From Scenedesmus sp. ARA3 (Eukaryota > Chlorophyta > Chlorophyceae > Sphaeropleales > Scenedesmaceae), in the NCBI GenBank assembly GCA_004335835.1, contig RWJK01001208.1:186001-250000 (forward strand): 64,000 nucleotides of DNA. The letters are read 5' to 3'. Shown here piece by piece: positions 1 to 64,000 of this stretch; the first letter of the stretch is position 1; every line of letters starts with the position of its first letter. The translations under genes were made by a program, and so were the position numbers. The notes below the pieces were generated by a model. It was not told the DNA's origin and ran no database searches. It worked only from the letters and a program-made list of their open reading frames with translations.

Positions 1-744
1 ACGATGGGGTTTGCGCCAAGGGGCAGTGCGGGTGTTGGCGCGCCTGCAGAGGGATCAATGGGCAAGCAAAACGGCTCGGTGGTGGGAAGGCCTTCACCTT
101 TCACCAGCAAACATACCAAGCTGAGATGCGCATGCACGAGCTGAGGACGTGGTCAGCGTCAATGCTAGTGCTGCATACACTGCCTCGCAGGTCCCTATCC
201 CCACATGTGTGTGCCGTATTCAATTGCAGAGTGATGTTCATGTTGTCCTGCTGTGCAAGGCTGCTGTGCCAGTGGCTGCGGCGAGCACTCACGGCAGACG
301 GTGCCCTGCTGGTTGAAGCCGGGCGCGCAGACATCGCAGGTGGTTGCTGTGCTGCAGGATGCGCAGCCATTGGGGCATGGTGTGCAGAAGATGTTGCCGT
401 TGGCCGACACCCCAGTTTGGCCAGGAGGGCACCTGGGGGGACAAGGGCCTGACATCGCTATACACATTGGTGCACCACCCGCTGCCCAGGAGGCAGACGG
501 CGTTGCGCTGCAGAAGCCTGTTCTGCACACGCACAGCGGGATCGCCCTGTCGCAGTACAAACAATTGGCGTAGTTGGACGGCCATCCACCGCAGCCCACT
601 CCTGCAAGCACACACGCAGACAAGGGATCAGACCGAAGGCAGCGATGGTTTTGGAACAGAAGACATGCGACTGTTGCCACTGTCTGCGGCTGCCTTATGA
701 GCTGCTTCGTGTATGCATGTGCTGCTGGTGGCATGCTGTGCTCT

Positions 745-777
<33 letters not shown>

Positions 778-2794
778 GGTTTGGCTGCGTTGCTATGGGC
801 CAATTTAGGCATCAAACACGCGGACATGCATCGGTGCACTCCAGTGACCTTACCTGGCGCTCGTGTCTGCTCAACAGCAGCCGCGCTGGGGCGTTGTGGT
901 GCAGCTGCAACGCAGTCACAGTTGAGGTTGCAACCACAGCCGCCAGCTGCAGCTGGGAGGCTGCACTTGACGCACTTAGACGTCGTCAATGGTCCGTTTG
1001 CTCTGGCAACACCATTGGTGGGGCCTGCACGATGAACACAGGCAGGTGAGGACTTTGGCGGATGTCTAGAAATGTTAATATACAAACAAGTGTCAGCTGA
1101 GCCCCAAGCCGTTCAAAAATGCAAGCAGGTCAACATGGATGATATGGAACCTCTGGCCAATAGGGCACTGGAGACAGCAACTCACCTGCCAAACACCTGC
1201 AGTTGCTGTCACACTTGCATCCACCCTGTGATAGGGGTGCATTGCACTTGTCACAAGGATTGGCACCTAGCGCAGCACAGGGGGACAGCGGCGAGCGCAG
1301 ACGATGTGAGTCGGCTGTCAGCGGATGACATGGTGATTTTAGAGCAGCCTCAAGCCAAGGACTAAACATGTTTCATGTGGGGCAACTGTATATGTAAATG
1401 TAAGAGCTGTTCAGCATGCATAACAACAGGCAGAGGCAGCGCAAGGTTCACCATGGTTGGGTTTGGCAACCGTTTCACAGTAACACGGCTTCTTTGGACA
1501 TTCATGAGCAAGTATGCAGGATTGTAGGCTTGCATCATGTCTTTGTTTAGTGCAGTAGGAAGATCACCATCATGCAGTTGCAGTTTCCATCGCACTTGCA
1601 ACCTCCACTACCCTCTGCGAGTGATGCCAGCATGCATGCAAGCGCGCGGTGTGCACATGCTGAGAGCAGTTGCTGGCTTTCATCCAAGTTGGAAACTCAC
1701 CGCCGCCGCCACCGCCACCACCGCCACCGCCACCCAGGCAGTTGCAGTTTGCATCACATTTGCAACCTCCACTGGCCTCTGGGCGGTTGCACTTGTCACA
1801 CACGTTTCCTCCTCCTGCATAGCGTACAACAACATACACAGTCCGTTTTTGTCACAACGTCACATCTGTTGGGACATCCCCATCTGCTGTTTATGCTGCC
1901 GCACACATGAAGATGGCAGATGGAATATGTAGGAGACAGGTAACATGTTAAGCAGCCCCTCCCTTTTTATCGAGTCAGTCGCAGTGTTGCGCCAGTTGCG
2001 GTGCCTTACTGGTCCCAGGCAGCAGCCCCGAAGGTGCAACCGCAAGCTTACCTGGAAGACAGTTGCAGTTGCTGTCACACTTGCAGCCACCATTGGCGAT
2101 TGGAATGTTGCACTTGTTGCATGCACTTTGCGCCACTTGAACTGCACAGAACACACCAGCAAAACAGGGAAGATTGGTGTCTGTGGCAAGGCAGGGCGGT
2201 GCTGGTGGCGTGCTTGGGCAAGGGCTAATGATCATCTTGAATGGGCATAGACTGCTGAAAGGTTCAAACTGCTTCCACAGCGTAGCAAGCATATGCATGG
2301 CACGTATTCAGCTGTCAACACATCCTCTGCTTGCATGGCCTAGACTCTAGTCGGTTGTGTGGAGCCTGTCTGCATGGTTGCCATCTGTCCCGAGTCTTGT
2401 TGCTGGCATGCATACAACAATCAGTGCTTACCTTCTGGCCCAGCGTTGGAACCAACAGTAGCGTTGTGAGCTGGTGCACGAGCCCTGCGTCTGGCCCTGC
2501 GGCTGACATTCACGCCAGCTGCAGTTGCAGGCACGCTAGCCTGGGGCAGCACCGCAGCACTCTGAGCGAGCGCTGTGGCGTTTTCCAGGTCTGCAGCACT
2601 GGCAGTGACAGGCAGAACGGCCTCTGCAGAGGGCGTTCCTGGGGCACCAGGCGCCTGGGTTGCAGTGGAGGAAGCAGCAGCTGTAGCTACGGCCGATGCT
2701 GCAGACGCTGCAGCAGCAGCAGCAGCAGGAGTGTCTGCTACAGCTGCCCCTGCAGGGACAGGTGCACCCGCATCTTGAGCCTTGGCAGTGGCAT
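1..2794 (-). CDS. Cys-rich mosaic protein with metallothionein-like modules (3' end beyond window, 5' end unresolved)
   Basis: Four exons each carry one Cys module of the form CxxC, a spacer, then GGCxCxxNCxC, as in GGCKCDSNCNC. They lie at 2052-2141, 1701-1814, 1186-1266 and 854-1024. A fifth exon, 293-601, holds a different Cys-rich stretch with CPPRCPPG, CTPCPNGCASC and CDVCAPGF, resembling growth-factor-receptor/furin-type Cys repeats. A last partial exon appears to end at 43 and run off the window. All internal exons have GT-AG borders, lengths divisible by three and phase 1 on both sides, so they can be added or lost without breaking frame. A further Ala-rich exon at 2432-2794 has the same phase, but it overlaps the start of the plus-strand gene, so it is tentative. 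Metal binding is inferred from the CxC/CxxC density; function and location are unknown. Confidence is good for the exon modules and low for the gene ends. Confidence 0.6.
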
Positions 2795-4125
2795 CTTGCA
2801 AAAGGGACCGGCGTTGCAGGCTCAGTCGACTCAAAAGTAGGTAGCCCAGCCAAGCTTGGGCTGTCAGTCAGGTTCAAACAGGTTATAACAGACGGCCCTA
2901 ACAGCTGCTTCAAGTTCACAGTCGGCTCGTACCATTCAGAGGAGTATTTGAAGCTTGACGTGCAGAAGATGCTGCAGCTGCACCTGAGCAGCCAGGCTGG
3001 TGCAGCAAGGAGCAGCAGCAGCAGCAGCGGCACTGCGCAGCTGCAGCCAGCAACAAGCAGCGTTGCGGCTGCTCATGCACCCAGCGCGTGGCCAGCGGCT
3101 GCACACGCAGCAGCGCTGTCGAGCCATGCCGGTGGCAGCAGCAGCAGTGGCAGCAGCAGCAGCTGGGCAGCCATATCCAGTGCAGCCAGCTCCAGCAGCA
3201 GCAGCAGCAACGCTGTTAGCTTTGCAAGCATGCCCAGATCCAGCAGCAGCAGCAGTGCCGCAGGCAGCTATGCAGCCTTTGCCAGCAGCAGCGCTCATGC
3301 GCCGCTGCTATCCCTGGCGCCGCACCAGCCACCAGCAGCAGCCACAGCAGTGGTAGCAGCACTTACATCTGCTGCTGGCCCTGCAGCAGACGCATCAGCC
3401 TCGAGCCACGCCGGCATCAGCAACAGCAGCATCAGCGCAGCCCTGGATGCACTGTACCCAGCATCAGCAGCGCTGTACCCAGCAGCTCGCATTCGCCGCG
3501 CAGCTGCCCTCTTCCTGGCTGAGCAACTGCCCAACTACCAAGCAAATTGCGCACGCGTGGCAGCAGCAGTCGACAAGGCGGTTGGCAGCCCTGCCAAACT
3601 TGGTCTGTCACTCAAATTCAAACAGGTTATGGCAGATGACACACACGGCTGCTTCAAGTTCACAGTCAGCCCATTCGTGTCGGAAGAGTATGTGCAACTG
3701 GATGTGAAGAAGATGCTGCAGCTGCACCTGGGCAGCCATGCTGGTGCAGCAAGCGGCAGCAGCGGCGGCACTGCGCAGCAGCAGCCAGCAACAAGCAGCG
3801 TTGTGGCTGCTCATGCACCCAGTGCTTGGACAGCAGCTGCACAAGCGGAGCCACTGCCAAGCCATGCCGGTGGCAGCAGCAGCAGCAGCTGGGCAGTCAC
3901 TTCCACTGCGGCCAGCAGCAGCAGCAGCAACGCTGTCAGCTGTGAAAGCATGCTTCAATCCAACAGCAGCGGCAGTGCTGCTGGCAGCTATGCAGCCTTT
4001 GCCAGTATTCATGTGTTGCCGCCACCACCGCCGCCAACTGCAGCAGTGGCAGTGTCAGTGGCAGTGTCAGGAGCTGCAGGGCTGGCAGGACTTGGGGCAG
4101 CAGCAGCAGCAGGAAGGGAAGCAGG

Positions 4126-4157
<32 letters not shown>

Positions 4158-4300
4158 AAGTGCATGCTGCAGTGCTGCATGCCTTCCAGGCTGCTGCACT
4201 AGCGCTGATGCCGCCTGCACTGCCAGGGCAGCAGCAGTCCTGTGCGCTTGACACCCTTGACCTGCTGTATGTGCCAGATGATCATGAAATCATAATGTAG
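2696..4300 (+). CDS. Ser/Ala-rich protein with an internally duplicated unit of about 230 residues
   Basis: One open frame of 534 codons. A conserved block with VGSPAKLGLS, FKQV, CFKFTV and LDVQKMLQLHL occurs near residues 50-100 and again near residues 295-350 (about 2830-3000 and 3570-3740). Each block is followed by a similar Ser/Ala-rich tail with AAHAPSAW and AAGSYAAFAS, so a segment of about 740 bp has been duplicated. I recognise no family. Between the blocks sits an Arg/Ala segment (AARIRRAAALFLAEQL) that may be helical. The first Met (2696) lies in a Gln-rich stretch before the first block. Homology between the repeats begins near 2815, just after a possible acceptor ending at about 2819, so 2696 may not be the true start and an upstream exon is possible. 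A TGTAA motif at 4723-4727 may mark the 3' end. Confidence 0.55.
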
Positions 4301-5498
4301 TGTGCAGCATTGCCGTGTTGCCATGGGCATGGAACGCTGCCGAGTCTGTTGATATTTGGTTGACCTGCGTTGTCTGAGCAGCGGCACTGTTGACAATGGG
4401 CACCAGGCACACAGCCGTTTGTGGCAGACACTGTGTTTTGTGAGTTGTGAGAGCCAAGGCTTCGGTGGCCTGTCTACTTTCCATAGCCTGGTGGCACGTG
4501 GGATTGCAGTGCGACTGGTGCTGAGCGGTGGCTTCGTCACGAAGCAGTGCATGCACAGCAAGGCAATGGTTCTGGCTTTGAATGCACCAAAATCGTTTGA
4601 TGATGCGTTGAGAGGAAACCATGACGCCCACTGCATGCGTGCAGGGTACAGGTGTAGAGTTGCATGGATGCTCACCGTGCACGTTTCTGCTTATGCTTCA
4701 GCCTGGGGCTGTTTCATGTGCCTGTAACGTTTCCAAGCGCAAGTGCCATGACATGCTGGCTGCACTACTGATGCGGCACTGTGCACAGCTGCTGCACAGG
4801 CGGCCTGTGCAAGTTCGAAATTGGCACAACCCTGTCGTAAGAAACTGATGCTGAGGAGATTCTGCCGTGCTCAGTTCCAACATGATCCAACTTGTCATGC
4901 AGTACACCCTGTCAATGATGCTGGCATAGCAGCTGGCAGTGACACGACTCGCTCAGTTGGGCATGAGGTTCGCGTGGGCCAGGCAATGACTGCTTACACA
5001 GCTGCCGCCGCCCTGCAAGCAGGGTTGACGTAAATACGCAGCAGACACAGCACCACACAGCGCAACGCCATTTGCCGCATGCAGCGCAACTGTACCCCAA
5101 TAGAAGTCGCCTGTAGTCAGTCGCTGCAGCCTCCAACATGCATGCTCCATATGGACCAATAAAATATGGAGCATGTCCCTCACTGCTTTGCGCAACCTTG
5201 TTAACCCAACAAACCTCTCGTAGAGGTTAACCTGTCACGTTAGTCCAAGCACTCAGCCTGCAGCCACGCCTGGTGCACGCTGCCGCAGCTCAGCAGCTGC
5301 GGTTTGAAAACATAAACACTTACAATCACACAAATGGCGTGCTTGCTGTGGCTTAATCATGAAGATGATTACTGTAGAGCCACACACAAAGCAAGGTCAT
5401 CAACGCTATGCGTGACCAGCAATGTGATGGCAAACTGACAGAGCTGAAGCGCTTCCAAGCGCACGTTAATGACGTGGAGACGTCACACCTCCGAAGTG
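4301..5498. other. Intergenic region with 3' UTR signal and small hairpins
   Basis: No convincing coding exon on either strand. TGTAA at 4723-4727 is a candidate polyadenylation signal for the plus-strand gene ending at 4300. TTACA at 5330-5334 (TGTAA on the minus strand) could serve the minus-strand gene ending at 5499. An inverted repeat pairs 5141-5152 with 5164-5175 (12-bp stem). A second, around 5198-5233, has GTTAAC outer arms and an ACCTCT/AGAGGT inner stem. Confidence 0.5.
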
Positions 5499-6439
5499 TT
5501 ACTTGCCGCTGCCCCTGGCTGACTTGGCGCCTGCACCACTCTCAGGGGTGCTCTTGGCCCTGCAGCACATCCGGGGTTGCACAGAGTGAAAGCATAGCAG
5601 CAGCATGACAATGTCATAATTTGATGCTTTGCCGGCTGGGGAGGCTGTGTTATGCAGCTGCACTGCAACTCTGGCCCAAGCCATCAATACGCTGCTTGTT
5701 GCACTGCTGCCGTGTGGCTGTACAAAGCACCATGAGCCTGCCTGATCGCAACGCACCCAGCTGCAGCTTGCTTTGCCTTGATCTGCTGCTCCAGGACTGC
5801 ATCCAGCTTCCTCATCTGCTCAGCATACAGCCGCTCCTGCTCCTCACGCTGCTGCTGCAGGTTGACCCGCACTCGGGCCTCCGCAGCATGTGGCGATGCC
5901 AGCAGCAGGCTCAGCGCAAGCCCAGCTGACAGCAGCGCTGGAGCGATCTGCGAGGCAACACCCAGCAAGCTGTGAAGCTGTAGGGGTTTGTGACATATAA
6001 AGTGGCTGTGGGGGGTTGGTTACAAATAAAGTGGCTGCGGCTGCTTTCTGGCATGTGGGGAAACCTTCAGCACAGAAGATGCAGGCGCCACCACCATACA
6101 CGCAAGTGGACCACACACACATGCATGTGCAAGCAACTGATACCTTGGACCTGCTGCTGCTGTGTAAGAGACATCAGCAGGAACTGTTGTCAAGCAATAT
6201 GATCGAGGGATTACCTTGTTGACTGGCTTGCTGTCGTGCTGCTGGGATCTGCAAACACGCAAGCCTGGTCAGCATCATTGAACTGTCGACACGTTTGCTG
6301 CTTTGGACCTCACTTCATACAGAGAGCGGCGTGACTTTCAAAAACTGTCTACGCACCGCATCACTGGCATCTGGCGGTGCTTGTGCTGCCTGTTGCCTTG
6401 GCACGCCGAGGTGCGTGCAGTGAGCCTGCTGGTCAGCAT
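5499..6439 (-). CDS. Putative thylakoid-lumen protein, 132 aa, four exons
   Basis: Spliced model: exons 6357-6439, 6215-6248, 5757-5977 and 5499-5559, all with GT-AG borders, phases 2, 0, 2, and 399 coding bases in total. The N-terminus MLTSRLTARTSACQG is basic and hydroxylated like a chloroplast transit peptide. It is followed by a hydrophobic stretch (ALLSAGLALSLLLAS) ending in SPHAAEA, which resembles a lumenal signal with an Ala-x-Ala cleavage site. The mature part is a short charged helix (QQQREEQERLYAEQMRKLD) with a Gly/Ser/Lys tail. I do not recognise the family; lumen targeting is inferred from the bipartite leader only. The weakest points are the first two small exons. A minus-strand TGTAA motif lies about 170 bp past the stop. 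Confidence 0.5.
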
Positions 6440-6933
6440 GATGTCGTGAGCACTGCTTTCGTCTGGACCAGTTCAAGAAGCTTACAACAACGGTTTCGGC
6501 GAGTCTTGCTGAATCGATGGACCTTCATGTCGAGCGTTCGTCTGTAGATAAACCATTGCCAACGTCCGCTGACGCGTGAAGCTTGCAAGCTGACGATGCA
6601 GCACTGTGACAGCAGTACATTGGATGTGCTGCAGCACTGGCTACGACCGCGGTGCGGGCGGTTTGTGCTGCCAGGCGACCAAACCTACTTTCTTGGCTAT
6701 AATCACGTGAATGCTGCTGCAGTTGCTGAGCAAAGTGTGGAGCCTCAGCACGCTGCATCATGAAGTTGATCAACTTGAGTGCAGCTACTTGCGACTGCAG
6801 CCACGCCCCGAACGCTGGAGAAAGAAACCTGACATACACAGTTACCAGCACGTGCAGCATCAAAGGTTTACTCAAAACAACTAGATGAACAAATCAACAC
6901 CTCACACCCAGCACAATCAGCCCAGCAGCTGCT
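6440..6933. other. Spacer between dienelactone hydrolase and lumen-protein genes
   Basis: This is the 3' flank of the hydrolase gene and the 5' flank of the lumen-protein gene, both on the minus strand. TTACA at 6482-6486 (TGTAA in sense) may end the hydrolase transcript. A minus-strand frame across 6525-6875 shows no recognisable domain and I do not call it a gene. Confidence 0.4.
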
Positions 6934-7349
6934 TCACAGGTTTGCCTTGAAGAACTCAGCCAGCAAAGTTAGCGCCTCCCCAACCGCCTTGACTACATTT
7001 GGCTCCTCAAACTTCCCCCGTGCACCACAAAAGCCATGAATCATGTTGTCATAGCGCCTGTATACGCAGCGCGGGCCCCACTCTGTGCTGCTGAACACCT
7101 CCTGCACACTCTCATATGGGTCCCCTGGTGTGGAGATACACGCCACTGGCCCCTTGGCAGCGCTGCACAGCGCCTTGTCCTGCAGCAGCAGCACTACCGT
7201 CACTCAGCCAGGCCACGAAGAATGGAATCAAAACCCTTTTTGAGGCTGCAAACAGTGCTGTGGATGCAATACAGGCGGTCGACCGCTAGAAAGCACGCTG
7301 CACGCGGCTCCTGTTCCCAGCGGTACCTCAGACAGACCCGCCTTGAACA

Positions 7350-7391
<42 letters not shown>

Positions 7392-8754
7392 TGCTGCTGC
7401 TGCTACACATGTTGCCCCACCCACCTGTCCAAAGAGGCTGGGGTGTAGCATGGCAGCAGCGCTGAAGGTCTCGCCATCATGCAGTGCCTGTATGGCCATG
7501 GAGGCACCCCAGCAGCAGCCCAGGCTGGCAAAGCGGGTGACACCACGGGCCTTCAGGCCCTCCACAAGTGCATACACATCCTTCTTCACCACTGCCTGCA
7601 GCACCAGCAGCAGCACCAGCAGCAGCCGGTCAGTGAGTGACAGCGGATGTCTGCAGCACAGCAGCTTGCTACGGCGTGGTTGGCAGCTGTGTCATTAAGT
7701 GTGCCAAAGCAACTCTGTGCTTGCTCGCTGCTAGTGTGCGTAAACCAGTCTCCTGCCACCACCCTTGCTGCAGTTCTGTCATAGCCAACTGGCGTGAATC
7801 AAACCAATATGCATCCGACACACCTTTTAGTTCTGTTGCTGCTACACACCTTTTAGTTCTCTTGCTGCTACTGCAGTTATGAGCTGTTGCAGGCAAACGC
7901 TGTTGCTGCTGCTGAACAAATGCATCCCCTGCCATTCATCATCTTCAACATTTGGCCTGCCTCCACGCCTCAATCTTATACCACCACAACTGCTGGCGGC
8001 CTTGAACCTGCCGTCACTGCTGCTGCTGCTGCTGCTGCTGCCGTCCTCACCTCCCAGCCGTAGCCCTGGATCCAGCCCATCAGGTTGTCCTCAGGCTTGG
8101 GAGGAAACCTGCACAAGGTGCCACACAACATTGCCCATGATATGAATGTTGCTAGAAGCTGCCGCGGTACACTACATGTCACTACATCAGGGCATGCTGT
8201 GATACAGTAGCGGTTACTGCATCTGTGTATAGCACGCAACAGCACTGCTACACAGATGCGCCCTGTGTACCGCACAACGCCTACCTGCATGCTCAGCCCA
8301 CTTAGAGCGCCAGGAGCCCTAGGGCGGGGGGCTTCTGGACCAGCATTGCGTGAAGGTGCGCAGTTATGCTTTTACTATGCTTGAATCGTCCTATTTAGAT
8401 GTACCTGGTACGCTCCTGTGTGTAGGATACTCAGCAGTGCAGCATTTATGCACCACCCTGCTGTCCCAGCATCAGCATTTGCCGCATGCCCGGTTTCAAG
8501 ACCTGTGGAATGCATTGCTCACTTGTCTAAGGTCCAGGGCTGGCCCCTGAAGATGTCTGGTGCAGCAACCACATAGCCAGCTGCTGCCAGGTGGTCACAC
8601 ACTTGCTGGAACTGCACATGCAAACGTGCGTGGTGTAGATCAGCAAGACATTTGCACTCGTGAAAGCACTCACTAGTACATGTTGTGGCTGAACACTGCA
8701 CGTGCAGTGTTATCCGCAAAGAGCTTGTTAGTAGCAGCAGCAGTGATGTGGGTC

Positions 8755-8786
<32 letters not shown>

Positions 8787-8987
8787 AACATCCTGTGGTT
8801 ACTCTCATCACCTGGGCACTGCGCCACCCACCTGAGGATACTTGAAACCAAAGATGTCATATATAGCGATGATGCCCTTGCTGCCCGAGCCAGTGATGTA
8901 TGCAGGCACACCCCCAACCTCCTCAAAGCTGCCCACTGGAGTGTAATCAACGCTCACAGGAGCGCCAGCAGCACAGCAGACATCCAT
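6934..8987 (-). CDS. Dienelactone hydrolase family protein (alpha/beta hydrolase), 239 aa
   Basis: Five exons: 8832-8987, 8523-8611, 8051-8108, 7425-7595 and 6934-7179, total 720 bases, in frame throughout. The start MDVCCAAGAP matches the usual compact N-terminus of this family. The catalytic triad is visible: the nucleophile Cys in SLGCCWGAS (the G-x-C-x-G elbow), an Asp in ISTPGDPYESV, and His in NMIHGFCGARG near the C-terminus. YVVAAPDIFRGQPW is the conserved strand and loop before the elbow. Length is normal for the family (about 230-250 aa). There is no targeting peptide, so it is probably cytosolic. Members hydrolyse dienelactones or other small esters; the true substrate in algae is unknown. 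Acceptors of exons 4 and 5 are preceded by CTG-rich tracts in the sense strand, and a 26-bp direct repeat (about 7815-7868) sits in intron 3. Confidence 0.9.
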
Positions 8988-9934
8988 AGTGGCTTTTAGA
9001 ACTGCGTTCTGTGATAAAATGTTGGCAGTGAAGGCCAATAATCGCTTGCGCGAAGAAGGTGTTCACGACAGAACGATGCGTTTGTCACTGCGCCACGATC
9101 GTTGCTGGGACTCGTACGTGGGATTGTTAGCCGGTGTGTATATCCCTAGGCGCCTGCTTGAGGGACTGTTCAGCCCGATCTGCGCCATGCCTGCTGCAAA
9201 GCAAAGCCCTAGATGGTCACACTTGTACACACAAATCAGCAGCTATAGCCACACACACGTTGGTGAACTTGGTTGGAACTTGGTTGCACAGATGCATGTT
9301 GCACGGCGTGAACTCTTTTCCACAGCTACTTCAAGGCGTCAAGTCGAGGACATGAGAAGGTCAGCACTGTGCCAAGAGGACTTGCGCCGATACTCCCCGC
9401 CACACTCACCCAGCCGGCAAACCACCACAGCTGTGAAAGGACGAAGTCTAGACAAAGCCAGGATCCAAAGGATCACGGCTGCACTACAGCAAGACACAGC
9501 TGCCGCTGTACAGCCAAACAGCACCAGCCGCTGGCGACGAAGTCATGCACCGCACCCCAGAGTAGACAGCCCACACGGCTAGCCGACAGACCAGCACAGA
9601 GCTGTGCACACGGCTAGCCGTTTGACTCTGAGCTGTTCCAGTGACGGCTCACACAGCATGCGAGTGCCGTGTCAGCAGCACCGCATGCAAACAGCAACAT
9701 TCTAGTTGTGTAATACTCGCCTGCCTTGCAGCTGCACCATGCTCACTGCGCCAGGCTGGCCTGCAGCGCACGCAAAAGCACAGAGGCGCTGGCTGCTGAA
9801 ACACAGCTGTCACCGCACCTCAGCCCCTGATCCCCATTCCCTGTAGCACCGCCCCTCAAAGCACACAGACAGGCAGACACGCTGCACACAGCCAGCGGAC
9901 TCACACAGCAGCCGCATTGACCTCAGATCATTTG
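8988..9934. other. Intergenic: hydrolase 5' flank and ATPase subunit a 3' flank
   Basis: No supported gene. Both neighbours are on the minus strand, so this should hold the 3' UTR of the V-ATPase gene and the promoter of the hydrolase. The frame at 8989-9582 on the plus strand is antisense to the first hydrolase exon's flank and has no family resemblance. No clear TTACA motif was seen close to 9935. Confidence 0.4.
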
Positions 9935-12900
9935 CTACTCGTGGTGCTCGAAGGAGAAGGGCGCGAAGGCGTAGCCGTCACCCCGGTAGAACTTGTTCTG
10001 GAACTCCACCCAGTGCAGGCGCAGCGCGTGCAGGAACGCCGACAGCGACTCCATCACCATCAGCACGCCCATGGTGGCGCAGAAGAACACGAAGAAGCCT
10101 GCGGCCGCAGTAAAGAGCAGCAGCAGCAGCAGCAGTAGCAGCAGATAACACCACGCAGTGTCAATGTGTGCCGCAGCCGACGGCGCCCATGGTGGCGCAA
10201 AAGTCCATGAAGAAGCTTGCGAGGGCAGCAGCAGCAGCCGCAGCAGGCCGTGGTGATGCAGGCTGCCAAGATGTGCACAGTACAAAGATGTGCAGCAGCT
10301 GCAGCAGAGCCGCCCAAATGCCAGGCCGCTGCTTGCTCACAGCAGCAGCCTTCTCACACAGTCACACACTGATCACTCACCGATCATCATCGCCAGCGGG
10401 TTGTTCAGCCCGATCGTCATCATCAGCACGCGGTCGTAGAACACCGCGCTCAGCTGGCTGTGCGCCAGGCTCAGCGCCCACAGCCGCAAATAACTCGCCG
10501 TGTTCGACACCGCGCCCAGCACAAACTCGATCGTGTGGATCATCTGGTGCACCACCACCTCGCCAAAATCGAAGTGGTCGCCGTGGCCGTGGCCGCCGCC
10601 GCCGCCGTGGGAGTTGGCGGCTGCGTGGGAGGAGGAGGCAGCGTTGCCAGCCACCAGGCCGCGGCGCGCCTCCTCGTCCTCGTCACCATCAAAGCCCACC
10701 ATGTCGTACATGCTCCGCTGAAGACAAATGGACACAGGTGTTTGGCGGCAATTACAGTACAGGGATAGCAGGCAGATGCTACGTCAGCAAAGGTCAGGCG
10801 TGAAGCAAGGACAGTGAGCCCACCATGTTGTACAAGCTCCGCTGCACACCACGCAGGTGCCATAGTGGTGACAAGCAGGCATGGACGACAGTTGAAAGTG
10901 AAGGTGAGCTTGTCATTGAGTGTGGTCCCGACGTGTAACACACTACCGAGAAGTGCGGTACGACTGCCTGAACGTAAAACCTCACCACAGACCTCAATGG
11001 CAGCTGCAAAAACGGATACACAATGCTGTACTGCAGCTGCAGCCAGCTCGTGCGCCTCACCTGCCGCTCTGATGCCTCGTGGCGCTTCTTGAGGATGAAG
11101 GGCTTGGGGAACAGCATGAACGGCACAGCGGCAAACGAGATGAGCAGCAGGAACACCTGCGGCAGCACCCAGCAGCAGCGGCAGCGCCACACAGTCAAGC
11201 AGCGCTTTCCCTCCTCTGCATGCAGCGATCAATCACTCCAGTTGCCTGCAACAGCTCCTACCAGCAGCAGTATTTACAGCTAAGAAATCAAGCTGCCCTG
11301 CCCAGCATGTGCATGTCTGCCACCAACCAAGGGTTCACTAAATGGCTGCACCCGGGCACATTTACCTCACTGCTGTGCACGCAACCACCATCCAGCCTTG
11401 TAAAAATAAAACCAAACAGGCCCTGGCGTTCTCACCTGCAGGCCCGCCTGGCCCGGGAAGAGGAAACCGGCCTCGTCCACAGTGCCTGGTGACAGGAACA
11501 TGTAGATCATCACGTGGTACAAGTCGGTCTGCTTGGCCGACAGCCACTTGTACACGATGGCGATGCACAGGTAGCCAAACAGCGAGTTGAGGAAAATCAT
11601 CTGCATATATGAAAGCCGCATAAGCAGGGGGAAGAGGGCAAGGACACGGGTTAATAGTGGCTGGGGTGTGCTGCTAGCGTGCTGCTGGTGGTGACCCCTA
11701 CTGTGCAGGGGTAACTGAGCCTGGTACCTGGGTGTGTAGCCTGAGGGCAGCCAGGCAACCTGAGAGGGAGGTGTCCAACGGCACAGCTGATGATACTGCG
11801 GGCAGTGTGAGAGCCGTGCCATGAGAGCTCCATTAAAGTTGTAACCTGAGCTATAGCCGGGCAGTGATACAACATCACAAACCAGTTCGGCAGGGGACAT
11901 TATTGGCATGAAAACATCAAGGAAGACAAACGGCACATGAATAATACTCGTCACGTTGCATTACCTACTCAGTCGTGCAAGTGTACCGGAGAAGGTGCTG
12001 GTGCGCTCGTAGACCGCCTGCACTGACGCTCTCTGAGTGCACCAGCACCTTCTCCGGTAGGACTGCAACAATATCAAGGGGTTGTACAGAGCAACAAAAG
12101 AGCAAAACTCGTGGCTTGTGAAAACCCTTCCATAACTTGTCATAAAAAGCATGTACGCTCATTCCTCTACAGCAAGGTACCACATGACTGGTACTGTCAC
12201 AACCACCCACAACAAGCAGCACGCCTCGCAACAGTCTCCGTCAACACCCCAATCACCCTGCCCCCCGCCTTATAACAAACAACACATAACAAACCCTCAC
12301 CTGCGGGATGAACTCGCAGATGGTGGACAGCCGGTCCCTGAAGTACAGGTTGTTGAACAGGCTCATCATGATGCCCAGGTTCATGTGCACCACGCCCAGC
12401 AGGATGCTCATCTTCATCTTCATGCTGTTCAGGAAGGGCAGCTCGCTCTTGGTGCCGTGCCACACGGGGTCCACGCCAAAGGGGTAAGGGGGCATGCCCT
12501 TGGGGAAGGCCACCTCGCCGCCATGCTCGGGGCAGGCGCGCATGTCACGTATGGACTCGTCCACAGACCCGTTGATGAAGCACTGCGGGCCGCGGAGCAT
12601 TGCATGATGGTTAGCATAAGCAAGGAAGGAGGGTTGTAGCAGGCGGGGTGTGCTGTGCAGCGACTCTGCGTCGACCGGTGTGACGAGGCGCATGCACGTC
12701 ACCTCCTTGCACAAACACACAAGCGGCTTGATGTGTCCGCACAAGCCGGCATCAATCCTAACTTAAATGATGTCCAGGCTTGTTGCAAAGCCCCTCACCC
12801 GTGCGCGCGTGCCGCCAAAGAGCGTCATGGGCATGGAGAAGAACTCGTTGTAGATGAGCCCCGTGAAGATGGAGAAGGTGGCCATCAGCACGATGCAGTA

Positions 12901-15230
12901 GCGGCCGCCGAACAGCATGTCGAAGATCTCGTCCAGCTTCTGCTTCAGCAGCGCCTTCTCGTTGATCAGCAGGTAGGCCGCAAACATCATCATCAGCAGC
13001 CCGTGTCCAAAGTCGCCTGCACAAAATGCGGCACAGCACATGAGACGGCAAGGGGCAGTTGACCACACACGCACAATCAGCATGGACGATCAGCACAACA
13101 CCCTGCATGCCAGGTTGCAGTGCCATGCCGGGGCATGTGCAAGTTACATCCACTAGTTGCTTGCACAGCATACGCAATAGCTGGCTGCTGGCAGAGTGCA
13201 TGCAGCTCTAACCTGGTCCACGTCACGTGCTGTGCAGATGTGTGTTGCGCTCACCGAACATGACTGCGAACAGGAAGGGGAAGGTCACTATGGTGAACAC
13301 AGCAGGGTTGACCTCACGGTACCGCGCAATGCCGTACGCGTCCACAATGGCCTGCACGCGTTGCAAGAAACAGGCGCAGTGGAAGAAAGTGGTGGGCCAA
13401 CAGTCAATTAAGGTGACGAGTCGCAAAGCTTCGCAAGCGAAGGACTGACAGGAATACATCCCATAGTTTACAGGACAGCCACCTGTACACGCAGGGCAAC
13501 AAGCGTATGCGACGGCCGCGACTCATCAGCGTGGTGCTACAACAAATACTCAAACAACTGCACGCCATCAGCTGCACGTCCACGCTGCACACCCACCCAA
13601 AGGCAGTAACCAGCAGCACCACCCTCACCTGGAAGCAGGTGGTGAACATGTCCGTCTTGAAGTAGGTGGGGGGCGGGTCGGCAGTCATCAGCGGCTGCAG
13701 CACCGTGGACACCTGCAGCCAGCACACAGGAACAGCACAGGCAGCTGAGCACAGTCTTGTGCAAGACCTGCTAACTGCCAGCAAGGTAGCTGGGCAAAAG
13801 GCAAGCCCGGTCCCGTGCGGCACGGCAGTGAACAACTGCCAAAAAAGCAGTGCCCCAACCCGCCAAACTGAGCTCAGTGTGCTTTGCAGCAACGCCCCAT
13901 GCTCTGCGTAGACCAGGTCACTATGCTGCTTACACTGCACACGCCTGTAGGCAAAACCACCACGCTGGACTGTCATCCTGCTTTTGATTGAATCTGGAAA
14001 AAGTGAAAGCTGAGCCCCACCTGTGTGGAGGAGGCATGTGCCGCCTGGCGCAGCGCCTCGTGCACGCGCGGCTTGGCGGCCAGCGGGCACCACGCCTCCG
14101 CCACCAGCACTTTGCGGCTGGTGTCCATGGACAGCTTGTTCAGCGTGTGGTACACAGCCTTCTCGCGGCGCACCTGAGGCACAGGCATGCAGCGATGGCA
14201 GCGGCATGAAGTTCTATAGGCTCAGCTTTCAGACGGGCTGGGCACCATGTGACACTGGCAACAGCATACAACACATTTGCTGCAGCGCAGCCACGCGTCT
14301 CAGGCAATCAGATGGCAGCACAGGCAGCACAGGGATGCAGCAACACTTGAGCTGTGCACCTGCAGGCATGCCAGCCCTCCCCCAGCACACATCAGCACAC
14401 AGAAGCACTCCACTCGGGTCTTGCCCCACCGCACCACACGTGCCCAGCTCTGCCCCACCACACACCGCCGCACCTGCGTGGCCCACTGCTCCAGGTTGAA
14501 CGCAATGTTCTGCAGCACACCCTCCCTGTGGCGCTGGCCCGCGTCGATGGTGGTGCGCAGCTCGCGCAGGCGCGTGGTCACGTCGCCGTGCATCTGGCGC
14601 TGCCGCGAGGGGTCCTCCGGAAAGGGGTAGCGGTTGGCGGCAAACGCCTCGCAGATCTGCGGCGGAAAACACAACAAGAAACGCAAAAACATGGAACTTG
14701 GGGCCTTTTTGGACCAGTTGAAAATACCATAAGTGTTCAAGCGTTGGTGATGTTGCAGCACGTATGATACGGACCCTAAACTGCTCCAGCTGCAGCTGCT
14801 GGCAACAAGTTACTCGCGTGCGCACCCTGTGTTCCACCAACCGCAATCAGGATTCTCAGCTGCAACACTGCCCAGCGCGCCGGGTGGCCGCCTCCGCAAC
14901 AGCAACCCCTACTGCTGCTGCGCGAGCCCATCCAGCGCATGCCTCAGGCCTGCTCTCCTCTCACCTTGAGCACCTTGGTGCGGGCGCGCTCGCCCGCGTA
15001 GAACACCACAAACACGTGCTTCTCCTGCAGCTCGCCGGTGGCAGGGTCCCTCACGCTGCCCACGGGCGTCTGGCGCAGGAACATGTTGCCGCGCGTCGCC
15101 CTGCGCCGCAACAAGGCAAGACACACGGCAAGAGATGCGGCGGTGCTCGTCATGCTTGTTGCAGCATAGTGACAGTGCTTGATACTGATGAAGGGTTTAC
15201 ACTCCCTGGCACACATGTGCAGCTGTAACA

Positions 15231-15265
<35 letters not shown>

Positions 15266-17291
15266 GATGCTGCAGGCAGCTCCCCGTCAGCTTGCACACT
15301 GGTTGTCACAAACAATTTCATCATGCTGCTTCCTGCTCACCCCCTCAACAGCCGCAAAAGCTGCACTGCCTTATGTGCTGTGCAGCGCTGCTGCGCACCT
15401 GAACAGCAGGCGCTCAAAGCCGTTGAGCTTCTCCTGGGGGATGAGCCCGGCAACAAAGCCCAGGCGGCCTGCGCTGGCTGCAGCAGACTGCAGCAGCACA
15501 ACACACCGGCACCAGCAGCAGGTGCAGGCAGCAGCAGGCGAAGTCATGATGCGTGCCAGAGCAAGAGCACTGTACAACCGCATGCAGAGCGCATACTGAC
15601 AATGACCCCAACTGTTGGCTGCCATAACCGATGCTGCACTGCTGATGCCGCCATTGCTGATGCCACCACTGTTGGTGCTGTCGCTGCTGTTGCTGGAATC
15701 GCCGGCGATGTCATTGCTGATGCCAACACTACTGCTGCTGCTACTAGTTTTGAAGCCGACACTGCTGCCGTTGCTGATGCTTCAACCTGTGCTGCTGCTG
15801 CTGACGATGCCAATGCTGCTCTTGCTGTCACAGCTTACGCTACCACTGCTGCTATGACTGCTGCCACTGCTGTTGCTGGCCCCGCATTACCCCTCACCCG
15901 CAGCGCGCTCTTCAGCAGCGGTGCATCCATGGCCCCAGGCACGCTGTACGCTGCTACCGCTGCTGCCACTGCCGCAGTCAATGCTGCTGCTAGCTACGCC
16001 GACGCTGCCGTCGCTGCCATTGCTGATGCTGTCATCGCTGCTGCTACTACGATTGCTGCCACTGCTGTTGTGCTGCTGCTGCAGCACATCAACAATACGA
16101 CTGCACGCCCCCTCCCCCCTCTCACCGGCAGCGCGCTCTCCAGCAGCGGCGCGTCCATGGCCTCAGGCACGCTGTACGCGCGCTCGCCAAAGCTCTCCGC
16201 TGCCGCCTCTGCCCTGGCGCTGTCAAAGAAGCTGCCGGCCTTCTCCAGCACCAGCTGCAGCTCCATGAGCTCGTTGTAGGAGCGCGCGAGGCGCTCGCTG
16301 TTGCCGTTGGCCTCCAGCATCTCCGCCTCCAGCTCCTCCAGCTTGCCCTGCAGGAAGCAACGATAACAGTCTCAACTTGTTAAAAAAGATTGTGGCCAAC
16401 ACTGATTGTTGCAGATGTACAAAGCGCCGCTGCCTGGACCAGAACGATTGCTTGCTTCACAATGACCAAGCACCAGCTGCAGGGTTACAGCGTGATGGCC
16501 AGCCACCACAACCGCCATGAACTGCTGGCTGCCACAAACTCCAAGCCATCTCCAGCTACCCAAGTGAATGTCACACTAACCATCAACCACGTTTGTCCTT
16601 AATTCTGTGTTCGTGTTTAGGTTCACAGCCGCACCTCCAGCTCATCCATGTCATAGCCCTTGTCCAGCATCGCGCGCATGCCAACTGTCATGCCTGCCTT
16701 CTCCACCTGAGCATGATCAGGGGCAGGAACGTGCTCAGTAACTATATCAGTGAAGGCTAATGTGTTGCTATGGTAATCAGCTGCGATCGTACTTACGCAT
16801 CCAAAGATGCCAGCGGCGCATGGCAGCAGTACAACAGCTGGGGTGCTGCTGAATCGACCAAAACATGTCTTCAGACTGGCAGGCAGCTGCACAAGTGCGG
16901 CTCTGCTGCTTCTAGAGAAAGCAAACTTGCATTATACATCTCGTCCAAAGCGTGGTTGTTGCTCTACAACCCACCCACCTGCTCATGGAAGAACCTGATC
17001 TTCCTGGCCATCTCATCGCAACGCTTCACCTACAGGCAAGCAGGCCGGCTCAGAACGAGCTCTGCTTATTCCTTTACTTACAAAAGCTTCGCCTGCAGGT
17101 ACCTGATTAGCGTATGTCCGCTGAAAGGCGCTTTTAACACTGTTGAGGTCCTTGAACTGCAGCAGGCCCACGTCTCCCAGTGCTGCGATAGTATCGTGTG
17201 CTGACTCCGCCGGAATCATCAGCTGCACCAGCTGCATCTCCTCTGAGCGCCATAGCTCTATGTTGTCGAAGCCAAAGTTGAAAATCCCCAT
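9935..17291 (-). CDS. V-type proton ATPase subunit a (V0 membrane sector), 845 aa
   Basis: Sixteen exons: 17103-17291, 16979-17029, 16635-16706, 16126-16347, 15399-15487, 14965-15100, 14474-14656, 14021-14173, 13629-13712, 13255-13351, 12799-13016, 12301-12582, 11436-11600, 11061-11156, 10381-10717, 9935-10098; 2538 bases, every phase matches. The N-terminal cytosolic half has [23 protein letters not shown] and [20 protein letters not shown]. The membrane half has [34 protein letters not shown] and [12 protein letters not shown]. The proton-path arginine is present in [16 protein letters not shown], and a second conserved Arg in [14 protein letters not shown]. Length is typical. Subunit a forms the two proton half-channels and the peripheral stator of the vacuolar/endomembrane pump. 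A Gly/His-rich loop ([14 protein letters not shown]) before the last helices is a lineage-specific insert. Start chosen at [14 protein letters not shown]; a Met ten codons upstream is less likely. Introns contain exon-edge copies listed separately. Confidence 0.95.
10182..10222 (-). repeat. Intronic copy of the 5' edge of V-ATPase subunit a exon 16
   Basis: Read on the minus strand this matches the start of the last exon: a Phe-Phe pair followed by CATMG, as in the real [12 protein letters not shown]. It lies 84 bp upstream (in gene direction) of the true acceptor at 10098. It is diverged and would not maintain the conserved helix. Confidence 0.7.
10817..10844 (-). repeat. Intronic copy of the 5' edge of V-ATPase subunit a exon 15
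   Basis: On the minus strand this reads as an acceptor (gtgtgcag) followed by codons for RSLYNMVG, against RSMYDMVG at the real exon start (acceptor at 10718). It keeps a plausible 3' splice site, but the frame stops soon after. Confidence 0.75.
11984..12059. repeat. Perfect 21-bp inverted repeat in a V-ATPase subunit a intron
   Basis: Arm 11984-12004 is exactly complementary to 12039-12059. Pairing continues for about five more positions into the loop, leaving a terminal loop of roughly 24 nt. It lies in the intron between exons 12 and 13. Size and near-perfect stem resemble a small-RNA precursor or a tiny foldback element. Neither is proven. Confidence 0.75.
15893..15950 (-). repeat. Intronic copy of the 3' edge of V-ATPase subunit a exon 4
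   Basis: About 58 bp match 16121-16180, which covers the exon 4 3' end and its donor, with roughly seven differences. On the minus strand it encodes [15 protein letters not shown] followed by a gtgagg donor; the real exon reads [15 protein letters not shown]. It sits in the intron just downstream of exon 4. The DNA between the two copies is a degenerate GCT/GCC-rich stretch. Confidence 0.8.
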
Positions 17292-18546
17292 TTCGCAAAG
17301 TTGGCCAGTGGCCAGCAGCAATATTGGGTGCCAACAGCAACTGAAAACAGCAGATAGCGTGGGGCACGCAGGCCCTACGTATTTGAAGCCTGCAGGCGAC
17401 CGTGCGCGTGCACAAACTTGCTGTGCTGCTGTGACACGTCAACGTGCCCATGTGCTAACTACATCCTCCCGTACAACCAGCCACGCCTGGACGAGAGGTG
17501 CAAAACCAGCGGCAGTCGATGGAACGCCAAAGCCCTAGTCCTGCAAAACTGACACGGAGCTGATGGGGCATCCACTTGGGTCTCACAGCCCACGTTTCAG
17601 ACACTTGACCCTAAAATTTTGTGATCTGCTGGACCACGAGCAACATCCGCATGTCAGGGCAGCCTGTTTCGCAAGTACTGCCCAGACATTGAAGTTGTGT
17701 TGGACAACCGCAAGACCTCATGCTGTTTGTGGACCCACTCGTTTACAAAAGCAGGTGGGACATCAACGGTATGCTGCTGTCAGATTTAGATTGTGTGGGA
17801 TATGCACAGCATCTGGAGCACTGCTGAGCAGCACTGCTAAGCAGCTGACAGAGCGTCTGAAGAGCCTGACGTTCTGGCATGCCAACTATGGCTCTCTTTG
17901 CTCGCTCAACATTGCCATACATTGTTGTATGGGAGGCTATGGCAACTCTGCACCAGCTTGGCCTTAGACCTTTGGTTCTTTGATGGCACACGGATGCCTA
18001 GGCTTACTGATGACCTCAGCATGCTCAGTCATGGCGCAGAACATACCAGTGCACGTGCCACATAGCTACTTGAATGTTCATCAGACGATCCTCCAACGCA
18101 GAGAGTATGCTCACACACTCGAGACACTCGTCTCCTCGTCTCACACACCAGCAGAGTGACAGCCCTTCCTACATGCTGCATGTGCTCGCATTAAGACTTG
18201 ACAAAGCTGAACTTTCGATAAGTTGATGTTCTTCGTGCACCGCCTGCTGCACAGGACTGCTGTCGCCACAAGTGCTGTCCTCAGGCCTGCTCTTCAGATT
18301 CCCTGCCTTTCAGCCGTATTTAAACGGCCTGTACTCTTGCACGTCGTTGCATGTGAGCGCGCATAGCTGCTCGCGTCCCACGCCGTCATATTGATCAGTT
18401 TACGAGCACTCAACTGCAACCTACGCTTCAAGGATGCCTGCGCCAGCATTGACGTTTGACTTCGTAGATCCAAATTAGCCATTAACCATTTGTGTCTGCG
18501 TTGACCCCGCTCGCCGCCTTCTGCTGTAGTTGCGTCAAGCTCCAGT
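17292..18546. promoter_or_regulatory. Divergent intergenic region between V-ATPase subunit a and NADP-isocitrate dehydrogenase
   Basis: About 1.25 kb separate two start codons facing away from each other, so both promoters must lie here or in untranslated exons. A TATA-like sequence is at 18316-18325. No conserved coding exon was found. The frame at 17563-17967 has no family features. Confidence 0.5.
18316..18325 (+). promoter_or_regulatory. TATA-like element upstream of isocitrate dehydrogenase
   Basis: GTATTTAAAC lies about 220 bp upstream of the ATG at 18547, framed by short inverted arms GCCGT and ACGGC. If used, transcription would start near 18350 and leave a 5' leader of about 190 nt. 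Inferred from sequence only. Confidence 0.3.
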
Positions 18547-18698
18547 ATGGCTCCACAGAAGATCAAGGTTGCAAACCCCGTGGTGGACCTGGATGGCGAT
18601 GAGATGACCAGGTGAGCCTTGTAACAGCTTTATCGCAGTGCATGGTGTACTCTACAAGCCTGGGCGTGCATGTGCATGCTTGCTCAGTTACTGGACTG

Positions 18699-18749
<51 letters not shown>

Positions 18750-20924
18750 GTCATTTGGGACATGATTAAGGAGAAGGTGTGCAGAGCTACAGCAGCAACA
18801 TAAAATTACAATACATGCGGCACAGCTGTGCCACATGTGCGCAGCAGCTGCGCGTTGCTTGGCCCTTGCAGCCGGGCACTGTAGCATGGCCAACAGCCTT
18901 TACCAGCAGCCCCGCCAGCAGAGTTGAGGCAGTTTAGATAACGCAGCATTAAGCAATCATAGCAGTCAGCGGCGTGAGGAAGCTTCGCATGCTGTGTCAA
19001 GTCTGTTGGTTGCTGCCTAACACGGTGAAGATGCCAGCATCCGTGCCTTACGCATGCATGCACCCAGCATGCACCCAGCCACTTTCCTGGTTTGTAGGGT
19101 GTACTGCACTCTGCCGGGCCTGCCGTTGTCATTGCAACTGTGGCAGCTGTGCGGGCCCTGCCATACATGCCTATTGCTAAGCAGGCCAGCACATGAGCAC
19201 CTTCTTGCGTCCAGTGCCGCGCCGCCTTGCGCTGCTGCTGGCGACCATACTGCTGCTGGCAACCGCACTGCAACTGCTGCTGCTGCTGCTGCCGCAGCTG
19301 GTGCTGCCGTACCTGGACCTTGAGATCAAGTACTTTGACCTGGGCCTGCCCAGCAGGGACGCCACAGACGACCAGATCACCATCGACGCAGCAGAGGCCA
19401 TTAAGGTGCGGCAGGCACCTCATCATTTACGTACCAGTTCATTGGATGCGGCAGACGCCCAACCGCCCCACCGTTGTTCTGCACTGCTGGCAGCTGCATG
19501 TTCTGCGACATTTGTGTTATTCAGTTGGCAGTTAGTTGTGGTACATATGGGTTGTCTGCAAGGGTCGTGCATTGGGACTTCAGCGCAAGAGGAACGGTAC
19601 AAGGAGCTCCACCAGAGCAGCGGCGCCAGCCATCTCCGGCTGCCTCACACGCACTGAGGTGTGCGCTGAAATCCGCACACACATACCCATGAAGCACCTC
19701 ACTCACACCTTTCAACCACTTATTGTTTATCCTTGCGTCCCGCAGAAGTACAACGTAGGCATCAAGTGCGCCACCATCACCCCTGATGAGGCGCGCGTGG
19801 AGGAGTTTGGGCTCAAGAAGATGTGGAAGTCCCCCAACGGCACCATCCGTAACATCCTCAACGGCACAGTCTTCCGCGAGCCCATTGTCGTGTCCAACAT
19901 CCCACGCCTGGTGCCCGGCTGGACCAAGCCCATCGTGGTCGGCAGGTGTGTTATTTTGGATGTTATTGTGTTACTTTTGTTGGTGATGCCAAAGGGATGC
20001 TGTTGTGCCTGGTTGGACCAAGCTCATTGTGGTCGGCAGGCGCGGTGTCATGGCTGTATTGTTGTATTATTTTTGATTGTTATTTCTTGTGCGTTGGTCG
20101 CACTGTCACGGGACAGGAACCAGCTACATGTGCACAGGACAGATGTAGTCATTTCACGTGCTGCTAGCGCAAGCATCTTGCCTGCGGCTGTGGACCTGTG
20201 CATGTAGTCCACGCAGCTCCAGCAGCAACCGTCTGTCCACAAACTGTTGGGCATGCTTGCTTGCGTGTCACCTTTCCTTCACATGCCTCTTGTGCTGCTG
20301 CTGCTGCTGCTGCTGGGCTGCAGGCACGCGTTTGGTGACCAGTACAAAGCCACTGACGTGCGCATCCCCGGCCCTGGCAAGCTGCGCATGATCTACGAGC
20401 CAGCAGACGGCTCCGCAGCACAGGAGTGAGTGGCACGGCCAGCTGCAGCTTGAAGGTGTCAGCAGCTGCTGCAGCAGCAGGAACAGCAATGAATGAGGGG
20501 GTGCAAGTGCTGGGCTGCAAGTGCCAGAGTTGACCATGCTGCAACAGCCCTTGAAGCACCGGGACGTCACGTCTTGTCTGTGAACTTATTGCAAACACGC
20601 ACTGCCTGCACATGTATGTTGCCGTCTGCGTTTCATCAAGCCTTGTTACAAACTTGTCTTGTCCTAGCGTGGCCATGGGCATGCACAATTGGCAGCTTTT
20701 CTGTTGCAAACAAAAACCATGTCACTAACGCTGTCACTAACATGTCACTTTTTGCAGCTACGAGATCTTCACCTTTGAGGGCGCTGGCGTGGCCATGGGC
20801 ATGTACAACACGGACGAGTCAATCCGCGGCTTTGCCAAGTCCTGCTTTGAGTACGCACTGCAGAAGGGCTGGCCGCTGTACCTGAGCACCAAGAACACCA
20901 TCCTCAAGGCATACGATGGCCGGT

Positions 20925-20960
<36 letters not shown>

Positions 20961-22123
20961 TGTGTATGCATGGTTGAATTGAGTGGCGCTGCAGAAGGGC
21001 TGGCCGCTGTACCTGAGCACCAAGAACACCATCCTCAAGGCATACGACGGCCGGTGAGCAGCAGCAGCAGCAGCAGCAGGTAGGGCATGCCAAGGCTGAC
21101 TCACACTGCGAAGTCAGGACTGGCAGTTTGTTCATCCACTGCTACACGTGGTCATGCGTATGTTGATTCTGCAGTGGTTCGTTTGCAGCCCAACCGCACG
21201 ACGCCACCCGAACCCTGGCACTGCTGTGCTGCTGTGTAAATGTTTTTGCCCCATGCAGCTTCCTGATGATCTTTGCTGAGATCTACGAGGCGGAGTACAA
21301 GGGCAAGTACGAGGCAGCAGGCATCTGGTACGAGCACAGGCTCATCGACGACATGGTGGCACAGGTGCGGGGCGAGGGGTGTGATGGGGCGTTAGGGCTG
21401 GTGGGTTAGGGGTGCAACTGCGCAGCGCGCTGCTGCCGTGCCCAGCATGCATCAAGACTGCAGCTTTTTCAGATAGAAATGTTGCAAGAATGGGTCTTCA
21501 TGCTTGTTTCTCATGTTCGCTCACTGTGCAGGGGCTCGCTTCTGCAATCGCTGCCATTCTAATGACTCAACACCAATGCTGTTTTTGCAATGTTCCCTTA
21601 CCGCAGGCGCTCAAGTCCAGCGGCGGCTTTGTGTGGGCGTGCAAGAACTACGATGGCGACGTGCAGTCCGACATCGTGGCGCAGGGCTACGGCAGCCTGG
21701 GGCTGATGACCAGCGTGCTGGTCACACCTGATGGCCAGACCGTGGAGGCTGAGGCAGCACACGGTGGGTTTAGGGTTCTGGGGTGGCGAGTTTTGGGTTG
21801 TGGGGTTTGGGGTTGAGGGCTGTATGGCAGCCTGGGGCTGATGACCAGCGTGCTGGTGACCCCTGACGGGCAGACCGTGGAGGCTGAGGCAGCACACGGT
21901 AGGTTGCCACGCTACAGTGTGAACGTACATGCAATCGTGCTTAGTGCTGCTGGTAAGCAGCCTGTGCTGGATTGAATTAATCAAACAAATCCATATGTTT
22001 GCCCGGTGCTGCTGCTGCCATATGTTGGCGCAATGGTTGCGGCTGTGCTGGCTGCAGCTTGCGCGTGCGGCACGATGGCACATGAGCACATTTTCACCAG
22101 CTCTGAACTTCACACCTGTCAAC

Positions 22124-22174
<51 letters not shown>

Positions 22175-22732
22175 CACGGTGACGCGCCACTGGCGTGAGC
22201 ACCAGAAGGGCAACCCCACCAGCACCAACCCAGTGGCCAGCATCTTTGCGTGGACGCGCGGCCTGGCACACAGGTGGGACGGCTGGTGCAGCTTGATACA
22301 GCTGCCTGCAGCTTGTTGTTGTTGAGTTTGCTGTCACTTGCAATTCTTCTGTAGCTGTAACAGTTCTTAGGCACAGAAGGCACGTATCCAGCTTTTTGGT
22401 ATGTTGCGCCACCGCAATCGCCCGGCAGCCTTTTTCTCGCAATGGCTGTGGCTGCAGTGCACCCAGAACAAAAAAATATTAGCAGGTAATAACACATGTG
22501 CTGCTGCTGCTGCTGCAGGGCCAAGCTGGACAGCAACGCTGAGCTGACAGAGTGGTGCAATGCGCTGGAGGCTGCCGTCATTGAGACCATTGAGGCCGGC
22601 AAGATGACCAAGGACCTGGCCATCTGCGTGCACGGCACCACGCGTGTGACGCCAGACACCTACCTTAACACAGAGGCCTTCATGAACGCCATCAGTGACA
22701 CCTTTGAGAAGAAGTGGGCTGCGCGCGGCTGA
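18547..22732 (+). CDS. NADP-dependent isocitrate dehydrogenase, cytosolic type, 414 aa
   Basis: Ten exons: 18547-18611, 18749-18776, 19298-19405, 19746-19945, 20324-20425, 20758-20922, 21259-21364, 21607-21763, 22174-22273, 22519-22732; 1245 bases with matching phases. The enzyme oxidatively decarboxylates isocitrate to 2-oxoglutarate, making NADPH. Diagnostic segments: [19 protein letters not shown] at the start, [20 protein letters not shown] (substrate arginines), [13 protein letters not shown], the catalytic Lys in [15 protein letters not shown] with its metal-binding aspartates, and the NADP loop HGTVTRHWR. Length is typical for the dimeric eukaryotic enzyme. The N-terminus begins directly at the core fold, with no transit peptide, and the C-terminus WAARG is not a peroxisomal signal, so cytosol is likely. 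Exons 2 and 9 follow long CTG tracts at their acceptors. Three introns hold partial exon copies. TGTAA at 23352-23356 is a candidate 3' end signal. Confidence 0.95.
20008..20039 (+). repeat. Intronic copy of the 3' edge of isocitrate dehydrogenase exon 4
   Basis: The sequence repeats the last 30 or so bases of exon 4 (WTKPIVVG region), as codons for Trp-Thr-Lys-Leu-Ile-Val-Val-Gly. It is about 95 bp downstream of the real donor. The copied donor is damaged (gcgcgg instead of gtgtgt), so it cannot splice normally. Confidence 0.8.
20987..21079 (+). repeat. Near-identical intronic copy of the 3' edge of isocitrate dehydrogenase exon 6 with its donor and CAG tract
   Basis: Bases 20987-21053 repeat the last 67 bases of exon 6 ([20 protein letters not shown]) with one or two changes. 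The same gtgagcagcag donor and CAG run follow. It lies about 65 bp after the real donor. The splice site appears intact, so it could compete with the real one, but using it would retain the intervening intron. Confidence 0.9.
21829..21898 (+). repeat. Intronic copy of the 3' edge of isocitrate dehydrogenase exon 8
   Basis: About 66 bases repeat the end of exon 8 ([18 protein letters not shown] then VEAEAAH), followed by an intact gtaggt donor. The real donor at 21764 is about 65 bp upstream. The protein-level sequence is unchanged, so the duplication is recent or conserved. Confidence 0.9.
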
Positions 22733-24789
22733 ATTCAAATCTGAAGTTCGAATTTGAAGTTTGAATTTGGAGTTGGGCATGCACTGCTGCAGGAGTTTGG
22801 CGTTTGTGGTTGTGAGCGTGTGGTGTGGTGTGGAGTAAAGCAGCAGCGGCCGCCGTGGGCTGCTGACGGCTGCTGTGTGTGCGGCAGCATGATGTGCACA
22901 CGAGTGCATGTTTTCCTGCAAGACTGCAATGCTTTGGTGTTGAAGAAGTTTGAGGCGGGTGTTTGGCAGCTGCTGAGCTCAGCAGCAGTCCACTGTTGGG
23001 CTGGATGGCAAGCATTGGCGTGCTGCTGCTGCCTGATTGCAGCAGTGCAATGCTTGGTGTTTGTCGCCGGAACATAGCCTGAAGGGAACTGGCAGGTGCA
23101 TGCACACTCTCTTCACTTGGATTGTTTTACCATGCAGCACAGCAGCAGCACTGCTCTTGTATGTTGCGGATCTCACAGCTGCAGGACACAGAGCACATGC
23201 AGATGCCTGCTCATGCCTGCAACAGCAGCTCATCATGTGTTGGAACATGTTGTGTCTAGTTGCACAGGGTCCTTTGATAAGGATGCACTCTTGTCACCTC
23301 CTTGCAGGTGGTCGATGCATGCGTCAAGGCCACAAGCAGCAAGGAGCTTGCTGTAACGCAAGCAAGCGGCAAGCAGGGCTGTGGCGGCGTGCAGCGCCTG
23401 GCCAGGCTGCTGACTACATGGTCAGCGTGGCTGTGTGGTGTGGGGATTTCGCAAGGAAATGTGCTGCGCGCTGCTGCATGGATAGCTGGTACTGTTTTCG
23501 ATTGCGCAGCGGCGCCGCATAATATGCGAGCATGCTGCCGCTTGTGGCCGCCGAAAGCACGTAGTGTGTGCCACTGTGCAGTGGCAGGTCGTGTTGATGC
23601 AGTTGATGTGCAGGCCGTTTGGCGTTGCTCAGCAGGGTGGGGCCAGTGTGTGTGGGTGGTTGGCATGTGTGCCCAAGTGCGGGGTGTGCAAGCACGCGTG
23701 TGCCGCGCGTGATGTAAAAGGACGAAGGTATACGGCTCAACTATCTCAAAGGACCATGGTGAATGCATAGCTGCGCACCCTCGAGCAACGCTGATGTCAA
23801 TGGTTAACCAAGGAAGCTCCTTTTGAGCGCGCTGTAGTACTGCAACCGCAGCAATTAAAATGCCTTCTGCTGGCCAGCACCATGGTGGCTGGTGACAGCT
23901 GGCTTGTCTCTCTGAGTTTTGTGCAGTGCCTGCTTGGTAAACCTATCCTACTGCTATCCACTTGCAACATGGACACTAAACACCCCTTAGTGAGTGGCTT
24001 ACCTGAGTCAACCATAGCATCAATGGCAGGGGCGGGTGCCTGGCCGCCAGGCGGCCAGGGAAGAACAGCAGGCATTTTGCGTGAACACCGCTGGTCGGCC
24101 CGTTGACCGCACCCAAGGCTCGAATGTTGTGACACACGCGACCAGAATGCTTTGTTTAGCAGCACTGTGCAGTTCTGTGCCGGGGAGCGCCCATTGCTAC
24201 AAGCAGCATCGACGGTTCTTAGACCACCGGTCTGTGACGACAGTGACAGCTGACATTATACACGGCACACCTTACAAGAGTGCGCCAAAAGGCAAGGTTG
24301 AACTCCCTGAGCGTTGTTCTATCAACTGACATACCGTCTGTGGTCAGTTGTCCCCCGATTGCGTGACACACTTTGAAACAGGCTGCGAACGCTCTGTGAC
24401 AGCACCTTGCAGCAAGCAGCAGCAAGATGCGAGACGAGCTGATACCACACGGAATTACAGTGTGAGTCATTATGTGCTGCAGCCCAACGAAGCAGCAGCA
24501 GCAGCAGCAGCAGCAGCAACTACTGATGAGCAGTACAGCTGAAGAGCAGCCTCTCAACCCTGCTGCCTACATTCACCTGCAATGCAGCTCTCGCACAGTC
24601 GTGACACTGTCATGTGTGTAGCGGTAGGCACCTGACACTGCTTGCACGTACAACAGCACATTGCCCACATCACCTAGCTTGCTGTACATCTGCAAGCTTG
24701 TTAGAATTGTGCATCTCCGTGGCTCCTCATCGGAGCGCAAACTCTTGTGCTGTATGAGGCAATCAGTGAAACCCCGTTTGTGCTTGCAG
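22733..24789. other. Long intergenic region: dehydrogenase 3' flank and transporter 5' flank
   Basis: No recognisable coding exon in two kilobases. Just after the dehydrogenase stop (22735-22778) is an AT-rich direct repeat of TTTGAA/TTCAAA type. TGTAA at 23352-23356 could be the dehydrogenase polyadenylation signal. The first exon of the downstream transporter must lie in the right part, because the exon beginning at 24790 lacks an in-frame Met, but I could not place it. Confidence 0.4.
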
Positions 24790-25381
24790 GGCTGAAGATG
24801 GCAGGGTGGTGTCAGCGCCAGCATCCCCTAGTGCCACCTACCACCACCGCCACGTGCACAGGCCTCACACAGCAGATGATCACACTGCAGCAGCAGCAGC
24901 AGCAGCAGCAGATCAAGCCAGACAGCAACATGAGCCTGAGTTTGACCATGGCCACCCAGCACGGCAAGCATCAGCAGAAGCAGCAGCAGCAGCCACTGTG
25001 GTCATAGCTGATGATGGCAGCAAGGCAGGCGCCAGCAGCGTATATGAGCTGCTGAGCAAGCGCAAGCGCAATGCAGTGCTGCTGGCTGCTGCCATCGCAT
25101 CTATCCTGGTGCCGCTGACAGGTGAGCAAACAATGGACATGAAGGCTGCTAATGAGAAATGCTCACATGCTGCAGCTCTCCTAGACCCTGTGATAGATAC
25201 TGGCGCTTGCAACGGGGGCACGACCACAGACCAGGTTTGAGTGTAGTACCTGTCCTTGGCAGCCAGCTGCAGCAAGGCTAACCAACCTCATTTTGCGCAG
25301 TTGCAGCGTATCTTGTGTACCACGTAGGCAGCCTCAGCTCTGGCCTGTTGCCTTGCGCACAGTGCGACAATTCAGAGTTTG

Positions 25382-25417
<36 letters not shown>

Positions 25418-25797
25418 AAATTGCTTCCTTACTTCTGCTGTGACCTGCTGCTGCTGCTAACCCTGCCTGCCGCCCGGCCTCACGGCACTGGTACCGCCAG
25501 ACACAATATGTGAGTGGCGGGCGTATAGCCAGCAGCGGCAGTTGCAGCGTCAGTCGCGTATGACTGCAGCATCCGTTCAGGACAATGTTTCACACAGGCC
25601 ATCCAGCTCAGTACATGCCCACACGGATATCAGACAGCAGCCTGGCTGTGGACCTTGCCCACATGTTGACTCTCAACTATCACCCTGTTAGACGCCCACG
25701 GCAGAAAGCGTAAAACAGCAGCAGCATCCACCTTGCATGGCCTGCCGATAATCCTTTCTCATCACACTGTGTGATCTACTCATACTTGTTCATTGCC

Positions 25798-25838
<41 letters not shown>

Positions 25839-27508
25839 AGACCTGCCTGCGCTGCAGGCTGTGGGGCAGGACCTGCGCGCTGACGCTGGCCTGGTGGCAG
25901 CCAGTGTGGCCATCTACATGCTCACAGTCGGCATTGGCAGCCTGTTCTGGGGGCCTATGGTGAGCAAAACCAGATGCTGAAGCAGCTGTGGAGGCCCTAT
26001 AAATTTAGCTGGAGTTTCTTATCTGTGGCAGCAGTTTGATGTCGTTGGTGCGGTGATGTTGAGCAGCCTGTCTGGGGGCCCATGGTGAAGGGTATGATGC
26101 TGCAGCAGCGATGTGTTCCGGATGGCTGTAGTGACCATGCTTTTACAGCAGTCAGTGTGGCCATCTACATGCCCACAGTCGGCCTCGGCAGCTTGTTCTG
26201 TCTAGGGTTCCATGGTGAGGGGTAGGTGCAAGCTATGGCTGTTGCGCTGCAGCAGCGTTGTGTATGAACGAATGTGTATGCACATGCACACGGTGTCAGG
26301 CGCTGCAGTGATTACCCCTGCTGCCATGCGACTAACAGCAAGCAGCACCGCCTGCCTTGCTCAACTGATCGTTTACAACTTCTGTGCATTGCAGGCTGAC
26401 CGCTTTGGGCGGCGCATCACATATGCTGTGGGCTCAGTGCTGTTTCTGGGGACCAGTGTGGGCTGCATCTTTGCACCTACAATTGGCGTGCTGGTGGCCT
26501 TCAGAGCCCTGCAGGGCCTGGCAGGTGCGACGGGCAGTGCTGTTGCTGTGAACGGCAGTTAATGTTGTGTATAGGCGCCTCCTAGCAGCGGAAATTTGGG
26601 TTGTGTTTGCGCGCCGGGCTGTTAAGGTGGCGCGTGGTTGCAGTTGATTGTTGGTGTCGCAGCTCGTGCCTATGGTTGTCGCAGCTGGGGTTCAATGTGG
26701 GCTCTGTGCTGTTCCTGGGCACCAGCTTGGGCTGCATCTTCGCACCCACCATTGGCGTGTTGGTGGCCTTCAGGGCCCTGCAGGGCCTGGCAGGTGCGGC
26801 GGGCAGTGATGTTGGAATTGTGTGCGTTGCGCCTCCTAGCAGCAGAAATTTGGGTTGTGTTTGCGCGCCGGGCTGTTAAGGTGGGGCGTGGTTGCAGTTG
26901 CTTGTTGGTGTCGCAGCTCGTGCCTATGGTTGTGGCATCTGGGTTTGCTGTGGGCTCTGTGCTGTTCCTGGGCACCAGTTTGGGCTGCATCTTTGCGCCC
27001 ACGATTGGTGTGCTGGTGGCCTTCAGGGCCCTGCAGGGCCTGGCAGGTGCGGCGGGGCCGTGAAGAGCAGCTATGCTATGAGATTTGGTTGATGCTGTGT
27101 GCATTGCGCCTCCCAGCAGTGGAAATCTAGAATGTGTTTGCGCGCCAGTGCTGTGCTTGAACTTGGATGAGACTGTGTGCACGCCGCCTCCTAGCAGCAT
27201 GATATAGGGGATTAGATGCGTGCTGTTGGTGTTCAGGGGGCATGCTTGCAATCGCTTGCTGGTGCAGCAGCTGGTGTGTGTTGTGTGTCAGCGCAGCTGG
27301 TGTGTGTTGTGTGTCAGCGCAGCTGGTGTGTGTTGTGTGTCGGCTGCAGGACAGTGCCCGAAGCAGTAGCCAGATTGGTAGGGGCCGCCAGACGTGCATT
27401 GCTGCCCATGTGCTGACTATGCTATCACTGTACACGTGGCGGCTAGCTGCATGAAGCTGTGCTGAGCAACATGATGACGACTTCATTGCTGGTGCTCCTG
27501 CTGCTGCT

Positions 27509-27543
<35 letters not shown>

Positions 27544-29749
27544 GCCACTTTCCATCGCTGCTGCCGCCGGGGCGCAGTTGCGGCCTATCAAACAACTGGC
27601 CAGGTGCGTAGCACGACGCTTGCAGCAATGCAACAACACAGCGGCCTTTGCAGCCACTGGCTCAATCGGCGTGCTGTGTGTGCCTGCAGCCACATGCAGC
27701 CGTTTAGTGCGTGGCTGCCTGGGTTACGCTGCGCCCAGCTGACTCAAACCTGCTGCTGCTGCTGCATGCAGGGTGTTGTCGCGGACACCTTTGAGCCTGC
27801 CATCCGAGGCACTGCAGCGGGCCTGTTCATGATCCCGCTGCTAGTAGGGCCGCTGCTGGGGCCGCTGCTGGGCGGAGTGCTGTCACAGGTGAGGCTGGCA
27901 GGCCAAAATAAACATAACGTAATTATGTTTACAACATAACAGGTTGTGCTGCTTGTGGGCCGCTGCTGGGCGCAGTGCTGTGTCACAACCGTGCTGGTGA
28001 TTAAATGTTCTGCCTTTGCAGAGCTGCGCCTGGCATTGTGCCTGGTGCGTGCATGCGCACAAACCCGAGCTGCCTCTCTGTGTACTTGTTGCGGTTTGCA
28101 GGTGTGGGGCTGGCGCTCAACCTTCATCTGCCTGACGGTTGCTGCTGGCGCAATCATCTTCCCTATGCTGATGCTGGTGGTGCCAGAGACACACCAGGTG
28201 GGAGCGCTGCACACTGTTCCTTACGGCTGCCTTTTGCGTGCTGCATGTCCTCATTTGGCACACAAAACACAGCACAGCGCCTGCGACAGACATCCGCCTG
28301 TCTGCTTAACTGTGAGCTGCACACGCTTGGCAGTTGGGCTGCAGACACACTGTGTACATGTCAAGTGGATTTAGGCTGGTCCCCCACTTCCTGCCTCCCC
28401 GCTGCCTTCTGTCAATTGCACACCGGCACACACACACATGCAAGTGAAACTCTCATGTCTGCTCAAACCCTCAAATGTGTTGCCGCTCCTGCAGTACCGT
28501 GTGGTGCGCCGCCTGAGCAAGGCCGACCCAGCAGCAGCCAAGCGCATCGCGGAAGCAGAGGCCATTCTGTCTCACCCCCTGGTCTTCAGCGCGCCCTGGG
28601 TGCCCCTCAAGTTCCTTGTAGAGGCTGACATCCTGCCGTATGCGCTGCTGACCATGACCACCTTTGGCAGCATGTTTGCCAGCCTCACCGGTGAGGGGCG
28701 GTACAGGGTTTTCTGTGAGAGCAACGGTTCAGGCTCAGCAATGTTTGGCAGCATTTTGTGCCAGTTTCTTTGGGAGGGCTGCGACTGCTGTGCTGCAGTA
28801 ATTGCAGTGCATGCAGGTGCAATTAAGATGTACGGTTATTTACATAAGTTGTGGGCATGCGCGCCTCATGGTCATGCGGCCCCATGCTTCCTGCACGGGC
28901 TGCAGCAGCCCGTGTTAATGTATGTGTTGAAACATCCACTGCATGTGCAAGACGCCACAGACCACAAGTTCGCCACTGCTGTGCGTCAAATATGAACATT
29001 AGTATCTCTGCTGCTGCCGCTGCTGCTGCTGCTGCTTGTGGTCCTGCTGCTGGTTTTGCTGCTGCTGCTGCTGCGGCTGCAGAGTGGCCAGCCAAGATGT
29101 CAGCACAGCCTTACAGCCTCAGTGAGGCTATGATCGGTAAGCAGGTGCGCTGTCGGGCGCTTGGCAGGTCCTGGCCTGTTTGCGTTTGTCCCTAACTTGT
29201 GCACCTTGATGTAGGCTCAAGGAGGCTTGCCTCCCTCTGAGTTGTAGGACTTGCAGCTTGTAGCCAAGTTTCGGAAAGCCCTTGGGCAGCTGGCGTCTGA
29301 AAATCGTGGCTGATCTCAGCAGAGTTCAAGTGACAGCCATTTGCAGTCCGGGTTAAATTTCGTTTATTTGTTATCTTGCAAGGCAGCCGTGCATCGGCAA
29401 GCAGTCCTGCAAGCAGCCTGCAGTTCAGGTCAGGTTGTCCAGCAGCATGTTAGTTTGCGGGCACACCTCATACATCTGCTGCTGCTGCTGCTGCTGCTTG
29501 CAGGTGTGTCTTACCTGTCGATGGGAGTGGCGGGTCTTGTAGGTGAGCTGCGCAGAGCAGCACTGCTACAGTGCAGTACCAGGAAGCCATGCGTGCTGCA
29601 ACGTGGTTTTCTTTTCCTGCACTGATGTGGCAACAGTAAATGCCCCCTTCAAAACAAACAACGGTGTTGCATTGACTGCATTGATACCTGCAGCTGGTCA
29701 TGCAGTTCTGCTGTGCTTACTGGCTGCGCTGCTGCTGCTACTGCTGCTG

Positions 29750-29805
<56 letters not shown>

Positions 29806-30133
29806 AGGAAGCCCCATTGGAGGCAAGGCGTGTGATGTCACGGCAGCAAAGTGGCCGCAGGTGCCAGTGGCACGCATGATGTTCAACGTAGCCGCAGCAC
29901 TGCTGCTGATGCCCACAGGCCTCCTCATATACGGCTGGACTTTGCACTACAACACCCACATTGTGGGGCCGCTAGTGGGGCACTTCATTATCGGTGTAGC
30001 CTCTGCAGCGTACCTGCCAGGCATGTTTGGATATCTGTCAACGATCAAGCAGCAGAGTGCATCAGCAGCTGCTGCAGCAGTGCACGCGGCTATGTTCTTC
30101 TTGCCTGTAGTGGCAGCAGAACAGTGCTGGTGA
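24790..30133 (+). CDS. Major facilitator superfamily transporter, DHA1 (drug:proton antiporter) type; first exon not located
   Basis: Exons: 24790-25121, 25841-25959, 26395-26524, 27578-27603 (26-bp microexon), 27772-27888, 28102-28197, 28495-28690, 29083-29136, 29504-29542, 29808-30133; all phases agree. The N-terminus is His/Ala/Gln-rich. The first helix begins at KRKRNAVLLAAAIASILVPL, followed by LPALQAVGQDLRAD and SVAIYMLTVGIGSLFWGPM. The loop 2-3 signature ADRFGRR is intact. Later segments are GTAAGLFMIPLLVGPLLGP, VWGWRSTFICL and GHFIIGVASAAYLPGMFGYL. This family exports drugs, polyamines or siderophore-like compounds in exchange for protons; the substrate here is unknown. The reading frame ends at EQCW. 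In another frame just beyond, bases to 30194 encode VSWHYFIAAAAGSP, which looks like a last helix, so a small frameshift or unplaced intron may hide the true C-terminus. TGTAA at 30318-30322 may end the transcript. Confidence 0.85.
26063..26214 (+). repeat. Two intronic copies of the 3' edge of transporter exon 2
   Basis: A short copy at 26063-26084 and a longer one at 26149-26214 repeat the end of the 25841-25959 exon (SVAIYMLTVG, then SLFWGPM). The longer copy has substitutions, including MPTVGLGSLF. Both keep GT directly after the copied ATG (gtgaag and gtgagg). They lie within 260 bp downstream of the parent donor. Confidence 0.8.
26695..27200 (+). repeat. Tandem copies of the transporter exon 3 3' edge plus its intron start
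   Basis: The exon 26395-26524 edge (GSVLFLGTS, GCIFAPTIGVLVAF and RALQGLAG) is repeated at 26695-26793 and 26946-27046. Each copy is followed by gtgcgg and about 150 bp of similar intron (GGGCTGTTAAGGTGG and GTGTCGCAGCTCGTGCC recur). A further intron-only fragment is at about 27085-27200. The unit is about 250 bp, giving three exon-edge copies in all. The copies lack the exon's ADRFGRR start. Confidence 0.9.
27271..27343 (+). repeat. 26-bp minisatellite, 2.8 copies, in a transporter intron
   Basis: The TG-rich unit starts at 27271, 27297 and 27323 with no visible differences between units. It lies between the exon-3 copy array and the microexon. Confidence 0.85.
27948..27988 (+). repeat. Degenerate intronic copy of the 3' edge of transporter exon 5
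   Basis: The sequence resembles the end of exon 27772-27888 (LLVGPLLGPLLGGVLSQ), with a small deletion and a lost donor. It is about 60 bp downstream of the real donor. Confidence 0.6.
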
Positions 30134-30259
30134 GTTGCGGAAAGCAAAAAGCAGTGTCATGGCACTACTTCATTGCTGCAGCTGCAGGCTCCCCATGAAT
30201 GAACAACCATGGACACGAAGCAGGGCTGTGACACCAATACAGCAGGAAGCGTGCACAGC

Positions 30260-30422
30260 CTAGGCTGCTAGATGGTATGAGGCCTTGCCCACAAAGCCGA
30301 CCTCGCATCCTGGTAGCTGTAAACAGCCACAAAGCACTCACCCGGGTACCGGTGGAGGCAGCAGCGGGCGATGCCAACACTGCCAGCAGTGCCACAAGGG
30401 CGATAAACAATTTAGATTTCAT
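30260..30422 (-). CDS. Possible small secreted peptide, 45 aa, two exons
   Basis: Exon 30342-30422 encodes MKSKLFIALVALLAVLAS followed by PAAASTGTR: a clear signal peptide with an Ala-rich cleavage region. A gtgagt donor follows. An acceptor at 30317 allows a second exon, 30260-30316, ending CEVGFVGKASYHLAA and a stop; both exons are in frame. The first exon is convincing as a signal sequence; the second is a guess. The gene would converge on the transporter and overlap its 3' UTR. Family unknown. Confidence 0.35.
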
Positions 30423-31340
30423 ATTAGCTTCGAAGTCTCTGGCTTGAAGTGTACGAGCTGATCTCTGAAGCAAGCGTGCACTCGTAGCAGGCACAACCGA
30501 GGATGCGATCAAATCAAACCACTGTGCATGCAGGCAAAAAGCACTGTGGGCACGGTGCAGCTGATTGATTGAACACTGATGACTAGCGACTGTGGAGTGG
30601 GCTATCTATACCAGTAGCATGCTGATGTAGGGTTGAGTTGGGATGACCTTCGGCTGCCTGCTAGCGGCGTGCGCGCTGCTGCTGTGAAGCTGCCCTTGAG
30701 CTTCTCCCCACGATGGTGAAAGTGGACGCAACCATCAGAACTTCACCAAATATAGATTCCGTACTATACTATGCACGTTTCAGCCAGCCAGAGGTGGGAA
30801 CGCCAAAAGGGGCCAGGAAGGGCTCAAAGGGTGAAGGGGAGCCTCGTCGTCGCCAGTGAACCGTGCATATCTAGCTCAAATGTCGCTCAGTTCTGTCTTT
30901 TGACACTGTCGATCGCCCGGTTGGTAGCAGTGAGGACCACGTGGGACTTGCTGCTGAGCAGTTGTTTGGTGGCACTGCAGCAGGAACCAGCAACGCACAG
31001 GCAACTAACAATGCAAGCTGATTGTTAGCTGTTCATGTGCTTTCATTCGCTGGATGGCAGGCAGCATCTGTGCCCATCTATCTGCGAAACACCACCAAAG
31101 GACAAACCGCTCACACACAAATGAGGTGTGAATGAGGTGTCCGCCAAGGTGGGCCGACGGGCTAACCCATAAGAGCATTTTTGAAATACCCAGCACACCA
31201 TCCTTTGTTGTTGAGGCAGGCAGCTCAGTTCACCTTTGGTGGTTCTAGTGACATCACATTGGCCGCTCCTGCTCGCAACGCCTCAGAACTTGTCATGACT
31301 CAAGGTCGGACCTTGCCAAGGAAACCATGCAACAACGCCA
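30423..31340. other. Intergenic, no gene seen
   Basis: Short frames only. This is the 5' flank of the small secreted peptide candidate and the 3' flank of the Ser-rich secreted protein. No repeat or RNA gene was recognised. Confidence 0.4.
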
Positions 31341-32279
31341 TCAGCACTTGTCAGATAGCCGGAAAACAATAGCAAAGCTGTGGCCCAAGCCACTGCCCTG
31401 GCAGATTGTCTCATCCCGCACCACCTTGTACCAGCCATCAAGTAGCACTGTGTGCCCTGAGCCAGCAGTGCCTGGCGCCGCACCTCCCTTGCAGCCCTCA
31501 GGACCAGCAAGCTGCTGCTGCTGCTGCTGCTGCTCATCTTCCTCTGGCCACAGAGGCATCATTGCTGCTAACACCTTCCTGCCTTGCCGCCTGCTGCTAC
31601 TGCTGCCCCCGCTGCTGCTGCTGCTTCCTATCAAGGACCTGCTGCTGCTGCCTCTCCTTGCACTCTCGGCAGCATTCCTGCTGACATTGCTGCTGATGCC
31701 GCTACCGCTGCCACTGCTGCTTCCAGTGCTGCCACTTCCACTGCTGCTGCTGCTGCCGCCGTTGCTTGTGACTTGTCGCACCCGCAGCCGCACAAACGGC
31801 TGCGAGCTGCCTTCAGAGCACCAGCAGGACTTGCTAGAACCTGACACACTCAGCCTTGGCCAGCCTCCCTTGCTCATGACATCAACTGCCGCACTCACAT
31901 CTGCTGCGCCCCGCACATCACTGCATGCGCCAAAGCTGCCCTCCTTGACACTTGTAACAACTTGCTTATGAGGCTCTACGCTCTGTGCAACAGCCTCCTG
32001 AATGCACAGAGACTCTGTCAGGGGTTCGTTTGGAAACACTCCCCATTCAGTGCCCAGTGTGTAGTTCTTTACTCGGCTGCTGCTGCCGAGGGGTGTTTCT
32101 GCCACATAGACTGACACCTGGCCACATACTGCAGCTGCAGCTGGTGTCGCCAGATGTGCTGATGTCAGCAGCAGCGCCAGCACAGCATGTACGAGCTGCG
32201 AGTGTGGATGTCTGTGCCTGCTGCTACTGCTGCCGCTGCTGCTGCTTGATGTCGGTGCGGCTGCGCGGATGTCCCGCAT
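31341..32279 (-). CDS. Ser-rich secreted protein of unknown family, 312 aa, intronless coding region
   Basis: Start chosen at the Met of MRDIRAAAPTSS (32279), because a possible acceptor (cctgcag) lies just upstream and the next in-frame Met positions are in unconvincing sequence. A Ser-rich basic leader is followed by a hydrophobic segment, LVHAVLALLLTSAHLATPAA, read as a signal peptide with cleavage near AAAAVCG. The mature part has scattered Cys residues (VCGQ, SLCIQE, FGACSD, SCWCSEG), a Ser/Gly linker and a Gln tract. It ends with a conserved-looking segment GHTVLLDGWYKVVRDETICQ. The even number of Cys in the first half suggests disulphides. I do not recognise it; a cell-wall or extracellular role is only inference. 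Confidence 0.6.
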   Translation of the reverse strand: MRDIRAAAPTSSSSSGSSSSRHRHPHSQLVHAVLALLLTSAHLATPAAAAVCGQVSVYVAETPLGSSSRVKNYTLGTEWGVFPNEPLTESLCIQEAVAQSVEPHKQVVTSVKEGSFGACSDVRGAADVSAAVDVMSKGGWPRLSVSGSSKSCWCSEGSSQPFVRLRVRQVTSNGGSSSSSGSGSTGSSSGSGSGISSNVSRNAAESARRGSSSRSLIGSSSSSGGSSSSRRQGRKVLAAMMPLWPEEDEQQQQQQQLAGPEGCKGGAAPGTAGSGHTVLLDGWYKVVRDETICQGSGLGHSFAIVFRLSDKC

Positions 32280-33513
32280 TGTAGCTGCAGGATTCTGCAA
32301 TGCAAGCCATAGACAATTGAGCGAAGGAAGCATGGCAGCGAAGGGCAGCACTGTGTGTGATGACTGTGTCATGGTGAGCTGCCAACAATATGCAGCGCTG
32401 CGAAGTATGATGGCACTTAGCATTTGTGATTGAACTCATCCTTGCCATGAAACGCAAACTGGTAGCACTATCGAATAAAGCAGTCAAGTCTGGCTGTTTG
32501 ATCACATCATGTGACATGCACTACCGTAGTTGCATGCATGCAGCAGCAGCAGCAGTAGTGCTGCTGCTGCAGCTGCTATACTCTGTGGTGCGTGAGTGCT
32601 GCAATTCAAATGCAATAGCTGTTGTTGAGTCTTTCAATTTGCGGTTTTTGTACCTTGTCGATTGAAGCCATGATTTGCCCGCTGCAAGCCCAATCCTTTG
32701 GGTAAGGGTCGATTTCACTGGCGTACTCGATGAAAACCAGCCGTAGAAAACAAATTCTTTACTTTTGTGTACTTTAAGATAACTTGCCAACCCTGATTAC
32801 AAAGAAACAGGCTGCTTGCTGTTTCGGGAGAGTGAATTGTAGCGCCCTTTCCATCTACGAAAGCACAACAAGCAGAGGAACGAGTTCTACATACCCTGAA
32901 TTGAGCTGTGGATTGAATTCAACAGTAGGTGAAGCGTGCCACGAGAGCTCCTTCTGAGGCGCGACTGAAAGCAGCTGCACGTAGGTGGAAGGCCACCAGA
33001 CAGCGTCACACTCACACTTCTCATGACAGCAGCAGCATTACTCCAGGCGTCTCAAGAACTGCTATCTCTCGCCCACGAACCACGCGCCAACCTGACACAG
33101 CTCATGCAATCAGGCCCTTGCATGAGACGTCAGCCCGGCAATACAACGTCTCTGACTGGGCTGTGCTACAGCAACCCCCCGAGGGGAAGGTGCCTGGTGG
33201 CAGCTGCCTCACACACAAGGTTGAAGCTGTCAGCCGCAGACAACAAACGAAAGTGCGCCAGTCAACAGCGCAAACCCTCACACTAGATATCATCCCCCAA
33301 CGCACTGTACGTACATGCACTGGCAGTGCACAGAGCACACAGCGGCCTGCCGAGGGACCGTCAACCACATGCACAAATATCCGTCCGTCTACCTGCAGCC
33401 GCCAAACACTCTCCATCTGCTGCTGACCACACTGACAACAGCAACACCACATCCAGCAGCTTGACACCACCCTGTGAGCTAGCATCACACTACTAGTACC
33501 TAGTAGTAACTAG
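32280..33513. other. Intergenic, mostly 3' flank of the Rav1/DmX-like gene
   Basis: No supported coding exon. TTACA at 32797-32801 (TGTAA in sense) is a candidate polyadenylation signal for the minus-strand gene ending at 33514. A cluster of CTAGTA/TACTAG words at 33489-33525 straddles that stop codon. Confidence 0.4.
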
Positions 33514-36500
33514 CTAGTAGTAATCATCGCCAGCCCAATGATTCAGCAGCGCAGCAAGCGGTTGGAACCGCGCCACGCCATCAGCACCAACTGACACAAG
33601 GCCCTCACCAACCGCTGCCACGTCAGCAACAGCAGCAGCAACAGCAGCCGCCGGCCGCACCCGCAGCAGCGGCCCACCATCCTCGCCACCCAGCCCACCA
33701 CCGCCCGCCCTGCTGGCACCAGAGCCCACCACCCGCTCCAGCAGCCCCCGCCGCTCCGTGTAATGCGCCAGCTGCAGCAGCTGCAGCGTACTGCCTGTGT
33801 GCGCATTCACCACTGCAATACTTCCATCTTTACTACCACTCACCACACAATCACCCAGCCAGCTCGGCGGCCGGAATGCACTACTCACACTACTGCCGCA
33901 CTCACTGCCGCCATTACTCGCCGACATGCCGCTGCTGCTGCCCACCATCCCTGGATCCCAGCACGTCACACAAGTGACACCTCCAGCAGCACTAGATCCA
34001 CTAGTTCCACCTCCAGATCCTGTATGCGGCTTCACTGACCACAGCGGCCGAGCATCAGACAGCAGCCTCACATCAAAGCCCCTTAGCTCCCCCAAATCAT
34101 CTCCCACCACAAGCACAGCACCAGGGCCGGCCCCAGAGGCACCTGCTGCGCCAGGTACCAGGGTGAGGGCGGCGGGCGTGGCGCCGCGCGCGCTGAGCAG
34201 CATGGCGGCGCAGGCGGAAGAAGGGGGCGCGAGCGTGTCGACGAGCACCACTGCGCCACCCTTGTCATTCACGCCGCCGACAATGACCTGAGACAGAGAG
34301 TTTGCATGTGGCATGTAAGCATGTAAGCATCCTGAGAACCTTCGATCGAAATGGGCTGTGCGCAAGACAGTAAGTAGTAGGATCCAGAAGTGATGCACAG
34401 TAGGAAGGTTGTGTGCAAACAATGAGCAGAGAGCAGGGGCATGGGTGCACGCAGGCTGCCTCAGGCCAGGTACAGCGCATGCTCAACTAACGCTCACCAC
34501 CCAGGAACATTCAGCGCAAATCTCATATACAGCAGATCAAGTTGAGGAAAGCCTGCCATGGCACACCATGCCAACGACTTCAGCCATTTAATCAGCGGAC
34601 CCCGCCCCACCCCGACTCTCTCAAGGCACATCGTCATCCACCAGCATCCACACCAGACAGCCACCCACCTGGCTGCCGGTGTCCCCCAGGAACGTCAGCG
34701 CAGTGCCGGCCTTGCTCAGGCAGTGCCCCAGCCACTCAGCATGCCCCAGGCCGTCCACGGCACTAATAAAATCTTGCCGCCACAGGCCCACCAGCCCGCC
34801 GCAGCCCACCGCCCCAAAGCGGCCGCCGCTGCGGCTGAAGCGCAGCGCAGCCGGGCTGCCCCAGTGCGGCGTGGCTACAGCTTCGTGTAACGCCAGGCGC
34901 TTCGGGGCCGCCTGCAGCTGCAAAAACGAAAACAACAGTGCATTGCAGACAGGTGTTGAGTCGTTTCGCCAAGGTGAGAGGGGCTGCCCCAGTGGGGTGT
35001 GGCAACGGCTTCGTGCAGGGCCAGGCGCTTCGGGGCGGCCTGCAGCTGCATGCGTGGAAGCGGATGCAGAGACAGCACAGAGCACAGAGGTAAGTTGGAA
35101 GGATGCGAAAAGCTGATCCAATGCACAGTGGCCACGGCTTCATATAACGCCAGGCGCTTGGGGGCGGCCTGCAGCTGCATGCATGAAAGCGGTTGCAGAA
35201 ACAGCAGAGGTAAGTAGAATGTGAGAGGAGCTGCCCCAGTGGGGCGTGGCCACGGCTTCGTGTAACGCCAGGCGCTTGGGGGCGGCCTGCAGCTGCATGC
35301 GTGGAAGCGGTTGCAAAAACAATGCAGTGCACAGAGGTCAGCAGGGGGGGGGGATGATTGGAGCTGCCCCAGTGCGGCGTGGCCACGGCCTCATGCAGGG
35401 CCAGGCGCTTTGGGGCCGCCTGCAGCTGCATGCATGAAAGCGGTTGCAGACAGGTGTTTAGTCGTATCGCCATGGTGAGAGGGGCTGCCCCAGTGGGGCG
35501 TGGCCACGGCTTCGTGCAGGGCCAGGCGCTTCGGGGCAGCCTGCAGCTGCAAAAGCGGAAACAACAGTGCATTGCAGACAGGTGTTTAGTGATAACGCAA
35601 GGTGAGAGGCTCTGCCCCAGTGCGGCGTGGCCACGGCTTCATGTAACGCAAGGCGCTTCGGGGCCACCTGCAGCTGCATGCATGGAAGCGGATGCAGAAA
35701 CAATGCAGTGCACAGAGGTCAGTAGAGGGAAGATGATTGGGGCTGCCCCAGTGGCCATGGCTTCATGTGATGCCAGGTGCTTCGGGGCCGCCTGCAGCTG
35801 CACACATGACATGCATTGAAGGAGCAGCGCAGTGCACAGGGTTGGGTGGTGAGCAGCTGAGAGGGGCTGCCCCAGTGGGGCGTGGCCACGGCTTCGTGCA
35901 GGGCCAGGCGCTTCGGGGCGGCCTGCAGCTGCATGCACAGAGACAGCAGCACATTTCAGCGTGTCTGGTAGCCTTACACAAACCCCATGTGTGCAATCAT
36001 ACTCAGAACGCAAACACACAAACTGCGCCCCCAATAGTTCCATGCACGCGCACAGTCTGCCCCAGCGCCCCAGCAGCCGCACACCTGGGCACATAGGCCG
36101 CCCTGCACACCACGCACATACACACACGCAAACATGCTGCTGCTGCACAGCCATCAGCCGCACCTGTGTAGCTGTGCTGGGCACGTAAGCCGCCTTGCAC
36201 ACCGCCTCGCCAAACTGCCACAGGTAAATGCGCCCCGTGCTGCTGCCGCTGGCATACAGCGGCCGCGTCGGGTGCGCTGCCAGCGCTGCTGCCTGCACAT
36301 GAGCCATGCCTGCGCTGCCAAAGCTGTGGCTGCGTCGGTTTGGGAACTCCCCCACTACCCACGGGTCCTGTGGCCATCGCAGCTGCTCAAGCATCTGAGA
36401 CATGAAACCTGAGAGGCTCGAAGACCCAGCAGCACCAGATGCAGCGGCGAGAGGGTTTGCGGCTGCAGCGCCTTGCAGACCTGTTGGCGAGCTTGAGCTG

Positions 36501-37862
36501 GTTTGAGCTGGCAGCGGCGCCTGCTGCTGCTGCCGCCGGCGCTGAGGGGATAAGCTGATGGTGGCGTTCAAGTGGCTGAGTAAGTTTGCGGGCGCACACA
36601 ACTCCCCAGGTAAGATGCCTGCCTGCTTGGAGGCGAAGACTAGCGGGCGAGGCCGCCCGGCAGCTGCTGCGCTGCCAGGCTGGTGCATTCCTGGCTGGTG
36701 CTGCTGCTGCTGCTGCTGGCGTGGGCTGGTAGCAGCAGCAGCAGCCGCCTTGTGTGTATGTAGCACCATGCAGGAGTACTGTGTCCCCACACAGGGTGCT
36801 ACTGCCCGCAGCTTATCTCCTTCTAGCCTGGCCAGCTCCCAAGACAGACCCAGCACACAGTGCTGCTGCTGCTGCTGCTGTTGCTTGCTGCTGCCGGCAG
36901 TGCTGGCTGTTGCTGGCTGTTTGGCGTGCTGTGTGCTGCCTGGTGCCACTGCGTGTGGTGCTGCTGCTGACGCTCCTACCCCTGCAGCAGCTGCCGCTGT
37001 AGGCTGCGGCTTGCTGGCAGGGGCCGGAGCTTGTGCTAAGCTTGCTGCTCTGCTGCTGCTGCTGCTCCTTGCTTCGCTGGGGCTGAGCGCACCGCTGCGG
37101 ATGCTGTTGGTGCGCGACAGACAGATCGCAAGTACAGCATCCGGCCCTGCTGCTGCTGCTGCTGCTGCGTCACTTGCCACAGTGACCCCAGCTGGCCTAT
37201 TGCTGCTGCTGCTGCTACTGCTGTGCTGCTGACCCTGATCTGGGAAGCAGCACCAGCTTGCACCAGGAGGGGCAGCTGGTAGTGACAGCAGCGGCCGCTG
37301 CGCTGCAGCATGTCGCGCCAGCGCTACCGCTGCTGCTGCAGGCTCCACTTGCAGGCCCAGCCGCTGCAGCAGCGGCAGGTGCTCTGCTACTGCTGCCTGC
37401 CAGTACGCCACATCCATCGCCCTCACTAAACTACCGCCTCTCCAGCTGCCAACACCCCCTGGATCCTGTGCGTCTAGCACCTGCTGCTGCTGCTGCTGTT
37501 GTACTGCCTGAGGAGGGGTAGTAGTTGTACTGCCTGGTGCCAGTTGTAGTGCCAGTACCGCCGCCGCCAGCCTGGCATGCCACATCAGCCCCAGCAGTAC
37601 ACCTAAAACCCCAGGCCCTGCCCCGCAGGGATCACCCAGCACATCTGCAACAGATAAGGCCTCTGCAGCGGCCCAAGGCAGCCCTGCCACCTCAGCGCAG
37701 CGCGCAACACGCAGTGAGAGCTTGCTGAGGGCTGTGATAAGGCTCCCAGTGACAGCGCGGCCCTCAATTTGAGTGAGGCCGCATGTGAGGACCCAGTGCA
37801 GGGCCAGAGGCAGCTGCCCGAGCACTGCAGGACTCTGCTGGTGGTGCGCTGGCCGCGAATGG

Positions 37863-37894
<32 letters not shown>

Positions 37895-40800
37895 GGAGGT
37901 GGCTGGCTGTGCAGATGCCTCGGCTGCTGCTGCTGTTGCCGCTGCTGCTGCTGCATCCATTGTAGAGGAAGGAATTGCCGCCAGCCCTTGCTGCTGCAGC
38001 TGCTGCTGCTGCTCAAAGGGTCGAGCCACATCATCCCCAACTTCCTCAATGCTGAAGCCTGCTGCTCCCGCTGTCAATCTTGACAGCAGCACGCTCACTG
38101 CACCGCCGCCGTCGCGGCCGCGCACCCACGCACACAGCGCAGCAGCAGCAGGGTCTGCATCTGCCTCTGCCAGCAGCAGCAACTCCTCATCGACTAGCCG
38201 CCGCTGCAGCACACCACCAGTAGCACTCGCTGCTGCTGCTGCCGGTGTGGCTGCTGCTGCTGCTGCTGAGTCCAGCAGGCGAGCCACTAGAAGGGCCAGC
38301 TGGGGGTCTGCTGCTTCCCTTGCCAGCACTGACACAGCATCCCAGCCGCTGCCGGCAAGCACGAAGAAGGCTGCAGCAGCAGCAGCAGCAGTGACGGGCG
38401 CAGTGGAAACAGGTCAGCTATGCAAGTACAAAAAACAGGCAGGATTACTGCAGTATGCCTACATGTGCAGAGGTGCAGTTGCTGGCACAACTAGACCAGC
38501 ATTCACACAACAGGAGAGCAGGTGCCCTGTCCTAGCAGGCCCTACCCAGGCTCGAACTGGGGCTACTGGATTCAGAGTCCAGTGTGATCACCACTACACT
38601 ATAGAGCCAACTCCAATCTGCACCCAGCCAGGTTCGAACTGACGGCCTTCCGTGTGTTGGACAGATGTGATGACCAACTACACCATGAGTGCTGGTGCTG
38701 CTGCTGCTGCTGCTGCAGATGTTCTGCATCTGCGACTGGGGATCGAGCAGACACACAGCACAACTGTGCCTGCGGCCAGGCTGTAGCGGTAGGGTGATGG
38801 CTTGCCCACCCCTGTAACCGGCCTCTCTCTGTAGCGGTGCTGCACCAGTGACGCATCACACGCCACAGCACAGCACACCACACCACAACCACACTCGACC
38901 AGCAGCACATCAACCCCCTCCACCCCACCCCACCTGCGGCCAGGCTGTAGCGGCGCTTCCCCAGCAGGCAGAAGACGCACACTGCAGCACAGCACACCAC
39001 AGCACAGCCACACCACAGCCGCACCGCACATCATTTCCGAGGCCCTCAGCGCACCTGCGGCCAGGCTGTAGCGGTGCTGGCCCAGCAGGTGCAAGGCGCG
39101 CACTGCAGCACAGCACAGCACACCACAGCCACACCACAGCCGTGCAGCACACGCAGCTAGCACACATGCGACCAGGCTGTATCGGTGCTGAAGCAGCAGG
39201 TACAAGACGCACGAATCACACCACAGCCACACTGCAGTCGTGGTAATACAAACCAGCCAGCGCGCGCACCTGCCGCCAGGCTGTAGCGGTGCTGCCCCAG
39301 CAGGTGGAAGGCGTTCTTGCTGGCGGCCGCCCTGCCCTCAGCACTACTGAAGTCACGCGCCAAAAAGTCCGCCACCTGCGCCACAGCACAGCACGGCACA
39401 GCACAGCACAGCATAGCAGGCTTGGTGTAAACAGGCTCACCGGGAAGTCTGCCAAATGCGGCGTAGCACAGGAGGGGCCAGGCCAGCACAGCACAGGCCC
39501 GCACATCACATCACGGCAAATGCCAGCACAGCAAGAGAGACGCCGTTGAAGGATGGCAGAGGCTCACTGGTGTTGGAAGCTTTGATGGTGCAAAGCAGGG
39601 TACAAGCCAGCAGAGCATAGTGCAGCACGGCGCAGTTCAGAACAGTGCAGCACGGCGCAGTTCAGAACAGCACGGCACAGCAGGCTGAAATGTGGTGCAG
39701 CGCGGGGAGCGAGCAGCAGGTGGCGCCTGTGGCGCCATCGGTTCAGCAGAATCTGACATCAGCAACACCGCTTCTGTTGAAACGGACCACCAGACCACCA
39801 TCTCTACCAGCAGCAGCAGCAGCGGCAACAGCAGCAGCAGTGCCGCACCTTCTTGTTGCCGCTGCTCCTGAACAGCCCCTGCAGCACCGCCTTCTTCCCT
39901 AGCGCCGCATACAGCAGCGCAGGCTCGTGCGCGTCCTTTGTTGCTGCGAACTGTGCTTTTGCCAGCGCATCAGCGGTGGCTCGCAGCGCTGACTGCTGCG
40001 TGAGCCAGAAGCCCGCGCCCAGGGCGCGCAGCTTGGACCAGGTGAGGGCTGCAGGCAGACACACAAGAAAGGGGAAGATGAGCATGATGAGTCAGCACAG
40101 CACATCGCTACACAGTTTGGCAGGGCGTGTAGCTTGGGCCAGGTCAGCGCTGCAGGCGGTGAAAAAAGGAGGACGAAGGGCAGGAAGAGCATGTTAGGGT
40201 GGGCACTAGGTCAGCACGGCAGCGCTGACTGCTGCGTGAGCCAGAAGCCCGCGCCCAGGGCGCGCAGCTTGGGCCAGGTGAGGGCTGCAAGCAGATCCAG
40301 AGAGGGAGAAAAGAGAGTGAGAGGGAGGCAGCAGAGGTGCGGCCATACGGTCAACGCTAGAGCCCAAAGCGCGCAGCTTGAGCCAGGTGAGGGCTGCAGG
40401 CAGATCGATCGAGAGAATGAGAAAAGAGAGTGAGAGAGCGGCAGCAGAGTTGCGGCCATACGGTCAACGCTAGGGCCCAGGGCACGCAGCTTGGGCCAGA
40501 TGAGGGCTGCAGGCGGTGAAAAAAAGAACAGAGTGCAGAAAGAGAGGCACGATAATGCAGCCAGAAGCTCAGCAGTGCATATGACCGAAGAAGTGGTGGA
40601 GTGCGCTGGCAGGCTGGCAGGCTGGCATGTCAGCCCTGCAGGTGGCGTTGTTCCTTGTGCATGATAGGCTTGCAGACTGTCCAGCCGAGGCGAGGCAAGG
40701 GCCTGACTCAGCTAAGTTCTGGTCAAGATAGACAAAGAGATAGACATGCATGTTGGGATGCAGCACACTACCAGCAAGTTACCAGAAGACCGATGCACAG

Positions 40801-40979
40801 CATCCACAATTAGCGTGGCAGCAAACATGCAGGGCATGTGATGTAATACAACCAACGTGTCTGCGGCACTCTTGCCTCAGCACGGCACTCACCGTGCTGC
40901 TGCGCACGCCCCTGCGCTGCAAAGCTGCCGCCAGCAGCAGCCCCTCCTGCTGCACCACCACTGCTGCTGCCGCCAGACC

Positions 40980-41017
<38 letters not shown>

Positions 41018-43285
41018 ATGTGTTGCTCTACTGCATCAGGCACCAGAGGCAGCAGCGTATCAAGCAGCGCTCCCTGGCTGCTGCTGGCTGCTGCCCACAA
41101 GCAATGCAGCGGCGTCACTCCAGGCAGGAGCCCCACAAAAGTGGCCCAGCTGCTGCAGCTAGCAGCCCGCGCTGCAGCAGCAGCCTCAGAAGCAGCTGAT
41201 GCACCCCCGATGTCTTTCAGCGAAGAGAAAGATAGCATCGACGCAATCGACATGCTGCTGCGCATCGCCACAGTTGCGAGACCCCTACTGCTGCTGCTGC
41301 GGCGGCTGCCAGATGCGCTGCTGCTCAGGCCCCTAGACACCAGAAGCCCAGCTGCACCACCAGCCTGCAGCTGCTGCAGCCGGCCCGGCGACAGCGGCGG
41401 CGTGGCCCTGCTGCCGCTGCTGCTGCCCCGGCCATCTGCCGCAGCAGCTGCTGCAGCTGCAGCAGCAGATGATGGCGGAACGGGAGCAGCAGGATAGTGT
41501 GCAAGCAGCGCCGCGCCCCTGCTGCTACCTGCCGCTGCGCTGCGGCTAACACTGACCGGTTGGAAGAGCCGTATCACAGCAGCAGCAAAGCGCTTGTCGT
41601 GCTCGTCCCTTGCTGTCACTCCTGCGGCAGCTGTTGCTGCGCCGCTGCTGCCAGCTGCGGCTGCTGCTGCTAGCTGCAGCAGCGCTAGCCGCGCATTGAC
41701 TGCAAAAAGCCGGCCAGCTGCATCCAGCTGCTGAAACAGCACACTACCATAAGCAGGATCATTTGCCGCAAGCAATGACAGCGGTACTGCCTTTGTACCG
41801 CCTGTGCCAGCCAAAGTACCGCTGCTAGAAGCAGCAGAAAAGCGTCTACTGCTGAGACCTAACCCGCCACTCTCTGCAGACCCCAGACCACCGCCAGATG
41901 CCCAGGTGGCTGCCAGGGCTGCTGCACTGGCCGGGCCGCCGGCACCTGTTATAAAGCTGTTATAACTGTTACTTCCGGCACCATCCTCGTCATCTGCTGC
42001 CTCTCCATCTTCACCCATGAAGGTGCGGGTGCACAGTGCAGCAGCAATGTGGCAGAGCCGCTGTGCTTGCTGAACACTCAATCCCAACTGACTCAGCAAT
42101 TGCACATCCCCAGCTTGGCCTGCCTGCGCTTCCGCTGCTGCTGCTGCTGCCGCATCATTCGCGCTGCTGTCCTGCCGGGCATATCTGCTGCTGCTGCTGC
42201 CGCCCCTGTAGCCGTCTTTGTCTGCTTCAGCAGCTCCAGCTGCACCCAGCAGCCTCGCAAAATAAGCAGTAGACGCGGCAGCATCCTTCGTTGCATCGCT
42301 GCTGCTGCTGCTGCTCTTGGTGGCAGCTATGCCTAGCAGCCGATGCAGCTCCCGGACCTCTGCACGGCTCAACAGCTGCTTCTTGGCTGCTGCTGCTGCT
42401 GCTGCTACTCCACCGCCTTGCCCTGCTGCTGCTGCTGCTGCAGGCAGCTTTTTGGCTGGGGGTGGTGGCTTTGGGAAGACTGCAGTGGCCTTTGCAAGCA
42501 TGCGAGGGTCGCAGTTATGCACTTGCGATGCATCGAATGTCAGTGCAGCTGCTGCTGTTGTAACAGCAGCTCCTGCTGGCCCTGCTGTTGCTGCTGCTGT
42601 TGGCTCTTGCGGAGCCTGGTGGTCTGGCTCCTGCTGCTGCTGCTGCTGCTGCTGTTGGGTATGCTGCATATCCTGCACTGCTGCTGCTGCTGCGGGAGCA
42701 GGTGTATCCCAGTCATCATCGTCAGCACCGGCACCAAACCCAAAACCACCAAAGGCTGACATGTCAAGCATGCCTGTTTCCATGGCAGACACTGCAGCTG
42801 CTGGTGGAGGTACCGCTGCTCCTGCTGCTGCTGCTGCTGTGCTTGTTGGCTCTGCTGCAGTAACCTGCTGCTGCTGCTGCTGTTGCGGCTCCTGTTGCGG
42901 CTCCGTCTGCTGGCTCGCTGCTGGTGTGTCCCAATCATCATCGTCACCAGCTCCAGCACCAAACCCAAAGCCGCCAAATGCTGACATATCCAGCATGCCA
43001 GTGTCCATTGCAGACACCGCAGCAGCTGCTGGTGGAGGTACCACTGCTGCTGCTGTACTTGTTGGCTCGGCTGCAGTAACCTGCAGCTGCTGCTGCTGCT
43101 GCTGCTGTTGTTGCGGCTGCTGTTGCGGCTCGGTCTGCTGGCTCGCTGCTGGTGTGTCCCAATCATTGTCATCACCAGCTCCAGCACCAAACCCGAAGCC
43201 GCCAAAAGCTGACATATCCAGCATGCCAGTGTCCATGGCAGACATAGCACTGGGAGCCTGAGATGCTGCTGCTGGCTGTGCAGTT

Positions 43286-43324
<39 letters not shown>

Positions 43325-44723
43325 GCTGGAGCTGCGTCCCAATCATCATCATCAGCAGCAGCGCCACCAAACCCAGCAAAGTCCCCAAATGCAGCCATGT
43401 CAAGCATGCCAGTATCCAGAGCACCAGCACCACCAGCTGCTGCTGCTGCCGATGATGATGATGATGCAGCAGCAGCAGCAGGGGCTGCTAGTTTGCTGCG
43501 CCCTTGAGCACCTGGCTCGGGTGTGCCAGGCGCCAAGGTGCTGCTGCTGCTGCCGCCAGCATCACCTGCACCAGCAGCAGCCTGCTGCTGCTGCTGCTGC
43601 TGCTGGCCATCAGGTGCAGGCATCGCTGACGGCTGCTGCCAGCCAGCAGCAGCAGCGGCTGATGCATTGGCCGGGAGGCTGTAGCCGAGTGCTGCTGCCA
43701 CTACTGCATCCCTGAATGCGCAGCAGCGCTGCACTGCTGCAGACACAGCCAAGCCGCACTCGCCAGCAGCTAGCAACACTTCTAGGGGCACTACAGCAGA
43801 CACTGACCCAGCGCTGCTGCTGCTGCTGCTGCTGCTGCCACCATCAACTGCTGCTGCTGATACGTTCGCCAGGGCTGATGTGCCACCATCAGCTGCTGCT
43901 GCTGCTGCTGCTGCTGTATCTACCACTGCAATGTCCTCATCTATATCCTCTCCCTTAGCCCTTCGCAAGGCAGCCAGCAGGCAGCGCAGCACACCTGCAG
44001 CAGCCTCATTCCTGCCCTGGCCCAGCAGCAAGCTGAGAACCTCTGGGTGATACAGAGGCAGGCTGCTGCTGCCTGCTGCTGCTGCCAGCGCTGCATGTGT
44101 GGCCAGTGCCTGATGGGGGTGCGACAGCAGGGCACCGGCAGCTGGCCCGCCAGGCATGTGCAGCAAGCCTGGCGGCTGCCAGCTGTCGACTGAGGTTTGA
44201 CCAGCTGATGTTTGACCGAGGTTTGACCAGGGCTGCTGGCTGCTCAGGACCATGCTGCTGGTGCTGCTATTGACAACGTTGGCATCTACACCTGCTGGCC
44301 TTGCTGCTGCCGCTGCTGCTGGCTGTTCAGCTGCAGCGCCTGCTGCTGCTGGTGCTGCTGCTGCCAGGTTTGACAGCAGCAGCAGCTGGCTGCCTGTGAC
44401 GAGCAGCGGCAGGCCCAGCTGTGTTGCTGCTATGAAGTTCACACTGAGGCCTGCCTGGTAGCAGGCGATGGTGTTCCACTGGCCACTGCAGCGCAAACAG
44501 ATACAACCCGCAAGTAGCAGCCCTCAGTGCGGGAGATATCACACCTTGCCTGGGAAGTACTGTGTTGTCCTTTGTGTTGTCCTTCAGTGCAAATGCATGC
44601 GCTGCAGCAGTCTGGCTGAAAGCACTCACATCCCTCCCGAGCAACCCACACTGCTTTTTATGTTCTTACGTACAGCTAGCCCGCCACTCTTTAATCCTGT
44701 GATGCAACAGGATGGAAAGCGTT

Positions 44724-44815
<92 letters not shown>

Positions 44816-45089
44816 CCGCACCTGTGGTCCCTACTGTACATCTCCAGCAGGCCGGAGGCATAGCCCACTGCCAGCAGCGGCGGCAGCCCTGCAGTGTCCA
44901 GCCATGCCAGACTAGCAGCAGTGTCCTCCAGTGGCAGCAGGCAGTCCAGCAGAAACACTGGAGCAGCAGCACTGCTGGCGCTGCTGCTGCGCAGCGGCTG
45001 GCGGCTGTGGCTGGTGGAATTGCTGCTGCTGCTGCTGCGCGTGGAGCCCTCAGCACACCAGATGAAGACGGCATCCTCCATCTCAGTCT

Positions 45090-45120
<31 letters not shown>

Positions 45121-45520
45121 GCAAACGGCAGACGGCGCAGCAAGATTCTGGACCAACAGCCAGGTTGGTTTCAACCAGGGCACATGACCAAGCTGTACTG
45201 GCCAGCCGATTCTGCTGCTTGGTTGTATCACAGAAGCAGCAATGACTGGCAATATCATGCGTTTTGTCCAACACAGGCATCTGTATCCTGCTGCATGGTG
45301 TGCTAGCGCTGCGTCAACAGCATGAGGTCGCTGTGCCACACAGCAGCAGCAAATGCGATAGCAGCAGTGATGCGGCTCACCTGCCCGCATGTGATGGCTG
45401 CTGCTGCATAGCCGGCGCTGGTGCACAGCGCCACAGCCACCACTATGCCTCCGAAATCAACCCCGCCAACATCACAGCAGCTGGCCTGCACCAGCTGCAG
45501 CCCTGGGCCAATGCCACGCA

Positions 45521-45552
<32 letters not shown>

Positions 45553-46251
45553 ACTGGTCCAGCTCCTGTACTGCTGATAATATCATCATCAGCAGCAGCA
45601 GCAGCAATGCTGCCCACAACTTGCCAGAACATAAGGACGCCAGATGCATTGCCTGTCACAAGGAAAGGACTAGCCGGACTAGGGCAATGCAAGCAGGATA
45701 CAGCAGCTGACAGCTGCTCTAGCCTAGCCACATCCCCTGACTCTGCTGCTGCATCTGCTGCATCGGCTGACTCAGCACTGGACAGCGCATGCTGCTGCTG
45801 CTGCTGCTGCTGCCTGGGCCAGTCGCTGCCAATGCCAGCAGCAACAGCAGCGGCGATCACATCTGCAGCAGCCGTCTGCTGCGGCTGCGACACCGACAGC
45901 TGCCAGTCGTCAACCGCAGCAGATGCAGCAGCATCCTTGCTGGCTGCTGCTGCTGCATCTGACAGCCGCCTCTGTTGCTGCTGCTGCTGGCCCTCTGTGC
46001 TGGCCTCTCCTGAGCTGCAAAGACCAAGCAGCACTGCCTGCAGCGCAACAGCCTGCTGCTGCTGCTGCTGCTGTTGTGCACCTGCTGGGACAGGTGCTGC
46101 AGACACCTCCACCAGCTGCTTTAGCAAAGAGATGCCTGCTGGCAAGTCCAGATGCACCAGCACCTGGACGCCAGATATGTACACCCCAGAGGCAGCGGCA
46201 GCAGCAGCAGCAGCAGTGCTCGACCCCAAGCCCTGCTGGCTGTGGTAGCCG

Positions 46252-46290
<39 letters not shown>

Positions 46291-46461
46291 AGGTATTTTC
46301 CGCCTGAGAGCGTCACCAAGCACACGTCAACGCCCTCCCTGCCATGCACAGCCAGCAGCAGCGGCAGCCCTGGCGCCTGCGCTGCTGCAGCAGCAGCGGC
46401 TGCAGCTGCGCCGCCAAACGTAACCCAGCAGCAGCTCCTACACTGCCGCCAGCTTGACGGC

Positions 46462-46511
<50 letters not shown>

Positions 46512-46983
46512 CAGGTACATGGGCAGCTGCTGCACTGGTGCCAGGCCCCACAGAGCCACGCTGCCCCTGGTGCTGACTGTTGCTGCTACATTGGCAGCAG
46601 TATGCACGCTGACCTGCACAGGCAGCAGACGCAGGCAGCATCACATAATGCACGTCATGCTACTGGTGGAACTTGGTGCACTGCGAACTGCTCTCTCTGT
46701 CAACACCTGCCTGACAATCATGGTCAGCTAGTGCACTAATCCAACAATGTATACATGTCCAACAACACAAAGAACAGCAAAAAAATGTCGCTGCTTTCTA
46801 AGTAAATAGCTCACCTGCAGCCACTCCTCTGCCTGCCCCGTATGCAGCCGCCGGTGCTTCAAGCCCACCGAAATGGCCGAGGCTGGTGCGCCAGCCTCGT
46901 TATAACCTGTCAGTGGCGTCACTTGAAAACAGCGGGCCTCACTCAACCCCAGCCTGTTAGCAGCAGCAAACCCGGCAGCATCA

Positions 46984-47022
<39 letters not shown>

Positions 47023-49901
47023 TCAAGCGAAGTGCTGCTGCTGCTGCTGTCAGGCAGGCTGTTGTAGTGCGGTGCTCGGAAGTGCTGCGAAGCTGACAGC
47101 AGCGGCCCCGCGCTGCTCTCCACCACCCACACGTCTAGGCTATGCCGCAGCGCTGCTGCACCCCCCGCACCCGCCAGCGCAGCAGCAGAGATGGCCGCAA
47201 GGCTGCCGGGCGCCGTGCCGACTGCTGCTGCTGCCTGCTGCAGCAGCGCGCGCGGCTGCTGCCAGCGCAGCTGCGTACCCTCGCGCCCCCAGCACCAAAC
47301 CTTCGGCTGGCTCATCTTGTTTGACATGATGGCATTCTGTGCTATGCCAGACAGCACGACTCCTGCTAGCCCATCAATACCCCAAAGAATCACCTGATCC
47401 TGGTAGCTCACCCCACTGCTGCTGCCAGCCGCCGCCGCTGCTGCTGCTGCTGCTTCAGTGCCGGACAGTGCTGCTGCCAGCGGCGGCTGACTAGGCAGAT
47501 CAGGCCCTACAAAGCTGCCTAACAGCCACAGCATGCCAGATGGATCTCTGGGAGGCTGCGGCTGCAGGGGCCTAGCCCAGCTGGCTAATAGCCCCGGCCT
47601 AACCCCTGAAACCTGAGGCCCCAGCCCAGGAGGCTCGATGACAAGGGTGAGGCAGAACTGCGACATCGCTGCTGCTGCAGCGGCGGCGGGTGCTGCAGCT
47701 TGAGGCTTGGCGGCAGGCGAGCCGGGCGCTGCTGCTGCTGCTGCTGCTGCTTTGCTGGCGGGAGTTGCGCTGCTGCTGCTGCTGCTGCTGCTGGCAGGTG
47801 GTGGTGGCAGGCTTGGAGCGATGTCAGCCATTACGACTTCCACAAAGATTCGGATGATGCCATCCACCCCGACAGTCATCAATGCTGGCTGGCCACGCGA
47901 CTGAGCATCAACATCAGCAACACCATTGCCGTCACTAACACCGCCGCTGCTGCTGCTGCTGCTCACCCCTGCTACACCATTACTCGCTGTGCTGCTGCCA
48001 CCCGCTGCCTCACCAGCAGCAGCATCTGCTGCTGCTGCTGCAGACGACCGCAGCGGTGCAGCAGCACTGCTGCTGCCGGCACCTGCTGCTGCATCGCTGC
48101 CGCCGCTGCTGCTGCTGGCACCGCAAGGCAAGGCCAGCGGGGGGCTCCACTGAATATGCAGCGCCTTCACTGGGTGCCGGATCACTTCGGCACCAACCCG
48201 GTAACCCCCTGGCGCCTTTGCATCTGCTGTGGGCCACCAAATGATTATGCGCTGTGCATTATCTAGCTGGACACTGGCACTAGGCCGCGGCGGTGAGCTG
48301 CCAGCAGCAATTAAGAAGTGTGCCGCCTCTGCATGAGCACGCCAGAGCTCTGTCACTAGCCAGCCGCTGCTGCTGCCGTGCTGCTGCTGCTGGTCAGGTT
48401 TGCTTGCGCTGGCGCCTGCTGCTGCTGCTGCTGCTGTGCCGGGCAGTCTGCTGCTGTTTGGCTGCGCCTGCAGCGCAGTGCAGAAGGGCAACACAACGCG
48501 CATGACATATGGCACAGCATGGCTTTCTGGTGAGTGTCAACGTTATCACACGTGGTTGGCCTTTTGAGCCGCAGTCAGCAGGTCATCCTCAAGGCGGCAC
48601 ACACCTCAACTGCTGCACCATGTTTCCCACCACTTTGTTTCCGGCCTCTAGTGCACAATTTGACAAAGCTGCTGCGTATCCCTCTCACCTGCTGCTGCTG
48701 CTGTTGTTGCTTGCGTTTGACTTGTAACATGATGATGTTGGCAGCTGCATCGCTCAGCAGCAGCCCTGCCGCATCATACGTCCACTGCATGCCTAGTACG
48801 CTTGCAGGAGCGCGGTAGCTGTGCACCGCCACAGCAGCTGTGCTGGGGTGGTGCAGCATCAGCTGCTGCTCCTGCTGCTGTATGGCTAGAGGATCACCAG
48901 CAGCAGCAGCAGCAGCTGCTGCGGCTGCAGCGGCAGCAGCTGTAGCAGGAGACCTCGGGCTTGCAGGAACTGCCATTCCAGGCAAGTGATGCTGCTGCGG
49001 GTGCTGCTGGTGGTAGTGCTGGTGCAGCACTGCCTGCTGCTGCTTTTGCTGTGCTGCTGTAGCTGACACAGCTGCTGTAGCAGCATGCGCTGCTGCTAGT
49101 GATGCCATGAAGGGAGCTAGGCTGATTATGCTGATGTCCTGCCTGCTTGCTGCCGCAAGCAAGTGGTGCGGGCCACCGCCCCACACCAGCTGCCGGATTG
49201 GCTCATCCCAGTGGCTTTCCGACTGGTTGATCAGCAGCACAGTTGTGAAAGCATTGCTGTCTGCGGGTGCTGCTGCGGCTGATGCTGTTGCGGCGCTTGC
49301 TGTGCTGTGGCCAGCATGTGTGGGGCTGCCTGGCGCATGTGCTGCTGCTGCATGGCTGCTGCTGGGCGGCTCAAAGGGCTGCAGTCGGCTGTCAGCCTGT
49401 ATGCAGATGGCGTGGCATGTGTGTATAGCATGACATGAGGTGGCAGCGATATGAGCAACAACAGCATCACTTGCATCTGTTGTCAACCAGCACAGTGAAG
49501 CAGGAGTTGCTGCGCCTTAGCAGCATAAGTATGGCCTGCAAAACGGGTGTCGTGCACTACTATACTAGCTGAGTTTCTTGGTGGGAGGGCCACATGCTAC
49601 TCAGAAGCAGGCAAATCCGGTTTGCAGTGGCACTGCTGTTGCACTGGCAAACTGCTGATGTTGGTTACAGACCACTCCCATACGCTCACGACAGTAATCA
49701 CTACATACGACTATCGTTAGTGCATTCCCTTGCCTGTTGCACGACGATCGTGCCTCCGTCCACAGCGTATGCACAGAACACGATGTTGGCCAAGCCATCG
49801 ACGTGAAAGCAGCAGAAGTTGCTGGTGCAGGGAGCATCTGATCTTTGCAGCACGCAAAGGGAACTCGGCTGCGCCTGATTGGTTGCTTGGCTGGTGATCA
49901 T
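33514..49901 (-). CDS. Rav1/DmX-like (rabconnectin-3 alpha) WD40 protein, about 3760 aa
   Basis: Eleven exons: 49709-49901, 48689-49509, 46815-48467, 45381-46613, 44822-45087, 40893-44485, 39849-40048, 39270-39375, 36164-38370, 34669-34911, 33514-34287; 11289 bases, all phases consistent. N-terminal WD40 repeats include PIRQLVWGGGPHHLL and VGVDGIIRIF. The Rav1 core follows: DAVFIWCAEG, SLAWLDTAGLPPLLAVGYA, WNTIACYQAG, LYHPEVLSLLLGQGRNEAA, LGAGFWLTQQSALRA, LLYAALGKKAVLQGLFRSS, KNAFHLLGQHRYSLAA and AFFVLAGSGWDA. C-terminal WD40 segments include LYASGSSTGRIYLWQFG and CVVSGSKDGSIAVVNAHTGS. These segments are characteristic of the RAVE/rabconnectin-3 large subunit, which promotes V1-V0 assembly of the V-ATPase in other eukaryotes. 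The protein is swollen by poly-Gln, Ala and Ser tracts relative to animal DMXL (about 3000 aa) or yeast Rav1. The N-terminal exon and its donor are the least certain part. Confidence 0.88.
34975..35945 (-). repeat. Eight tandem copies of the 5' edge of Rav1/DmX-like exon 10 with its acceptor
   Basis: The real exon ends (plus coordinate) at 34911 and starts with AAPKRLALHEAVATPHWGS. Copies of this edge and the preceding acceptor (cagctgcag) recur near 34982, 35118, 35230, 35362, 35484, 35612, 35741 and 35867, a period of about 112-136 bp. Each keeps most of AAPKRLALHEAVATPHWG, sometimes with Gly-Pro-Glu in another frame. None has a following donor, so they are acceptor-bearing decoys rather than complete exons. 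The array fills most of the intron between 34911 and 36164. Confidence 0.92.
38430..38435 (-). terminator. Candidate RNA polymerase III terminator for the tRNA pair
   Basis: Six A on the plus strand, T6 in the sense of the tRNAs, about 100 nt downstream of tRNA-Gln. It is the first good T-run seen after the pair. Confidence 0.4.
38537..38608 (-). tRNA. tRNA-Gln (CUG anticodon)
   Basis: 72 nt on the minus strand. The acceptor stem GGCTCTA pairs with TAGGGCC (one G-T). The anticodon arm is CTGGA / loop CTCTGAA / TCCAG, giving CTG (Gln). The D-arm has AGTGTAGTGGT (A-box like), and the T-arm has GTTCGAGCC (B-box like). No intron. It is embedded in an intron of the Rav1/DmX-like gene, same strand. 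Confidence 0.93.
38619..38692 (-). tRNA. tRNA-Val (AAC anticodon)
   Basis: 74 nt including the discriminator, minus strand. The acceptor stem GCACTCA pairs with TGGGTGC. The anticodon arm is TCTGT / loop CCAACAC / ACGGA, giving AAC (Val). The T-arm is GTCAG / TTCGAAC / CTGGC. The D-arm TGGTGTAGTTGGT is A-box like. It lies 10 nt upstream (in sense) of tRNA-Gln, suggesting a shared precursor. Confidence 0.93.
40121..40513 (-). repeat. Four copies of the 5' edge of Rav1/DmX-like exon 7 in its upstream intron
   Basis: The real exon (39849-40048) starts with LTWSKLRALGAGFWLTQQSAL. Copies are at about 40121-40158, 40220-40288, 40360-40402 and 40470-40513. The second copy covers the whole ALGAGFWLTQQSAL segment. 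Each retains the gtgagggctgca context, that is, the acceptor in antisense. Spacing is about 95-140 bp. Confidence 0.88.
42690..43422 (-). repeat. Four in-frame repeats of a Phe/Gly and acidic-Trp motif in the Rav1/DmX-like protein
   Basis: Within exon 40893-44485 the motif M-D/E-TGMLDM-S-AFGGFGFG, followed by DDDDWD, occurs four times (plus coordinates about 43331-43420, 43151-43237, 42924-43009 and 42702-42783), separated by Gln-rich linkers. The first copy is the most diverged (AAFGDFAGFGG). The repeats are coding and in frame, in a region predicted to be disordered. Confidence 0.88.
44724..44814. repeat. Thirty-unit CAG/CTG microsatellite at a donor site
   Basis: About 90 bp of uninterrupted GCA (plus strand), that is CTG in the sense of the Rav1/DmX-like gene, begin about eight bases inside the intron after the donor at 44821. 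It is the longest pure triplet run in the window. Confidence 0.95.
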
Positions 49902-50813
49902 TGTTCAGTGCTTGTGTTCTCTCATTGCAGCCTCTGTGATACAGCCTCTCGTTCAAGTCTTCCGAACTGACCAACCAAGTTTGGGAGGACATCTGCCTGT
50001 AGTATGCTGGTTTGGATGTTGTTGGCACCACACAGGGTCCAACTAGAACCGCCGGAGTTACACCTCAGTCAAACCCTGATAACATTCACCACATACAGGA
50101 TCACAACGGCAAGATGCCAGCCTGGATGCTGCTCAACGCGCATGAACAAGTGCAGCAATTCCAGCTGTCAACATGCTTGCTTCCAGCAGCAACAGTGAGG
50201 GCGTAGTCCAATGTTGCTGGCACGTCAGAGTAAGCTCACTAGCCAGCTGAGCGGGCAGCGTCAGGCATTGAGGCTGCAGGCCAGTAAGAGCTCACCAGGG
50301 AAAAGTCCCCTGACAACACTCATAGCTTCTCATCCGACGTAAATGAAGCACATTGTGGTGATATTGTTACCTTGTTGCGGCAAAGAGGCATGCGCAAGCG
50401 TAGCAGCGCCGTCTCGCTACAGAAGATGAATTCACGATTCTAACAGTTGCCGGTGGACTGTCATCGTGATCAAAGGTATCAAACTAAGGGACTCTGACGA
50501 AGCTGGCCAGCTTCTTCCGAGTCCCTCAGTTGATACCATTGATTACGGTTACAGTCCAACTGCTAGAGTCGTGAATGTATCGTCTGTCGCGAGACAGGCA
50601 CTGGCAACAACAGCACATACATTCACCACATTGTGCCTCCCTGGCACACAACCACACTTAGCCACTGCAACCAAAACAAACACTGCCTGTGGCTTCAGTT
50701 CTCGAGGGACTGTGAATAGCACTGGATCACGTGGTCACACACAGGCATGGGGGCAACACTGGCATAAAAAGCAGGGCCCGTGCCTGTGACAACATGTCAA
50801 GACCTGCAAAGGT
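49902..50813. other. Intergenic: Rav1/DmX-like 5' flank and ATP/ADP carrier 3' flank
   Basis: No coding exon supported. TTACA at 50549-50553 (TGTAA in sense) is a candidate 3' end signal for the carrier gene ending at 50814. A long hairpin at 50475-50537 is listed separately. Confidence 0.45.
50475..50537. repeat. 63-bp near-perfect foldback with almost no loop
   Basis: GGTATCAA at 50475 pairs with TTGATACC ending at 50537, GGGACTC pairs with GAGTCCC, and the centre GAAGCTGGCCAGCTTC is a perfect palindrome. The whole element folds into a stem of about 31 bp with a few mismatches and one bulge. It lies in the 3' flank of the ATP/ADP carrier gene. Confidence 0.85.
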
Positions 50814-53800
50814 TCAATACACATCAAAAGTAGTGTGCAGAGCTTCCTTTGCAAGCGCCATGCCCTTCATATCAGGCAGCGCATGGCCTGCCAATCCCTT
50901 CTGCTCTGCACCCTGCTGCTGCTGCTGCTGCTGCTGCTGCATTGCCTGCCAGTCCTTGCGCTCTGCAGCGCTGCCGTCATGCTCCTGCTGCTGCACGCCG
51001 CTGCTTGCACTTCCTCCGCTCACAGGAAGCCCCAGCTGCTGCTGCTGCTGCAGCCGCTGTTGCTGCTCCTGCTGCTCAATGACCCCGCTGCGCCTGCCTA
51101 TCACCGCTGCTTCCAACAGTTCTGGATCAGCAGCAAGGGCAAGGTACACACTCTCCCAGTACTCCGCATCACGCAGCATAGGGGGCTGCAGCAGGAGCGG
51201 GTGCGCCGTACGGCCTCCGCTCAAGCCAGCATAGCCACCACCATCACTGCTGCTGTAGCTGCTGCTGCTGCTGCGCTCATTCACATCACTGTCTGCTGCT
51301 GCTGCTGCTGCCGGCCCTGCTGGATGGCTGCCACACCAGCGCGAGGCAGCGGCAGCAGCAGCAGCCAGCTCACACGGCAGCGGCAGCCGCCACCCCTGGT
51401 ACTGCAGCAGCTGCTGCTGCCGCTGCCGCTGCTGCCGCCGCAGCCGCCGCACCTCGCGCTGCTGCTGCCAGTTGCGCTGCCAATACTCCAGCTGCCGCTG
51501 ACTCTGCTCACCAGCCTGCCCAGCACCTGCTGCTGCTGCTGCCGCTTGCTGCTGCTGCTGCTCGGCCTCTGCCTGCTGCTGCTGCTGTGCGGCAGCAGCG
51601 GCGTCTGCCTGTGCCTGCTGATCAGCGTGCTGCTGCATCTGTGTTGACAGCCGCAGCGTAGACTTGAGCCATGCAACACAAGCTGAAAAGAACAGCAGCG
51701 CCATAGCTGAGAGCGCTGCATTGATACTGCCTGCAGCCAGCAGCAGCACCTGCACCAGCCATCCTGCACCCGACTTTGCCACCTGCCCTCCTATCAAGTC
51801 TACTACTGCCTTGCTCGCCTTGCTCTCAGCAGGCTGCATTGTTTTGTACACCATCTCCTTAGTCGGCTGGAACAAGCTACTGCGGCAAGCTCCAGCAGCA
51901 ACACATGTGGCAAATCCTGCACTCAAGCCCAGGCCTGACAGCATCTCCGATGCAGCTTGCCCACCAGATGCGGCCGCAGCTGCAGCTGCAGCTGCACTCC
52001 AGCTGCTGCTGCTTGCTGCTGCGGGCCCTGCTGCCATGCCGGCAGCTGCTGCAGCTGCTGCTGCTGCTGCTGCTTGTGCCAGCAGGCAGCAGCCGAAGAA
52101 GGAGGAGCCCAGCAGCAGCATGATGCTGGGGCTGATCAGGGCAGCTCCCGACCATCCCAGGTGCTGCACAGCATTTCACAGTGAACGCACACACAGCACA
52201 ATACAAGCATGTTGTCAGGCACTGCCGGCAAGCAGTCAGCACCTGGTGTTGCAGCAACGTCCGAGTGTAGTGCTTGCCTTTGACATCAACCAAGCAACCA
52301 GCTGTTGCTGCAAGCTGTACACCACGGTCCATAGTGTATCACCCCAACCTCAGCACGGTCAGAACATGTGGACTGCAACACTCCCCAACGCACCTTGAAT
52401 ATCAGCTTCGAGGCTGTCATCAGCGCCAGTGCGCCCATGCCCACCAATCAGATGCTGTTCACCAGCTTCAAACTCACCTTGAATATGAGCTTTGAGGTTG
52501 CCATCAGGGCCAGTGTGCCCATGCCCACTGCGCTCTGCAGGTCTGCCAGCGCGCAGCAGTAGGCCGCTGAGTCGGCAGCAGCCAGCCGCAGCTGCAACCG
52601 CAGGCAGAGCATTACACACCGCAGGGCAGCGCACCACAAGCAGTGAGCAGGGACCATGCACCACAAAAGCACAAAAGTAAGCAACAGCCCTGGTTGCATT
52701 GATGCATGCTGGTGTGCTAGCTTGTCTGGCTGATGATAGCTGCGGACAAAAAACAGTGCCATTGACACCCTTCTTGCTGGCAGATACAGAGCCCTGATCC
52801 CATGCAGTTGTTGCGTGCTGGCGTGCTGGCTTGTCCAGCTGACACCTGCCAACCCAGTGACTGTCAGCACTCCTCAAGTTGCCTGCAACAAGTGCACACA
52901 CACAACTTGCAGGAAATTGGGACACCAGTGGGTTTGACACCAAAAAAGAGCCAAGCAGCAGACAGTGCAATGTATGACCTGTCACAGCCTGCTGTGCCGT
53001 GCAGGAACCCACCTGTGCCTTGAAAGCATACTCAAACAGCCGCAGTGCAATGCCAAAGCTCACGACCCAGGTGGTGAGCTCAGCAGCTTTAGGGTTCCTG
53101 CCAAGCACTGTCCAAGCCTCCTGCCAGGACGCCTTGGGTTTACTGCCCTTGGGTTTGGGCTGAGACCCTGCTGCCTCTGCTGCTGGGCTGCCGCTGCGGG
53201 GCGAGCTGCTGCTGCTGCTGTTGCTGTTGCTGGCCAACAGGCTGCCTGGACTGGAGCTCCTGCTGCTGCTGGCACTGCTGATAGGCTGCAGCGGCGGTGG
53301 CCGCCGCGGCTGCTGCGCTCTACTGTGCCTGTGGTGTGCATGCATAATGCCGCCACCAGCACTCGTAATGAAAGCAGGTGCTGCTGCAAGGGCTGGCTTC
53401 TGCTGCGGCCGCGCACCAGCAGCAGCTGCGGATTCAGCCACAGCAGCCTCTAGCTCTCCAGCATTTGGCTGCTGCTGCTGCTGCTGCTGTTGCTGCTGCT
53501 CTGTGCGCGGCGCGCTGCTGTTCTGCTTGTCCCTGCTGTGGTCGCTGCTGAGCCTGCCTGGCTTCAGGTAGCGCCTGTTGATGAGCGCCTTGCAGGCAAA
53601 CATGACTCCAGCCATCAGCAGCATGCACAGCACCAGCACCTGCAGCGCAGGACACAGGGCAAACATGCGGCACAAGCACGCGCACGTCTGGCACTTCGTC
53701 ACGCAGCTCTGTCACACCATTGCCATCTACAGTCAAACTTGGTCAATCGGTCGAACATCACCTTCTGTCACCTGCAGCACCGCGTCCATGCCATCCGGCC

Positions 53801-55970
53801 CTGGTTTGCCGCCAACTGCTCGGGTGTACTGCTTTGATCAACCTGCCGCTGCCACACACCTTGAGTGAGCCAGAAAACATGCATACTTTCGCGCGAGAAC
53901 CGCATGTTCCCTGTACTCCGCGCAGGCTGCTCTTGTGCACTACCGCCTCTTCACGGTCAGCACGGTCAAACTTTAACCCCCCCCCCACCCCACCTGCAGC
54001 ACCACACCCATGCCATCTGGCCCTGGCTTGCCGCCCACTGCGCGGTGCACCGCCTTTATGAACTTGCCGCTGCCCACCAGCCCCAGATTGGCCAGCAGCC
54101 CCAGCTGCGGGTACAGCACCTTGGCCTCCTCCATGGTGCACACCTCATCAGCAACAGTCCTGCAAGCAGCAATAGTTGGCAATAAGTGATGCCAACAGCA
54201 GTAACAGCAGCATCAAAGACAGCAGCCCTAGCTGCGGGTACAGCACCTTGGCTTCCGCCTTGGTGCACACCTCATCAGCAACAGTCCTGCAAGCAGGAAC
54301 ACATGTAGATTTCACACGCCAACAGCAATAGTAGCAGCATCGCCAAGGCGCCTACGACTCCTGCAAGCAGGCCGTCTGTTGTGGGTAATAAGTTGTGCTG
54401 TCTTCTGGCTGCCTTGCATGTCAACATCGTATTCCGAATCCACCTGTGCAGTCATGTTCAGTGGACTACGCCTGTTGCAGCAGCTGCTTGCTCACCAGAA
54501 CGCAAGCGTGATCATCACAGGCCCCCACAGGTCACCCGCCACATAAAACAGCGAGAACAGCCACTGCTGCAGCGCTGCCACTAGTCCTGCAAGCCCCTGG
54601 GGCAGCACAGACAGCCATGACAGCCACTGGCCAGTGCAGCTGTGCAGCGCTGGGGCCAGCGGGTACAGCACGAAGGCAAACAGTGCATAGAAGGCCAGGA
54701 AGGGCGCTGCTGTGGCAAAGTACAGGTGCTGCGGGGGCATGTGAGGCACCTGCAAGACAAGCGAGCAGCAACACCATATGTTACAGGCCATGTGTCGCAC
54801 AAGGAGTCAGCGTTGAACCCGCCGCTGCTGCTGCCTACAGCTGTGGTGTGAATGGCACAGTGCCACATCACCATGGTGCTGCAGGAGTGTCAAGTCTTAA
54901 GCCGGCCGATCCACAAAAGCAGCCGCAGGTTGCCTTGTGCTCAAGCACTTGGCTTGATAAACCCCACCTTGCTCCATCTCCGTGCTCTGGCGCTGTTTGC
55001 TGCTGTCATGCAAGCCCGCTGCTTTCCTGCAAGCAGTGGCCGCTGCACGCCGCTCACCAGAGTGAACCTGTAGAAGTTGAAGTAAGCCAGTGAGGCAGGC
55101 AGTGTGCCCAGTGTGGTGAGGAAGGGCAGCGCATCAGCACCCATCTCAATCACCACTATGCCATCCTTCAGGCTCTGCAGCTGCAGGTGCATACAAGGAC
55201 AGTTGAGCAGTTGAGTATTCAGCAAGGCCAGCAGAAACAGTGCAACGCAAGGGCAGCAGCAGCTGCTGGCTTGTTGGTCGGAGATGGAGATTGCTGGCAG
55301 GTGCTGGCAGGCTGCCGGTGTGCAGAGGCAGCTGCTTGCAGGAGGATACATGCGCTGCAGTTGCTGTTGCTCATCCACTGTGACCACAGCTAGTCAAAGC
55401 CGCAAGTGAGTTTTGCCTCCCAATACCTGCTGCAGCTTGCAACTGCTTGCTGCAGAGCTAGCACGAACCGATGCTGCAATAGTGCCTGCTCACCATAGTG
55501 AAGATGAAGGTGGCTGAAAAGAACAGCACCGACAGCGGTATAGCCTTGCGCCATGCCGAGCCAAACAGCATACGCAGCGGGTTGAGTTTACGCCAAGCAC
55601 TCTTTGGTCTACCGCCTGCGCTGAGTTCTGTTGTGCTGCTGCTTGCAGTTGGCACTGCTGCTGGCGGTTGCTGCTGCGTGCTTCTACTGTGCTGCGAGTC
55701 CCCATGCCACCTCCTGCTAGCTGAGGCAGCAACACAGCCAGATCCTTTGAGCCGTGCAAACAGAGCTGGACCGAGCGCCGGATGCCATGGATCATGTCGA
55801 GAGCAGCACCTGCTGCTGCTACTGCTGTTGAGCTGACGTGCAGCCGAGCCCACCGGCAGGAAGCATGTACTAAAGCGCAAACTTAGGTTTGGGAACTGTT
55901 TCGCTTGATGAAAGCTGTTTGTTGCCAGCAATCCACGGATGGCGGGCACATTCGGCCAAGACAAGGACAT
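50814..55970 (-). CDS. Plastid-type ATP/ADP carrier (TLC/NTT family), about 1034 aa
   Basis: Seven exons: 55494-55970, 55058-55174, 54496-54749, 53994-54159, 53013-53639, 52478-52591, 50814-52163; 3105 bases, phases consistent. The family exchanges cytosolic ATP for plastid ADP across the inner envelope. A Ser/Arg/Ala-rich leader of about 100 residues looks like a chloroplast transit peptide. TLC hallmarks follow: WRKAIPLSVLFFSATFIFTM, EMGADALPFLTTLGTLPASL, LFYVAGDLWGPVMITLAFW, EVCTMEEAKVLYPQLGLLAN and SLFQPTKEMVYKTMQPAESK. The protein is much longer than usual (about 600 aa): a Ser/Gln-rich insert of about 150 residues (exon 5) and a Gln-rich C-terminal extension of about 250 residues account for the excess. 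The inserts are CAG-driven, so transport activity could be retained. Exons 4 and 6 have partial intronic copies. Confidence 0.88.
52389..52443 (-). repeat. Intronic copy of the 3' edge of ATP/ADP carrier exon 6
   Basis: On the minus strand it reads VGMGALALMTASLKLIFK-like codons, against VGMGTLALMATSKLIFK in the exon at 52478-52591, followed by a gtgcgt donor. It is about 35 bp downstream of the real donor. Confidence 0.8.
53765..53850 (-). repeat. Intronic copy of the 3' edge of ATP/ADP carrier exon 4
   Basis: It matches the end of exon 53994-54159 (SGKFIKAVHRAVGGKPGPDG region), with indels that break the frame. It lies in the intron downstream of exon 4, about 140 bp past the donor. Confidence 0.8.
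54222..54289 (-). repeat. Intronic copy of the 5' edge of ATP/ADP carrier exon 4
   Basis: It reads TVADEVCTKAEAKVLYPQLG on the minus strand, against TVADEVCTMEEAKVLYPQLG in the exon, and keeps the acceptor (cttgcag). It is about 60 bp upstream of the real acceptor, so exon 4 has edge copies on both flanks. Confidence 0.88.
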
Positions 55971-56600
55971 TGTCAACCAGCACCACGATTCATCGCAGCG
56001 TCTCGAGCTCTTCCACTACTGTACTTGAGGACTGGTTGATGTCAGGTCCACACGCTTGAGAACACGGCTACTCACGGAAAACAGTCGGAACGTCACGACT
56101 GCGAACCCCTTGGTGCGGAAAAGTGATCCAACGCAGACAATAGTTCGTTTAAGCACAACTACAACATCCCTGCACACCAGGGATGCACGTGATGGTAGTA
56201 GTTGTCCTGTCACACCCTGCTGGCGAAACCCTAGCAGCTTGCAGGTGATCTTTGCATCGACTGGACAGCAAGACTGCATCCAATCAACACACTGATGACT
56301 CAGAGTGACCGCAGGGGACTGCGGACTGCCTGTCATGCAGCTGCAGCTCAGCACCAGCGTGTGTACAGTACAGGCGGTACGGTGGTGCAACAGCTTTGCA
56401 CTATAGGGGGCAGCGAGTTGAGCCTCACAGCAGTTCAGGCACTTAGATGTCCTGTCCATGCTACACAGGGTGTCTGTCATTCCGGAATGGTTGCTGTCGC
56501 TGCAGCTGGCAACAGGGCTTGCCATATGGGGCTGCAGCCAGCTGGCTGCGCGCATGGGGACAGCTGCAGCCGCTGCTGTGTGCTCAAGGCCAGAGGGCCG
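55971..56600. other. Intergenic, ATP/ADP carrier 5' flank
   Basis: No coding exon recognised. It should contain the carrier promoter and the 3' flank of the LRR gene that ends near 56601. Confidence 0.4.
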
Positions 56601-56619
56601 TCATGCATCCCACCCTGGC

Positions 56620-56678
<59 letters not shown>

Positions 56679-56728
56679 NNNNNNNNNNNNNNNNNNNNNN
56701 NNNNNNNNNNNNNNNNNNNNNNNNNNNN

Positions 56729-56787
<59 letters not shown>

Positions 56788-58137
56788 GATCCCACCCTGG
56801 CTCTAAGTCCGCAACCAGCACGACAGCAGGCCACTCAATACCTGCAGCCGCATGCGCCTCCCTAGCTTCCCGCACCACCCGCGCTGCAGCCTCCACGTGG
56901 CGTGCATCAACATACAGCGTCACCACCTGCACGTGTGGCACGCTGGACAATACCCGCTTGGCCCGCTTGCAGGAAAGTTCAATGACATCAGGCAGCTCGA
57001 TTGCCAGCGTCGTAAGGCCTCGCAGGGGGCCCAGTGCAGCAAGGTCGTTCAGCCGCAGCTCGCAGCTCAGAGTGATCCTGGCCATGAGGCCGCGCAGCTG
57101 CTGCAACGCTGCCAGTGCAGCCACCTGTGAGGCCAGCAGCCTGGCAGAGCGGGATTTGGCTAAATTCAAGCCGTATTTGCTGTGTCATGGGAGCGAGTTT
57201 CGGTAGCATGCAGCGGCACGTGCTCACATGCATGCAGGCGCAACCCACGGACTGATGCTTGCAATGGCAGCAGGCTCCATACCCACTCTGTATACAGAAC
57301 ATCATGTCACAGCGCTTGTCAATCAGCCCAATGAGATGGCGCTGAAACACGTGCTGACACGCGCGCAGGCGCGCCAGGCCATGTCAGAAAATGCATGAGA
57401 TAGTTTGCATGCAGCACACAGCAGCACTGCAGGCAAGCTGCGGCTATCCAGCAGTGCGCTCACCTCAGCTTTGTATTTGGGCGCGAAGCTCAGCCACGTG
57501 AGCTGCCGCAGCGCTGACAGGCTCCGCACGGCAGCTGCGCACTCTGCTGCTGCCGCTGCTCCTGGCATCAACATGTCATTGACAGACAAGCTGGCAGACA
57601 GGCTGCAGTGGCTGCTGATGTGCAGCTGCCTGAGGCCGCTGCAGTGCTGTGCCTGGCTGGCAAATGCGGCGGGCTGCCAGCTGCCGCCTTGCACTAGATC
57701 TACCAGGCCTGGGAAAGACTCAAAAGGGACAGCGTCACGTGCTGTCACTAGTGCTTGCACCGAAGGGCACGTGAAAGGCACGCCTGCGGGCCGCTGCTGC
57801 TGCTGCTGCTGCCAGTCACACTCGAGCCATGTCAGCCGGGTCAAGCTGGCAACAACAGGCAAGGCAGCGGCGCAGAGAGCTGCACTCAGCTCCTGCAGCT
57901 GCTGCAGGTGCGACAGGTACTTGCAACCAGGGCTGCCGAGCTCTATCAAAGACAGAGACAGCCTAGTGAGCTGAGTGAGCTGTGCGATTGCTGCATACAC
58001 TGCAGCGTCCAGCACAAGTTCGGCAATCTATGTGCGGGCAACTCCAGGCTGCGCAGGTTGGTCAAGCAGCTGATGCTGTCAAGGCGCACATGGTCGCACT
58101 CCACAGGGAGGTGCAGCCCTGAAGGCATCCCACAACC

Positions 58138-58175
<38 letters not shown>

Positions 58176-59418
58176 AGCAGAAGAAGCAGCAGCAGCAGCA
58201 GCAGCAGCAGTGGAGGCAGATGTGAAGCGCCAGCAAGGCAATGACAGACGCTTGAGACCAATTTCAAGTGCATTTATGAGACAAGTGCTTGATCTGGGAG
58301 GCATGGCAAAGCCACACATGCCGCAGATTTGGCTGGGTTGGGTGCCGGCTGCCTGTCATCACCACTACTGCAGCTGCCCGACACGACTTGCCGAGCAGAA
58401 CGACAGAACATACGGCTGCTAGCGGGTGGGTATCTCACCACTAAACTGGGCCCACACTGTGCCAGCAGGCGCTTACCATAACAAAGCATGCTCTCACCAG
58501 CCCACCTGTAATCGTGGTCAAGCTGCTGAGGAAGGCGTAATCTTGATGCTGCAGGTCCCCAACTGGTGTGATCCTGAGCTCAAGCTGCTTCAGGCAGCTG
58601 CCAAGCGGAGCGAGTGCAGACAGGTGCTGCATGTTGACAGCTGTCTCGTTTGCATCGCCCGCAGCAGTTTGAATCATCAGGCTGCTGAGCTGGCTCAGCC
58701 TCCCAAGCGCTTGCCATACTGCCTCGTTTGCTTGCCAGCTGCAGTCCAGGGATAGAGTGAGGCTGTAGTTGAAGGGTGCCGGCTGCAGCGCTGACTGTTG
58801 GCGCATCTGCCACCGCAGTAGCGATGGGAGTGCTGCTGCCATGGTATGGGGCTCATTGGCAACTGCTGCATCGACGCCTAGCACTAGCTGCGACAGAGTT
58901 GTGAGCCTGCAAGCACAGTGCGGCATGCATGTAGACGTCTTTGCGTTCTCTGCTGCGCCATTCAGCATGATACCGGTGGGTGCCATGCATAGATCTAGTG
59001 AGCTTCTGGGTGCAGAACTGCCAGCAGAGCTCAGTTGCTGGTACCACCAGGTCACATTAGCAACCCGCTACATGATGTGCTGCTGTTCGCCCGTCACTCA
59101 CCCTGCCAGCGCGTCCAGAGCAAGGGGCAGATCAAACACCGCCTGCTCCCTGCTGTGTAGCTGCACTGTCAGTTGCTTGCAGGATGGGAAGCGCTCGCAT
59201 GTGCATGCCTGCACCAGCCGCAGATCGGCGCCAGGCACCCGCAGCGCGGCTGCAGCACGCTGGCACATGCGGCACAGCTGCTTGCATGTGCTGGCCAGGT
59301 TGGCAGCTGCCTTGGACTCCAGTAGGTGTGGCATTATGCATTGTGCCCACCAGCTGTGCTCAGCTAGTCGCAGCAAAATGCAGTCGTTTGCAGGGCTGCT
59401 GCTGCTGCTTGTTGCCAT
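56601..59418 (-). CDS. F-box-like/leucine-rich-repeat protein, copy 1 (frameshift in exon 3, assembly gap in last exon)
   Basis: Exons: 59102-59418, 58506-58906, 57464-58118 and 56601-57124. The N-terminus MATSSSSSPAND leads into an F-box-like segment (MPHLLESKAAANLASTCKQL), followed by a Cys-rich turn. Irregular LRRs follow: LTTLSQLVLGV, LGRLSQLSSLMI, LTQLTRLSLSLIE, LTRLTWLECDW and LRGLTTLAIELPDV. F-box/LRR proteins usually select substrates for SCF ubiquitin ligases; that role is inferred. Exon 3 is out of frame by two bases against copy 2: 23 bases replace 42 between LELP and LDAA near 58005-58030. The last exon ends in an Asp tract from a GAT repeat broken by 50 N, so the stop at 56601 depends on the true gap length. 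Either the gene is decaying or the assembly has an indel. Confidence 0.6.
56621..56787. repeat. ATC/GAT microsatellite with an assembly gap
   Basis: Pure ATC repeats at 56621-56678 and 56729-56787 flank 50 N. The word CCCACCCTGGCTC occurs on both outer sides, so the expansion may have begun by duplicating that segment. Real repeat length is unknown. Confidence 0.95.
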
Positions 59419-60664
59419 GCCTGCTGCAGTTGGCACACACGCGCGGCAAACAACGATGCAAATGCACTGTTACTTAATTACGGATTAACAAAAGAAAATC
59501 GCATGTCTGTTGAGGGAGGGTGAATTACTTGTGCTGCGAGGTGGCAGCGGAACAAGCAATATGTCACAGGGCTCAACTGGTGACCGAAAATTTGTGTTGA
59601 AGCATAAGCATAGCAAACGATCCAAGTTCGTTATGTGTTCACAAGGATGCAAATTAACAATGTTCTTCAGGGTACGCAAAGGGGATTAGCCCGGCCACAC
59701 CGGCGAAGCTTCCGGCCCGGGCAGGTGATCTGCGTTGACCAGGACAGCTGCGGCTGAGCAAGAGCTGCTGCGACAGCTTCCAGTAATAAAACAAAAGGTT
59801 TCCATATGTTGAAGTGTGCTCGACATGCCATCAAGGACCGGCAGCAGCGTCGCGGGCAGCAGCGATGACGGCTGAAGCTCCAGGCAGCCTGACTTGATGA
59901 CACGACTGCTGCGCGATCACAAGCAATTATCGTTGCAATAACAACACATATACGGCCAGAACACCAGAACTTCGCGTATGTAACGTGCAGCCATCAAGAA
60001 ATGCAGTGCAACCCAACAACCAGCTGATTGAGCAGATAACACATGCCACAACTGCCAACAAAGCACGCGCATGGCGCATGCTACGAATGTGCCTTCAACG
60101 AACCATGCGCTGCATTCTAAACAGAAACACAAAGCTGGACAGGTCTTCAACAGGCTGCATCTGCTGCTGACTGCCCGACTATGTGCTGCCAGTGGCCAGC
60201 ACTGCAGCTGCACAGCCCCAGCGCTGCATGCAGTGCAGTGCAGACTGCCACAGGCTGAGAGCCACGTGCTGCTGCTGCTCAGCAAGAAATATACTTCAAA
60301 GCACACAGTACATCATCAACGCCCATTTCAATGCCCACTGTGGTCGAAAGCTCACATACATTACAATACATTACATGCTCCACTCAACGAGGAGTGGGAA
60401 CCCCAGTCAGGAGCCAACGAAATGGGGACGCACACACAAATGGGGACTCTCCTTGGTGCACCTTTTTACACCAGCACTGCATGTGTGGCCGTCTCCTGCA
60501 AGCCCTGCCTGCATGCACACGGCTGCAGGCGTGCCGCCAGCAGCACTGCCAGCACAGCCACTGCAACCAGCAGCAGATGCAGCTGCGCAATGAATGCCAG
60601 GCGCGTGTCCTATGGTGCCTATCACTATCATGGTGTGTGAAAAGGCAGCATCAAGCTTCATCAC
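59419..60664. other. Spacer between the two LRR copies, containing duplicated promoter DNA
   Basis: Bases about 59520-59790 resemble 63535-63830 (shared CTTGTGCTG, GCGGAACAAG and CGGCCCG words), so the 5' flank was duplicated with the gene. The rest (59900-60660) shows no coding exon or RNA gene. Confidence 0.5.
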
Positions 60665-62088
60665 TTATTCACCATAGTCACCCCCTGGGTCTAGTGCTGC
60701 AACCAGCCAATTTGCAGGGCCCCCAACCCCCGCAGCTGCATTCGCCTGCCTTGCTTCCCGCACCACCTCCTCAGCCGCCGGCACTCGGCCCGCATCCAGA
60801 TACAGCCTCACAGACCGCACATGCCGCACGCTAGCCAGTACCTGCTGCACCTGCTTGCAGGACAGTGAATTGGTCCCGCTTTGATGCTAGGCAGCTCAAT
60901 GGTCAGCTTCTTAAGGCCTTGCAGGGCGCTCAGTGCTGCAAGGTCACTCAGCTGTAGCTGACTCCACCGTGCGGGGATCCGAACCATGAGGCCGCGCAGC
61001 TGCTGCAGCGCTGCCACCTGTGAGGCCAGCAACCAGGCAGGACAAGAGAGTCCATTACATGCTTTGCCTGGGAGCTACTGCCAGTACAGCGCGCGTGTGC
61101 ACATGATTGACAGAACCCCAGCACCCATGCACACAGATCAGCACAGCATCAAAAGCCACAGCTCCATGCAGCCTACGTGTGGCGCTTGCATTGCTTGAGC
61201 ACACCTGGCTGCTACAGCCACCATCTTCGCTTCAGCATCATACTGTTGACAGAGAGTTTTCATTTAAATAGTTGGCCTGCTGTGGCAGGTGCCTTTGCAA
61301 GCAGGCGCTAGCTCCTGACTCATGGATGCAATGGCAGCGCCATGCAACACACAACAGCATTGCAACTCAGCTCAGGCGCAAGGTAGCGCGCTCACCTCAG
61401 CCCTGTCATTAGGCACGAAGCTCAGCCACGTGAGCTGCTGCAGCGCTGACAGGCTGCGCACAGCAGCCGCGCACTCTGCTGCAGCATCTCCGTACAAGTT
61501 GGACATGCTGACATCAACGTGGCTGCTGATGTGCAGCTTCTGTAGGCCCTTGCAGTGCTGCGCCAAGCTGGTGATAGCAGCCGGCTGCCAACCCCAGCCC
61601 TGCACCAGCTGCTCCAGGCCAGGAAATGCCACAAAGGGGGGAGCATCAGCCTTTGTCACTAATGCTCGCACTGCAGGGCATGAGGTTACAGCGCCTGCAC
61701 TGCCTGCAGGCATCATCTGCTGCAGCTGCAGCTCGTCCGGCTGCCACCAGTCGCACTCGAGCCACGTCAGCTGCGTCAAGCCGGCAATGACAGGGAGTTC
61801 AGCAGGGGACAGCGTAGCGCTCAACTCCTGCAGCTGCTGCAGGCCAGACAGGAAGCCGCAGCCAAACCTGGAGACGTCAACCTCAAACAGGGACAGCCTG
61901 GTAAGCTGCGTGTGCTGTGCAATTGCTGCATTTCTTGCTGCATCCAGCTCAACATCAACACCATCGAATTCATCAGCGCTGCCAACGCCGGGCAGCTCTA
62001 GCCTGCGCAGGTTGGTCAAGCAGCTGATGCTGTTCAGATGCACATGGCCGCGCGCCACAGGCAGGTGCAGCCCTGCATGCATCCACAT

Positions 62089-62130
<42 letters not shown>

Positions 62131-63423
62131 GGCAGCAGCAGCAGCAGCAGTGGCAGCAGCAGCAGCAGCAGCGGGGGTGGTGGCACGTGATCATGGTGAT
62201 GGCAGGGCTCAGGCCCGGCATGAAGTGACATTCTCATGCACATGCTGATGTCCAGAGGAACGGTAAAGCCTAATACATGGCCGGTAAGAAAGTATCTATG
62301 GTGTGTAGCGCCTGCAACTCCATCCGGACACTGTCTCTGCAGCAGGACACTGTCTCTGCGCGACCTGCCAAGCAGAAGGACAGCACATGCAGCATGATAG
62401 GTAGATCAGCACTGTGCCAAACCTAGACTGTGGCAGCAGGCGAGGTTTCTACAAAACTGCATCTCCCACCTGTAAGCGTGGTCAAGCTGCTGAGAAAGGC
62501 GTAATCCTGCTGCTGCTGTGGCTCTGCAAGAGGCCTGATCCTCAGCTCAAGGCACTGCAGGCAGCTGCTGAGGGCCGCGAGCGCGGACAGGTGCCGCATG
62601 CTGACTGCTGTCTGATTCTCATCGCCTGCAGGGGTGCGGATAACCAGCCTGCTGAGCTGGCTCAGCCTCCCGAGCGCCTGCCATGTTGCCTCGTGTGCTC
62701 GCCAGCCGCAAATGGAGTTGAACTGTAGGCCCCCCGTGAAGGGTGTTGGTTGCAGCGCTAACTGTTGCTGCAGTTGCCATGACAGCAGCGGCGCAAGTGT
62801 TGCTGCCATGTCAACAGGGTTGTCAACAATTGCTCCGCTGACGCCCAGCGTCAGCTGTGACAGAGTGGTGAGCCTGCAAGCATAGTGCAGCACAGCTATG
62901 TTGAACTTTGCAGGCGTGGACGCGTGCACAATGTTGTGCCTCGTGGCAGCATGTAGGTGACGCTGGGACCACTTGTAGTGAGGGTGTGGGCCTGCCAACA
63001 GAACCACTGTTGCTGGTGCTACCAGGTGTGGCACACCAGCAGCCTCTCACAGCATGTGCTTGTAACACTGATAATCTGCTGCTGTCTGTTGGCTCACCCT
63101 GCCAGCGCATCCAGAAGAGCAACCGGCAGATCAAATACCGCCTGCTCCCTGCTGTGCAGCTGCACTGTCAGTTGCTTGCAGGATGGGAAGCGCTCGCGTG
63201 TGTGGGCCTGCACCCGCTGCAGTTGATCTCCAGGCACTCGCAGCGCTGTTGCAGCAGTTTGGCACATGCGGCACAGCTACTTGCAAGTGCTGGCCAGAGG
63301 TCCTGCTGCCCTGGCCTTCAGCAGGTGGGGCATCATGTTTTGCTCCCATCAGGCCTCTGACAACTGCTCAGCTACTTGCAGCAGTGAGCAGGCGCCTGCA
63401 GGACTACCGCTGCTTGCTGCCAT
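60665..63423 (-). pseudogene. F-box-like/LRR protein, copy 2, pseudogene
   Basis: Same exon layout as copy 1: 63098-63423, 62470-62873, 61396-62072 and 60665-61017. Exons 2 and 3 are intact and encode the same LRRs (LTTLSQLTLGV, LTQLTWLECDWWQ, LTWLSFVPND). Exon 1 has two in-frame stops where copy 1 has sense codons: TGA at 63349-63351 (Trp in copy 1) and TAG at 63277-63279 (Gln in copy 1). The last exon shifts frame by one base near 60870, after LTIELPSI; the continuation QVLASVRHVRSVRLYLDAG lies in another frame. Because exon 3 is intact here but shifted in copy 1, the ancestral gene can be inferred by comparison, but this copy is unlikely to make the full protein. Confidence 0.8.
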
Positions 63424-64000
63424 GTCTGCTGCAGTGTGAAGCACACAGGCGCAGCAACCGAGAGATCTGGTTGGACTGTTGTTTGTTCAGTTGTAAGAAA
63501 TGTTTACTTATATGCGTGTTTCAGCGGGCCAGCTGCGCTTGTGCTGTGGGATGGTAGCCGAACAAGTGATGATCTCGTCCCGCCTGCAACCAAGCGTTCT
63601 AAGAATAAAGCAGCGAACGGAATTGTTTTGTTTCCAGGAAGTGCTGTAACAGTGCATGGTTCAAGGCACGCAAGGGGTTCAACACAAGGGTTTTTAACTT
63701 AAGGGTTCAGATCCAGGGTTCAACTCAAGGGTTCAACACGCCGGTTGAGGCCCCCGGCCCGCGCAGGGTTATACACGTCTACCAGTTCGACTGCCGAGAA
63801 GCAAGGCTGCTGCAACAGCTGCCAACTTAGGCAACATGGATGCCAGATACACAACAAGTGCAGCTATGCTCGACATGCCACCACAGACCGACAGCAATGG
63901 TATGAGCATCAGGGCTGCCCAGCAACAGCCAACAGCATGCAGGCTGCTTGTGGACCCAGGGACATGCAGCAACCGCAACAGTGGCTGTCAACCTGCACCT
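63424..64000. other. 5' flank of the LRR pseudogene with a short direct repeat
   Basis: 63535-63830 matches the 5' flank of copy 1. At 63660-63742 the word AGGGTTCAA recurs about five times at irregular spacing, a minisatellite-like patch absent from the copy 1 flank. No gene is supported to the window end. Confidence 0.5.

What the first reader, a model, noticed from the sequence alone, without database searches (positions are those of the whole stretch)
10182..54289. Intronic 'echoes' of exon edges in every large gene of the window
The V-ATPase, isocitrate dehydrogenase, DHA1 transporter, Rav1/DmX-like and ATP/ADP carrier genes all have introns holding direct copies of the exon edge that borders that same intron. 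I count at least 14 parent edges or copy groups. Copies range from near-identical (20987-21053) to decayed (27948-27988). Both 3' edges (with donor) and 5' edges (with acceptor) are copied, always in direct orientation and usually within 60-250 bp. Whole exons are not copied. This implies a recurrent local tandem duplication that crosses exon-intron borders, perhaps by slippage or template switching at splice-site triplets. It would seed alternative splice sites and new introns.
Basis: partly seen in the sequence, partly recalled or inferred. Interest (0 to 1): 0.9.

Follow-up and report, generated by a model that had tools for sequence, protein, structure and literature searches.

The report
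Exon-edge echoes from ~120-bp duplications
In this green-alga genome short stretches of DNA are copied side by side in steps of about 120 bases, and when a step crosses the end of an exon a partial copy of that exon is left in the intron and can stay exon-like for long.

Summary
Five genes of the window contain 15 exon edges with direct, partial copies in the adjoining intron; none of the 15 copies a whole exon. A survey of 254 kb, made without annotation, found 81 clusters of local direct duplication and 11 inverted pairs, 9 of them palindromic. Spacing is quantised: 62 of 81 clusters lie at 60-164 bp, 13 at 180-269, none at 270-737; exact-word matches peak near 124 bp, with a second peak at 210-269. 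An intron-only duplication and in-frame coding repeats occur too, so splice sites are not a required target. Edges dominate because a ~120-bp step in intron-dense genes often crosses one and, I infer, because exon-derived copies stay recognisable longer. In one Rav1-type array the intronic echoes agree with each other in 86% of the exon-derived block but 69% of the spacer, which suggests exchange with the working exon. CAG/CTG is almost the only microsatellite. Lagging-strand flap duplication is a plausible, untested cause. Assembly error is unlikely but not excluded without reads.

The parts
10066..10228 (-). V-ATPase a subunit, last exon (9935-10098): 5' edge 10066-10110 and echo 10184-10228 upstream, offset 118; echo acceptor AG reads AA
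10693..10849 (-). V-ATPase exon 10381-10717: 5' edge and short echo 10817-10849, offset 124
15890..16179 (-). V-ATPase exon 16126-16347: 3' edge with donor 16118-16179, echo 15890-15951, offset 228; the spacer has a direct match to its surroundings
19911..20083 (+). IDH exon 4 (19746-19945) 3' edge and echo 20005-20040, offset 94; echo donor is GC
20855..21075 (+). IDH exon 6 (20758-20922) 3' edge and echo 20986-21056, offset 131, 97% identical, donor intact
21688..21905 (+). IDH exon 8 (21607-21763) 3' edge and echo 21823-21897, offset 135; all 5 exonic differences in the aligned block synonymous
25897..26219 (+). MFS transporter exon 25841-25959: 3' edge, echoes 26063-26088 and 26148-26219
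26395..27276 (+). MFS exon 26395-26524 and tandem copies E1 (26696-26808) and E2 (26946-27056), offsets 269 and 253, with similar spacers and further decayed intronic copies to 27276
27852..27987 (+). MFS exon 27772-27888: decayed 3' edge echo 27948-27987; the block ends at the junction
34833..35959 (-). Rav1-type gene: 5' edge of exon 34669-34911 plus eight echoes in the upstream intron, units 118-133 bp
38764..39313 (-). Rav1-type gene: 3' edge of exon 39270-39375 plus four echoes
39983..40517 (-). Rav1-type gene: 5' edge of exon 39849-40052 plus echoes a-d; echo b (40219-40295) is 97% identical to the parent while its upstream flank matches echo c
42698..43445 (-). Rav1-type coding exon: in-frame tandem repeats at offsets 222, 228 and 180 bp
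52387..52528 (-). ATP/ADP carrier exon 52479-52593: 3' edge 52471-52528 and echo 52387-52444, offset 84
53769..54074 (-). ATP/ADP carrier exon 53994-54160: 3' edge and echo 53769-53853, offset 222, with frameshifting gaps
54093..54341 (-). same exon, 5' edge and echo 54220-54341, offset 127, near-complete tandem copy

Best explanation
The echoes are the exon-overlapping subset of a process that copies DNA locally, in direct orientation, with a preferred step of about 120 bp (most 60-164) and a second class near 230 bp. It acts in introns and exons alike. Copies wholly inside exons survive only in frame. Copies that cross one exon edge are tolerated, because the outer edge still splices and the extra copy falls in the intron. 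After birth the intronic parts diverge quickly. In at least one array the exon-derived block is kept exon-like, most simply by repeated exchange (gene conversion or unequal crossing-over) with the functional edge, so that the visible block shrinks to the exon plus its splice consensus. Shown: step size, orientation, occurrence in many sampled loci, occurrence away from edges, better preservation of block than spacer in one eight-echo array. Inferred: in-frame filtering as a general rule, exchange, and lagging-strand replication (Okazaki flaps) as the source of the step.
For: Direct 183 pairs in 81 clusters against 11 inverted pairs, 9 of them palindromic. Smallest offset per cluster: 62 of 81 at 60-164 bp, 13 at 180-269, 0 at 270-737, 6 at 738-1346. 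Exact 11-mer match starts, over 267 kb that include the LHC locus: 92 at 120-134 bp against a baseline of 5.3 per 15-bp bin, 10 at 180-194, 46 and 43 at 210-239, 23 at 345-359; inverted matches show no such ladder, only isolated bins of 20 at 165-179 and 405-419. Loci fetched later for other reasons: FEN1 gene offsets 107, 110, 115, 131 and 219; LHC locus 88, 105, 133 plus four at 636-801; XPG-like locus none. Of 24 pairs with identity 88% or more and spacer 40 bp or more, the spacer has a direct match nearby, as a decayed middle copy would give, in 7 of 10 at offsets 212-251 and 1 of 14 at shorter ones. Polarised intron-only event in LHC paralog B. Echo-echo identity in the Rav1 array: block 0.861 with 1.8 gap positions, spacer 0.688 with 13.2, block higher in 26 of 28 pairs. 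Among-echo changes synonymous 16 of 26 (p=4e-4) and 6 of 6 (p=1e-3) in two arrays. In 16 hand-picked 3' echoes flank identity is 0.43 at +7..+20 (control 0.28-0.29) and 0.29 at +21..+40 (control 0.25). Mismatches between copies are 3-periodic outside the window too (585 of 1239 in the best phase, shuffled 558, p=0.001).
Against: The synonymous bias is not uniform: in RAV39 5 of 21 changes are synonymous, as neutrality predicts, and in RAV40 5 of 8 (p=0.07). Outside the window third-position differences are 91 of 163 in 27 pairs, not clearly above one half (p=0.08), so neutral echo plus synonymous parent nearly suffices there. Most young pairs (21 of 25 at 90% identity or more) have a spacer of 40 bp or more, usually without a match nearby at short offsets, so simple tandem duplication does not explain them at birth. 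Edges stay in excess after allowing for loss of exon-internal copies. Very short spacings (15-44 bp) are raised as well in the word count (41 and 37 per bin). FEN1 is present with XPG domains, so no loss of flap processing is visible. No reads, second assembly or related alga could be compared. Exon calls outside the window come from my own small gene finder.
Confidence: 0.6

Rival explanations
1. Plain tandem duplication of random segments with no later exchange: the parent exon is constrained, the echo decays neutrally, and edges stand out only because the exon half stays recognisable.
For: Outside the window codon-position differences (43, 29, 91; 27 pairs) are close to neutral echo plus synonymous parent. 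LHC-B, L004 8478 and L009 2116 look like complete tandem copies with the intron part similar too.
Against: Block against spacer in the Rav1 array (0.86 against 0.69 between echoes) and loss of flank similarity within about 20 bp in pairs whose exon part is often 88-97% identical (hand-picked).
Confidence: 0.25
2. Copies are made in one step with an internal spacer, as in the flap-derived 'alternative duplications' of yeast lacking RAD27/FEN1; the ~120-bp step reflects Okazaki fragment size and the CAG/CTG expansions have the same source.
For: Spacer of 40 bp or more in 21 of 25 pairs of 90% identity or more, median 82. CAG/CTG runs 225 against at most 3 of any other motif. Duplications with an internal sequence between the units are described for 3'-flap maturation (PMC13202174, Introduction read in full).
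Against: FEN1 and other XPG-family genes are present. The inverted centre of FEN1-linked small inverted triplications (PMC13334657, passages) is not seen: 1 of 24 spacers has an inverted match, at a repeat-rich locus. It does not by itself place block ends at splice sites. The Okazaki fragment length of this alga is unknown.
Confidence: 0.3
3. The copies are functional alternative exon ends under selection.
For: Synonymous bias in some echoes (IDH exon 8: 5 of 5) and mostly intact GT/AG in the hand-picked set.
Against: Offsets without preference for multiples of three; frameshifting gaps and in-frame stops; the eight Rav1 5' echoes have no consensus-like donor directly after the block, by my reading; one echo repeats the end of a coding sequence with its stop codon (L015 90-163, my reading).
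Confidence: 0.05
4. Assembly or haplotype artefact.
For: Scaffold with an N gap (window 56679-56728); the peak is near common short-read lengths (recalled); no reads could be examined.
Against: Copies differ by 1-30% with unique spacers, one array has nine units, and two paralogs differ by a clean duplication. An assembler does not invent diverged sequence.
Confidence: 0.05

Closest known systems
[quoted passage not shown] review PMC3443670, passages read)
   Same: Tandem duplication that crosses an intron-exon boundary and inherits splice signals.
   Different: Here the copy lies inside an existing intron and no new intron is seen; it recurs in many genes with a preferred step.
[quoted passage not shown] paper not held, recalled)
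   Same: Within-gene duplication as a source of gene-structure change.
   Different: As I recall it, no size ladder and no partial exon copies confined to introns.
FEN1/RAD27 flap duplications and 3'-flap 'alternative duplications' (PMC13202174, Introduction and passages)
   Same: Direct duplications, some with an internal sequence between the units; a link of flap processing to CAG/CTG instability is recalled.
   Different: Mutant or stress state in yeast and human cells; here an evolved genome with a FEN1 gene.
Small inverted triplications (PMC13334657, passages read)
   Same: Flanking direct duplications with a median of 148 bp around a centre; breakpoints aligned with Okazaki fragment termini and nucleosomes.
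   Different: No inverted centre found here.
Minisatellite arrays with higher-order repeats (recalled)
   Same: Head-to-tail units, decayed middle copies, array turnover.
   Different: Similar unit size at unrelated loci, with the working exon edge as terminal unit.

Membership tests
[quoted passage not shown]
[quoted passage not shown]
   IDH and V-ATPase proteins are intact with the echoes left inside existing introns; transcripts not available, other genes not tested
Introner or other transposable element | related copies at many unrelated loci | tested here: inconclusive
   the one DNA query made (IDH exon 6) found only its own locus and echo in the genome; other echoes not queried
Tandem-repeat (minisatellite) array | head-to-tail copies without spacer | tested here: inconclusive
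   25 of 75 clusters with offset up to 300 have a spacer under 20 bp, the other 50 do not
FEN1-deficiency duplication | loss of FEN1 function | tested here: inconclusive
   a gene with XPG_N and XPG_I domains is present; its model is a draft and activity cannot be tested
FEN1-deficiency duplication | direct duplication on the scale of an Okazaki fragment | tested here: inconclusive
   step near 120 bp; the fragment length of this alga is unknown
Small inverted triplication | inverted fragment between direct copies | tested here: not met
   1 of 24 spacers has an inverted match
Gene conversion between exon and echo | block more similar than spacer between intronic echoes | tested here: met
   one array; in the MFS array E1-E2 block 91/97 against spacer 116/143; other arrays not compared this way
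Gene conversion between exon and echo | conversion tracts seen in populations or relatives | not testable with these tools
   no population data or related genome

The most novel reading that the evidence does not exclude
This lineage has a standing duplication process with a quantum of about 124 bp set by lagging-strand replication, which also makes CAG/CTG its almost only microsatellite. It fills introns with exon-edge copies that exchange sequence with the working exon, so that introns act as a nearby reservoir of exon ends from which synonymous and occasionally new coding variants can be written back.
Probability: 0.2. Interest if true: 0.85.

Novelty: new variant of a known kind. Interest (0 to 1): 0.6.

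Why it matters
A natural genome with a quantised short-duplication process would let one measure, without mutants, how flap or fork errors duplicate DNA and how splice-site copies feed gene-structure change. It also warns annotators: a gene finder can take echoes for exons, as mine did for the echoes of IDH exons 6 and 8 (exon 8 again) and, it seems, in FEN1, whose predicted protein repeats short peptides.

Tried and rejected
Splice-site-targeted mechanism: not needed as the prime cause, because an intron-only duplication and coding repeats share the step. Functional echoes: rejected on offsets, frameshifts and missing donors. Selection on all echoes: the pooled window count (36, 31, 110 by codon position) looked decisive, but array copies share parental changes; the sample outside the window is compatible with near-neutral decay. 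Inverted-centre model: not supported (one search used a masking that let masked letters match, so it was repeated). Closeness in the MFS array (E1-E2 nearest in block, 91/97; P-E1 nearest in spacer, 145/155 with 18 gap positions) is suggestive only. FEN1 or MutS loss: genes present. Species not settled: best IDH match 90% to Scenedesmus sp. PABB004. Searches counted edges by list length or by flags entered by hand; one search recomputes this and is the one used. In the Pfam test three of eight window pieces had no match.
Full report
Setting. The window lies in contig C869 (positions 186001-250000) of an 87.3-Mb assembly in 1567 contigs. G+C is 58%. The IDH protein matches green algae best, 90% to Scenedesmus sp. 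PABB004 (best 120 of 7996 hits listed), so I take it to be a chlorophyte near Scenedesmus. Pfam supports V-ATPase subunit a, ATP/ADP transporter and Rav1 C-terminal domain (the last by 0.3 bits) and, below its cut-off, MFS; three of the eight window pieces given had no match.

Gene models. IDH (10 exons, 414 aa) and V-ATPase (16 exons, 845 aa plus stop) splice cleanly with GT-AG at all 24 introns. The MFS, Rav1 and carrier models are partial, built from open exons. Outside the window I used a small hidden-Markov gene finder trained on these genes; it takes some echoes for exons.

Observation. Self-BLAST found the echoes without annotation. Fifteen parent edges in five genes were examined copy by copy. 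Of the 17 direct clusters inside the five gene spans, 14 straddle an edge in their visible block, against 6.4 expected by unit length (p=6e-5), or 8.4 if exon-internal duplications are assumed purged (p=0.004). The excess is real but moderate, since a random 120-bp unit crosses a single edge in 13-44% of placements, by gene.

Genome sample. I sampled 254 kb: the window, 16 loci from other contigs and five more stretches of C869. Pairs more than 1.5 kb apart, or more than 40% CAG-type, were dropped. The sample holds 183 direct pairs in 81 clusters and 11 inverted pairs, 9 of them palindromic. Sixteen of 21 loci outside the window have direct pairs; five have none.

The ladder. Smallest offsets per cluster are 60-164 bp in 62 of 81, 180-269 in 13, 270-737 in none and 738-1346 in 6. 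A separate count of exact 11-mer matches, over 267 kb that include the LHC locus, gives the same picture: a peak at 120-134, a trough at 165-209, a second peak at 210-269, a weak third near 345-389, and no such ladder for inverted matches; spacings of 15-44 bp are raised too. Loci fetched after for other reasons agree: the FEN1 locus has offsets 107, 110, 115, 131 and 219; the LHC locus has 88, 105 and 133, besides four at 636-801; the XPG-like locus has none. Of 24 young pairs with spacers of 40 bp or more, the spacer has a direct match nearby in 7 of 10 at offsets 212-251 and in 1 of 14 at shorter offsets. So the second class is largely two steps with a decayed middle copy.

Not confined to splice sites. 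Two light-harvesting paralogs are nearly identical in exons and visibly diverged in introns; one carries a clean 104-105 bp tandem duplication inside an intron that the other lacks. A Rav1 coding exon carries repeats at 222, 228 and 180 bp, all multiples of three. Only two pairs whose whole interval is predicted exonic passed the filter and both offsets are multiples of three; the 95 other pairs split 29, 34 and 32 over the three residues.

What happens to the copies. In 16 hand-picked 3' echoes (of 17; one failed to locate) flank identity falls from 0.84 at +1..+6 to 0.43 at +7..+20 and 0.29 at +21..+40, against controls of 0.72, 0.28-0.29 and 0.25. Eight hand-picked 5' echoes give 0.83, then 0.56 at +7..+12, 0.30 at +13..+20 and some residual similarity at +41..+60 (0.35 against 0.25). 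In the nine-unit Rav1 array the eight echoes, all intronic, agree with each other in 86.1% of the exon-derived block and 68.8% of the spacer. Their block changes are 16 synonymous of 26, and 6 of 6 between the two MFS echoes, against about 0.3 expected; RAV39 shows 5 of 21 and RAV40 5 of 8. In RAV40 echo b matches the parent in 68 of 71 aligned positions while its upstream flank matches echo c (39 of 44). I read this as exchange with the working edge; it is not proven. Outside the window 27 echo pairs show differences of 43, 29 and 91 by codon position, which neutral decay plus synonymous change in the parent nearly explains.

Source. Most young copies carry a spacer of unknown origin (21 of 25 pairs of at least 90% identity have 40 bp or more, median of all 25 is 82). 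Only 1 of 24 spacers tested has an inverted match nearby. CAG/CTG is almost the only microsatellite: 225 runs, at most 3 of any other motif. Flap-derived duplications with an internal sequence are described in yeast and human cells (PMC13202174: Introduction and passages), and FEN1-linked inverted triplications have flanks with a median of 148 bp (PMC13334657: passages). This makes a lagging-strand source attractive. A FEN1 gene is present here, so a milder change or another trigger would be needed. That yeast rad27 mutants show short repeat-flanked duplications and triplet expansion is recalled, not read.

Literature. Nine searches, read as listings, showed no paper whose title or abstract start describes exon-edge echoes with a fixed step. 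The library holds open-licence papers only, so this is weak evidence of novelty.

Noticed in passing
267 kb sample, all loci held: CAG/CTG runs of six or more units occur 225 times (841 per Mb); no other motif exceeds 3 runs (thresholds differ by unit length).
   Followed up: partly
predicted introns of the sample: Runs of six or more units are CTG in the gene sense 35 times and CAG once; 25 of 35 CTG runs end within 30 nt of the predicted acceptor, as if standing in for the pyrimidine tract.
   Followed up: no
window 11984-12059 and 50411-50595: Two long imperfect palindromes, about 79-82% self-complementary; nature unknown.
   Followed up: no
window 56679-56728: Run of N inside an ATC repeat, so the assembly has unresolved repeats.
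   Followed up: no
window 2798-3872: Larger direct repeats at offsets near 740 bp, outside the ladder.
   Followed up: no
L015 7331-7689: Tandem array of an 82-bp unit, about four copies, 89-92% identical, no gene predicted.
   Followed up: no
L024-L025 (C1476): Tandem light-harvesting genes: A and B nearly identical in exons with diverged introns; A and C match at exons (90-95%) with no BLAST match in the intron between.
   Followed up: partly
L026 (C1127): FEN1 gene, itself with five local direct pairs.
   Followed up: partly
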